This document shows, piece after piece, positions 1-64,000 of a DNA stretch of 64,000 nt. The DNA lies in assembly GCA_023055505.1 (NCBI GenBank), contig JALIRH010000006.1:27439105-27503104 (forward strand), given 5' to 3'. Every line of letters begins with the position of its first letter. Position 1 is the stretch's first letter. The DNA comes from Callipepla californica brunnescens (Eukaryota; Chordata; Aves; Galliformes; Odontophoridae). The notes beneath the pieces were generated by a model, which was not told where the DNA came from, searched no databases, and saw only the letters and a list, made by a program, of their open reading frames with translations. Made by a program: the position numbers and the translations under genes.

Positions 1-1270
1 AGCTGCAAACCAGCTCAGTGGATCATCATGTATGTTAGATAGAATAGGACTGAAAAATGCTAATGTTTTTGTTATTGTAATTTTTTTATTTGAGCAGAGG
101 GAGAAAAGTTATTTTCAAACCTTATTTGTTGTAGTACATGGTTCTATGTAAGCATAGATGACACACACACAAAAAAAGTACAATTTAGGGACTACTTATT
201 AGCAACATAAGCAAAAATGACTCAGAATGCACACACAGAGATTTGTTGGAGTGAACAGCTCAAGGTATGGAAGTAAATAGGTGCCAGTTCTGTACATTTT
301 TTTCATCTCTAGTCTGATGATTCCAGAAGAGAAGTGATGCCAAGTAATAGATTTGGTCTGGACAAACTTTGATATTTAAGGTTTATCTGTGTGTTTCCTA
401 TCCTGTCCCTCCAGATCTCCTCTTTTGGAGTTAATTATATGTAAGCATTAGCTATAATCATCAGTATCAATTTGAATTGTAAGAGAGATGATAGAGGAAT
501 AAATTTATTGTTCATAAGACCACTGTTCGCACCCATATGAGCTGTTAAAACCACTCAGATCCTCCATGCCTTCACAAAGTAGTAGTCTTGTTTCTTCAGC
601 TGCAAGACTGAGCTATTCAGGATAGTATAAGTTGTCCAGAAATTTGATTTATGTGCAAATGTCATTTGTATGAACAACTTTCCATTCTCACGAGGCATGA
701 CTATTATTCATGTGTATGCTCAGCAAGACAGTTCCTTTGGTTTCTCTACAGGGATGGTTTTCCTTGCCTTGAACGTCTCACCAGCTGTGCAGCTCTAAGG
801 CAGCATTTTCCCACTGAACAAGTTTGACCAACTTACACAGCGTGCCTACTGAGATTGCCTAGTAACCCCCTCCTTCTGCACTTGTTTTCACCTGATATGT
901 TCTACTACCTTCTCTACATTACTTATTGGTGTTTGCAAGTCTTTTCCAGAAGCATTCAATTTTAAGCAGCGGGAAGTGAAAGAAAGGCTTCTCTGGAAAA
1001 TCTGTTTATCCCTCTTTCTTCATACCGAAAAATACTGTTTCCCTTTCTTTCCCCATCCAAGAATTCATCAGTTATTTTCTGTTGTATTTTAAGCTGGCAA
1101 GCAGCTGAATACTACTCAGCTTTTTACTCACTCCCTCACCTCCTAGTGTGATTTCCACTCAGTGGGTACAACTCATGGGTTGAGAAAAATTATTTACTAA
1201 GACAGAAGAGAAAGAGAGAAATAACAGTAATGATAATAATAGATAGATTGTATAGATAGATCTATATGTG
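1..1270. other. no gene seen; flank or intron of DNAH11 remnant
   Basis: AT-rich sequence with no convincing exon on either strand. It ends in a short GATA/TAGA-type simple stretch (about 1230-1266). If DNAH11 extends to the left, as its 82-exon mammalian structure predicts, this is former intron. Confidence 0.4.
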
Positions 1271-1740
1271 AGGGCTGCTCTGAAAGCCATGTCTCCTATT
1301 TTATTACATTGGCCCATGATGCCAGAGGCAGATGTTGGTGGTATGGCAATTGAGATTGAAACCTCCCATCAATATTCTGTTACATTTCGTTGCTGTGTGA
1401 CAGATGGCAGCAGAGAGACACTCTGACAGAATGGCATCTGACATGGAAGTGCATTATGAAGCAAAGAGGTGGAATTGAATTCCTTCAGGCAAAAGAAACA
1501 GAACCCACTGATATTCATCGATGTTTACTGAACATTTATGGAGACGAAACAGAAGATGTGAGCACAGTGAGGCGGTGAGTGGTGCATTTCAGTATTGGTA
1601 ATAATAACAGTGGGTCACCTTTGCTGGTGCAGGTTTCCATGAGTGCTGCATGCACGCTCTCATTCATTGCTGGTGGAAATGCATAGCTAATGTTGGTGAC
1701 TGTGTTGAAACATCATGTTTTGTTGCTGATAATTCAGTTT
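1271..1740 (+). mobile_element. mariner-like DNA transposon, internally deleted
   Basis: The block starts with a terminal-repeat-like sequence (AGGGCTGCTCTGAAAG). It contains a reading frame from 1390 to 1578 that resembles the N-terminal helix-turn-helix part of a mariner transposase (residues such as PTDIHRCLLNIYGDE and VSTVRR). The catalytic DDD/DDE region is absent, and the similarity fades near 1740 with no clear opposite terminal repeat. It is therefore a dead, truncated copy. The family resembles Galluhop, known from galliform genomes; that family name is from memory and was not searched. Confidence 0.6.
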
Positions 1741-3279
1741 ATAATTGTATACTTTTCATTATTTTGAGTTGCACTCAAAGTGATACAAAATCTTTTTGGA
1801 TAAACTTGAGCCACTTCATGATATGAAGTTGTGATTTTATGCTCAACATATTTTTTGTCTTCATCAAATGCTCTAATTGAAAGTCCTTCACATTCTTTCC
1901 TTAGGCAGCACATGCACAGGGAAAAGCAGTTATTGTGCTGATAACTCAGATTTTGGCAGGTCAGAACAGATGTTGCACTCATTCCTGGACCCTTCACAAA
2001 TGAGATCTTGTTGCCTGCATTAGCTTCTGCAGTATATTCATTCTTAACACTTTTGCTGAAAATGAGCTATTCCTCAGTATTTACACAGGACTTTTATAGT
2101 GCTTTAGGAAGCACTTTTGAATCCCTTAATCTACTCTTTCCATGAGAATTTCAACAAGAAAACTATCTTTTAAACTAACAGAGAGCTGGATCTTAGATGA
2201 ATCACTCGGTGTACTCCTGGCTAGATTGATACATTAATTTGGTCCTTTCAATCTGTCTCTGCTGATGGAATAGTTTATGAAGAAAGAATTATCAAAAGTA
2301 TAGTTTATCTTTGCTTATTTCTTTGGAGTTCATGTTTCGCTATCTATTCCATCATGGATTTCCATAAATGGTACTTATGCATACTGAATTTTTTCAGAAT
2401 CCAGTGATAACATTTAAATAGATACATCATTTCGCTTCATTTTATAATGGAAACAACCTAAACGCAAAGTTCTGTTATTACTGACAATGAATCAGTTAAA
2501 CTCTCTATGAGTCTTAGTGCCACTTAATGCTGTAGTTGAAACTGTTAGCCTTGCTGATTGTTACAACTAGATTTGAACAATCAAAATCTTGTAAAACTTC
2601 ATCTTTGATGCAACCTCTCTCATCATCTCATCTAGTACAACATTCACCTTTCAACTAATTTTAGACACTGCTTCATAATAAATATTTTCCAGAAGTTTTG
2701 TGAATATAAGAGTTTTAAAATCTCTCATTTGCTAACATTTAAAAAGCCAGGAAAAGTGAGAGAGAAAACATTTCCAAATTAAGCCCGAAGTCTCCGTAAG
2801 CCAGGCATCAGGAACACTAGCACAGATGTTAATCTGAATGCTGTGATATGAACCTGGATCAGTAAAGGACAGTCATAAACATCCAAGACTTTGTTTGAAG
2901 GGAGCATTCCCTTAATGCATCTTTAGGCACCTTAAAAAGTGTTACATTTAGAGCTTTGACTGTAAAACCTGTTTTTAATCCTTTCTATAGGAGTGAAGAG
3001 TTCACTTTTTCTAATTGTTTCTGATCTTGAGTCTTGGGAAATGGATCCCTACTGCCAGCAATCTCACTGTTTTTCTGAGCCTTCAGGAGTTGGAGTACTC
3101 AGTTTTAAGCTCCTGAAAGTGTCTGTAAAATTGAGTCCTTGGTGACAAGCTCTAGCAGAATGCATCTACAGCAGTTGAGTTCTTTGGACCTCCAATCTTG
3201 AGGGCCAACTTCATTTTAAAATGAAGCATTTTACAAAAACATCTATAAGGAGCAAAGGGGCAAGGCTGGACTCTTATCT
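1741..3279. other. no gene seen
   Basis: AT-rich single-copy-looking sequence. Short open frames here have no recognisable similarity. I looked for DNAH11 exons encoding the AAA4-AAA5 region and found none. Confidence 0.4.
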
Positions 3280-3543
3280 GCAGTGTGTGGTGATAGGACA
3301 AGGGGAAATGGCTACAAACTGAAACATAGGAAGTTCCACACAAACGTCTTCACAGTGCAGTGACGGAGCACTGGCACGGTGATGGAGGTGATGGAGTCTC
3401 CTTCTCTGGAGGCCTTCAAGACCTGCCTGGATGCCTACCTGTGCAACCTGGTGTAAGGAGCTGCTTTGACAGGGGGGTTGGACTCGATGATCTCTGGAGG
3501 TCCCATCCAACCCTTCCAGTTCTGTGATTCTGTGATTCTGTGG
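3280..3543 (+). repeat. CR1 LINE 3' end
   Basis: It shows typical CR1 3'-end wording, including the segments GGAGGCCTTCAAGACCTGCC and GGACTCGATGATCTCTGGAGG, and ends in tandem ATTCTGTG units. Plus orientation and 5'-truncated, as most avian CR1 copies are. Confidence 0.9.
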
Positions 3544-5362
3544 TTTCATTAAAAAACAATTTAAAAAAAAAGTAGTTCTACTTAGTTTCCCTATCTCTGT
3601 GTTTTTAGTTGTTGATTATACACCTTGATCCAAGTGAGAGCAATAACATTACATTTATTTTTCCCAGATCTGACCACAAAACCTAGAATAGTAGCAGTAA
3701 TAAAACTGAGTCATTATGTAGTTTTTACCTTTCAGAGATGGCAATCATGAAAATTGGCAATTTATTGCTCCTGTGAATTGAGAACCCATAAGGTAAGCAG
3801 TGTGATTCTCTTAGTAAAGTTTTTTGGGTTTTTTTGTTTTTTTTGTCCACTGGCAAAGCAAATTAAGTTGCCTTTTGTCAGATTTTTCCTTCTGTCTTCT
3901 ACCTCTGTGTGCTGAAAGCACAGCAAAATTGCTCTGCATCGAGCTGTAATGTTTTGTTATCTCAATCCGCAGACAATTTTGAAGGCTGTGAAGAGACGGC
4001 AGTATTAGGACTGAAATCTGTGTTGCAGTACTGAGAGGAGAATTCAGCTCCATCTAAGGAAGGCTGCATGTCTGTGTGGCTGGATATGACTATAGCGCAG
4101 GCACAAGCCAGGAATGCTCATCTCCAGTAGTTTGTATCACATTAGTGCGTACAATATGTATACATCTAATGTCCTGTAGAGTCATGGGTTTCCCAGTACA
4201 TTAACTTATTCTTAGGAATTCAATTGCAGAGTATCATAATTGGTTGCCTTTTCTTCCTGGTCCCTGGTGAAAAGCAAAAGTGCTTTCAGAACATCATTTT
4301 ATTTAGCCTCTGTCTTCTGGATACGTGTACACCAGAAGTAGGCATGGAAGCTAAGAGTTGAAATATATGCCCCTGACTCTGGAAGTGCATTTTAATATCC
4401 TAAAAAGAAATCAGTATTTATGTTTGTACAGATTTACTTCATTCAGGTGCTGATACGGCTTTTATGAGTTGCATTTCAATATTCAGCCTTAGCAGTATTG
4501 CAATCACCTTTAAAATTTATTTGTTTTAACATAAATTTGAATTCTGTAAAATTAGTTTCCATCTACTTACATTCTGTTGCAGAAATGCTCTACGGATTTA
4601 GTTTTCATATTTGGATCTCCTTTCTTGGAAAAAATGTATCCAAAGCAACCATCACTGTAAAGAAAGTCAAGTACATGCACTGACGTGGGCAGGTGACACC
4701 TGAAGGCTACAATGCTGCTCCCTGGGCAAGAAGATTATAAGCAGTCTTTCCATTCTTCTCAGTACTGTGCCATGGAAATAAGAAGGTGAACCTTATATTC
4801 CCTCACAGTTGCTGTATAGGACAGCAACTATAGACAAGGGGTGAGGAAATGGCTTCAGAAAAAGATTCTTGTCCAACTAGTAAAAAGTGAACCTAAGAAC
4901 AACTCATTGTTTCATATCTGCTTAGTATTGTAGGATTTTTTGCTAAACCGTTTCAAATTACAAAAACAAAACAAAACAGAAAAAACACCACTATATTTAG
5001 AGAAACAATTGTTAGAACTAACAGCTATGTGATAAAGAATTGTTTGGAAACATTCCTGAGCTTATGGTAAGGAATCAAGACAGAAGTTTACTCCTAAGCC
5101 ACAGACTCTTCAGCACAGCAGTGAATAAACTACTGATGTCTGCTGTATGTGCAAATGAAACTGCCAGTTAAGAAGTGCTCTGTGTATTCTTCAGATAGTT
5201 TTGATGTCTTCAGTCATCATCATTTTGTTCCTTAAGCTGCAGGCACATGAATTTTGGTTTGTGTCTGTTTCTTTTGCTGCCAAAATTATACAATACTCAT
5301 CTTTTGCGATTCAGATTTTTATGACTTTTCCCCCATTCTTGTGCAATTTATTCCTTCTCAAG
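3544..5362. other. no gene seen; former DNAH11 intron
   Basis: No exon recognised. The region is upstream of the first recognisable DNAH11 exon remnant, and small open frames (for example 4498-4683) look random. Confidence 0.4.
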
Positions 5363-5562
5363 TATATCCAGCTTGAAGACAAAATAAAATGTGAATTCTG
5401 CAGGAATTTCCATCTCATCCTTCGCACTAAGCTGACTAACCCTCCCTACAAGACAGAGCTGAAGACTCAGACCACCCTCATTATTTTCACTGTCACCAGG
5501 GTCAAGCTGGAAGAACAGCTGTTGACTGAGGTGGTGAGTGGCCTGACTTGGAAAACCAGAAG
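5363..5562 (+). pseudogene. DNAH11: DNAH11 exon remnant, AAA5-end segment, frameshifted
   Basis: After an acceptor AG at 5361-5362 the frame reads YIQLEDK...[15 protein letters not shown]...[18 protein letters not shown], the dynein segment usually written FRLILHTKLANPHYKPE...TLINFTVTRDGLEDQLL. After VVS the conserved AERPDLE continues only in another frame (PDLENQK). This fits a loss of about 7 bases near 5540. A donor GTAAAA follows at 5563. Apart from this frameshift the exon is open. Confidence 0.88.
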
Positions 5563-6808
5563 GTAAAACATGTATTTCAATCTTTCTGTTGCTCCTGAGA
5601 TTTCAATATGTGTGTTTCAACAGCTGTTCAGTAATTATTAGTAACTCAGACGTTAAAGAGATTTTAAGGGTCAGATACTATAAACTGTAGAAAGAGTTTC
5701 TATAGATTTCCTCAAATTGGTGTTCCCAGAGAGCTGTGCTTGACCTAAAGCTCTGCAAGAAATTAAATTCATTGTGATGTTGTTCCCACACATCTTTCTA
5801 CTGCTCAGTTTGCTCTGTGCATTGCCTTTAATTTACAGTACAGGATTAAAGCCCTCTGCAGTGCTTTGTGCTTCAATGATCTTAAGCCAGTAAGTGCAAA
5901 TAAATTTCATGCCAGTCCATAAAGAGGATATGATGGCACTGTCAAGACCTGGGGCACTTGGTTAATAAATCATGATTTATTCCTTCAAATATGCAGTTCT
6001 GTGGTTGTTGCAGTCATAACAAATATTCAGTAATTTACAAACAGAAATACTTGTATAAATAATTATAAAGGGGATATTGAGCAGATTGATCTATGAGCTA
6101 AAAAATAAAAAGCATACTAACAGATATGAAACGAATAATAGGAGTGCTTCCTATTTCTCTAACATATGTATCCAGTTAACTCATGCACTTCACAAACTTT
6201 ACCAACAAAAATAACTGCGTTTCTTTGTTGCTTCATGCAAGGGCAAGCTGGTTCAGAGAGTTTAAAGACCCATAAAAAAATGCTTGCAACCATGATGTGA
6301 AAACATCTGGCTATTTTACTCTACATTAGCAGATCGCACACCTCTACCACGTAGGATTTTGGTGTGAGGGTAAGACTGGGGAAATCCCAAGGAGGCCTGT
6401 CAAGCTGTTGCTCTTTTAGAGGGTCTATACAGCAGAGCAGATTACAATCATACTTCCCCAACCCTGCTTGCTGCCGAAGTGGGGTTCTTCAACCCTGAGC
6501 TACTCTTGCTTTTCTCAGCTGAGACAGAGATTACTGTTTGTCACCTCTAGCAATTTCCCAATCCTTTTGCATGGTCTGAGAAAGAAAGAGATTAAGAAAG
6601 AGCTGCAGTTTTATTCTGAGCTGACTGTGCTCTCCTTGACCATGACCTTGGCATTCTTGCTTTGGTGTCAAGGAAGCTCTCACTTTCAGAAATTAAATTA
6701 AATCAATGGTTGTCATTAAATGGAAAATACAGTGCACAAATTCTACAAAACAGTATTTTTAATTCTACTTTTTACTGCTAAATGCAGTGTTTTCCTTCTC
6801 TCTGCTAG

Positions 6809-6964
6809 TCAGTACTGATGAAGCAGAAGAACCTGTCTGAAATCAAGCTCAAACAGCTTGAGGACAACATGCTGTTCAGTCTATCAGCAGCCCAGAGCAC
6901 TTTTGTAGGCGACAGTGAACTTGTAGAGCAATTCAAGTCAACTGCAGGAGAAATACAGTGCAAG
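6809..6964 (+). pseudogene. DNAH11: DNAH11 exon remnant (LKQLED exon)
   Basis: Bounded by an acceptor TAG (6806-6808) and a donor GTAATC (6965). All 52 codons are open. It reads SVLMKQKNLSEIKLKQLED, then FSLSAAQSTFVGDSELVEQF, then KSTAGEIQCK. This matches the linker/coil after AAA5 (KQQNDFKITLKxLEDxLLxRLSAAEGNFLGD). About three codons seem to be missing between VEQF and KSTA. It joins the preceding remnant in phase 0. Confidence 0.85.
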
Positions 6965-7034
6965 GTAATCATTGCTGAACTGGTCTTAACAACTGGAATT
7001 CACCTGTAAAATGTGTATTATTAATTATTTTTAG

Positions 7035-7122
7035 CAAAATACTCCTATGAGACAGAAACATTCAAATTCCTGTCTGTCCAGCAAGTGCTGTCCACCCATA
7101 TGTTCACAGTTTCTTAGTTTTG
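7035..7122 (+). pseudogene. DNAH11: possible DNAH11 exon remnant (INEAREHYRP...HPMYQFSLK)
   Basis: An acceptor-like TTTTTAG and a donor GTAAGG bracket 88 bases. Read across several frames these resemble the expected exon: a PVCPAS piece aligned to RPVAARAS, and a HPYV/SQF piece aligned to HPMYQF. The middle (YFIMNDLSKI) appears deleted. It is in the correct place and order but strongly decayed. Confidence 0.45.
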
Positions 7123-10048
7123 GTAAGGAACTGTCACGTAATCATTATTTTTTTCCTTTTGATTAGGTTTTTGAGTTAGTACTTGTAAAATAATAATCAT
7201 CATGAAATTTGAACAAAAGTATTCATACATTTTTACAAGGTAACAGGCATGTTACTGAGGACAGTAGTCTCCCTAATATTTGTCCAAGCAGGAGGCTTCT
7301 TACCTTAAATATTTACTACTTTCTGAAATAGTTTTCTAGAGTACATCCATATTCTTTTTTCATGGATATAGAAATGTTTTGTTAATTGTGTGTAATAATC
7401 ACGGTGGATTAAAAAAACTGATGGGGCAGCTGTCATCCTATAGACAGCTAAAACCAAGGAAAATGAAGCTCAAAGTAATATGAACAGAGGGCATTACAGA
7501 CCAATTACCATCTCTTTACTTCATTAGTAATAACCTGGGCAGCATCAGCCCCATCTACCAGTACTCACTGAAGTTACACAATTCTCTCTCTTGATTTGGT
7601 TTCACATTGCAAGAAATAGAGTGCTGGGCCTCCAGCAGTGAAATCCAATGTATTAATTCTTATTTGCACCAGATGAATATGGTTACAATATTGTGAGTCT
7701 GAGAAAAGACAATGTTACATGACCTCCAGTTGGTTCACAACATACAAAGTACAGCGCCTCGTTGCTGGCTGCCTCCATTCTGATGAAGCTTTCTGACTGT
7801 GTTTCTCAAGCTTACCTGCCTTTTGTGCAGACATCCTGCAGCATAAGGGAGGAAGAGTTGACAGGCATTCTCTGTGAACAATCCATTGTGGCTAATCTTC
7901 CAAACTACCGATGCTATGAGAAATGGCTCAAAATTACTGGCTTTCTTTAGTGAGAGGGGTGTACCTGCTGAGTTAAACAGGGAAGAAGAGTGCTGCTGTT
8001 TGCGGCACTCGCTCCTGGATTGCTGAAAGTTTCCTCAAAATCTTCTTGGCAGAAGTGATTCAACTGTTAGTACCTCATGTTTTAGACTGCCTTGGACATC
8101 TCTTCTTAGAAGCCTATATCCATAAAGAAATTGATTAATCTAGCATGCAGGAAAGCAAACAGAATTCTGGAATATATTCAATTAAAGTGTGAAAACAACC
8201 AGAAGAAACCCTAGGAGAAATGGTGGAACCTTTTTTGATACACATTTAGTTTGTGTGCAAGAACTGTTACAGTGGCAGTACTTTTGCAGCTTACTTCTAC
8301 AGTCTTTTTTTCCATCAAAATAATACTGAATCCATCCCACTATCAAAGTAAAAAGCTTCTTGCCACCACCATCAAAAAAGCAACTCAGAAATGGCAAGTT
8401 TCCCAAAGGTTTGTGACAGCTTGCAGTATGAAGAGGGCCTGGAATGATGATGTGTGCATGACTTGTTCTTCTTTATTTTGGAACATAAAATGGATACATG
8501 AAGATCATTAGATGGAATTCAGAATTATTCACTTTTTTGTTATGTTCACAGAGCCTGAGGAAAATAATCCTGATATTGGTTAGCTCATTTTAAAATTCAG
8601 GTGAATTTAGCATTCAGCACATAAATGTACAACAACTTTATATTATGCAAAAATCTTTGACTGTCAGGTTGAGTTTGGTTTTCAAGGTGATTTTAACTGT
8701 AAAAGGTCAATTGTGTATGTGTGAAGAAATGGTTTAGGAAATATCTGTCAAAATCTTTTATAACAAATGTTTCAGAATACCATTCTATGTGCAGTAGATT
8801 TCAAACTAACGTTTGAAAAATGAGATGCAAATTCTTATGTCAGAGACTCAGAAAAATCAGCCATAGGAGTCCTTGTTGCTCTGAGCTCCCTACTCAATGA
8901 AACTTTGAGTGGAGAGTAGTTTAAGGCTGAAGTGGCTCTGAACCAAGTCTGATGGCCTTTTTCAATTTTGTACACTGTCAAGATTCTTCTAAGAAATAAA
9001 GAGGTAGAAGTGCTTGAATTGGATTTCCTTCTTTGATGCTGAGTTGAATGCACTTACAAGAGTCCTGTTGACTTCCTAAGTACTCAGTCATGAAGTGCCA
9101 TTAGAGTAGGTTGTGAAAATTGCTCTTCAGTTCTAAATCATTTTGTGTTATTTCTGGAGACGTGCTACAACTAGACAACCTCAGATAAAGTCATATATTC
9201 CATAGGAATTTGTGGTAGAAACAGCAATGCTTTCAAAGACTTGTCCTTGCTTTTTGAATGTATTTTTCCTCAGCCATTGTGTATTGAGATTTGTGAGGAA
9301 ATCCTGTTGTAATTTGTCCAGTCTTCTAGAAAGATACTGCTTATCTCCATACTGCTTCTTACTATATTAAATGTTCCATACAACATTGCCACCTTTGTAT
9401 AGATTTAAGAAGTAGGTAAGTAACTTACAAAACTGGGTGATTGACCAGAATTTGAAATTAACTCCTGTGACCATTCCCAAACAGTTCTGCTGGTGAGAGT
9501 TTACTAGTAAAGAGGTAGTTTGTTGAAATGTGAGTTGTGGTATATTTGAATATATGTCTTTGTGATTTCTTTTTTAAAATTCTGTATCCCTTCTTTGGAA
9601 TTCTGCTCTTCAACAAAGATTCAGTGGTGAATACTTATTCAAACTTACCTCAGTTACTTTCTTGTTGTGCTGTTTTAATCTTTTGATCCTAAGTGGTGGT
9701 TTCATAGACCTGAACCTTCACGCCACAGCGTCACTGTTCTTATCCATTTTCATGCTTTCTGAGAAAGCAGTATTTTGGTCCATGTGTTTATTGTGCCCAC
9801 TGCTCTGGCATTAGGAGAATGAAAACAGATCCATCTAATTCAAAAGCTGCCATTATCTGTCATGTGTTCTCTATCCAATTGAGAAACTGATCACCATCTG
9901 GAACCTCTTTTTGACAGAAGTTCACTTTCCTGACACTATCACTAATGAAATTGCTTAGGCCATCACTATCAGCTTCTCAAGTTAAAGAACAGTGTGTGCT
10001 TAAAGTCTACATTAGGGAACATTTTTGATTTAAGAACATATTTTCTGT
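7123..10048. other. no certain exon; several DNAH11 AAA6 exons missing or decayed
   Basis: Three or more exons covering the first part of AAA6 are expected here. A piece at about 9240-9310 (LLFEC, then IFPQPL) resembles GLFECDKLIF-AQL but is too decayed to call. A frame at 7762-7950 has no dynein similarity. The rest is AT-rich intron-like sequence. Confidence 0.4.
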
Positions 10049-10220
10049 ACATTCAGGAACTTTGTGGAGGACTTGCACAGTTCAAGGAATGTGGAAGGTA
10101 AATGAATGGACTTAGTAAAATCATACAAAGAAAGCAGTTCAACCACTCCTTTGTTTTTCCTTCCATCTCCAGGAGTGAACCCTTTTGAAGTCATGGAGAT
10201 CTAGGTAAGCTTCTTTTTTG
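10049..10220 (+). pseudogene. DNAH11: DNAH11 exon remnant, AAA6 (RNFVEE...FFILSPGVDP)
   Basis: The frame from 10049 reads TFRNFVED, then MDLVKSYKESSSTT, then PLFFLPSPGVNPFEVMEI. These align with LRNFVEEKLG...YEESSPxTPIFFILSPGVDPLKDVE in axonemal dyneins. In-frame stops are TGA at 10103-10105 and TAG at 10202-10204; after the second, GKLL continues in a shifted frame. The exact ends are uncertain, because the sequence upstream of 10049 decays gradually. Confidence 0.85.
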
Positions 10221-10296
10221 TTTCTGATGCAAGGATCATTCAGCCACACTTAACTAAAGAAAAAATGATCTCCCATCAGAAACAAAGCATACAGAG

Positions 10297-10368
10297 CTAT
10301 ATATGTAGACATACCAATATAAGATATTTATATATATATGTTCGTATGTATATACCCATACATACATG
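10297..10368. repeat. TA-rich simple repeat
   Basis: A degenerate alternating TA/TG/CA stretch (tatatatatatg, catacatacat). Ordinary microsatellite-like DNA. Confidence 0.7.
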
Positions 10369-11276
10369 ACTGGTGTGTGAGTGTATTTTTATTAAACAGA
10401 TCAAAGCCTTTTAGAACAATCTGGAATTAAAATGGAGTATGTGTTACCATGGAAAAGTTGGCCAGGGTTTATTTTCAGCAGAAGATGCAAGTTCTAAATT
10501 TCTTCCACCCCCACCATATTCATGGTAAATTGGATGGATGAAAAGTGTAAGGCTGTAAGTGCTACAGTGTGAAGAAATGTTTAGACTGAGCATTCCTCTG
10601 CTTGGCATAATGCAGGTTTCTTTTGTACTGTTTTCTACCTTTTGACTAGATGAGGGCCAGAGGGCAATTTTCTCCATGCTCATGTAATCTTGTGCCCCCT
10701 GTGACTAAATAATGGTCATTATACAAACTATACTCAATTGTATAGAGTTCTGTCGCTTTATACTTAGGATTACTATTCCCTACAGACAATAGTGAGAATA
10801 CCAGGTTAATACAGCTGTGACCTCACTGTGCTCAATTTAAGCTCAGGCCTCACAAGGTGAGAGACTTGTGCATTTACCCACTGAACCAATCAGTTAAAAA
10901 ACTGATGTGGTATCTACCACATGTTGCTCCCTTTTTTATAAGGGAATTGCTCTGTACCCCCTGTAAGAGCTTCTAAAGCTCAGTAACAATGCTGAGCATC
11001 TATCAAAATGTCAAAAGGTTCATTATCTTAAAATCAAGGGAACAGATTTCTGCAGGCTTTTTCTAATACCAGCAATAAGGCCACTGTTGAGAGCTCGCAA
11101 TTTTGCTTGCTGAAATTGTAAGGGTTTAGTGAAGTGCTTCAGAAGAAGTAATATGCATTGCACAAGTGATAGTGAAATTAATGGGGGCATTATCTTTCTT
11201 TTTCCTTTCTGCTCTGCTAATTTTCCTATCTCCTCCCCTTCTGTCATTCATTCTCACCCTACTATTTATTTTACAG

Positions 11277-11396
11277 GCAAAAAGCTTCCACTACATACTC
11301 TAGAAGATTTCATATCTCTTTAAGACAAGGACAGGAGATGGTCATGGAGGAGGACTTGATAAGGCTGTCAAGCATGGCCATTGGCTTATTCTCCAA
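11277..11396 (+). pseudogene. DNAH11: DNAH11 exon remnant (NVSLGQGQE...GHWVILQ)
   Basis: A pyrimidine-rich acceptor (ending TTTTACAG at 11276) and a donor GTGAGT at 11397 bracket 120 bases. One frame gives HISLRQGQEMVMEEDL, matching NVSLGQGQEVVAENAL. The other end reads KHGHWLILQ, matching EKGHWVILQ, in a different frame. At least two frameshifts are therefore needed, although both splice sites look intact. Confidence 0.88.
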
Positions 11397-12036
11397 GTGA
11401 GTGTTAAATGGCCTCTCTGAAGGCAACTGTCCACTCAGTTGGAGGGATGTTCCCGGGTTACAAACAAAATATGCAGGAGGTTACTGCAAAAGTTTTAAAC
11501 AGCTGATAATCTTGTTCTTTTTTGATCGTGATTGTAACAGGATAAACATTACCTTAATAGACTGGATACTCTAGTTTTCTTAATGTTACTCTTGCCCTCC
11601 CAGGAGGAGCAGGAGAGAGAACTTAGAAAGCCTCTGGTGAGTAAGTAGGGCTGTTCTCAGGAATATTCATTCCACATGTAATTAGGAACTCCAATTCAAT
11701 GAACTGTGATGGAGACCTTAATAAAGTAGGTCTGGCTCACTTATGGGAAGTTGTTTAATTACTGCTTAAGTATTGCTCATCCAAGATAGCAACAACAGCT
11801 CTGATCAGCTCTGGAGTGCTGCAAATTCTGCTGCTGACAAAAAAGAAAAAAAAAGAAAAAAAAAACACCCATGCCACACCCCTGCAAACAAAGACTTCTG
11901 CTCTAATGACAGTGTTGACAGGAGCATTGCAACTGTCAGTGCTACTGAAAGAAGGTAGAAGTAGGAGGAGAGGCAACAGGCATAAAACAGAACACATAAA
12001 GTTCCATCTAAACTGAACTAAGGAAAATCTTCTGTA

Positions 12037-12203
12037 CTGTGAGGCAGAAAAGCACTGAAGAATCCTCCTTGAAGATATTCAAAAATCTCCTGAACATGAG
12101 CCTGGGCAACCTGCTCTAGGAGAACTGCCTGAGCAGTGTGTTGGACCAGATGGCCTCCAGAAGTCCCTTCTATCCCCAGCCATTCTGTGATTCTGAGATT
12201 CTC
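12037..12203 (+). repeat. CR1 LINE 3' fragment
   Basis: It contains CR1-style wording (CTTGAAGATATTCAAAAATC, GAGCCTGGGCAACCTGCTCT, GACCAGATGGCCTCCAGAAG) and ends with a degenerate ATTCTGTG/ATTCTGAG repeat. Plus orientation, short and old. Confidence 0.85.
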
Positions 12204-13260
12204 TCTCTCCATTTCATGCTAATGTAACTATTCCTTTGTCCTGAAATCATATGAGAAATGCATATCCTAGCACTGACATTTAGAAGGTGATTACACGTGA
12301 TTTTCTCCTCAGCTGGATTTAAACTCAGCAACACACATTCAGCTGTCCACTGAGTTGTCAACAAGAAATGAGGAAACGCATTGGACTCTGGGTTGACTAC
12401 TGACTGAAATAATATCACCAAAAGGCCTTGACATACCAGTCAGTCTGCAAACACATGCAAACTGACCTCTTCGTTCACATCGCAGCTGAAAGAATTCTTT
12501 AACCAGACTTCATAGGAGTAAGCTACTTCAGATGGCATGAAAATGCCCTTGCTTTTTCTATTGAAAGTACAGAAGTGCCATGAGGGCAAGAACAGTCGAT
12601 TTTCAGATGTATTTCAGAGTTTTTCTGGGGACTAAACAAGAAAATGGGAGACGGTAGAGATCCTAAACAAACATTATTGCATATCTGAGGTCATAGGAAT
12701 AAATGGGAAATAAATATATCACCTTGCACTTTATAAAGAACTTCACCTGCCTGTCAATGACATACCAATTTCTTAGTATATTGAGAATATTAAAGATTCT
12801 GAAGTAGTATGACACATTTTTAATGTAATCTGTGGGAAAAGCTGTAAACATTTCCCTTTGTCTACCACTTCTTCAGTCATGCTCCTGGTATGTATTGGAC
12901 ATGTTTTATCTTAGTCTCCATGTTCTTCAGGGAATTTAAATTACATTCAAGTGCTCTGCCACTTTACACTTATATTTATATATGAGTAAAGCCATCGTAT
13001 CACTTACTTAAACCAAAGTTTATAATAATTTTGTTAGGTTCAAAATCAAGGCCTGGTACTTCAGTGACTCTGCTACACTTGCAACAGTTATAAAGATATA
13101 ACAGCAGGTAATAATATTCAAGTTTATTCTCTGCATTATCAATTTATTTAATAATAAAATGATACTTATTTTTTTCTCTGTAAACCCACAAAAGCAATCT
13201 CTTAAGCATAACAGATGTATTTATTAGCTCACAATAGACCTATTGGCTGTTTTCCAGCAG

Positions 13261-13488
13261 AATATTAATGTGGTAGCCAAGTGACTAGGAACTTTGGAAA
13301 AGCTCCTTGAGCAATACAGTAAAGAAAGTCACTATGATTTCCATGTCTTCACTAGTGCTGAACCAGCTCCAGCCCCAGAAGAGCACGTCATTCTTCAAGG
13401 AATACTTGAAGACTGGATTCAAATTACCAGAGGAGCTCCTACAGGGATACTAGCTAATCTACATGTAGCCCTCTACAGTTTTGACCAG
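13261..13488 (+). pseudogene. DNAH11: DNAH11 exon remnant (SAEPAPxPEEH...PTGMLANLHAALYNFDQ)
   Basis: This is the best preserved remnant: 76 codons between an acceptor CAG (13258-13260) and a donor GTAAAA (13489). It reads NINVVAK, stop, [12 protein letters not shown], then [15 protein letters not shown], then [17 protein letters not shown]. The single break is TGA at 13282-13284, where the family has the tryptophan of [13 protein letters not shown]. Several normally invariant positions have also changed (for example KITNEPPTG to QITRGAPTG). Confidence 0.93.
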
Positions 13489-14274
13489 GTAAAAGCACGA
13501 TGGACTGTTTTCATTCATGTTTTATTTCCTCCTTCCTCTGTGGGGAGAATTGATGAGTAATGCGTAGCAGCTCAGAACTTTGTTTTTTTGGGGTTTTTTT
13601 TGATGGCTTTAGTTTACAAAGAAAATGACAGCCATGGGCTGCTGTCTTCCATGTACCACCTCTGAGTTTTCCATCAATACTAGGAGGAAAGTTGTGGTAA
13701 TAGTAAATACACACATATTATTAAATATCTAGGTACAGATGCTCATTAAGGCAGAAAGAAGGTATGTTTATTGTACAAGATGTACCTAAAGGTGCAGTCT
13801 TATGAAAACATTTGGCAATGCTCTTCCATTTGATGGTGCCCACTAACTTTACTCAGCACTTAATTATTGCTAGATTAGAACATAATCATTCTCCCACAAA
13901 GTGAATTTGTGCATCTAGATATTCTGGCATTGCTTCAGTACTCTGTGTATGAATTCTTGTAGTTAGGCATAAGGAAGTGAACTTATGAGCAAGGGTTACA
14001 TAATGCTCACTGTCTTGTCTTCTGTTCTTTTCCTGTGTGAGCACTGCTTGATTCGTGGAAGAAGTAGGCAAAGGAAGAGGTAGGAATGTAGAGGACAGAA
14101 GCATCCCTGGATGGGCTCTGCCTGCTTCCTTCCAAGACCCTGGTTTCCTTCTTCTGAGGAACTTGTAGACACATCTGGCATGAGTCAGCTCTGGAGGTAC
14201 TGGAGTAGCAAGTTTTATGTCAGCAAATCATACCATGATAAAAGCAAACAAAATTATTTGTTTTTTTTCCACCT

Positions 14275-14440
14275 AGGAATGCATTCAGGCTTCTCAGGAC
14301 AGCAGTCATGGAAGCAAGCTGTCAGAGTTCAAGAAGCATTTAGAGAATGTGCTCAGAAATATGGGTTGAAATCTGGGTGGTCCTGTGTGAAGCCAGGTGT
14401 TGAACCCCATTATTCTTGTCATCCTTCCAACCAATGAGAT
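14275..14440 (+). repeat. CR1-like 3' fragment
   Basis: It contains the wording of another CR1 3' end (TTCAAGAAGCATTTAGAGAA, GGGTGGTCCTGTGTGAAGCC) followed by a decayed TTCCAAC-type ending. Plus orientation. The subfamily cannot be named without a library search. Confidence 0.65.
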
Positions 14441-15486
14441 TTTTTAATACTATTATCATGCCTTTATGTGTGCATAGGATACACAAAATCAAAACTTGGA
14501 TGCAAGCAAGAGTTACTTCTAAAGGAAACTATCAACGAGTACCTAAAAAAGCATTAAGGGAGCTGTGTCACAGCAGCTCTGGCTACAAAGGCATCAAAGA
14601 TAGCAGCTGAAAGAATCTTGGGAGAAGGGGAGAATGGCTATGGCTTTGTGACTAAACAGCTTTTAATGGAAAGCTTAAAGAAAAGACTGGACAAAAATTT
14701 CAATGAAGGCAACCCATATGCATTATTGTCCCGCTTCACACTATTTTCAGTTCAAGAAGTATATATGTTTGTGTTTTAATTAGCTTATTTCTAAGATTGG
14801 TGTTTTGGAAACTCTCTGTCCTTCCTCTCCCTCCGCCTTATTCTGAGCCATGGGTATTTGAAACTTACTGCAAATTCTTGTGCAGACATAATCTTTAATA
14901 CATCTCTTGTCAAGGTATTTTAATTTTTTTGAGGAAAAAATATTATTGAGAAAGTCAAACTACACCATACTCAGGTGGAATAAATTTCATGTTTTGTTTC
15001 TTTAGGATAGAAGCTTGTCTTGTATTTTTAATGGTTAAACTCAACATTCTGACTTAAGCACAGGTTTTTGTTTTGTTTTGTCATACAGAATCTTCACTTT
15101 TGCTCAGATTTTGCAACCAGCTGTTCAGTTAACAGTGACTTCTGTACTTATGTCAGCCAAGAGTTTATCCCTCTGAAGTTTCTTCCACACATCTGTTTTT
15201 ACAGGTATCAAAAGTCATATTTGTTATATCTGTTTCTTCTTAAACTAAAAGATAGAACTGTCAGGGAGCCAAGAATTGATTTCTGCAATTGTTTATGGGA
15301 AAATGCCGAAATACCTCCATAGTTTTAAAACTAGCTAGAACCTTTCACAGAATCTCACTTTGCTAAGAATATTTACCAATTCTACAAACAAGTAAAAGCA
15401 TAAAAATTGTGATTAAATTTTACTTTCGAACATGGCTTTTTCAGAAATGGTGTGAAATCTGAAGGAACAGTTAAAGTATGCTTTTC

Positions 15487-15950
15487 ACAGAATCACAGAA
15501 CTGTAAGGGTTGGAAGGGACTCCTAGAGATCATCGAGTCCAGCCCCCTGCCAAAGCAGCTCCCTAGCCCAGGTTGCACAGGTAGGCGTCCAGGCGAGTCT
15601 GGAACATCTCCAGAGAAGGAGACTCCACCACCTCTCTGTGCAGCCTGTGCCAGTGCTCCATCACTGCATTGTGTAAAAGTTCCCACACACATTTGTGTGG
15701 AACTTCCTATGCTTCAGTTTGTGACCATTTCCCCTCATCCTATCACCACACACTGCTTAGAAGAGTACAACCTCATCCCTTTGCCTCCCGCTCCTTAGAT
15801 ATTTATAGACATGGGCCAGATCCCCTCTAAGTCCCCTTTTCTCAAGGCTGAACAGACCCAGGTTTCTCAGCCTTCCCTCATAAGAGAGGTGTTCCATGCC
15901 CATTATCATCTTTGTAACCCTCTGCTGGACTCTTTCAACACTTTTGTTAA
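15487..15950 (-). repeat. CR1 LINE 3' fragment
   Basis: It starts on the plus strand with CACAGAATCACAGAACTG, the reverse complement of the CR1 terminal repeat. It continues through the reverse-oriented CR1 3' region (TTGCACAGGTAGGCGTCCAG, CACACATTTGTGTGGAACTT). It lies in a former DNAH11 intron. Confidence 0.92.
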
Positions 15951-16305
15951 ATGTCTAACTTGCAAATTTTCTACCTGGAAAAAAGTTTGTGGGTGGTTTA
16001 TGCAAAGAAACTATAATGGTTTTTATTTTCAAGTCCTACTTAAACTCCCTACAATTATTGCTTTCTGTTGTGCAACAGTTGTAATTCCTAAGGGACACTT
16101 GTCAACAAAAAGGTAACCATCAACAATTTTGCTTCTGGGAAATAACGCCACAACTATGCTTCACAGTTGCTCATCTTTGTTTCTCTCTCTCTTCTGAACC
16201 CCAGGCCTGTGTGCAGTCCCTTTCAGCAGCTGAAGCAGACACAGCTATCAGTAACACTGCCAGGCGTTAAGTGGATAAATGTATTCCTTTTTTTCCCTTT
16301 GGCAG

Positions 16306-16518
16306 GATACCCTTGAACTGTGTGGCAGAGAACGGGAATTTAAGAGCATCCTATTTTCTCTTCGTTATTTTCACACTCGTGTTGCCAGCAGACTCATTTG
16401 GCCTTCCAGGCTGCAATCAAAGAAAAGACACCCATTCGGTACTAGAGATCTCGCTGTTTGCATCAGTGTCCCCTGAAACTATTTAGACACTCTCACAGAG
16501 GTCTGACACAGTGGTCAG
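16306..16518 (+). pseudogene. DNAH11: DNAH11 exon remnant (DTLEICSKEQEFK...LYNYLE)
   Basis: The acceptor is TTTGGCAG (16305) and the donor GTAAGC (16519). The 213 bases equal the 71 codons expected from the mammalian protein as I recall it. It reads DTLELCGREREFKSILFSLR, then YFHTRVASR. It slips frame for FGLPGCNQ (expected FGPQGWxR), returns for HPFGTRDLAVCISV, and meets TGA at 16474-16476 in place of the tyrosine of VLYNYLE. A second in-frame TGA lies at 16504-16506. Confidence 0.93.
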
Positions 16519-16779
16519 GTAAGCACACACCAAGGTTAGTTTGACCCAGTCAGCTGTTCATATTGAATAAAGGGGATAGTTTTTCTCTGAAAAACTATCT
16601 TTCTCTGTTATTTAAATACCTGGCATGATGTGGTTCTGTTGCTGAGCATGAAAATAAATCAGATCAAAGCTTTTTTCTTTTTTTTTTTTTTTCCTAGTGG
16701 TGGATGTCTGAACTTTGTAATATAGGTCAAACCAGTTCCACATGAGTAGCTAAGGGGGAAAAAAATGCCCTTCATTATG

Positions 16780-17720
16780 TTAACAAAAACAGTGGTTTAC
16801 ATGTGCATATATGCCAAATTCATTAGGCAGGTAATGAAGCATTTGCACAAATGTAATTACATAGAGCAATTCTGACAGTTCATAACACTGCATTAATAAT
16901 CACTACAATTAGTTCTGATGATGGAAGCAATTTACAGCACGTCACATGTATAAATAATGGTGCATTTCCTGCATGTGTCATTATTATGTATTAAGGATGC
17001 CACCTTGTTGTGACTTTCTCAGTAATGTTCCCCTTGAGTTGAAGTTAAGGGTAGATGAGTGATTTTATTTCTGAGCTATAGCATATTTTACACTTGTATA
17101 GTTTAAATACTCAGTTGAGGTCATTTATGTAAGTTCCATAAATGCAGTGTCTAAATAATTCCAATAATTATTTATTGCTGAATAACGTGGCTAGTACTGA
17201 ATAGGTCCTCCTGTGGTCATAATTTAATGAAATATAAGAGATATTTATAGCTTAAAAGAAAAAAAAATAAAGAAAGAAATATTACCCCTTGGTGATATGC
17301 TTTCCTTGGCATCTCCTAACTTATAATTACTCTTAGAAATTAATTTTCCTTTTTAATTTTTCCCCTACTGACCTTTTTTTAGCTAATAGAACATGAAAAT
17401 GGTTTTCCTTTCTGTGGTACTTGGTGTCACATTGAAATAATTGCTTAATTTTATATCGATGATTTAATAATGTTTCCCATTTAGAAAACAAGTCTATAAA
17501 ATCAGCTGATTCCAACCCTTAGTTTTCTTTGCTAATAAATCTTAATGCTCTTTAAGCTTAGTTCTTTTCAAACCACAATTCATAAGCTTGATAATTAATT
17601 CTGCTAATTAAAGAGAGGGAGGATTCTGATGGCAGGAAAGACTAGAAAGGTCTGTAAGAGCAAGAATTACTTCAGCTCTCCCTTTGGTAATTATGTTCAT
17701 TGGCCTTTTTCATTGTAGAG
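16780..17720. other. AT-rich block with many homeodomain-type core sites
   Basis: No exon is seen. The block is dense in TAAT/ATTA cores (for example AATAATTATTTATTG near 17160 and TTGATAATTAATT near 17588) and is free of recognisable repeats. It could be a conserved noncoding element or simply AT-rich intron. Only alignment to other birds would decide. Confidence 0.25.
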
Positions 17721-17805
17721 GTTAGTGATTCATTACACTTCAGCTTTATCAGCATTTTTAACACAGATATTGTAGAGAGAAGAGTGAAAAGTTTTTAAAA
17801 ATGTA

Positions 17806-17856
17806 ACTTCATATGCATATACACATGTGCTTATGTGTGTGCATACATATATATCA
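17806..17856. repeat. ATAC/TGTG simple repeat
   Basis: A degenerate stretch of alternating purine-pyrimidine steps (catatgcatatacacatgtg, catacatatatat). It lies in a former intron. Confidence 0.6.
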
Positions 17857-20114
17857 CCATAGCTCCTGGTTTGCTACCCTTTGAGGACAACGTTGTCTAA
17901 TAGATGTAGGGATTGACCAGTGTAGCAGAAATGCTAAGTCAGGGCTGAAACCAGTGACTGAGCATCTGGTGGGAAGGCAGGGACAACCCAGGGGAGTTCA
18001 GGTGCAAGTGATGCACCTGAATGACTGGAAGGGGTGCAGCCAGGATCCACCCCTTTCCATACCTCATTTAAGAGTTGGCAGTGTAGGCAAGGGTATTTCA
18101 CTGGAGATTCTTGTCTACCTGAAGACTTCCAAAAGAAAGCAGATTTTCTTCTTTTGTTTCTGTGGCTGTGGCTTCTATACTGGGGTTTGTTCTCATTTGC
18201 TGCAGCCTAGGATTATGCTACCCTGCTATAATTGCTCTGCTTTCCACCACATTATAGCATAACATCTGAAAATAATAAACTAGGAAATATTAGCTAGCCC
18301 ATCAGCTACTGCAGAGTGTCCCATCTCCATCACCACTGGCATCAGTTAGTGCTGTGAATGAATATTTAACATTCTTGCATCTCAGTTGGGCTTAACACGC
18401 TTTCCCATTGGAAAGATGAATTCCACCATACTCACCTCTGACAGCTGAGGTGAAGTGCAGGATGCCTGATCTTACATCAGTGTCCCACTCTTTCCCTCCC
18501 CTGTCTTGACCCCATATACACATCCATGAAGTTGTTTGGTGTTGAAGGGGATTGGGCTCTGGCCTCTCTGTAACCATCCAGTGAGCAATGGCTCAGGCCT
18601 TTCTGAACAGAAACAACTGCAGATATGTAAGCCCAAAGAATTTCTAATACAAAGTCCTGACTTTTCTCACAGTATTAAAAATGTCCCTCTTATATCATGC
18701 ACCTCGATTATCCCCATGTAATCAATATTTCTAAGGGTGTGTGACTGAATGAGCCTGTATGGAGTTAGAATACTGATATACTTTTCCGAAAGACAAAGGG
18801 AAACCATCATTCCTTGAGATAAATATATGAAATTTAAGAAGTACTTTTAAATTTCTATTGCTAACAGTCAGGAGTGAGGTTATTTTCACTGCAAAGGTAT
18901 TCCATTTTAAGCCAAATTTGTTGGTATTTTTCACAAAAACTTTCTGCTTAGGCTTCATATCACCAAGGTGTGGCATTGCTCATTACATCCAGGTGGCCTT
19001 TTGTGGTTTTTTTTCTTCATTTCTTCCTTTTTTTTTCCCCTCCATTTTCTTCCAACCAATTTAAAAGAAAGATGGATTCAAGTCTCATATATTCCAATTG
19101 AAATAAAGTTGCAGCAAGCATACTGGAGTAGCTGCAGTTATTTTACGTGTTCTGTTCTGTCACATCATGTAATATTTAAAGCCTATAATTAAGTTTTTAC
19201 TTGAACTGTTGGGAGGAAAATACTGCCCCGCAGGGCATAAAGGTTCCTGTCTGGAAAGGCTTCATCACGAACTGGCATATTTTGCAAACCAAAGGGTAGC
19301 AAAAAAGAAGCTTCAAACTCTGTGAAGCCAAATAAAGCAGAGAGACAGTAGTTCCTTGAATAAAACGTGTTCCTGCTGTTAATCACAAACTATAACAGCG
19401 ACATTATGGATAGAGTTCTACAATAAACATAAGCATTATGTGATGTGGCAGTAATGGGATTAATATTAATTCAATTTTTACTGAAGTTTTTCAATACATC
19501 CTGAATTCAAATGAAGTAGAATTTCAGTTACTTGGTGTTTCCTAGTGAGGCGATATAAAAGGCTGCAATCAGATACAAGTTTTTTTTATTTCTTCTTTAA
19601 GAAAGGCACAGTGGGTTACCTTCCTCTCACTCGTGAGGATTATGTTTTTAAAGACCTGCATGAGAAAATACATTCACTTGTTAATGAGTTCTCTTATATT
19701 ATGCAGTGTTTTGAAAATGTACTTTTCTCCTTAAAGCTTTTTATGAGGAATAAGTCAGAAAATATGATGTTAGGCTCTGATGATACTGCTTTACAGCATC
19801 GGACAACTTTAGTCATAAACTTGATATTATTGCTCAGGTACTTATAGGTACCTCTTGCTGGACTGGGGAAAAAAGAAAAAAGAAAAAAGAAAGCCAGGAA
19901 ATCCGTGCTTCAGTGTAGTTATTTTCAAAACAAAAACAACAAACTCCAGTGAGAATATTTAACTATAAAGTTTTTTGGAAGGAAGTACCTTTTGGAATCC
20001 TTTTTGGAAGGATTTTCTTCTGTTTCTCATAATAGCATTTATTACGAGCAGATTTGATTTATTCTTTTGCAAACTGATGTTGTTTCATCTAACGATCTTG
20101 AGTAGATTCTATAG
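17857..20114. other. former DNAH11 intron, no gene seen
   Basis: Several short open frames occur (for example 17954-18262 and 19545-19847), but none resembles a known protein and none is flanked by matching splice signals in a gene context. Confidence 0.4.
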
Positions 20115-20216
20115 GACAATTTGGGTTATCTCTTCGGTGGCCACACCACCAATGCCTGAGAGTGCAGGCTCTGCTTCATATGTTTGCCAGAATTCATCAC
20201 CCTGCCGGTGTTAATA
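20115..20216 (+). pseudogene. DNAH11: DNAH11 exon remnant ([17 protein letters not shown])
   Basis: The frame reads LGYLFGGHTTNA, stop, ECRLCFICLPEFI. This aligns with [31 protein letters not shown]. About five codons (EIMYG) are deleted. TGA at 20157-20159 replaces the tryptophan of DDWD. The boundaries are approximate. Confidence 0.8.
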
Positions 20217-22208
20217 ACTTTCAATATACCTAAACCTTTTGAATGTGTATATGAAGTTTGTTAAACTTGAGGTAAATTCATCTTTCAGGACTGGAGCCTT
20301 TAGAGTACTCCACAAGCTTTCTTGTCTTTGTGGTCCCACCATACCAAAACTTTGTCTGTCTGTTGTGGAATAAATTACCTGACTTGAAATGATCACAGTG
20401 ATTCATCAGCAGAAGATTTTATCTGCAAGGGTTTGTGACTTGGCACATTGCTTCTTTAAATACTTTTGCAAGCATTTACTTGGCAACTTGGATTCAGTGT
20501 TTTGTAACACTGCCCAGTATAGCCAGCCTAGCCACTTTATGGTTCAGTGCATTTAGCTGTTTCCCTATTTTAATTATTTTGTTTGAAGGTGTAACTATTT
20601 AGAAAAGTCTGGACAGACGTAAGGATATGCCTTTTATTAAGCTGAACTTTAGTTGATAGATATCCCAGATACAGCATACCAGAGTGGCACAATCCTCAAC
20701 ACTTAGTTAGATTTAATGGCTTATCTGACTCTGGATAAACAATAGCATGGAAATATTATACATTTGCTTCCATTTTCCTGTTCCCAAAACAGGGAGAACA
20801 GAATGCAAGAGCGTGCATCATTTTTCATGCCTCTCTCACCCACCTGTTTCTGTAGCTGCAGCTTTGTCAGATCACCACTGGCTAACGCATACTGTGTGAT
20901 TTGAACTTTGCCGTTGAGTTTTGGACCCAGACAACAGAGCATACGGAGCACCCGTGAGTCTGAGGTGCAAAACTGCCAAATCTGCTTCTAGTCAGAAGCA
21001 AAGGGCAGACGTTTTAAGGATAAAAAAAGAAAGTGTTGCTTTTAGTTCTAAAAGCCCTGCACAGGAAATACTTTCATCTGTTTCCATATATGAACATTCA
21101 AATAGGTAGATCTATATAAAGTGTGAATGGATATACAGATAGAAACCAGCCCTGGCTGATTTCCCTCTGCTGCTCTTCTAGTCATTTCAAAGAATTTACT
21201 GCACACAATTTGCTGAAATCACCCAAGAGCTTTTTCAAGTGCCCTTTCCAGACTTGTTATTTTTCTTTCTCCAAAGGTAAAAAGCCTTTTTGGAAGGAAA
21301 AAAAATAAAAAAATTAGTAAGTTATGTAGGAGTAGGCCATTTGCAGAGCCTGACTAGCTTAGGGAAAGTGCACTTTTCACCCTTTGCTCTGCCGTAAGGT
21401 TCTGGGCAAAATGAGCTTGCTCGCATCTCCCCATCCCTAACGAGTAGGTTTTCATATGTCAAAGAGCCACATGCGGATTAACGCAATTGGAAGGAACTGT
21501 TCTGAAGAAGAGGCCCAAGAGGAAGTTGCCATGGAGATGAAGAGGCTAAACACTACTGTACTTGTGACCTCCACCAGGCTGATTTCTCCAAATGACAGCG
21601 GAGGTCGCGGGGGCACACCGGGGAGCTGGTTCTGCCTGGCCCTGCTCTGCATCCAGCCCCTGGGTGAATAAAGAATGACTGCTTCCCGTTTAGGCAGTCC
21701 ATTAACCTTCACAAGCCTGAACTTTCATTCGAGTAATTGTAAAATAAGTATAGGTGGTGAAACCTGAGGAGAATCACTGCTATTTGTGTGGCCTTTGGAA
21801 AGTTTAGGGACCCAACCCTGAGTGAGGATCTGCTGCTGTTTCAAGGAGTGAGATGATATCTTTCCACGTTCTCTGCTGTAATTGGAAAATGTTACAAGCA
21901 CTGGCGAAAACAGAAACTCGTGCAATGGCTGATGGTCAAATGAAAGTAAACAGGACAGATACACATTTCCATTCTGTGTTCACTGGGGATATTGCCTTGC
22001 CTTTTATCCACCGGTGTTGCTGCTGAATTCCTTTATCTGTAAACCCTTTTGCAAGGTGTGTTAGAATTAAGTAGTACAGGTCAGCTTTGCTGTACCTCAT
22101 CTGAGGTACAACACAGGGACACAAGGGTGGGGGGTCCCTGCTTGGAGCTCAGTGGGCCACAGCTCCAGCTGCATGCCCAGCTCTGGGAGTGCCAGCACAG
22201 AGAGGTAA
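20217..22208. other. former intron; an unassigned CpG-richer patch at 21450-21680
   Basis: An open frame at 21456-21671 (71 codons) lies in a slightly GC- and CpG-richer patch. It has no recognisable domain and its opposite strand is equally open. I do not call it a gene. The DNAH11 exons encoding APGFAAPP...LPPESPALYGLH were not found. Confidence 0.35.
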
Positions 22209-22350
22209 GTGCCGCAGCCTGATCACATTGATCTTTTGCTTGAGGTGAATAACAGAGCTCTTTTCAACACCCAGGCACTGCTTCAAAGTGCTGTCTTAAG
22301 GCACAGACTATTGTGGATGAGGTTAGTAGTGCCGGCTCCAATGCAGGTAA
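22209..22350 (+). pseudogene. DNAH11: possible DNAH11 exon remnant ([11 protein letters not shown]...)
   Basis: A frame reading QPDHIDLLLEVNNRALFNTQ and ending before a GTAAAT (22348) weakly resembles [21 protein letters not shown]. It lies in the correct interval between neighbouring exon remnants. The similarity is modest and could be chance. Confidence 0.35.
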
Positions 22351-23139
22351 ATGGCTGGTTGGAGAGCCAAGATTACTTCAGAAATAAGTGCTTCCTGGTG
22401 TTATTTTGAGCAGCAGCTTGTTGTCAACTGTTCTAAATGCCAAAAGCCTTTAAACTTTATTGTGATTTTGTGGAGAGGACCCTGAAGAAAATGGCTCCTG
22501 TGAAAAGCAGCACTTACAGTCAGAAATAGTTCACAGCAGCAATAACTTGCAAGTCTAGCCTAAATCTCAGACAGGTCTGTGTCAAGTTCAGATAAACTCT
22601 GAATCCAGTCCTTACAGCACAGAAGCTGGGAGACAGGAAAACAAGTATGACTGCTAAAGCTTTTACCCTCCTCTGTCATCAGTCAGAGGGCAGGACCCTG
22701 TAGGGGACCTGCCTGTTCTATCCGAACAGCATGCTTAATAGCAGCTGGTTCAATATTTTGCTGCTTGATAACTTTGTCTTCCCTCCTTATGAAAATCACC
22801 AGAGTCCATCCCGTGCAGGACAAAGCTCTAAGACAAAACCTCATACAAGACAGCTGTGTTTGGAGAGGTGTAATGGAGTAGCATGCTTTTTCCTTTTTAG
22901 TCCAGCTCCTGGGTGTCAACAGCCAGGCAGAAAAGAAGGGACACTGTCACATAAAGAAATGTCCTAAAAGGCGAACTTGTACAGAGAATGGATTGGGATC
23001 ACTACTTTTGACAAGCCAAGTATTGCTCAAATATCATCACTTCGGTTTCTCTTCAGATCATATAAATCTTTCAGCCCCTATTGAATTTTTCTGTGCAGAG
23101 GAACAACCACAAGTGTCTTGGAATTTTCTGAGGCTCCAC

Positions 23140-24842
23140 ATTGGTGAAATTTTTTAGGCTGAGCTACTAAATGAGTTTTTTGCCTTGGTCTTCACTGGCA
23201 GACAGAATTCTTGTACTTCTCATGTCCCTGAAGCTCACATCCCTGGGCCTCTAGGCAAGAACTGGGGGAGTAAATACACCCCCCTGCTGTAAGGGCAAAG
23301 CAAGTCACTTCATGAGACTGGATGTATATACAAGGGGGACCAGATGACATGAATCCCAGGTCCTAAAGGAGCTGGCTGATGTGGCTGCTGAGCTGCTATC
23401 CATCACATTTGAAAAGCTGTGTCTGTCAGGTGAATCCTCCTGGGACTGGAAAAAAGAAAATGTTGCTCCCATTTGCAGGAAAGTGAGGAAGGATGACACA
23501 GGGAATTACAGGCAGTGAGCCTCACCTCTGTGCCTGGGAAGATCATGGAACTGACCCTCTAGAAGACATGCTAAGGCACATGGTGGATCCGAGACAACCA
23601 GCATAGCTTTACCAAGGGAAGGTTGTGCCTGACCAATCTGATGGCCTTCTGTGATGGAGTGACGGCATCAGTGGACAAAGGGAAGGTGAATGATGTCATC
23701 TACCTGGACTTCTGCAAAGCCTTTAACACTGTCCTGCACCACATCCTTATGTCTAAATTGAGGAGATACAGATTTGAAGGGTGGACTAATTCAATGGATA
23801 AGAAATTGATTGGAAGGCCGTAGACAGAGGGTTGTGTTGAGGGGCCTATGTCCAGGCAGAGGCTGGTGACGAGCACTGTCCTTCAGGGGGGTCCGTCTTG
23901 GGACTGGTGTTCTTCAACATTGTCATCAATGACAGACTTGAGTACACGCTCAGCAAATTTGCATATGACACCAAGCTGAGTAGTGCAGCTGATGCCTTAG
24001 AAGGAAGGGAAGCTATCCAGAGGGACTACGACAAACTTGAAAAGTGGGCCTGTGTGAACCTCAAGAGGTTCAACATATCCAAGTGCGACGTTTTGCACTT
24101 GGGCTGGAGTAATCCCAGATATGTGTAAAGACTGGGAGAAGAACTCCTTGAGTAGCCCTGCAGAGAAGGACCTGGGTGTCCTGGTGGATGAAAATCTGAA
24201 CATGAGGCATCAGTGCACTCTTGCTGCTCAGAAGGCCAATGGTATCCTGGGCTCCATCATCAGAAGAGGGGTAGTCAGCAGGGACAGGGAAGTGACTGTC
24301 CCTCTCTACTCTGCCCCTGTGAGGCCCCATCTGGAGTACTTTATCCATGTCTGGGGCCCCCCATACAGGAAAGACATAAAGAGAGAGGTTCCAGAGAAGG
24401 GCAATGAAGATGATCAGAGTTCTGGAGCACCTCTCCTATGAAGACAGACTGAGGAAGCTGGACTTCTTCAATCTGGAGAAGTCTGCAAGATTTCATTGCA
24501 GTCTTTCAGTATTTAAAAGATTATAAAAAGGAGGAGAATCAAGCTTTTAGATGGGTAGGTAATGATAGGACAAGGGGAAATGGTTTTAAGCTGAAGGAGG
24601 GAACGTTCAGGTTGGTTGTCAGGAGGAAGTTCTTTACAGAGAGTGGTGAGGTGCTGAACAGGCTGCTCGCAGAGGTTGCAGATGCTTCATCCCTGGACAT
24701 GCTCAAGACCAGGTTGGATGGGGTCCTGAGCAACCTGGTCTAGTACCAGATCTGGAGGTTGGTATCCCTGCCTGTGGCAGATGGATTGGAACTTCGATGT
24801 TCCTTGAGGTCTCTTCCAACTCAAGCTATTCTATGATTCCAT
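23140..24842 (+). mobile_element. CR1 LINE, 5'-truncated, reverse transcriptase broken
   Basis: This is the longest mobile element in the window. Translated pieces follow the CR1 ORF2 reverse transcriptase in order: [54 protein letters not shown] (family FADDTKL), [27 protein letters not shown]. Pieces lie in different frames, with stops between them. The 3' end finishes in CTATTCTATGATTCC at about 24842, directly against DNAH11 coding sequence. It cannot move. Confidence 0.93.
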
Positions 24843-25030
24843 AAAGTTATGAATATTGTGGATGATATTCTGGAAATGCTTCCTGAGTTTAACATGGCAG
24901 AAATCATGCTAAATAATATTTCCAGGAGCCCCTTTGCCCCTGCTTGCCTTTAGGAGTAAGAGGATAAACCTCCTTCTTTTAAAGACCCAAGTCTCTTGAA
25001 CAGCTGTACCTTGGTCTCAAGGAAACTGTC
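24843..25030 (+). pseudogene. DNAH11: DNAH11 exon remnant ([23 protein letters not shown])
   Basis: Immediately after the CR1 end the frame reads [20 protein letters not shown], then [16 protein letters not shown]. This matches [39 protein letters not shown] with one glutamate codon missing. A TAG stands where the family has CAG (FQE) and a TAA where it has the cysteine of ECER. After a frameshift it continues as RINLLLLK, then SLEQLYLGLKE, matching RMNILIREI and SLEQLDLSLKG. The exon's 5' part is cut off by the CR1. Confidence 0.9.
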
Positions 25031-25129
25031 TCTTTTATTAATAGCGTTGTTGCTGTTTCTTCCCTTTGAAATGAAAGAATAGCTGCTCTTTATGATGGCA
25101 GTATGGTTTTTATTGTTCTCCAAACAAAG

Positions 25130-25275
25130 GGGGAGTCAATGCTTTTTCCTTGCATGGAAGAGCTGCAATCCACTCTTCTATGATTCTGTGCCACACACAT
25201 GGACTACACTAGCTCACCCACCCACCCACAGCCTTCTCCACTGGTTATTATGGCTAACTGCAAACTGCATCTAGT
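25130..25275 (+). pseudogene. DNAH11: DNAH11 exon remnant (SPAxEAL...[15 protein letters not shown])
   Basis: It reads GESMLFPCMEELQS, then after a one-base frame change near 25175 continues FYDSVPHTWTTLAHPPTHS, then LLHWL. The family has KGELALSPAVEALQ...[25 protein letters not shown]. Ordinary missense decay is heavy. A stop (TAG) ends the frame at about 25275. Confidence 0.85.
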
Positions 25276-25359
25276 AGCATGCAGTTATTCCAGTGAAGTC
25301 CTATTCAATTTATTTTTTGTCTATAACTTGCGTTAATGCGAGTTATTTTTACTTTTAAG

Positions 25360-25434
25360 TGCTTGATGTCTGGACACAGGACCTTGGGCTGCCAGCATCA
25401 GGGTGACTTTCTGGCTTGCAGTTCTTTCTGACAG
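25360..25434 (+). pseudogene. DNAH11: DNAH11 exon remnant ([25 protein letters not shown])
   Basis: An acceptor TTTTAAG and a donor GTAAGC (25435) bracket 75 bases. They read LDVWTQDLGLPASG, stop, LSGLQFFLT. TGA at 25404-25406 replaces the tryptophan of VVWLSGFF, and about three codons (FNP) are lost. It ends in phase 1 (ACA G), which fits the next remnant. Confidence 0.88.
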
Positions 25435-26443
25435 GTAAGCAGTTACAGTTAGGAGGAATCAGGCACATTTTTTCAATGCCAGATACCTGATTCAGCCTTT
25501 GCTCTTAGCTGTGTTTGTGCTGCTGCTTGGAGTTTTAAGTGAAGTTTAAACAAAACATAAGCTGAACAGAAAAGTTAAGAAATGACAAAAAAAAAAAGAG
25601 ACAGAAAAACTAAGACTGAAACATCTTGGCTGTAATCATGTGCTATGGATGAACAACACTTTTCTCCAGTAGCAAATCTCTAAAGGGACTCCTCTTTAAT
25701 GGGGGCTCCTAGCAGAGTTGTCTCATCTTCAAAATCCTATAGCCCAAGTTCTTTTGCTATATATACATAAACTCACTGTTATCACAATAATTGCAAACAG
25801 CACACTTCAAATTCTGTGTGGCTATCAGTGGCACCCACTCAGATAACTCTGCTATCCAGGCTGAAAGGTGACCAGGCTGCCATCATTCCCCTGAGATGGG
25901 CAGTGAGGGCCTGAGGGACGTTGCAGCCCAGTGAAATATCTCCCCTTATACACAGAGGCAGAAGAAAGTTGGGGCATGAGGGCTGGTGGGCTGACAGCAG
26001 CTGCTTCTCCCTGGGATGAGGTCCTCAAACAGTGCTTTGTGTCACACTGCCCTCCAAACATTCAGCTCAGAGCTCCTTTTCCTGTCAAGAGATGGGGGGA
26101 TGTAAGGACCATCTGAAAGTTAAAAAGTATTTTAACACTGGCTTGTTCTGGGACTCAACTAGAGAGAAGCAGTATGCCAGACTGTAGACAGCAAGGCAGT
26201 CTTGCTCCCTTGACAATAAGCTGGAGGTTTGTTTCTTCTGTAGGATGCAGAACTTCATGTTTCTAAACAACTGCATTAATGCTGGTTTTTGCGTTACTGG
26301 CTAAAGGGAGAAAAAAGAAACTGATAAAAAAAAAATCAGTCAATCTTAGGCTTGTACACAACAGGCCTGAGAGGGCCACATAAACAGTTCTGACATCAAA
26401 ATACTGTTCAGATATTGAACTAATGTGATTGCTATTTTAAAAG
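25435..26443. other. former DNAH11 intron, no gene seen
   Basis: Open frames near 25852-26116 occur on both strands without recognisable similarity or matching splice signals. A short A-run lies near 25589. Confidence 0.35.
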
Positions 26444-26592
26444 CTGTTACGCAGAGCATGACACACAGGAGCAACTTGCCTTTGACTAAGATGTGCTTGA
26501 CTGGAGATGGTACCAAAGAAGACTGGTCTTAGAACGTACAGCAGCAGGCTTTTCATGGAAGAAAAGAAATAAATGTAAATTGCTTGATCTCA
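26444..26592 (+). pseudogene. DNAH11: DNAH11 exon remnant ([17 protein letters not shown]...GLFMEGARW)
   Basis: It begins CT GTT ACG CAG AGC ATG, completing the alanine codon split by the previous intron. It reads AVTQSMTHRSNLPLTKMCLT, then GDGTKEDWS, then stop. The family has [35 protein letters not shown]. Further on RLFMEEKK matches GLFMEGAR and is followed by TAA in place of the tryptophan codon. Deletions remove HPPREGA and part of VTKK. Confidence 0.88.
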
Positions 26593-27159
26593 GTAAGCTA
26601 TTACAGGGACTGAAGTTCCCTTCTTTAAGTTCCACAAGTGCTGTGGTCCTGTGAAGGGTGCCAAGGAATTTCAGGAATAGTAATGGATTGCTGGCATTGG
26701 CCTGTTGCAACTTCATATTTCATGCCACATTGATGTCCTAATCACTATCTATAGTGCAAGCATTTACATTATCGTTAACTGCAACTAAATGTGGCTGACG
26801 CTGTAGAAAAGGAGCAGTTTTGATCTAGTCCAAAGACTTATTAGATTTCAGTCTCTGATACTGATCACCTACAGATTTACTGCTGCTCTTACCAGATATG
26901 TTGGATCAAGCCCTCTATTCAATCTGGATTTGGCTTCAGGTTTTTGAGGAATTTTTTTCTAACAACTAATTGCAAAAAACATCATCTTTTCTTCCCTCTG
27001 GTCACAAAGTTATCACTCTACTAAGCTGATCTAACTAAATTCTTTTTGTTTGCCAGAAGGCAGTACATACTTGTTGTTGGGGAAACATAACAAGAAACAA
27101 GGAAATACTTGAGAATCCCTGTATTAGCATTGAGGTAAAATGGTGCAGCCAGACATGAG

Positions 27160-27360
27160 ATATGTATGTGCAGCAAGTATTGTTTCCATCCGTGTTTCCA
27201 ACGAGTCAATTACTGCAGTAGATGTACTGCTGCTCAAGATCTCCCTAATGGAACCAGTGTTCACCTGTAGAGCTCCAACGTATTTTTGAACGATTTACAG
27301 AGGATAATCAAATACTGTACCTTGCACTTCTGACACTGTATTTTCCTAATAGTGTAGTGC
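27160..27360 (+). pseudogene. DNAH11: DNAH11 last coding exon remnant (RGPTYVWTF...LAGVALLL)
   Basis: It contains EPVFTCRAPTYF, stop, TI, matching ECPVYKTxxRGPTYVWTF, with TGA at 27287-27289 in place of the tryptophan codon. The tail GTACCTTGCACTTCTGACAC looks like a decayed form of the VLAGVALL coding sequence. The start is uncertain. This places the end of the former gene about 2 kb from the CDCA7L stop codon on the other strand. Confidence 0.75.
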
Positions 27361-28742
27361 CTAGTTTAGGAATGATAATTAAGGCCTACGGCCAAAAGGT
27401 GATTTTAGTTTTAACCTGGAAAGGCTGTCAACTAATTCACAGCCAATCAGAAGAAAGACACATGACTTCAAAAGGGAATCAGAGAAACACAACCATTACT
27501 CATACCTTTCACTAGATCTGAATGTAATCAAATCACAGCAGCTCCTTTGGAAGAGAATTACAGCTCCAGAAGGTAAGCCAAGGTGAGGGTCTGGAGCGAT
27601 TACAAGCATGTTAATTCGACTTCTGTTTTTAAAAAGAAAAAATGAATTTTTCAGAAGATGCTTTAAAAATACTCATCCTCTTTTTCTTGTGAGCTGCGGT
27701 TTCTTTGTGTTGATATTTGCAAACATAAGCTTTCCTTAAGTCCCCACATAAACATTCTTCAGATCCACTATAACATTTTCTATGCAGGTTCATGTCAGAA
27801 CATCACAATAAGCAGGTGTTTAAAGCTCCACACTTCTAGTTTAGCACTACAGAACACCACTTAAACTACGAGCCTGCACTTGTTTTAAGTCCTAGGTGGG
27901 ACATCCAGCTGGGGACCACAGCTGATAAATTGATTCCATCAATGCCAGCCCTTTTAGTATAAGTTTTTACATTGTATCAGAGGGGAAAAAAAGGATGCTT
28001 ACGAATACCCAATTCATAAAACCAAAATCAGAGGGCCAGCTTACTTCTGGATTCCTAATCTGAAAAGCAAACAGGAGACAACAAAAAGGCAGGTGTAGCT
28101 TTTCTCTTGCCTGTTTAGTATTAGTCTTTCAATAATACACGCTGCTCTCTGATTCTACTTCATAGTTAAAACAAAAGGAGATAAGTAACTTTCACTGAGA
28201 GCCAGAGCAGCAGATTTGCCTTACAAAAAAAAAACCAAAACAACAACAACAAAAACATCCCTTAGTATAACAGTTAGGTATTATATGTTATTTACTCATC
28301 CTTCAGATGTTGTGTTCATGTGCTTTTCCATGTACTTATTACTGATCTGTTACCATTCCTTCATCATATTGATTATGCGAAAGTAAACGGGAAACATCAT
28401 GCTGCCTGACTGCAGTTTGACTCATAAAATCTTCTCCTTGATTATTCTTTATTACCTCTACATAAAATGAAATACATATCTTACATGAATTTTAACATAA
28501 ACATACAACAATACAAACATGTTGCTTAAAATTGTTTGAAAGCTTGGTTGTGTGTATAAAAAAATCCAAATATGATCCGTACTTAAAAAAAATCCTCAAC
28601 TCTGTGGTTTAAACCAGTTAACTAAATTTGTTATCTATAAGGTGGCTGGTTCAGGCAGCAGGTACATCACACAGGAGCTGCTACTAAGCAATTCATTTTC
28701 TTTATGGGCTTGTGCTGTTCTTTTGTTTTTGTTTTTTCTATT
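27361..28742. other. intergenic gap between the converging 3' ends
   Basis: No coding sequence recognised. A second minus-strand AATAAA (28448-28453) could serve as a distal CDCA7L polyadenylation signal. An A/C-rich simple stretch lies at about 28226-28255. Confidence 0.4.
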
Positions 28743-28748
28743 TTTATT
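28743..28748 (-). terminator. candidate CDCA7L polyadenylation signal
   Basis: TTTATT on the plus strand gives AATAAA on the minus strand, about 660 bases past the CDCA7L stop codon. The surrounding T-rich sequence makes this one of several possible sites. The choice is inferred, not proven. Confidence 0.35.
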
Positions 28749-29405
28749 TTTACAAAACACTTTCATGTTTCAGTGGTTAATTGCACTTCAGATTAAAAAA
28801 TAAAAAATAAAATTCATCTCCCCCCTGGTAGGTTACATCAGCTTTGGCTGGAATATAATGGCATGTAGATCAAAGTACCCTTCCCTTCTTCGTAGGGCCA
28901 AGTTTGATCAACTACAAGAGGAAGAACAGGTTCAGATATCAACAGCTGGAAAATTTGAACTTTATGGTCAAATTGAAACACAAGGTTTTTTTGAGGTATT
29001 GCACATTTTTTGGATTTTGACTGTTTGTAAACAGAGCACGCTTTACAGGTAGTTGTTAAAACATCCTCTTTGCAAATTCACACAATTGCATAAATAAGAA
29101 ATTTTACTCAAATCAACAAAGTTCTCCATCATGTAGTTGTATAGCCCTGTTAGAAATCAACTACTCTAAGGTTTGAGAGTGCCATTCCACTTAATGTATA
29201 GGTCTGTGCACGTAGATTTCTCTACCAAAACATTTTCCTGAGAGATGTTTTGCATAAGACCATATTAATTAAAAAATTCCACACGCTGAAATGTATATAC
29301 TAAATTCTAAAATTCTATCTTATATAAAACACAGCAATAACCTTTTGAAGACAACACTTGTCAACATATTAAAACAGCTGCAGGCACAGCTTGAGTTCGG
29401 TGCTC

Positions 29406-29436
29406 TCAATTGCCTTCCACCAGTTGTTTCTGTAAA
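29406..29436 (-). CDS. CDCA7L: CDCA7L last coding exon
   Basis: After an acceptor (minus strand GTCTTCTAG) the 31 bases complete a split serine codon and read LQKQLVEGN, then stop. The mammalian protein ends LQKELVEDN. A competing acceptor six bases further on would give an unrelated tail, so this one was chosen. The 3' UTR continues to lower coordinates. Confidence 0.88.
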
Positions 29437-32400
29437 CTAGAAGACACATAAGAAAAAAAGTGTTAGTGCACTTTAGGAAACTCAGACTCCCGAAGAACAG
29501 ATTATTTTCACTACTGAAGATGATAAGTTTCCAAAACAACCCCTCTATATGCTAGAAGCAACTCACATCGATTTCAAAATAAAGAAAAGCAAATTTGTTG
29601 TTTATGCAGGGCATATGTCTCACTTCAAAGCTGATTTCAACCTAGGAAAAATCTGAAGAGATTTCTTTTGGAAAGGCAGAGTATCTATCCCTGGCAGAAA
29701 ACAAGGACTAAAGGACTTTAGCATTTTTAGAAGGAACTAGCACAATTTGCATCTTGGTTTAAATCCCAGCAATTGAACAGTTGTTGTTAAAGCAAAATTA
29801 CACATTGAGAATCCATAATAAAGAATTACTTGTTATCTCAGAGACCAAACTTCATGCTAAATTTAATGTCACGCTACGTAACAAGGATTTGTAAAGCTAT
29901 TTTGAAGTAACAAAGTCTAAAAGTGGAGAGACGTTTATGCCCACTAGCTCTAAAATGAAGACGTTTCAAAGCACTCAGCTCAAGCTTAGGCAGCAGTCTT
30001 GAATATCTGAGTTCACAGGATGCCTACTGGACACAAAACCCTCACCTTTCCAGGTATTCTTTCACGTTATCATAGCCATAGAACTTGGCCAAATGGATGA
30101 GCATCCCTGTGGCACAGCGACCATCACGCCTGCGGCAGTAACTGCAGTTACACACACCACGACAAGGAGGACAGATCCAGTCCTGCAACGAGGAAGGGGG
30201 GTGTTGTTAATGGACAGCTGCAGGTAGGGTTACATTATCATTTGCACTGCTCTAACAGACAGGAGTATGGCTTCCTTTTTGCCTTCCCATTCAGGGCACT
30301 CAACAAGTCAGCCAGACTTGTTATACTTTCCACACTCTGCAGGATTAAAAATATGATTATACTACTCTATTTGCTTGAATAGGTCTTACTCTGCAAGCTG
30401 ACTTACTCAGTATTAATTCAAAACAGACAATATTACAGATGCTCTTTGCCTATCACACTTAGGGTTTTGTATACTGTGACCTTGGATGCACCTTTGACAG
30501 ATTGAACATGCTGATGCTAGATGGGACACCACTGACCAGAAGGGGCTAGAACATTCTGGGCAGCAAGCTGGTAGACAAATTAGCAGAACTTTAAACTAGA
30601 TTCAATGAGGAAAGATGATGTACTTCTAAGAGCCACAGAACATCGTCACTTCAGGAAGCAGCAGCAGCAAGGAAAAACCTCAGATTTGCTCCAGAGAACT
30701 GAGGGAAGACTCCTCCAAGAAGGTAACATAGCTGACTGCCCAACAGAAGTACCTCTAAACCAATGCACACAACAGGGGAAATAAGCAGGAGGAAATGGAA
30801 ACTATGGTATAATTAGAAAACTATGACTTAATTGCTATCACGAAAACATGGTGAGATGAATTGCACAACTGGATACTACATATTGAAGGCTACATGCTTT
30901 TTAGGTGGGGCAAGAGAAGTGATGGACTTGCCCTCTATGTTAAGAAGTGGATACATCGTAAAGAGCTACCTCTGAGAAAGAGCCATGATCAGGCTGAGAG
31001 CTTCTAGGTTAAACTCAGGGATCAGACCAAAAAAGGACATCTGGTGCCTGGGGTTTACTACAGGACATCTGATCAAAAGAAGACTGTGGATGAAGCCTTC
31101 CTGCTTCAGCTACATAATTACAGAATCATCAAGATTAGACTTTTGGAGATGATCTCTATCCAGTCCAACCTTCTTGCTAAAGAAGGTTTCCTAGAATAGG
31201 TTACACAGGTGTATTATGAATATCTCCAGAGAAGCAGACTCCTCAACCCCTCTGAGAAGTTTGTTCAGTGCTCTGTATCCTCAAAGGAAACAAGTTTTTT
31301 TTTCTCAGGTTCATAAGGAACTTCCTGTGCTCCAGTTTGTTCTCATTATCTCTTGTCCTTTCACTGGGCACTACTGAAAAGAGCCTGGCCTCATCCATTT
31401 GACTCCTGTCCCTTCTTTATAAGTATTGATAAGGTCCCCTCTCAGCCTTTCTTCACAAGGGAGATGCTCCACTTTATCTACTTTATGGCACTCCACTGGA
31501 CTCTGTTTAGAAGTTTCCTGTCTTTCTTGAAACGAGGAGCTCAGAACTGGACACAATACTCCAGATACAGCCTCACAAAGACATAGCAGAAGGGAAGGAC
31601 CACCTCTTCTTAATGCACCCCAGGCTATCATTGACCTTCTTGGCCATAAGGGAAAACTGCTGGTAAGTGGACAACCTGTTGCACACCAGAACACCTAGGT
31701 CCTTCTCTGCAGAGAAGCAAAGTACACAATGACTGATTCTGCAAGATATCTTTGCATTCCCATGAGCCTCATTTTGTGGCTGCGGTTTGTGCATGCTCCT
31801 TGCTCAGCATATCACAGGAGTGAAGGGAACTAATTCTAAAACATTCAAGTACCCACCTCCTTTTTTGTCAGACTTAAGTTTTTAAGTCTAGAACTGGTCA
31901 CCCATTTTGTAGGCCACATTACTGAAAGCATAAAAAGAAAGCACTTTGACCTTTTTCTGTAAGGGGACAGACTCCTCTCAAAAATTCTCATGCTTTCTCT
32001 CTCCACTGTCTGGAGCTTCAAAGCACTAGGACAGACAGATTATAACACAGGTCCAGTGCCTTCCCCTTGCACACCAAGATCAGTGTCAGTCCTAATGGTA
32101 CTGCAGACTTCATGGCAAACAGCTTTAAACCACAACGTTACAACAAGCATACAAGAATGAAAGATAACAAGACTTCAACATTCATCACAGATTACTAATA
32201 AATCACATTATTTACACTTTGTTCCCAAACCCGAAACAACACTTACTGGATCAAGCAGTGCTGATTTCACATCTTCCCCATATCTATTTCGAAGACACGG
32301 TCCACAGAACTGCCCCCTTACCCCTCCACAGCCCTGGCTGCGACAGATGGTCTTTGTATCAATTGTCTTTTGTCGACACTGGTGGCAAGTACTTCCCTAA

Positions 32401-35400
32401 AAAAGTGGGAAAGAAGGAGAAATAAGATGTTTGAAGGGCACCTGAAATGTTTATTGCCAAACATTCCTAATGCACCTGCTAATAGCAAAGCACGGACTTC
32501 AAATCAAAGCAAAATTCAGCAATGAAGATCTTAGTAAGAACTGTAAGTTTTGCCATTATTATCAAGTATATAGTACCTCACATGCTGGAGATTTTATAGA
32601 AACAGTGCCTGTCCTTAGCTCCGGAGTCTCAGACTACATGAACCTCATGCTACAGTTCTGATTCCCCACCCCAATCTGGCAGTAAGCTAATGTATGGTTA
32701 TGGTGTACTCAGAAAATGACCATCTCTGCTAATACAGGAGTGAAGAACAAAATATATAGTAAGATGATCCTCTAGCTTTTGAGGACTATTAGTAATAACT
32801 AAATCACATAAAGAAAAGAAAGGGTTCCAGCAATCACTTTGGAAACTAGCTAACCTTTACAGAAATGTCATTTCTAGAAGGTATAAAGAGAGCAGGGATC
32901 ACTGGCATTTAGCTGTACAACCACAACAGTAACAATTAAATAAGAATGAAAGATAATTGGATTTGAACTCTTATCACTGAAGAGTCATAGGTGTAACAAT
33001 TTCCACTTAATTCTACAGTGAGAAAACATTTGCTTGCAGAAGCAAAAAGTTGTTGGCACTGTATTAACCAGACAGAGTAAGTTCAGAGAAGCCTGGCAAA
33101 GCTTTCAAGTCGTGCTTGTGCAATACAATGGCAAGAGCTATGCGCTCCAGAACTTGAGGAAAGCACACCTTTTAACAAGCATCAGATGAGCAGTTAGAAG
33201 ACAATGGACAGCATACAGAAAACAACAGCCACTTACTAGAACTTTGTCATAGATTTTGTCTTTAACAGTGATTGCAATGTTGTCCAAGTCATCCTCAGTA
33301 ATATCTTCTACTGGACGGTAAGATGAATACTTTGATGACCTCCTCCTTTTGCGCACGCCACAATTACCCTGCTAAACAAACTAATCTCAACACCTTTCGT
33401 CTGCTGCCGTGAACAACCACACATGACGACAAAAATCTTTCATTTATAATGCATACGTAACCTAGTGGGTGTAGTCTACAGGCTCGTAGATCAAAGAACA
33501 AAGAGTAACGTTGAGCATCCATCCAACCCTCCCAATCCATCCTTTCTCCCCTACTCCCTCATCATTTCTCTATTCCATTTATTATTTAGTCTGTTCTGGT
33601 GTTCTTCCTTCCCATTGTTATCTCCTTGTCACTTCTGCTCTCAAAAAAGCCCATTTTTCTCCTACCTTCTTTTCTTGGCATTTCCCGCACACCTCTACTT
33701 TAACATTTCATACTCTATTTCTTTCCTCACAAAATAAAATGATAGCCTCTTGTCTTCCCCAAGCTTTGTTCGTTCAATATCCTAGCATTTTCTCATATCG
33801 CTTTCTCCACAGGCAATCCCTACTATCCCACTAAAAACCTTAAGAAAAGATTTTAGTTTATTCCAGCCTTTCATTACTATCCTGCTAGTTATAGTGGGTA
33901 GAGGACTCTTCCATAAGTGCTCTTTTTGTCTTCCAAATATTCACTACGACCCTGAATCATGGATCATCATTCTGCCTGTCAGGAGATTTCAATCATGTAG
34001 GTGACTCACTTAATCCGCAGCCTTCCCCTGCCCCACTCAATACCACCTTTGTTCTTCATTCTAAGTCAGATCCGCACTCTCTAAAATAGAGGGATTCTCA
34101 TTTCATGTTTTTTAATGACCAAGTTCCTGGTAGAATTGTTCAGCTATGGACAGCGCAGTAAGCAGAACTGGGAATCCAACCCCTGCTATGTACAGATACA
34201 AAGTAAGTCTTCCTCAGAAAGACTATCTGGTAAGTAAATCCAAGACAAATGCAGATGATTTGTTGGTGCAGATTCCCTTCACTCTCAGTTCACCTATGTA
34301 ATTCCTAACTTCCCTCTGCTACTTCCAGGGAAGAGTTTTTGCAATTTTTTTCTGAGCCTGAAGATTCAGAAGATCTGCCTTATCACTTCACTGTCTTACC
34401 ACCCAAAAGCCTTATACGTTTTAGGTTCTAACAACCTTCAAATAATAAACAAACACTAGAACCTAAGTAAACTGTCTTGTTATGCCTGGACAAGGCAAGT
34501 CACAAATAGAGCCCAGGAAATGGATACAAGTTGAGGCAGGAATGCCTGAAGACAACGTCTATTGCTAACCACAAACCAAAAGGTTCTCATTAACTTCCTC
34601 CAGGATGTGAGTCTGCCCTAAGCATTTGCCAACGCTCTATATGTTTCATCTCTATAGAAATCATCAAAGTCTGGCAAATACCATGCTCAGGTTCCTCTTC
34701 AAGAGGTTTTCTTGTTTATAGCTTTGTATGTGTTCTGCAAATCTGACAGCCGACATAGTAAACTTTTCCAAGGCAAATTTCTCAGGTGGGCGAGCATTTC
34801 TGGTTGGGTTCATGCGGCGCGTTATCTGGCCTTCAGAAAACGTCCTCCTTGGTATTCTCTTCTGTTTCTAGAATGAGAAAAAAAATCTAGTAACTGTAAT
34901 TTCTAGCATCTTTCAGTTACATCTGTAGTGCGCAACACCAGGATTTCAAGATGTCTCTTTCATACTAGCACTTCTATAAATTTATTCTTCTTCCACTCCT
35001 TATCAGTTAAGCCAAATGTGACCTATTTCTAGTAGATGGGAATTTTTCCCTATGCACTATACCTTTTTGCTCTTTGTAAAAGACCAATTTACACAGTCAG
35101 ATTATATTTCAATTAATATCACAGAACTGTACCAGAATTCTACGGATGGCATATTATGGTTAAAGCTCACTGTTCATCAGCAGCTGAAGGCTTATATGCT
35201 CCCCCAGTACAGACAAACCTTCAATGAATAAGCCATATTTTTAATCTGAAAGGGCCATGGAAGGAGCATGAATAAATCTCTTTTTCTACATTCCTATGAG
35301 AAACAAAAACCTCTTGATATTATGAGACTCAGTAATTGCTGAATGTCTGAATTCACGCCACAGGAGTCCTGCACAGAATGGACATTGAGGTGCTGGAGCA

Positions 35401-38400
35401 GGTACAAAGAAGAGCAACAAGGCTTATGAAGGGTTTGGAGAATATGCCCTACAACAAGAGACTGAAGGAACTGGGGCTGTTTAGTCTGGGGAAAAGGAGG
35501 CTGAGGGGAGACATTATTGCTCTCTTCCAATAGCTGAAAGGTGCTTACAGCGACAGCGGGGTTGGTCCCTTCTCACTGGTGACAGGACAAGGAGAAATGG
35601 CCTTAAGTTGTGCCAGGGTAGGTGTAGGTTGGATGTTAGGAAACACTTCTTCACAGAATGGGTTGTTAAGCACTGGAATAGGCTCCACATGAGGTGGTTG
35701 AGTCACCATCCCTGGATGTGTTTAAAAACCGTTTGGATATGGTGCTCAGGGACATGATTTAGAAGAGGGCTGTTAGAGTTAGGGTAGTGTGGTTAGGTCG
35801 TGGTTGGACTCGATCTTTGAGGTCTTTTCCAACCTGAGTGACTCTGTGATTTTATGGCCATCCGCCCTAATAATATCTATAGAAGTCACCCTACTAAATC
35901 ATGACAGCACAAACAAGATGTAGGAAGTTAAACCCGCTTGCCATCACATTTACTTAGCAAGAAGTGAATTACACTTTACAAGAAGAGGAGTTGGAAGTCA
36001 AAAAAGAAAAGAAGAAAGGTAGCTAGAATGTTCCTGACACTTTTTTGACTCTCCTCAAATATAGACACTAAATGGAAGTAACATTCTATAGAAATTTAAC
36101 CATTCCTTGAATATACAGATATGCATTTAGCCACAGCTAAACCAAAGACTTCCAAAAAACTTTGTAATTCTGCTTCACATTACCACTGACAAACAGCAGC
36201 CTTTACATACTGCTTTCCTGAGTACATGGTTCTTCAATTTTACCTTACATCCCCTCTATTTGTAACATGTGAAAAAGCATTAGACAGTAAACTACAGAGA
36301 TCATAGAGGGGTTGGGAAAGCACTGCTTCTGGCTAAGAAAAGGTATAGTATCAACACCCAAGTTTCATGTTGAATGGGTTGAATTTTATCAGCATTGGTA
36401 AGTGTGGATTTTAAAAGAAAAGTCTGTAAAAGAGAAATTAGCTGGGAAATTTAAAGGATCCTAACACAAAGGAAAGTAATTTTCCTAATTTGCACAAACA
36501 CAGGTATTTGTCTAGTATCTCAAAAGAATTTCTGTGACAAAAATTGTAAAGAAGCATCTAATCTTGGTCTTCACAATTCTTCACACAATTATCTTATAAA
36601 ATTCTATTTTCTCACAAGACCTTTAGTATTTGAACAATACCAAGAGCAAATCCATATGAAGTAATGAAAGCCAAACAAAACTTGGTGAAAGTGTTTTATC
36701 AAGAAGCACATTAAACAGAAGTCTAGCGTAAGTATCCATCATCTCTAGCCTGAATGTGGAATCTTACCGAAGGAGTTGAGGCAGGCGTCTTCACTGGGAA
36801 TAGGTCAGGTACGGAATTCAGTTCTGCTAGTAACTGCGCAAGCTGAAAGCAATAGTAACATCATACAGAAAAGTCACTACAAACTTGCATATTTTTTACA
36901 CAAGTATCCACTCTCCCTATGCACTCGGAGTTAACACTTGAACACATTAAATTCCAGTGCATGAGACCTTTCAAGAGGCACTTAAATAAAGTGGGGCTCA
37001 AGAAAGGGCGCATTTATGCGTGAGTGAAAAACATTTTGCATACAAACCTAACTTCACAGCACCCATTAATTCTTACTGGACTAAGGCAGCTAAAATTACA
37101 TTCAATCTTGTCAAAACAGCACTGAAAAAGTGTCCTCAACTAGGACACTAATGAAGATTACAGTGCTAAAAGCTGGAATTGGAAGGGTACAAGCAGAGAG
37201 GGAACAGCAGCAAGAATACAACAGCAGTGAAGAAACAGGGCAAGATTAGAAAGAGATACAAAATTAAGCCACGTTTTTTTCTTGGAAGCTGCAGGCCCAC
37301 ACACCCAAGATTCATACAAAGACTGCCTGGACACTGCAACAAATCCTGGAACAACGCAAACAGGGTTCACACAGGATCCAAAAATCGACCCACAACTGTT
37401 TTGGATTTGCACACTACTGTGAAAATTAAGAGATCCAGTGGAATTGTAGATAGGGGGAAAAGCGTTCAGGAATGATCAGTATCACTTCTCCCTTATCTAC
37501 ATACACTTCCAAAGAATAAAGTATAACTAAGCATCACATCCCACATAACTAAAAAATTATGTTTATAATCCTTAGCAGTTTTGCAATCAGTGAATACAGT
37601 AGATCCCTCAGACACAATGGGAAAGTAGAAACTCTATTGCATAAACAGCAAGAACGACCTGCGGGAACCAGCTGGTTTTCTGGCAGGTTCCAAACATAAG
37701 CCTGTGATATGGATACCTCCAATTTTGGTCATAGCCACATACAAAATGCTTGGTTTAATCCTGCTTTTAAACTTCAACTGGCTCTATTTAAGGCTATTTT
37801 ATCCAGAAGTGTCTGAATGCTGACAGTCCTCTAGGGTCTTCCTGAGTAGAAAAAAAACAACCAGAAACCACTGATTTTCCTAAAGTCCCTGAATATCCCC
37901 AGCGAGGATCCTAAAATTCCAAGGACTCATGAAAAATCTAGAAAACAAAGTACTGCTCATAACTTACCATGGCTTTATTTTCTTTAATATTTATAGCTCT
38001 TTTAAGCAGAGCACTGGAACTTTCTTCCTGTGTCTCCTTTATGTCTTCTTCAGATTCTGAAGCAGAGCCCTCTAGTTTGTCCCATCGCTTGCAATTTCTT
38101 TCATTTGAAAGAGCAGTGGAGGGTTTACTGTCCGTTAAAGGCAGATTAGAAAAAGCTTGTTCAGGCACTTTTTTCTCAGAAGACTTTCTAGTTGGAAACT
38201 GAAAGGCAACGCGAAGACCAAAGCTTCTTCTCCTGGGGGAAACTTTCTTCTTTGCCTCTTCTTCCTCTTCTCCCTCAGTACCCAACAATTTACCACGTTC
38301 TCCATCACTTAAGTCTGACTTCATTGCCTGCAGGCAGGAAGAACCTGTTATATTTGCCACTATGACAAACAAAGCGTCACTTTTAATCACTAATTCTAGG

Positions 38401-41400
38401 CAGCAGTATCACCATCCAAGTGCCATAAATTCACCCAAATCAACAGGTATTATAAAGTTAGCAGCTTTCAACATCCCCAAACACAAAGTCTGTATATTAA
38501 TACACAGATACTATAAACAAGGCTATCAGAGAAACAGTGTTAACTAGTAGTCAGAAAACACAGAGGGGGAAGAAGTTCTGATTTCTAATATGTTATATTG
38601 CACTAAATGAAGGTGTTGGGTTTTTTTTTTCCTCTTTCAGTATAATACATATTATTCTTCAGTGTATATCATGAACATCACAGTGCATTTTAAACACTCT
38701 AAGATGGAAGTTTACACAGAAAAAAAAAAAAAAAAAACAGGAAAAACTATACACATACTGCCTTTCCCGGAACTGCTTTCTTCTTCACATCCTCCCAGTT
38801 TGAAGTAAAGCCTTCAAATGCATCAGTTTCAGAATCAGTGTCTTCAGTGAAAATCTTCTGCAGCTCTTCAGTAAGGTATCTGGGCTGATACCGAACACCC
38901 TGCAAAAATACCAGCCAGAAGCTATAAGAAACAGTCACATGCAAAGTACTGACAGTTAAAATGAACATGCTCAAAGGCTTAATCAAGTAGATGGTATACT
39001 AGATGGTATATACCGTGAAGACATTTGGCAGGCAGAGTTTGTCAGAAGAAGACAAAAAACAGAAAACAATATTCAGAGTTTCAGCCCTGAGTTATTTTAA
39101 CTTACTGACGTTTTTTGGTCTTTTTGAGCACAAGAATACTGAGCTTGGTCTCATGGCAGAAACTTGATTTCTTTGTCCTCCTCTTTACCACTACTCAATA
39201 AAAATAAATTACTGGCTTTCTTGTTTATAAATTATGAGTTTGTTATTGGTTTCTCCTGAGTACAAAAAAACAGGCCTTAAATGGCTCTGTATTGAAGACA
39301 CTGAAGAAAAAGAAAACCAAGCCACAAGCACAGGAAGAAAGAGTCCTTTTTCACTTTATAGTAGAAACAGAACTCATTTTTGTGTTTGCTGCACAAGTGC
39401 TGAAAGCTCCTGGAGGTGGAGTCTGTTCCTTCTCACATCATTACTGAAGCAATAGTTATATACAAAAAAAGCACTCAACAGTCTAACCAAAATCCCCCCA
39501 CCTTCCAACTGCTCAACTTCCTTTTTGCAGTGCAATCTACTTTTTTACTGTTCAAACATGTTCTAGACTGATCCCAGACTTCTACCCACAGACTAGGAAA
39601 CGAAATGCCAGTCTGTGAAAAAATAAAATCCTATTAGAAGGCTTCCGAGGACATACATATTCTCATACCAAATATAGGACAAATCTAGTGTTTCTTTTTG
39701 ACATCCTTGAATACAACTCATTTACTAAATCAGAAATGTATTTCCATACTTCCAAGCAGAATTAGTAGACCATCTGTCAACTGGTCCCTGTGATTTCCCA
39801 GAAAGACCTGTTCATAGTAGGAGCATACACATGTTCACACTACACCTGCTTTTAGAGAGCCTACAACATTCACTCAAGTTCATTTCCCCTACTTTCCTCT
39901 GCTGTTTCTTCCTCCCACACAAGATACAAAAATGGCCTTTCATATGATGCAATTGCTAAATATCTCTATTGTTCTCTTCTATTCCCTCCCAACCCTGACT
40001 TTAATTACATACTTCTTTACATTAAGATAGCATCTCGTGAAAAAGAGACACAATATATTCAGTGGAAACACTTACAGAGGAATGAGAGGGGGGAGCTACT
40101 GCACGCACTGTTTCTTTACACTTAAACATCTCCTTCAAGTTATTATGGATAATTACAACAAGTTTTCTCTGAGCAAAACTGCTTTACTCTTTTGTTGATA
40201 GTTGCAGTGCAGCTGCTCGAAAAAGGAATAAATACAATAGGGAAGTTGAAGTGAAATTGCGTTTCTTGGAGGCAAACAGAAGTTTGTATGTACTCTGTGC
40301 TTTCTTGAAATTCCACAGTGCAGGTTAAGGGGTGGCAGGAATCTTAACCAGTTTGTTAGCCAAACTGACTGAAAATAACACACCTAAAGCTACACTACAT
40401 TACAGCCTGTGAATAATGGTCTACAAACAACAAAATAAGCACCAGGGATACCTACAGCAGAAACTACTGAAACTCAGCAGAAGCACAGAGAATATGGAAG
40501 CAGGAGTACAGAAATCCCAGTGGAAAAACAGAGACATTGGGCGATATTTATTAATGCATTTGTGCACTGACACCCAAAGGACCGCCTAATGCATAAACAT
40601 CCCACTCCACCTCTGTGAGGCAGCTGCCTTGCCTCCTCCCAGCCACCACTGAGTTTTTTCTGACCTTCTCACCATTTTTGCTCTTCACACCAAACTCTTT
40701 TGGATTTTTAATCTTTCCACGAGGAACCCGAAAGGAAGCCTCCTGCCTTTCTGGGGCACAGGCGAGAGACATTACTAGAAAACTCATTAACCTGCTACAG
40801 CCCTCTGATTATTATCCATTAATGAGTTTTCATTTCAGTGAAGATGAGGTAGTAAAAACTCTAAGGGCAATCTGAAGGGACTTCGGGGGTGATTGGTTCA
40901 AGGATCAGTAACACAAGTAGTGTTTTCCTTTATCCTTCCAGCAGCAGGTTACACTGTTGAAAGGCCACCTCACATGATCAATACACATTAGGATGCACTT
41001 TTCTTAGAAAAGAATTTTTGTGCAGGAGTTAGCAGGGCTGATCAACAGAGTTTTAAACAAGATTTAAGGGGAAGAGGGATAAAAATCAGTCTTGACAGTG
41101 ATAAACTAATGAATGGCACAACAAAATCTGAGGGACCAAGAGTGAGATCCTTCACTTTTCTCCATGAGGTGCTGGTATAATCAAGCACTTTCAAAATGTT
41201 TCTACACCAACATATGCAGCATGAAGAAGAAGCAAGAGGAGTATAACAATAAGGGTGGTGAAGCACTGGATCAGGTTGCTCAGAGAGGTGGTGGATGCCC
41301 CATCCCTGAAGACATTCAAGGTCAGGCTGCACAGCACTCTGAGCAACCTGACCTAGCTGTAAGCATCCCTGTTCATAGCAGGGGAATTATACCAGATGAT

Positions 41401-44400
41401 CTTTAAAGGTCTCTTCCAACTCAGATGATTCCATATGGCTTGTCTCAGTCCCAGAGCTGTAACATCACTGTCAGAGTGAAACCTGGTGTTCTGTGGCTGG
41501 TATGCCATGATGGACAGCTCTAGGCCCTTTGTCAGGGGCAGGAAGGGCAGTAGAGAGGGTGGCACTGTATGTAAGGGAGGGCCTGGGCTATATGGAGCTC
41601 ACAGCTGGAAATTATGCAGCTGAGAGCCTCCGGATAAGGATTAAGAGATAAGCAAATAAAGTGGATGTCACTGTGGGAGTCTGCTACAGGCCACCCAGCC
41701 AGGATGACAACACCAATAACTTATTCTATAAGTAACTAAGAGATACCTTCAGGTCAGCCGCCCTTGTCCTTATGGGTGGTTTCAGCTTGACAGACATTAA
41801 CTGGAAATACCACAGTTGCTACAATCAGGTCCAGGAGGCTCCTAAAACACATCACTGATAACTTCCTGGTAGAGGTTCTAAGAGAGCTGACCAAAACTTC
41901 AACCCTGGATGTAGGGAGAGCAGTTTCTCAGAGAACAAGCCAACAAGGATCCTAGGAAACTTCATTAAGAGATCAGCACTGCTGAACCTTAACTACTGTC
42001 TCTTAAAAGCACAGGAACAGACAATTCCAAAACGTTAGAAGTCATATAGAACTCAGTTTTAGGGTTAGTTTTCTCTTTACTAGGACACAGAACTTGAAGG
42101 AATACCGTTTGTGGTTGACAAACAGGGATGCGCTGTTGACTCCCTTAAGGAAGGGCAGAGAGGCCTTGCAGAGAGATCCTGACAAGGGCAAGGCAATCAT
42201 CAACCACATGAAGTGTAACAAGAGCAGGTGCTGAATTCTACACCTGGGATGGGGCATCCCCAGTTTCATGTACAGAGTGGGTGACAACAGACTGAAGAGC
42301 AGCCCCACAGGAAGGCATCTTGGGGATTCTGGTGAGAGAGGCTGCAGTGCCAGCTGTAAATTCTAAACACATCTCACGTGGAGCAGGGAATACTGTGGGA
42401 TTTCTAGAAGCACGTGGTAACAGTACTTAACTCACAGCATTTTCTATCATAGGAATTTCAAATCCTTTACAGCAGAGATCATTATCATAACCTCCTTCTC
42501 ACACATTGAGAAACCAAGGCAGAACAAAGTAATGTAAGGTGACTGCAGTCACCATGCAGGCAGGGAAGAGCAAGATCTCACAGACAGCTCTACCACCAGT
42601 CCCTCATTAATCATTCTTCACACCCAGAATAAGGCCACAAATGTAGCAGCAAGCCACCCTCTGGCTGTCTGGAGACAGGAGTACCTGGGGGGCATGACTA
42701 CAAAGTGACTCAGAGCTCAGTATATTCCACTTTCTAAGAAACAATACATCCCCTTAGCATAGACTGCAGTTCTACTCCCAGCTTCCACACTGTACAAATC
42801 TCTCCTGACAGTATTTGCTCAGAAATAGTACACACAGTACATATTCCAACAAGTCTCATTCTGTTTGTTCCCTCTGCTAACAGCAGTCATCTTCCTTCAG
42901 CAATGTTTAACATGATGGGCTTCAAAACAGACTACATTCTCAGTAAAAACTCTCTTAGAGAACATCAGGCCATACCTATCAAGAATTTAAGCTCCTAAAA
43001 GACTGAAAACTGAATCTTCTGGCAGCCAGGACAGCATACCAGTTATTTCTTGTGAATTCAGAACGTACTTCCAGATAAGAAATAAGAGAAAGCAAAATAT
43101 CAAATGATCAGGACAATCCATGCTATTTCAGCCACTAAGATGGCAGGGAACTAGCAAATCTCAGAGACAGCTGGCAGTGGTCAGAGACAGTGGGCCAACA
43201 CCATTACAATAGCAAATTCAGTGCAGAAATGGAAACACAAGAAACCCATCTATTGCCATGTATTTCCACTGTCCTAGTTATGTAGAGCAGCAACCCTAGG
43301 ATGGTCATATTCTCTCTTATTTGTTACACTTGCCTACTCCATTCAGGCTCTCCTTCCAGTTAAACCCATTTTCCTTCTAATATTATGAAACAGCTTTTAA
43401 AAGCAATCCCCAAAGCTTAGACAGGATAAGAAGTTTATCTAAATTTTAGTACGACAACTGCAGATTCCTGGTTTTGCTGGGAGTTAATGGCTCGTGCAGC
43501 CTGGACACAGGCTTAAGAGTAAAAGTGCACCAAAACTACCATAGCTGTCTTCAGACCTCAACTGGGAGCATCATCTTGGAACCCCAGAAGATATTCAGTG
43601 TCACTGAAAACATTTAAACTAACAGTTTCTTGTTCGGGTATCTGTTTCTAATTCAAAACGAGACAGAAGATATGAATCAGACAAGACAGTTTAATAGGAA
43701 AACTCAAACTGGCAGCAGCACAACTTATTTTAACACTCCTATTCAAGTGCAAATACACATCACAAAATATGCCATACATAGCAAAGCTGCATCTCATTTA
43801 GCTAAACTCCAGGAAAGTTGGTACAGACTGTTTTAATCTCTAAATACAGACTTGAGATTTAGGACACTGGGGGATGTAGTATGAAGACTGTTTAACTCCA
43901 CGTGGCAGCACTTCTCAGACATAAATATATGCATGTACCCAGACCTTGCAAGTGCTAAGGTTCGCAGCTTTATCAGTAGAGAAACCAATCAGTTTTATTC
44001 TGAAATACATGGTAAGAAAGGGAAAACACAGACTAATAAAGAATGCCTTGTCTGCTTGAAGCTCCAGACTTAGCCACCAAGAAACACTGCCAAAGGCTGG
44101 CAGTGGCATATCCCGAAGTGACTGAATTCACTACTTAAGAATTCAACAAGTTCGGTCCCAGCACCTAAAGAAACCGTACTCAGCATTGGTGAGGCCTCAC
44201 CTCGAGTGTTCAGTTTTGGGCGCCTCAGTACATAAAGGACATGGGGGTTCTGGAGCAGGTCCAAAGAAGGGCAACAAGGCTTAAGAAGGGTTTGGAGAAT
44301 ATGCCCTACAACGAGAGACTGAAGGAACTGGGGCTATTTAGTCTGGGGAAAAGGAGGCTGAGGGGAGACATTATTGCTCTCTTCCAATAGCTGAAAGGTG

Positions 44401-47400
44401 CTTACAGCGAGAGCGAGAGCGGGGTTGGTCCCTTCTCACTGGTGACAGTACAAGGAGAAATGGCCTTAAGTTGTGCCAGGGTAGGGGTAGGTTGGATATC
44501 GGGAAACACTTCTTCACAGAATGGGTTGTTAAGCACTGGAATAGGCTCTGCAGGGAGGTGGCTGAGTCATCATCCCTGGATGTGTTTAAAAACTGTTTGG
44601 ATATAGTACTCAGGGACATGATTCAGCAGAAGGTTATTAGAGTTAGAGTAGTATGGTTAGGTCATGGGTGGACTCAATGATCTTTGAGTTCTTTTCCAAC
44701 CTGAGTATGAAACTTGTATCACCAGAGCTGAACACTTCCTACTATCAGGTACTTCATCAACCATTTCCGGCAAACCTCTCTACATCACAGGCTACTAAAG
44801 AAGCCGTCAGCCAGCTCTCACCTGGGCTACTTTAGGATTTGATATGTGGAAGGACAGCATTGAGAAGATACAGCCTTAAAAAATGAGGCAGAGGGCATTT
44901 CACACTCACTCACCTGAGTTTCGGAACGTAGTTTTCACACATGCAACTACCAGTCTGCTATTCACAGAAGTGCTTGTGGAGGCATGTCCAAATTGTTCAC
45001 CATCACACAGACATTCATTTCCTACACACCAGGACAAGCTCCGCATCTTATGCACACTACTCTTGCTGAAAACAAGCTTTCCTGTTGTTTGCAGTGCTCT
45101 ATAGCCACTGCTCTGGGTAGATATTGGAACACAAGATAAACAGCTGGCTGGCAAGAGTGAGTTCCTTGCCCATGAACTTGTACACTGTTCATGACAGCAT
45201 ACCCAACTGAAGCTGGGAGCAGCCTGCACTTGCCTACTGTCACAGACATCCACAGTTGCTCACGAAGTGCTCCATATAATGATTTTGGGTTGTTTTTTTT
45301 TTTGTGTGTGTGCCAAAACAACCACTCCAAAGGTGGATCATTCTCCAAAAGAAACATCGCTGACAAATTTCCAGTTAGAAGAGCAAACAGCATCTTGATC
45401 ATATGCAGTTATGAGCATACACTGGCTTCATTTCACTCTCGCTCTGCTTTTTTAGAATTGATATAGACTTCAAAACAGATTTACTATTGTTTAAGCAAGA
45501 GCAGAATTCATCTCTGAACAACTGACCCTTACAGGCATTAACAGCACAACCCAACGCACTGCCACAGAAGTCACACTGTCTGTATTTGTATTCTCTTGGT
45601 TATTTCCTCACCCCCATTTCTTAAAGCAAACTGCCAGAATCCAGTCCCACTGCTGTGACGGAATTCACACAACGCAGAGCAGCCTTAAAAATGAAGCACT
45701 GTGCATTTTAATGGCAAAACACACAAGGAGTGCATCGTATGCCAAGAAAGAAAATACATACATGCCTAAACAAAGATGTTAAAATACAAATCTATTCTAA
45801 GCATTTGAAGGATGCAGGCATCTAAGAGAGGATCATTTTGCTACTAAACCTCAAAAAAAAAGAAGACAGGAAGGCTAAGAGGTGATGAACATTTCACGCT
45901 CACTCAGAGAAAACATTTCAACATGAAAAAGCCCACAGGTTCAGAGCAAATGGAAGTCTGCTGTAACGCTGCAGATTTTTGAAATACTGCCTTTTGAAGA
46001 TAACAGTTACAGAAAGTACTGAAATTCTAGTGAAAGCTGAAGGTAATTCACAGAAAAAGTATCACCCCGATAAGTAATTTTATGCCTATTGAGCTTGGTT
46101 CTTTTAGCGAGCATTTGAAGTACCCACAAATCATTCTTCAAAAGCAGAATACTGCCCACTACCAACAGCATGCTGTCCAACTATTTCCAGAATTACCACT
46201 CCTCAGTACATTTTCCCTCTGCAGGAGATCAAAGTTCAAGTTATTCCCATCCCTCACTTTCCCCTTCTCTAGATCTGAAGAAAGATTGCGAGTGCATGCA
46301 GAACACCCTTCAATCAGGCAGCTTACCATGAGAGGCACTACTGGGAACTGGGAGCACTTAGTTAATCTGTTACAGAGTTGTTACCAGAGGCAAAGCACGA
46401 GGAGGGAAAGCAAGGCCAAGAGGGGTATCAGATCTGCTGCTGGCACTCTGCACACAACGGACAGAAAGAAAGGCACCTGATGTCTCCCACAGTCCCTAGG
46501 CTGCTCTACCTGCTGCCCCCACGAATTCCACCTGTGTTAGACAAAATAAGAAGGAAAGCCTGATGCGAGATGTTTTACTTTCCATATCAACAGCAAGAGT
46601 TTTGATGTCTCCTTTTAAAAGTCAACCATACCGATTCCAAAAGCAGATGCAATTTCCCCTTCTGCAAGGCAGTGTCCAGCAGGTCAAAAAGAGAACATGC
46701 CTGCATGCATGCCTTCACTTCTGGTGGAAACCTGTATGCCACTCCTCTGTCCCTTAACAGGTTTAAACATTGGTTTTGTTCCCACATTTGCACATTCTTC
46801 TGCAACAACAATGAATCAGAAGAACATCATGGGTTAAGAGATGAGGGAGTGATCTTTGCTTCTACTAAGCAAAACAAAAAACAAAACCCCACAATTAATT
46901 GGGCTGTTTTCCTGTTTGAAGCAGATGGATAATTTCAGTAATGCTCAAACTTCGTTTATTCATTTTAGTCAGACTGAAGTAATCCCAGTTTAATATCAAA
47001 TGAATATTAACACTGTCTAAACATGTGCAAACTCACAACTCCATCTCCTGCTAGAAAAACTTAATTCCTTCTCAGATAAGCATGCAGCTCCTGGAATGCC
47101 ACCCAAGGGCCGAGATGCTGTATCCCCAAAGAACAACTGAAGAGTGAAGCACTTCTAGGCTGACAATTACCATCAGCAACACAAGAATGGTGGGCCCCAG
47201 CCAGAATGCTGCTGTGTGCCAAACCAAACCCCAAAGCTATTTACAAAAGCCTCATCTTTTTACTGCAACCACAATGAGAAACAGCATTGTACAGGAGCTT
47301 TATTTTAAACATTATGAAAAAGCAATAAAAGGTTAAGTCCTGTATGCAGGAGAACCACACGTCAAAAGAACTGTGAACACTGAACACCATCAGTCTTCGG

Positions 47401-48414
47401 TATGGGGAAACAATCCTTGCCCCGGTGAGGTATGGGAAGATGAGGGAGGGACCAGATGATTTCCGTGCTTAACGCAGGGGCATGCATTTACTCACAGATG
47501 TACAAACTGAGCAGCCTGCAGAGGCCACGTTGAGCTCATAGACAGTGACCAGTACCTCCTGGCTCCCCACAGCTCACAGTGGCAGGCAAGGAGTGGAAGC
47601 TATGGAGGCCTGGGCCAGAAGCGAGCTCACACGAGGATCACAAAAACGCAGATAGACTGCACCAACCTCCCCTTTGCAGCACCATGAGGGCGTTTAGGGG
47701 CCCCCTACACGCTGGGGGACCTGAGGTCCCGAGCTGCATCGCAGCCTCACGCAGCCAGCGGGCTGGGATCAGAGCTCGCTTTGCTCACTGGGTCACACCT
47801 GCGAACGTTCCGCTGCCTGCAACAGACCCACTGCGTTCACGTGGTGCAGCAAGGACTCAAAAACAAAAAAGGCAGAGCTCTACTAGACAGATACAGGCAC
47901 GACTTCAAAAGTTGCGCTCCCAGCCGCTCAGATTCCCCCCTCTAAGGCTCTGCCCCTCGTTACACAAAGGACGAGCGTTTACCAGGGACGCCACAAAGCC
48001 CACGGCCACACCGCCGCCTCCGCGCCCCAACGCGGCTCGGTTCAAGCGCGGCGCCGGGCCGCCCTGGGGGAGGAGCCGGGGTAGGGCTCGGGGGCACCGC
48101 GCCACGTGGAGGGGCCGCGCCTCGGGGCCTGTTCTGGCGGAGCGCGGCGGGCACCCCTCCGGTCCCGGGGAACAAAGGCCGCCGGCGAGGCGGGAAGAGC
48201 CCCTCCCCGCTCGCACGCCGCGGACTGCGAGGGCGCTCACCTTGCCGCGGCTCGCCGCCGACCGCGTCACCGGGCCCGCCGCCGCCGCTCGCCCCCGCCT
48301 CGCCGGGCCCGCCGCCGCCCGCTTCGGGCGCGCCGCCGCCCGCCTCGCCGAGCCCGCCGCCGCCGCCGCTCGTCCCCGGCCGGCCGGCCGGCCCCGCCGC
48401 CGTCGCCGCACCAT
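29406..48414 (-). CDS. CDCA7L: CDCA7L, cell division cycle associated 7-like (nuclear zinc-domain protein)
   Basis: A nuclear protein related to CDCA7, known as a Myc partner and a binder of LEDGF/p75. My model joins 48241-48414, 38759-38899, 37968-38327, 36768-36842, 34682-34867, 33237-33368, 32247-32396, 30046-30182 and 29406-29436, all on the minus strand. It gives about 461 residues against about 454 in human. In order it shows an Arg/Ala-rich N-terminus (1-58, least certain), an acidic SETDAFEGF motif (81-89), an acidic and basic region with [11 protein letters not shown], a Ser/Glu-rich stretch, [13 protein letters not shown], and the C-terminal zf-4CXXC_R1 domain with CXXC pairs near 360, 387, 410 and 419. 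The paralogue CDCA7 is excluded mainly by the [17 protein letters not shown] end and by DNAH11 synteny. Exon 2 of mammals is absent from the model; see the ghost exon entry. Confidence 0.9.
30046..30182 (-). CDS. CDCA7L: CDCA7L exon, second half of zinc domain
   Basis: It reads [20 protein letters not shown], then [20 protein letters not shown], then KEYLE. It carries the CPPC and CSYC pairs and the C-terminal helix region. The acceptor is TTGCAG, the donor GTGAGG and the exit phase 2. It is nearly identical to the mammalian sequence, which shows strong constraint in contrast to the neighbouring DNAH11 remnants. Confidence 0.96.
30480..31112 (+). repeat. CR1 LINE fragment, endonuclease region
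   Basis: Broken translation follows the CR1 ORF2 endonuclease part ([10 protein letters not shown], then [20 protein letters not shown], then VDEAFLLQL). Plus orientation, with many stops. It lies in a CDCA7L intron. Confidence 0.8.
31118..31800 (-). repeat. CR1 LINE 3' fragment
   Basis: It starts with ACAGAATCATCAAGATTAGA, the reverse complement of a CR1 end. It continues back through the 3' UTR into a [17 protein letters not shown] coding piece near 31.7 kb. It is head-on to the neighbouring plus-strand CR1. Confidence 0.88.
32247..32396 (-). CDS. CDCA7L: CDCA7L exon, first half of zinc domain
   Basis: The 50 codons read [20 protein letters not shown], then [20 protein letters not shown], then [10 protein letters not shown]. 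It carries the CHQC and CGPC pairs. In CDCA7 this domain binds DNA and works with the HELLS remodeller. By homology the CDCA7L domain is expected to contact chromatin, but the exact target is less certain. The donor is GTAAGT. Confidence 0.96.
33237..33368 (-). CDS. CDCA7L: CDCA7L exon ([13 protein letters not shown])
   Basis: The 44 codons run from a basic [12 protein letters not shown] stretch (a possible nuclear localisation signal) into [20 protein letters not shown] and DKIYDKVL. The latter is a conserved family block just before the zinc domain. The acceptor is TTTAGCAG and the donor GTAAGT, phase 0 on both sides. Confidence 0.96.
34682..34867 (-). CDS. CDCA7L: CDCA7L exon ([12 protein letters not shown])
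   Basis: The 62 codons include [40 protein letters not shown] and [16 protein letters not shown], matching the mammalian [39 protein letters not shown]. The 3' part is more divergent. The donor is GTATTT, a weak site. Confidence 0.93.
35358..35872 (+). repeat. CR1 LINE 3' fragment, copy A
   Basis: A typical CR1 3' segment (GGTTTGGAGAATATGCCCTA, GGATGTGTTTAAAAACCGTT) ending TGACTCTGTGATTTTATG. Closely related to copy B at 44155-44706, sharing unusual details such as TTCCAATAGCTGAAAGGTGC. It lies in a CDCA7L intron, antisense to the gene. Confidence 0.92.
36768..36842 (-). CDS. CDCA7L: CDCA7L exon ([17 protein letters not shown])
   Basis: The 25 codons read [20 protein letters not shown], then ASTPS, nearly identical to the mammalian [20 protein letters not shown]. 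The acceptor is TTTCAG and the donor GTAAGA, phase 0 on both sides. Confidence 0.95.
37968..38327 (-). CDS. CDCA7L: CDCA7L exon (GLRVAFQFP and Ser/Glu-rich region)
   Basis: The largest exon, 120 codons. It begins [15 protein letters not shown], then has an acidic [11 protein letters not shown] run and [19 protein letters not shown], the family's conserved basic motif. A variable segment follows, then [20 protein letters not shown] and [13 protein letters not shown]. The donor is GTAAGT. The charged, low-complexity middle suggests a disordered region. Confidence 0.95.
38720..38737. repeat. A-run
   Basis: Eighteen consecutive A on the plus strand, 21 bases inside the intron from the donor of the 38759-38899 exon. 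Likely length-variable. Confidence 0.8.
38759..38899 (-). CDS. CDCA7L: CDCA7L exon with LEDGF-binding-type motif
   Basis: The 47 codons read [20 protein letters not shown], then [20 protein letters not shown], then KAVPGKA. The SETDAFEGF segment keeps the acidic and F-x-G-F pattern of the second LEDGF/p75-binding motif known in the human protein (SETEDFAGF). The acceptor is TTTTTGCAG and the donor GTATGT. There is no methionine codon, so translation must begin upstream for this motif to be made. Confidence 0.93.
39000..41240. other. CDCA7L intron, no exon recognised
   Basis: Searched on the minus strand for an intact exon 2. A donor-flanked open piece at 40076-40137 ([20 protein letters not shown]) and a plus-strand piece at about 40780-40872 ([19 protein letters not shown]) have no recognisable source. 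Neither has a convincing acceptor. Confidence 0.35.
41250..41435 (+). repeat. CR1 LINE 3' fragment
   Basis: Contains GAGAGGTGGTGGATGCCCCA and AAAGGTCTCTTCCAACTCAG and ends TGATTCCAT. Plus orientation, in a CDCA7L intron. Confidence 0.88.
41480..42355 (+). repeat. CR1 LINE fragment, endonuclease and later ORF2 pieces, internally deleted
   Basis: Broken frames give [23 protein letters not shown] and [19 protein letters not shown] pieces, then CR1 text from further downstream (GCCCCACAGGAAGGCATCTT near 42304). Plus orientation. The join of distant parts shows an internal deletion. Confidence 0.75.
42356..43499. other. CDCA7L intron, no feature seen
   Basis: No exon or recognisable repeat between the CR1 piece and the ghost exon 2. 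Confidence 0.4.
43500..43652 (-). pseudogene. CDCA7L: ghost of CDCA7L exon 2 (first LEDGF-binding motif), disabled
   Basis: On the minus strand, exactly where exon 2 should lie, the sequence keeps CAGATACC (for QIP), an AAGAAACTG piece (for KEV) and a clear [15 protein letters not shown]. The human protein has SDDEEFVGFRDDVPM there. A TGA follows at once. After a frame change AGCTATGGTAGTTTTGG aligns with the codons for SCDSF. Deletions before the motif and the stop make it unusable as coding sequence. No intact second copy was found between exon 1 and 38.9 kb. Confidence 0.65.
44155..44706 (+). repeat. CR1 LINE 3' fragment, copy B
   Basis: Begins with [25 protein letters not shown] text (CTCAGCATTGGTGAGGCCTC) and runs through the same 3' region as copy A, ending CTTTTCCAACCTGAGTATG. 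A GAGCGA duplication near 44411 distinguishes it from copy A. Confidence 0.9.
44707..47899. other. CDCA7L first intron, no exon recognised
   Basis: Open frames such as 44906-45402 (minus) and 46082-46480 (plus) show no similarity and no constraint visible to me. A possible mini-exon on the minus strand at 47494-47513 has an acceptor and a donor, but its 20 bases cannot be tied to any CDCA7L sequence. Confidence 0.35.
48103..48108. promoter_or_regulatory. canonical E-box CACGTG
   Basis: CACGTG sits in the CpG island just inside intron 1, with a second at 47838-47843. CDCA7-family genes are reported Myc targets, so Myc/Max binding is plausible. The site itself is only a six-base match. Confidence 0.35.
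48241..48414 (-). CDS. CDCA7L: CDCA7L probable first coding exon
   Basis: The only ATG on the minus strand of the GC-rich block (48412-48414) has a good context (GCG before, G after). It opens a 58-codon frame, [15 protein letters not shown]...[10 protein letters not shown], that runs straight into a consensus donor GGCAAG/GTGAGC in phase 0, as the next exon requires. The peptide is almost entirely Arg, Ala, Gly and Pro and has no counterpart in mammals, where the start is MELATRYQ. Its last residues (ASRGK) may correspond to that old exon end. A different start or first exon is possible. Confidence 0.5.
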
Positions 48415-48455
48415 CGCGCCAGGAGCCGCCGCGGGGAGCGGAGCGGAGCGGAGGA

Positions 48456-48471
48456 GGGAGGGAAGGGAGGG
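48456..48471 (+). promoter_or_regulatory. G-quadruplex-type motif upstream of CDCA7L start
   Basis: GGGAGGGAAGGGAGGG fits the four-run G3 pattern with loops of one or two bases. It lies about 45 bases upstream of the presumed ATG. The G-rich strand is the one not shared with the mRNA. Confidence 0.6.
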
Positions 48472-48737
48472 AGGAGCGCGGGGGGCACCGCCGGCAGCGC
48501 GAGCAGCGGGAGGCGGACGGGCGGCGGCGGGGAGGAGCCGGCCCGCGGCGGCGGGAAAGGCGGGGGTGGGCCCGGTGCAGAGGGGCGGCTCGCGGGGCCG
48601 CCCTCTCCTCAGCCCTGATGCTGCGGGGCGGGGATGTGTGCTGTGGTTTCGCCAAGTGCCCCGCGCACTATAAGCACCCCCAAGGTTCCTAAGTCACGCA
48701 CTCATAACTTACAGGCGTTATACATGTGCAAAGCTCG

Positions 48738-48960
48738 TAGAATCGCTAAGGCTGGAAAAGACCTCTGAGATAATCCAGTCCTACCACCAGGCCATCCCCA
48801 CCGTGCCCACTGACCGTGTCCCTCAGTGCCACATCTACGGTTTCTTGAGCTCCTCCAGGGACGGCGATCCCATCACCTCCCTGGGCATCCTGTGCCAGCG
48901 CATCACCACTCCTTCTGAGAAGATATTTTTTTCTAATATCCAACCTGAAAAGATGAAACT
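48738..48960 (-). repeat. CR1 LINE 3' fragment next to the CDCA7L promoter
   Basis: Begins TAGAATCGCTAAGGCTGGAA on the plus strand, the reverse of a CR1 end. It continues with CCATCCCCACCGTGCCCACT and TCTAATATCCAACCT. It lies less than 350 bases upstream of the presumed start codon region. Confidence 0.9.
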
Positions 48961-51870
48961 GTGAGGCAGAGCTGTTTTCTTCCAATGGCGAGTCAGCAGT
49001 TCAAATGACGAATGTCCTGAAGGGTGGCATACAGTCAGATCAGAGGCTGCTCTGTAGTCCGGCTGAAATAAACCCACGATAATTGTCATTAGAACTTTGC
49101 ACTGATAAAACTGAACCATATGAACCAACTGCACTCCCCCATAGCTTGCAGTCCAACCCAGTGGTGAATTACCACACTAAAAACAAGTTTGGCCATTTTG
49201 ATTATTTTAATACTTTCTGACCGTCAAAGAATTACATTCAACACTGTGGGTCACAGCTTCAAAATACACTGTGCTGTTTATCTACTATCGTGGGTTCCCA
49301 ATCCTGATAGAGGATTTTAAATACTGTACTGTAAATCCTGACTTACAGTAGAAGTCAGATAAAAATAATTTTCTCTTGGGAAAGTTGAAGGACGGATGAG
49401 AAACTGCTCCACTCTGAGCAGTCAGATATGTGGAGGAAGAACTCCTCTGTGCAATATCTGATGCTCAAGGTGGACTTCCCGCTGAAGTATCTCCAAGCCT
49501 TTACATTCTGGGGGAGGGGAGGGTATTTGTTAGCAATGAATGTGAAGAAAGTAGTTACAAGCACACTAAGACCTGTTAGCCAAAGCAGGCCATTTAAATG
49601 CTGGTATGCTTTGCAATATCCACTACAGAGGCACCTGCAGTTGCCACTCAGACTGCAGAAATCAGGAGCTTTGTGGATGAGGTGGGGAGGAGTGGGTTCA
49701 GTAGCAGACGAAATGAGGGAATTATGTATAATATCTGCAAAACTGAAATGCAGACTTTTTAAAATACAAAAGAAAAAAGTCTCTCGTGCAGTATGGAGCT
49801 CACACATTCCCAAATAGACGTGTTTTATGTATTCAGTTGCTGACCCTGAATTCAGTTCTTTCGCTTGTCTCCAACAGTCTACATTATGAAGCACTTCATT
49901 TGTTAAAAGCTGTCAAGATGCTACCTTGCACTGTGAACAGCGGATTGGAAATGATTGTGTTGACTGTCCTGTCCTAAATCAGAGTGAATAAAATTACATT
50001 CTGTTACAAAAGAGATGTGCAGCTATTATGCTGTTACAAATACATTATGAATTGCCTGGTAAGATCTTGTGCTATTTTATGCAATTTGTTGCTTTGTTTC
50101 TCTTTTTCTGTTAACTTTCCACTTCATTTTATACTTGCACAACCATTCACAGCATTTTCCAGCCAGCTAGTGCTCTTTATTCTCTTCTTTTAGAAGTGAG
50201 GTTTCAAAAATTCTCTTAGTTTAATTTGTCTTCAGCTGTACCTCACTTAGTAGTGTGCATTTTCTGTTACTGAATTTCTGCCCATTTTCTTTACCTCTTT
50301 TCACATTACTTCAAAGTTTGTCTTTCTAACCCCAATAGCTTTCATGTTATTGCCCTGCCAGTGGAATCTCATCAGCTGCTCAGATGAGGTTCAGCCAGAT
50401 TCCAGGTACGCTTCAACTTCAGCCTTAATATATTAAGCCTGAATTATTTCACAACGACTGGGTCCAGAATAGCTTGTGACCTTGCTCATCATCCTGTGAG
50501 AGTGTTGCTGATAATGCCTCAGTCCAGGACTTGGGACTCGTAACCTGGATAATGAAACTCATAACAATAAGTTCTATTTCAGTGAGACCATTACAACCAG
50601 ACTATAACTTTCCAAACAGAACAAATGTGGATGAAGGAATTACTAGCTGCTCTACCTATGCATCTGGAATAGCACATCTATCAGTTTACATCAACTGCCT
50701 CGCTACCGTGCTGATGCACAGTAAAATTACAGGACAGGACTGCCATTTTTCCAAAGTGGCCTTGTAAATGAAGAATTTGTTTGCTGATAGTTTTAAATGA
50801 AAGGGTACCATTCTGGGTTATAATTCTGGACTTTCATGCTGTAAATTCACCAAGCTGGATGAAAGCAAAAACTCGATCATGACTCCTGAACTTTGTTTTC
50901 ACTGCTCCCTCCAACAGCTCTAATTTGGGGGCCATTGTAGTCACGACTGGGGGTTTTGCTCCTATCTTCCTGCCACCACATTTCCCCGACCTGTCAAGTA
51001 TTTTAAGTAGCACGCACTTTCCCACACTTCTCAATGAATGCTGACATACCTAACTTAAAAGGATTACTTTCTGCTGAGAGGAATTGTAATCCTCTTTTCC
51101 TGCTCTGCAAATCCTCTAGTAAGTGAAAAAGAAAGGCCAAGATCTGTTCTGCTGTGCAGGGCAAATCACCATCTCAGAAGGTATAGAAGAGAACAACAAA
51201 TCTAAGATTTACTTGTGGTCACGCTTGTCCAGGAGCTGTGTGCCTATGTATTAACTCATTGGCACCTTTCATCACTATTTTTGGTGCTTTGATATTTTCT
51301 GTCTTAGTTTCTAATAGCTATATGAATGCATGCACAGTTGCTGTGTGAATGGCGTTCGGGACAAAACAAGTCTCTCGGAGGTGTCTACAAAGAACTATAG
51401 ATGCTGAATTGCCTTAATACAAACACAGTTTTTAGTAAGTTGCATTCTCTTGGCAAACCACAGAAGCAAACTTTTAACTCACGTACAAAAATCAGTAGTT
51501 TTCCAAACCACTTAATATCAGCTTGAAGAGTGTTTTCAAAAGCCTACATGGAAGATGCTGGTGGAGGTGAAGGCTTGTAATCTGAGAGAAGCTAATGCAG
51601 GAACATGAGCACAAACGTTCCTCCTACTTTGATTTCTCCTTACCCATCTCAAAACATTTCCTCACACCTATAGTGGTTGTTTAACAAATTGGTTTGTTAC
51701 CTCCTCTTCACAGGAGGTATTGTCCTTTTCATCAAATTACTGCTACAGTAAAAAAAAAAAATTATTCTCCAAGTTTCAGGAATAATCCTTAGCGTTCTTG
51801 TCTTGATCTAAATCTACAAGTCTCACTCAGGTGAAGGTAAGCAGTCAGTGTATTAGCCCTTGGTAGTAGT
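48961..51870. other. gene-free stretch
   Basis: The longest frame, 49355-49894 on the minus strand (179 codons), has one hydrophobic stretch but no recognisable domain, and its other strand is open too. Its length is about what chance allows in 64 kb. Confidence 0.35.
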
Positions 51871-52078
51871 TGTTGTATTAGGCGACTGCCGAGATGACAG
51901 GAATAGGCACAAGGTGGCTTCGGATGTAACGCAATAGGCCTCCCCTGCTCTGATTGGTGTTATGCATACCCACTAAGCTGGCTTGTGGGTGTAGATGAAG
52001 CACATAAGATATATAAGCAGGTTGCACCAGCTAATAAATGCCATTTTCTTCTGCTCACCAAATTGGTGCGAATGCGCA
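51871..52078 (+). mobile_element. solo or truncated retroviral LTR, avian alpharetrovirus/EAV type
   Basis: It starts TG (TGTTGTATTAGGCGACTGCC) and ends CA. In order it has an inverted CCAAT box (ATTGG, about 51953), a TATA box TATATAA (52010-52016) and a polyadenylation signal AATAAA (52033-52038), the spacing expected of U3-R-U5 in avian retroviruses. No primer-binding site, gag, pol or env follows. No clear 6-base target duplication is seen, so the ends may be eroded. Confidence 0.72.
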
Positions 52079-55000
52079 GTTACTTGGTCCTGGCCTGCTC
52101 AAGGTCACTGTTGTAGATATGAATCTCTACAGTAGTATTACTTTACTGATCCAAAAATTACTTGTTGATGTTGGGTGTGTTGTGTTTTTAATAATTTTTG
52201 TCTGTATTTCAACCCACCCTGACTGATGGCTTCTCCCAAACTGCCCATGGCAGAGTTGTGTTAGTAATAGCTAATTCCTCCTTGGTGAGTTCTGCAACAT
52301 CAGCAGAGCTGCTCATTTCAGCTGGATATGGGAAATGCCCTTCTCTACCCTACGTTTGCAGCTATTCATCTGGGACAAATGAGCCTTATTGTTTGAGAGA
52401 AATGAACTTTGGATTTTCTCTTCAGAGGAAGTGTTGTTTTCTATGGTGTGAGCTGGGATCATCTGACCTTTCCCCTCCTCCTTTCCATAGACTAAAAAAA
52501 GGCCGGGGACATACGGCAACGTCCCATTCCACCCACATTCTCTAGGGAGTTCTCTTCCTAATTCTTTCACCTATGATCTTTCATCCTTCTAACTTCTTTT
52601 GGAGGCTGATTTCTCAGTTCTGTAAATCCTGCTGGAGATCGCTGTTATTGGCAAACTTCAGATTAATCGAAGTTTGCCTGACATAGATTTCCTTCCAGAA
52701 TCTGCTCTGTCAACTATCAGTCCACTTTAATATTTGAAACCGGGAGAGCGATCCGCTCTGACTTCTTACACCCATTAAAGTCTTTGTGTCAGTGCTTTTC
52801 TCTCATATGAATGGTGGCCATCACTTGGGATGCTTCAAGCTGTTATTTTTATTACCTTTGGCAAACTCAGTTATACTTTCAAATATGAATCAATTTTTGA
52901 ATTTTGAAAATAATTCTGCCACCTGGCAATTGAGAGGCCTCTCAACATAAATGCTTCTTGACTCAATGAGTTTTTCTCTTCAGCTTCTGGATCTTGTTTG
53001 GATATCACCTGCACGATTCAACCAGTAAGTAGAAAGCACAGGCAATTACAACTTGTTTCATTTAGATGCAGTAAATGAATGTAGGAATTTCTTTGGTACA
53101 TTCCCATTTACCTATGATGCACTTGGAGACCTGTTTCTGTAATAAATTAGGAAGAAAGAAAAAGGAAGAAAATGGACTACTTTATTCTGCACAGCACAGC
53201 TCATCCATTCCATCTAGTTGTCTGCTCAAAACTAGAGTTCATTTCCTATCTTGTATCTTCCATTCAGGCCATGTGTCCTAACTGCTTTCTGCATTGGAAA
53301 CCAATTGAGGTCTTGGTCCTGTGTTTGTGCTGACACTCCTGGGAAAACCTCTCTTCTTTCCTCAGAGATAATTTTTACACTGGCATTTCATACAGCCGAC
53401 ATCATGGCAGGTAGTCTCTATTATGTTAGCTCATTTAATCCCTAAAAGGCTCGCTCACGTCTTTTACATACTATGCCTAGAATCACAGTGGACCAATCAG
53501 CTTCAGCCCTTATTGGACACACTCATATTTTTCAGCATCACATTACTGCTGAGAATACAGTGAAAGGATAAAGGAAGGATTTTTTTATTATTATTTATTT
53601 ATTTTGCTGTCCAGGCTGTTTACATTTCAGCTGAAGGAGACAGTTTTTCTATTCTGGAATCTGCCCCTTTCCTTCTTCTGTCTCTCTCTCTCCTGGAGGT
53701 CACATAGGAAAATGAAAGCAGTAGTGTAAAATTGTACTGCACACTAAATAATATATAACAAGCAGGTATATCATCCACATCTGAAGTTACAAGGGTAGAA
53801 GATGCAAAGACAAAGAGTAATGCATGTTTGAGGTAAAATTTTTGTGTTCACATGACACAGAGTGCTGTACCATCTGGATTCCCCCCAAAATCCAAATGAA
53901 GTAATGTCATTTTGCTTTTCAGAGCCACTAAACTGAATGTGGAGATTAATTTATCACCAGGAAGCACTAAGCACACCATTCACTAAATCTATGCGGCAAA
54001 AAGGAAAAGGATCAAAGATAGCACAGGGGGAGGATTGGACAAAATAGAAATCAAAGCTGGAAAATCAGGACATGGAAGCACACATCCCAGAGGTGGAGAG
54101 AAGTGGGAGATGAAAACACAGAAGCAAAGCATAGGCTCCTGTTGCTTTTGTCTCTTCTGCTCTCTAGCAGCTAAGGTGACACATCTCTTGAACATCTAAA
54201 AGGATTTAAGCCTGTTCCAGATTGCACCAAGGCCTTCCTTCATGCAGCAGCCAGCTGAAAACTTGCACTGAAGGGTGCCTGCCTTCAGAGAGGACTGTGT
54301 GACATGAGCACACCCTTACCCACTCTCCTTCCCCTGCCAAATGGGGAGAAGTATAACCATGGTCAGTGTGCTGGCCATTCTGCTATGTGTTACTGTCCCA
54401 GGTCTCCAGTTGCTTAGGGTACACATTGCTTCTGCCCATTTATGTGCTTTATTTTCTGGTCTACTCCTCAATAATTTTAATAATAATAAAGATAATTTTA
54501 TCAATGGCTCACATTGAATTCTAGCAACTGGAACTAAATTGACTGCATGCGGTAGTAAGAAACATTGGCTTACACCCAGCTTCTATAATTTAGAGCACAG
54601 AAATTGTGCTTGTGCTAGTGCACCTTCTCCTCCTACATCTGTTTTGTGAGAACAGCCTTGTTTCTCTACTTCTGATTGTAGACTGCATTCTCAAGGTGCC
54701 TGCACAGCAGGCTGGCTCCAGCCTCTTAAAGCAGCATAGTCGACACTTTGTCTCTCACAGGTTGCCAGGATCGTCGAGTAACATTCTGCCAGCACCACAC
54801 ATCTGCTCAGGGCATCATAAAACTTTAACTGGATGTCTGCAATTCAAGCTGCTCAACAAGCCCCAATGAATCAAATGTTAAAAAACAAACAAAAAAACCT
54901 ATCAGCACGCAAAAAAGCTGTATCTCAAGTATTACTTCATGGCTCTTTGAAGCTGCCAATGGGTAAGTGTCCATAAACCTCTCACAACCTTCCACCTGTG

Positions 55001-58000
55001 TAGCATCTGAGTGAGGTCCTTCCTGCTGGGATTCTCCAGAGAGATGCAGATAATGGTCTCACATGTGCCTTCCTTGCTCCTTTTGCAGATTTCTGAAACC
55101 CTACAATATTTTGGGAACACTGTCCTTCTTTTCCCTCCTGCAAATGAACCAAAGCAATAATTCCCCACAGGAAGCATCCATAACTATGGGTTTAGGAGCA
55201 ACTTGCCAGATGCAAACCAATTAGCAGGGATCTGTAGCAATGTGGCCAGGCGCCCTCCACTTCTGGCTCTGTCCACCTGAACCTGTTACAACTATGTGGG
55301 CCAAAACAAGCTTCTTGTCCATCTCTAGGAGCATCATCTACTCATGCAAAACATCAGGGCTCAATGCCTAGCAGCCTGTCTTGGTAAAGAGGTAAATTAG
55401 GCAAGTACCATTGCCTAATTCTCCAGCTCTGCAAGAAACCTTCAACCCTCCAAGAGCTGGCTAGACCCACAGCACCAAAAAAGCATTTACTACCACTTCC
55501 TATACCTTGTCACCGAAGAGAACAAGATTTGAATGGCCTCAGTGCCTGGTAGGTATGGCTACCAGATTTGCATTTTGTCACGTTAGAAATGGGGAGTTGG
55601 GGAAGCAGGTGTCCAGTTCCCTGCTTCTGTTTCCAGCCATGTCATACTCCCTGTTTAAATAAAATGACTGAAATCCACTGCAAAAGGATTTTGAACAGCA
55701 TCTCCCTAGAATCTTACTTCAAAATCTCATAGCTGTGACGGTAGAAACACCTGCTTACCAAGCACACATTAAGGAGCTTTATCCTTTGCATTTGGAAGTT
55801 GCACAGGTTAAGAAAATGTATATGTTCTACTACAGAAAACCTGGAAAATGCTATCTGCTGCACAAATTCATTTAAATCTTATTTATACTTGTGTAGTTGT
55901 GTCTCCAGTGGCCAAATCATTTTAAAGATAAACCAAAAGGTTCTTACAAAAACCCTTCGAAGTTCTTTGTTATTTTAACAACATTTTAGTACTAAATTTC
56001 AGAAAGTGTTCATAGCACTGAATCCAAGAAGCCCACACCCCTGCAAGAGCTTAAGTGATACCTAATGAGTGGCTGGTGTTTGGTGCTAGGGGTAATTTGG
56101 TTGCTCACAATCTGGGAAATAGTCTGTGTAGATGCAGTGATCAGTAACAGGGAATGAGAGGAGGAGTCACAGATTGAAGAGAAGTCCTGGTTGTATTTGT
56201 GCTTTCATACCTCACATATTTTCCCTTTTTGGGGCAAAGTAATGATGAGTGGAGCAAGGGAAATACTTTGATACTGACTGTTGCATTACAGTGTTAGTAA
56301 CACCTGACTTTCTTTTCAGATCAAGTTGTACCTAGCCTGGGGTACAGCTGCTCTGCACACTGGTGACTTCAGTGGTAGGCAGGATCCTGTGGGAAAAGGA
56401 TTTGGTACTTCCTCTGACTAAAACAAGGGACTGCAGTTGAATCCTCCACCTTGTCTTATAAAGTATTAAATCACACTCCCCACAATTTGTTGTATTTTTT
56501 AAATATTTTCCTGCCCAAGTCAGTGTAGCGCTGTGGCTTAAGGGCTGAAGAAGAATGCAAAATTAGAGTCTAGTATAGGGATAGCCTCTTTCGTTTCTTT
56601 TTATTTTTTATGTATCAGTTACTGGAATTATCCTCCCCACTGAATCAGCGCAAAGACTCACCAGATCAGACCTTCTCTTTAGCAAATGTAAACAGTTAAA
56701 CCATTAGTTGGAAGACTCATCGGTGTATGGGAGGTACAGGTTTATACCAACATACAATTAGGAGAGTACTCTGTATTTAACAGTCTTTCTGTCATTTGTT
56801 AAGAACAGGTGCTTTTTTGGTGTTTTTTAATTTTTTTTCAGTTGTTATAGGAGTAAACTCATTACAAATAAAGCTTGCTTTACACTTCAGAGGAGGGTAA
56901 GGTAGCAATTAAGTGAACTGCATACACCTCTCACCTGCCCTTACTAAAGGTGTAATTCAAAGCACTGTGAGGGAAATGCTGTTTCCCCTAACAAACAGAA
57001 GCTCCTGTGCTCTGCTGGAGGGCCAGACCCAGAATCAAGGGCATACTAAAGTGTTCTAGCATCCATCCTTTCCAGAAACTCCAGTTACATAATTGTCACC
57101 CACAGCTTGAAGAAAGAAAATGTGCCCCTTTCCCAACGAGATGCCTTAAGGAATGCAGTAAGAACAAGGAAGATCTGGCAATTCAAGAGAGGTCACGACC
57201 TCATTTATGTTTCCAAATGCTAAAGCTTTCCCCTCAAAGCAGTATGAGACAGATGCAGTGCCAGGGAAGACGTTTCATGCCACCAACTTTTTTCCTGACA
57301 TTAATAATGCTCAGTTGTCCTCAGTGGCCCTTCTCCCATGTGCATAAAAAAATACTGCAGAGATTTGTGAGCAATTTATTAGACAGCTGGTGCTGGCTGA
57401 ATCTAGAGCACAGAGAAGTAGATATGAAGGGGAATGGTTTGGGGGAAGCTCAAACACAAGCAAAAACCTGAAGAGAACAGTTATGTATCCTTGGTGTTTG
57501 GCTCACTCTTTGCCTACATGTTATAGCACTGTGTATGTTGAGTTAGTCAGAGCACTTCTTATGACAGGGACAACACCTTCTACATGTTTAAACAGAACCT
57601 AACAAGATAAGGCCTCAGGGCACTCTGGCAGCACAGTTAAAAAACATATATCCAGAGTGATTGACAGAAATTGGGGAAGTAAATCACTGCTTACACTTCT
57701 CTCAGGAAGTTCCTGTTACAAAAGTGGCACATCAGTCACTGAATCCACTGCATCCCTCCAGACAGAAGTTGAGCCCCTTAGTAACATGCCACAGTGAACA
57801 GCAAAAGGGAGTCTAATTCTTTTTTTTTTCCTCTGAGGGGGAACCATGGAATGGGTGGTAATGCCTAGTATGGCTGATCTCCAGGAGAGGCTGTGCACCT
57901 GCTGTGCTCAGAGAAAGAGAGGACAAACATCTCTGTGGAACCCAAACACTTAGCTGATACCAAATATTTATTCCCAGGCATTACCTCTCCTGTGAACATG

Positions 58001-60339
58001 CAGAAACACAAAGGATAGAGTAATCAGATAGAAAACTCAAGGACAGAGCAGATTTGTGTAAACACAAGCTCACTGCCTCACCCTCATACAGCGCTGGTCC
58101 AGTTCCAACTTGGCTTACCTTGCTCTCCACAGCTGGCAGGGCACTAGCTCTCTCCATTGGTAGGACATGAAAAAAGCAGGCTGGCCTGGTAGCTGGCTTT
58201 TCCTTCTTTCCACTGATCACCTCTTCCTGCAGCGGTGTATCAGCCCAGCACCCCTCCTGTCCTTTTCTCATGGGTTCTTGGTAGAAGTTCTCTTTTCATC
58301 ATTGAGAAGATAACCAATAGACTGGAGAAGTGGAAGGCCAAGAAGATGAGTTCTCACGAGTCAGCAAAGAGGAGGTGGTGATAGCCACAGCAGAAGTAAT
58401 ACATCTCAGAATGGATCCTCACGAGCAAAACAGTGATTTGAAGAAACTCAGGTTTGTCAGATTTGTCTGAGGCATTGAGCTAGCTCAGAAGAGAGCCAGA
58501 CAGGAAGGAAGATTCCGTCACGATAACCTGTTGATGAGGCAGCCATCTCTAGTGCACACATTTTCCCTCCAGTCTTCAAAGCGCTGAGACACACTTTCAG
58601 TATAGCTTGTTGAACAGTGAGGGCACAATGTGGTCCCTGGTGGCAAATCTATGCCATGTCTGCTTGAGGAGTTTAGCACAACCCAAACCAGCATGAGTTC
58701 CAGCTCTGCTGGAACTGAACAGGGTTCTGTGCACGCAACCTGCCTAATGCAGGAAAGCGTATGTTTGAACAGGATATGGTATAGATTAGGAGATGTTAAG
58801 GTTTGTGCTAGCTTAAACATAAGCATGTCACTAAAAGTACAGTTTCATTAGTGTTGTGATAGAGATCTTTCAGCAGCCTGACTACCCATCTGTTAGGCTC
58901 ACATCTAGCCACCACCCCCACCTTCTGCCTCCTGCCTACATCAGAATGAATTTCACTAGTTCATCAGTGGGTACCATGTCTTTTCAGCTGGCATTATGTT
59001 TTTGTTCTTCTGATAACCCAGAAGAAGAAATGACACTCTATGGTCTCTACAACCAGTTGTTGTTACAGCTCACAAGAGATGAACATGTCATAAGGTGCAG
59101 CCCTGGCAAAGAGCTAGGTATGAGAAACACCTTCAAGGCTCTTATCAGGATGCTGTATCTCCAGCATTATTATCCCAAAAAATCTTTTACTATGAAAATA
59201 ACTAGACCAATCACCCTGAAGCCAGTTCTGTACCCACACTTTGATGTCTGTACTTTACTCTGGAACATGGGTTACAGAGAAATGAGAGCATAATACATTT
59301 GCTTGTTCAATCTAGCAAGCAACTACCTTGAGCCAAACAAATAAAGCACATTTTTAGAAAAGCCTTTTGCTTCCTGTAGAATACTGCTTTGTTTGCCATC
59401 ATTGTTTGGCAAATAGGAAGGGGCTTATCTCTCCTTCACAGAAACTATTGCAGCTATAGAAGAGCTCCAGAAACTTGTCAGTCCTTACTAAGAAAAAAAT
59501 ATTGGTTTAACTGCATTTGCCAGGAAATTATCTGAACCTTCAGAAAGAGAGAAAGTGTAAAAATCAGTTTACCAGGCTATGCCATTCTTTCTAGCTTTTT
59601 TGCTTTCCATTCAGATTCAGGGATCTTATCAGGTACATTTTCAAAACGTAGTTGCAGTAACCTTTATCATCAGACCATTCCCATATTGGGTATTTTTGGC
59701 TAGTTGCAAAATTAGCTTTCCTCTCTCCAATGCAAAGTGTGTCATATTTATGTTTGATTAATTTGTGATTAAAATTTAAGTGACTGTCTGATTTCTAGCA
59801 GATGGAGTTAAAGGCGTAGCTTTGACCCTAGTTACAGTTTTGTTTAACCCCCTCTAGAGAAACATAGTTACTGTGCATTAATATACAGCCTTTCACCACC
59901 AGGCCTGTTAGTGTACATTATGGACTAATAATAATAATTATATTGTCAAACAGTTCAAACTGCATAACAATACAAGCTCCTCTGAAATGTGAAGCGCTAT
60001 AGGTAATGAAACCTACTTTTCTTTATGCAGGCAGCTCAAGCCTCTTTCTGAACAAACTGGCATTAAATAAACAATGGGCCTGGTTGCCCCCTCATCCAGA
60101 AGTCATAGGAGAGAGCGGAGTGGGAGGAAACTCCAGGAAGTTGAAAACTCTCCTCATTGAGACTGTGCTTGAGCTTTTCTCCTGTGAGTCAAGTTTTTCA
60201 CTCCCTGCTTTGCCTTCTCCTCTCATGCACATGAATGGGAGTGAAAAAAGGTGACCCACCTGTACAAGATGCTGGTGAGGGCTTTAGGCAAGCTGGGAGA
60301 GGAAAGGTGTGCTGCTCCTGGTGAGCACATTTCTCTGTG
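52079..60339. other. gene-free stretch
   Basis: No exon of a known gene recognised on either strand. Several open frames of 145-155 codons (57007-57471 and 58856-59293 plus) look random in composition and have no splice context. RAPGEF5, the next gene beyond CDCA7L in human, was looked for and not seen. Confidence 0.4.
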
Positions 60340-60514
60340 TACACGGAAAGGAAGCGAGGGTTGAGGGAAGTGGTGGAGCCACAGTCCCTGGAGGTAATCG
60401 AGAACCAAGATGTGGCACTGAGGGACATGGGTCAGCCGGCATGGTGGGGGTGGGCTGATGGTTGCACTCCATGATCTCAGAGATCTTTTCCAACCTTATA
60501 AATTCTATGACATG
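60340..60514 (+). repeat. CR1 LINE 3' fragment
   Basis: Contains AGTCCCTGGAGGTAATCGAG and CAGAGATCTTTTCCAACCTT and ends AAATTCTATGA. Plus orientation. Confidence 0.87.
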
Positions 60515-60981
60515 ACTGCAGCAGCAGCAGCTGTACTTTACTGGGTAACACCAAGGGGTGACAGCCTGCCTCTGCCTCCTCTCAGCTCTGAGCTGTGGGT
60601 AGGCACCTTGTTCTGATGTGCGCTGGCATCGGGAACCCACACATTTCCAGAGCGCAGTGCCACACCACCTGTCAGATCAGTGTGCCCAGATGTTCCTGCG
60701 ATTGCTTTTTGTTCATTTAGTCCCTCGTTAAAAACAAGAGCCATGACAGCAGGCAAAGCTCACAGGCTCTGGCCGTTGCAGTTTGGTAGAAGCCGAAGGA
60801 ACCTGGGAGCTGCTTTCCTAATTCTGGGCGTACACGGTTCAACTACATTTTCCACCGGCATTCCTCAAATACTTTTCCTATGAAATTTTCCCCTATTAAA
60901 GCTCCTTCTCACGTACATCCAGGTGAGCTCAGCGCACCGGGTGAAGCCTCCCACCCCCCGCAGCCGTTCCGTGCTGCAATG

Positions 60982-60995
60982 GCGCCATCTGCTGG
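60982..60995 (-). promoter_or_regulatory. CTCF-type binding motif
   Basis: The minus strand reads CCAGCAGATGGCGC, a full match to the CTCF core CCASYAGRKGGCRS. It sits in a slightly GC- and CpG-richer patch (60.9-61.2 kb) in otherwise gene-free DNA upstream of CDCA7L. Confidence 0.6.
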
Positions 60996-61199
60996 AGCAC
61001 AGCCGCAGTGCTCTCAAGCGTTGTGGCGGGACGGCCATCACTGACACCTGCTTGGCTGCTGAAGGTCGGGCAGGGACACACAACTTTGGCCACCAAGAGG
61101 GAAAGTCCTCCACACCCGGCCTCTAGTCCCTGGGCTCCTCCTTGCCCTCCCTTCGCAGCTGCCTGGCCATAGTAGTGCTGCATCAGGGAAGGAGGGTAG

Positions 61200-64000
61200 G
61201 CATTGATTTAGCAGTGAAACTAGGTAAAAAAAAAAAAGGTTCACTCTTCCTCAGTGCATGAGTCAGGTGGAACTGTGATCACCACTGAGGAAAGGAAATA
61301 ACCAGGATCTGAAACATTTCTAAGAAAAAAAATAAAAATCCTAAAGCAAACAAACAAAGAGGGTAATTACTTCATTCTGTCCACCCCCTGGCAGACAGAG
61401 AAACAGCAAACAACAACTTGTCCCACAGAACACTGTTCAACACGGTTCCAGTTTCTCCTCCTACTTATACTGGTATAAAACCAAGAAGCCAAGGGAATTA
61501 CACAGGTATAAAAACAGCATTATCAGCTCCTAGGTCTCTTTATATATTACTGAACTCTACTGCTGATCCGTCTTTGTCTGCCTGTTAGAGCGACTGTTAA
61601 AAAGGCACATGCATTTATCCATAGCACACTGTATTGTGTGAAGGGGTTCTTTTATTGGCTTTGATCTTTCTTTTTTCTTTTATTATTTCTTAGAAGAAAT
61701 GCAGGATTATTACCTCAATCTAGCCAGCTGGCCTGCTGGGGCTCCCTTTGCTACATCAGGGGTTTCTCTTTTTTCTAATCCTTTCTTTATGGATAGTACT
61801 TCTCTATCTTCTAACAACTATTGGCTAATGAGTGTATTTTGTTATTACTACCTGTTGTTTAGAAATTCATTTTATTTGGTGTAGGTGTTGTTAATCGTTC
61901 ACTAATGAAAACCCTACTACAATCCATGCAGGTCAGGATTATGCTGGTCTTCATAGAAATTAACCCTTTCTTCCATCCTGCTCTTAGATTCCCTCTAGCA
62001 ATTTCCAGTTTTTAAATATCAAGCCTACTCTACTTTTTGGAGGACCCAAGGTAGAAGTTATGCAACTACATTTAACACCAGAAAGCTTCACTTCCCATGT
62101 GAGGTTTTAGAAAGGTAGAGATGGATGTTTTATAATTCACAAGATGTTTGTGCATAAAATACATTAATGTCTAAGGTAAATCCTGGAGCAAAAGGTGTAG
62201 AACAAGCCTACAGTCTTACAAGAAACTGAGATTGTTCTGCTACGAAAATATGGATACCTCAAAGCAAGAAAGACTACATACTCCTGAGGACTCTGGGTAT
62301 TTCTCTGTATTATAAACGCTATTAGGATGCAGTATGTACCCCTTTTACATATGTAGAATAAAGATTGTGCCATGCTTTGAAAAGTTTGTTACTTAAGAAA
62401 ACAAAGGCAGATGAACAACATTAGGAAGACAAAAAAACAACAGCTGTACAATGTAATAGAAACACAAAGCTTGTCAGGTACCATTCTCTCCTCCTCCATT
62501 TCATTCCCCCTGCATGACCTTATATCTCATGAGTTTCTTTTCATCCGCGCCTTGAAGGGGATGAATGGATTTAGGGAAGTAAATGCCCTCAGCCCACATG
62601 CTGCCCAGGCTGTAGGATCAGTGTGCATTGAGGAATACATCAAGGTCAAGGCTTTTAGGAAGAAGGTGCAGCGTAAGACACAGCTGAAGCAAACGTACCC
62701 AAGCAGCAGTTCCCTTCTGTCTTTGATTAGGAGTGGACTTTTGCATCTACTTTGCAACTGCTGGAAAATGCGTGAAGCTCCAGCAGAAAAAAGAGGAAGA
62801 TGCCTCTGCCACCCAGTCTCTGTCCTTATAGAAAGGAGAGGCAGCAAAAGACTGATGTGGGACAGGTTCAGGGCTGCCTAGGAAATCAGCAAGCCAAAGA
62901 CCTGACCCTTCAGCCTTAGAAGTCCAGGGGACTCGTTGATGGAAGGGTCATGTGTCTCACTTCCAGATCTGCAAAGGGCAATCGTAGCTCAGCTATGGCC
63001 TCAATCATTCCCACACCAAAGAGCATCAGGGGATTTATGAGTTTATGGCTTTTTACCTCAATCAGGATCTCTTTTTAAAACACAGTGCCAGGATATCTTC
63101 ATGCCCTTCGGCATCTTAGGTTTGAATAACATGGCTCTGGACAGTCATGCTTTGCATGGCATGCTCTGTGTTCACTTCTGTGACATATTGAAGAGTTCAC
63201 AGAAAGTGGACAAAGTAAAACCAGGAATGCTGCATCAATTTCTTCAGGAAAATCACTGCAAGATAGGAAGAAATTAATACGGGAAAAAAATAAATAAATA
63301 AATACAGAGAGAGAAAGGATCATATATGAAAGGCCACATAGCTTTTGTTTGTTTGCTTTGGAGTTGTCCTGGATGCTGAATACTAACATGCTTTAGTCAA
63401 CTCAAGGCCTCTCTGAGTTCCTTTGATAGCTGATTCTGTAAGGCTAAAGCATTATGATATGGCACTAGGATGTTGTTCAGCTGATCTCTCCATAATAAAA
63501 CTATAAATGTCTTTATTATTTTTCCAGCCACCACTGCCAGTTCTGCTGGGTGCCAGACAACAGTGCTACTGTGTGTGATTGATGGCACCCTGCCAGTCTT
63601 GTGTAACCATATTACTCACGTAGGCTCCAAGCAAAAGCAGGTTGGCAGTGCATTTCAAAACAGGCTTTAGAAAAGGCTCCTTTCTTTGAGCAACCAGTAC
63701 GCAAGAGAAAAAGGAAGGGTAGGAGGGCTAGGGCAAACCAAGACCAAAATTAAGTAATGCCATCACTGTATGCTTAGAATGTAACCTATACTGACTGCTA
63801 GTTCTTCTAGAAGTCAGAATGTCTTTAAAATCATGTTAAAAGGTTTCTTCCATCTTTCTCTCCTCGTTATTTTTGAGATGTCCCTCTCACTCTCTTCTGC
63901 CCATTCAGTTTGTCATTGCTAGGGCTCTCTTTTCCTGCTTGCACTCAAGCTCACCTCAGCCTAGTTTCAGGGTTACCACACGTGTGCCCTGAGTCTAGAC
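61200..64000. other. gene-free stretch to window end
   Basis: No exon or gene recognised. A 156-codon plus frame at 62411-62881 has no similarity I know. A short AAAT simple repeat lies at 63284-63304. Confidence 0.4.

What the first reader, a model, noticed from the sequence alone, without database searches (positions are those of the whole stretch)
5363..27360. DNAH11 (left-right dynein) is a unitary pseudogene in this bird
Twelve clear and two doubtful exon remnants of one gene lie in order on the plus strand, next to CDCA7L as in mammals. At least nine show clear disabling changes. Stops: TGA 13282, TGA 16474 and 16504, TGA 20157, TGA 25404, TGA 27287, TGA 10103 and TAG 10202, plus TAG and TAA in the 24.9-kb exon. 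Frameshifts lie in the exons at 5363, 11277, 16306, 24843 and 25130. Several stops are the same TGG to TGA change at invariant tryptophans. So many independent hits cannot be sequencing errors. Retained order and splice sites rule out a retrocopy. Seen: the frames and breaks. Known: the dynein motifs. Inferred: the orthology and the loss.
Basis: partly seen in the sequence, partly recalled or inferred. Interest (0 to 1): 0.88.

Follow-up and report, generated by a model that had tools for sequence, protein, structure and literature searches.

The report
Dead left-right dynein gene in quail
In this quail the gene for DNAH11, the dynein motor that sets left and right in mouse embryos, is a ruin full of stop signals between two neighbour genes, and it looks dead or decaying in nearly every other bird that could be checked, but not in crocodiles, turtles, lizards or mammals.

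Summary
The finding holds and is larger than stated. The window carries the last exons of DNAH11, collinear on the + strand; 12 of 14 aligned exon remnants have a stop or frame break. The held genome shows the whole locus: about 114 kb, 52 match clusters, 32 with a stop, between SP-family and CDCA7-family genes. A genome-wide search returns two other close relatives, DNAH9 and DNAH17, open where sampled: a unitary pseudogene. The tree puts it in the bird DNAH11 clade, crocodile next. Lysozyme fits a New World quail. All nine long bird DNAH11 models returned are labelled LOW QUALITY and change like the dead quail gene; 20 of 20 non-bird DNAH11 tested are constrained. One bird fragment, Balaeniceps, is open, so losses were probably repeated. 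Correction: the stop at 27287 is not in DNAH11; the last exon is 27894-28115. Loss of cilia-driven left-right flow alone does not explain it: crocodile, lizards, pig and whale keep DNAH11. Ten paper searches gave no report of it.

The parts
5360..5562 (+). DNAH11 exon remnant, croc residues 3522-3590; frame break near 5540
6809..6979 (+). DNAH11 exon remnant, croc 3591-3650; no stop or frame break
7435..7621 (+). DNAH11 exon remnant, croc about 3650-3701; TAG 7441 and frame break near 7507-7514
8974..9105 (+). DNAH11 exon remnant, croc 3749-3790; TGA 9034, 9040, 9091
10034..10203 (+). DNAH11 exon remnant, croc 3855-3902 and a little beyond; TGA 10103; TAG 10202 at exon end ambiguous
11276..11396 (+). 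DNAH11 exon remnant, croc about 3911-3947; frame break near 11347, also read through by the Callipepla squamata gene model P0009
13257..13488 (+). DNAH11 exon remnant, ending at croc 4023; TGA 13282 at a Trp present in 26 of 26 non-bird rows
16303..16518 (+). DNAH11 exon remnant, croc 4023-4088 and a little beyond; TGA 16474, TGA 16504, frame breaks 16396 and 16421
20106..20216 (+). DNAH11 exon remnant, croc about 4091-4126; 15-base loss or frame break and TGA 20157
23500..24842 (+). CR1-type retroelement (ends approximate); its 3' end, judged by eye from its terminal repeat, abuts the next exon remnant
   Evidence: weak RVT_1 match below the curated cut-off; similar copies of part of it elsewhere in the window; junction read
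24843..24962 (+). DNAH11 exon remnant, from croc 4206; TAG 24951, TAA 24957, frame break
25118..25235 (+). DNAH11 exon remnant, croc 4265-4304; frame break 25172
25362..25436 (+). DNAH11 exon remnant, croc 4317-4343; TGA 25404
26422..26523 (+). DNAH11 exon remnant, croc 4337-4370; no stop or frame break
32208..32396 (-). exon with the zf-4CXXC_R1 zinc finger of a CDCA7-family gene (CDCA7L by position), tail to tail with DNAH11
   Evidence: Pfam E 1e-18; solved CDCA7 zinc fingers E 6.5e-26

Best explanation
The locus is the DNAH11 gene (axonemal outer-arm dynein heavy chain, left-right dynein) of a bird that fits a New World quail, decayed in place into a unitary pseudogene. Shown: it lies between an SP-family and a CDCA7-family gene, keeps exon order over about 114 kb, carries stops, frame breaks and missing exons (among them the AAA1 nucleotide-binding exon), and a genome-wide search finds no intact copy, while DNAH9 and DNAH17 are open where sampled. 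Shown by proxy: DNAH11 changes as if unconstrained in nine other birds. Inferred: birds could shed DNAH11 because their left-right organizer no longer uses ciliary flow and because DNAH9-type outer arms cover the remaining motile cilia; the gene was then inactivated in several bird lineages.
For: Remnants and lesions in the window. Whole locus: 52 clusters, 32 with a stop, 65 stop positions, four of them in introns by my exon map and some at alignment edges; 2376 of 4472 crocodile residues matched, Walker-A exon not found. SP-family zinc fingers upstream with open frames, CDCA7-family finger downstream. Tree: window in the bird DNAH11 clade 100/100, with goose 98/94, crocodile next 97/92, DNAH9/17 apart 100/100. 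Genome search: close relatives outside C6 are only DNAH9 and DNAH17, whose flagged stops lie outside the exons in the pieces checked. Shared frameshift in Callipepla squamata P0009. Nine of nine long bird DNAH11 models returned are LOW QUALITY; unique-change ratios 0.73-0.96 in these nine against 0.12-0.36 in 20 of 20 turtles, squamates and mammals; AAA1 P-loop altered in nine of nine. The quail itself 0.78-0.83, bird DNAH9 0-0.30 in 7 of 7. In the quail 301 of 881 invariant positions are changed.
Against: No reads, RNA or protein data. DNA of other birds could not be fetched, so their loss rests on the LOW QUALITY label, which also marks a few non-birds (Erpetoichthys, Gastrophryne), and on substitution patterns. 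Balaeniceps keeps an open 576-residue fragment with a ratio of 0.42. No palaeognath, chicken or songbird DNAH11 entry was seen in the listed rows (120 of 1760). The explanation by loss of ciliary flow is incomplete: crocodile, squamates, pig and whale have long DNAH11 entries without that label.
Confidence: 0.96

Rival explanations
1. Sequencing or assembly errors make an intact gene look broken.
For: None found in the window, which has no N; the 230-kb region examined holds 590 N.
Against: Stops in 32 of 52 clusters plus missing exons; neighbours and paralogues open in the same assembly where sampled; a Callipepla squamata gene model reads through the same frameshift, 39 of 39 residues identical across it.
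Confidence: 0.01
2. The locus is a dead duplicate and a working DNAH11 lies elsewhere in the genome.
For: The assembly could be incomplete; the genome search scored 48 of 113 candidates and used only the C-terminal 951 residues (a second piece did not complete).
Against: The best matches elsewhere are DNAH9 (92% to duck DNAH9) and DNAH17 (76% to camel DNAH17); this locus has the neighbours expected of DNAH11 (human order recalled).
Confidence: 0.02
3. The remnants belong to DNAH9 or DNAH17, or to a further DNAH11-like paralogue seen in Anolis and Crocodylus.
For: All are close; solved-structure searches gave DNAH9 and DNAH17 as best matches, no DNAH11 being listed.
Against: Tree; DNAH9 and DNAH17 sit elsewhere; identity 65% to crocodile DNAH11 against 48-54% to DNAH9, DNAH17 and the extra paralogue, over fewer shared columns and with window residues placed by the crocodile DNAH11 alignment.
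Confidence: 0.01
4. One single loss in the ancestor of all living birds explains every bird.
For: Every long bird entry returned is LOW QUALITY, and the stem branch of the bird clade (0.11) is longer than the crocodile branch (0.069).
Against: The nine Neoaves share replacements at only 26 of 1554 columns invariant elsewhere, fewer than crocodile (34 of 1588) or mammals (51 of 1767), though more than turtles (7 of 1722) or squamates (15 of 1748); the Balaeniceps fragment is open with ratio 0.42. If the gene was still constrained in the ancestor of Neoaves, the quail loss is separate.
Confidence: 0.2

Closest known systems
STK33 unitary pseudogene of neognath birds (PMC4509753, abstract and outline seen)
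   Same: A gene conserved across vertebrate classes that survives in many birds only as remnants with deleted exons, indels and stops.
   Different: STK33 loss was reported as one event at the palaeognath-neognath split, from 28 neognaths, with working palaeognath genes; for DNAH11 the pattern here suggests repeated losses and palaeognaths are untested.
Left-right genes lost in animals without motile organizer cilia (MMP21, DAND5: passages in PMC5872349 and PMC10126504; the wider set with CIROP is recalled)
   Same: Loss in a lineage whose left-right organizer is thought to lack ciliary flow.
   Different: DNAH11 is kept in crocodile, squamates, pig and whale, so its loss does not follow that pattern.
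Mouse iv / Dnah11 mutation (passages in PMC4292827)
   Same: Loss of function of the same gene.
   Different: There nodal cilia are immotile and laterality markers are randomised; in birds the loss is fixed, which fits a flow-free mechanism (chick passages).

Membership tests
DNAH11 orthologue | Groups with DNAH11, not DNAH9 or DNAH17 | tested here: met
   bird DNAH11 clade 100/100 inside DNAH11, DNAH9/17 rows separate 100/100
DNAH11 orthologue | Lies between an SP-family and a CDCA7-family gene (human order SP4-DNAH11-CDCA7L recalled) | tested here: met
   SP-type fingers at C6:27339778-27341106 (query typed from recall; SP4 not told from other SP genes); CDCA7-family finger (CDCA7L not told from CDCA7)
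Unitary pseudogene | Disabling changes in the coding exons | tested here: met
   12 of 14 remnants; 32 of 52 clusters with a stop
Unitary pseudogene | Introns and collinear exon order kept (not a retrocopy) | tested here: met
   46 of 46 clusters with crocodile residues ascend over about 114 kb; BLAST's linked E-values favour collinear weak pieces
Unitary pseudogene | No functional copy in the genome | tested here: met
   within an assembly of 321 contigs and a search that scored 48 of 113 candidates
Unitary pseudogene | No protein product | not testable with these tools
   no RNA or protein data
Processed retrocopy | Intronless copy | tested here: not met
Functional dynein heavy chain | AAA1 Walker-A motif present | tested here: not met
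   crocodile residues 1841-1937 have no match in the locus; a looser search between the flanking exons gave only chance-level matches
Loss shared by all birds | A lesion common to landfowl and Neoaves | not tested
   no DNA of other birds could be fetched

The most novel reading that the evidence does not exclude
No living neognath bird keeps a fully constrained left-right dynein: DNAH11 was still under constraint at about the first Neoaves and was then inactivated several times over, separately and anciently in landfowl and waterfowl, with a few lineages such as the shoebill only now losing it, while DNAH9 took over its share of the outer dynein arms.
Probability: 0.55. Interest if true: 0.75.

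Novelty: new member of a known kind. Interest (0 to 1): 0.62.

Why it matters
DNAH11 is the gene of the classic mouse situs mutant and a human ciliopathy gene. Its decay in birds would be genetic evidence that birds do not rely on this dynein to set left and right, and it makes a question testable: what outer arms without DNAH11 can do in airway, ventricle and sperm. It also bears on the recalled, not seen, report that a chick left-right dynein is expressed at Hensen's node (Essner 2002; a passage cites that paper only for monociliated structures in chicken); that probe may have seen a paralogue or a decaying transcript.

Tried and rejected
Rejected as lesions: stops at 25080, 25272, 25275 and 25356, counted, which fall outside the exons; frame breaks at alignment ends (8960, 10199, 11288, 13244, 24988). 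The C-terminal control rows for turtles and squamates are circular (their own rows define the invariant columns) and are not used; the controls leave the own group out. In that call crocodile and five other rows served as background and were not tested themselves. A date from the Trp/Met codons (29 of 48 kept, about 0.17 changes per base) was not turned into years because the neutral rate would be recalled; it uses matched stretches only, so it is a lower bound. Met counts for the other birds (0.02-0.12 per base, 12-19 sites each) are too few to rank them. The quail and goose branches are long (0.35 and 0.39), but Falco is longer (0.44), and gene-model errors or faster mutation could lengthen them. 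Paper searches gave no report of DNAH11 loss in birds; the library lacks most subscription papers. Passages of PMC3149648 had nothing to the point. A DOI for a California quail genome paper was not held.
Full report
What is there. Translated comparison of the window with DNAH11 proteins finds exon remnants in order on the + strand from 5360 to 28115. A frameshift-aware alignment to crocodile DNAH11 of 14 regions that I chose gives 11 in-frame stops (7441, 9034, 9040, 9091, 10103, 13282, 16474, 20157, 24951, 25404, 27960) and internal frame breaks in seven of them, eight if the loss in the remnant at 20106 is read as a frame break; 12 of 14 have at least one lesion. Nothing was found in the window for crocodile residues about 3702-3735, 3791-3854, 4127-4205 and 4371-4392, so some exons are gone or unrecognisable. 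A CR1-type element ends, as I judge by eye, where the remnant at 24843 begins; parts of it recur elsewhere in the window.

The whole gene. The genome that holds the window is searchable: 1.085 Gb in 321 contigs, window at C6:27439105-27503104. I took the 200 kb upstream and compared it, joined to the first 30 kb of the window, with five DNAH11 proteins. Counting only plus-strand matches right of offset 100000 at E 0.01 or better, 253 matches fall into 52 clusters from C6:27353291 to the last exon; six clusters match only bird models; the other 46 ascend along the crocodile protein without exception; 32 of 52 hold at least one stop, 65 positions in all, four of them outside my exons and some at alignment edges. 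One minus-strand match on the 230 kb reaches that limit, far upstream. BLAST's linked E-values favour collinear weak pieces. 2376 of 4472 crocodile residues are matched; the exon with the AAA1 Walker-A motif is not found. Upstream, zinc fingers of the SP type are open and 95-100% identical to an SP stretch typed from recall; downstream on the minus strand is a CDCA7-family zinc finger. SP4-DNAH11-CDCA7L is the human order (recalled).

Orthology. On 563 residues placed from the window by the crocodile alignment, identity is 65% to crocodile DNAH11, 58-67% to eleven bird DNAH11 rows, 57% and 53% to the rough Accipiter and Falco models, 51-54% to DNAH9 and DNAH17 rows and 48-49% to the extra paralogue, over 275 to 554 shared columns. 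A maximum-likelihood tree of 33 rows puts the window with the goose fragment (98/94), inside a bird DNAH11 clade (100/100), crocodile next (97/92), then turtles, squamates, mammals and frog; DNAH9 and DNAH17 rows are apart (100/100). Two rows named DNAH17 in the database (Lates, Oreochromis) group with DNAH9.

Unitary. A genome-wide search with the crocodile C-terminal 951 residues gives 52 matches, 48 of 113 candidates scored. The close ones outside C6 are two loci on C27. Sampled stretches fit DNAH9 (92% to duck DNAH9, no stop in the pieces) and DNAH17 (76% to camel DNAH17). Six C27 rows carry stops; in the DNAH17 stretch the stops seen against two references lie just before an exon start, and the two flagged DNAH9 exons are open. 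Only C-terminal exons were looked at, so 'intact' is not shown for the whole paralogues. The remaining matches, on C2, C3, C10, C20, C21 and C46, are at most 52% identical. A second query did not complete.

Which bird. The lysozyme exons give a protein with the Ser40, Val55 and Thr91 of bobwhite quail lysozyme but Arg68 and His121. A Callipepla squamata gene model, P0009, is the same locus: 8 of 277 residues differ, and it reads on through the frameshift of the remnant at 11276 with 39 of 39 residues identical. A Callipepla species, perhaps California quail, is likely; the species name is inference.

Other birds. Three protein searches returned DNAH11-like proteins of 16 birds. Nine are long models of 2826-5027 residues (Spheniscus, Ciconia, Sarcoramphus, Morus, Phoenicopterus, Theristicus, Pluvialis, Aegotheles, Cariama; nine orders by recall), all nine named LOW QUALITY PROTEIN; seven are fragments (Balaeniceps, Anser, Otus, Strix, Falco, Accipiter, Callipepla). 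Theristicus, Otus and Callipepla were not in the tree. One search listed 120 of 1760 hits. For each species I compared the rate of changes unique to it at columns invariant outside its group with that at variable columns: 0.73-0.96 in nine of nine birds, 0.12-0.36 in 20 of 20 turtles, squamates and mammals. The quail, surely dead, gives 0.78-0.83, which calibrates the measure; Anser, Strix, Otus, Falco and Accipiter 0.53-1.09; Balaeniceps 0.42 with an open frame; bird DNAH9 0-0.30 in seven of seven. The P-loop motif of AAA1 is altered in nine of nine birds, a second in five of eight, a third in seven of nine (AAA2 and AAA4 by recall). Columns replaced in common by the nine birds, 26 of 1554, are fewer than in crocodile (34 of 1588) or mammals (51 of 1767) but more than in turtles (7 of 1722) or squamates (15 of 1748); the stem branch of the bird clade is longish. 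I read this as constraint up to about the ancestor of these Neoaves, with some slackening possible.

How it came about. Mouse DNAH11 drives nodal cilia (passages); chick Hensen's node cilia are described as likely immotile and the node as lacking a cavity (passages). That removes one need. It does not suffice: crocodile, squamates, pig and whale have long DNAH11 entries although reptiles and pig are said to lack ciliated organizers (passages), and the chameleon still expresses Dnah11 in otic vesicle and kidney (passages). So birds must also have lost the need in other motile cilia; replacement by DNAH9, constrained in birds, is the likeliest step and is inferred.

Known or new. Unitary pseudogenes in birds are a known kind (STK33). 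Ten paper searches gave no account of DNAH11 loss in birds; database labels already hint at it.

Noticed in passing
window 5842-5967: A stretch between two remnants matches residues 3093-3134 of the penguin DNAH11 model (64.7 bits) but no crocodile residue: either conserved intron sequence read as exon in the penguin model or a shared repeat.
   Followed up: no
proteins P0049 (Anolis) and P0054 (Crocodylus): Two entries named DNAH11 form their own clade (100/100) outside the tetrapod DNAH11 clade: a further reptile paralogue, gappy and perhaps decaying in crocodile, which also has a long DNAH11 (P0139).
   Followed up: partly
protein P0007 (Balaeniceps rex): A bird fragment with an open frame over 576 residues and an intermediate constraint ratio of 0.42.
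   Followed up: partly
window 47549-48692: G+C-rich stretch with long open frames on both strands, probably the CpG island at the start of the CDCA7L-type gene.
   Followed up: no
L028, G000:C27:5445001-5452000: The DNAH17 locus is strikingly compact: about 950 C-terminal residues within about 6.5 kb, against more than 60 kb for DNAH9 on the same contig.
   Followed up: no
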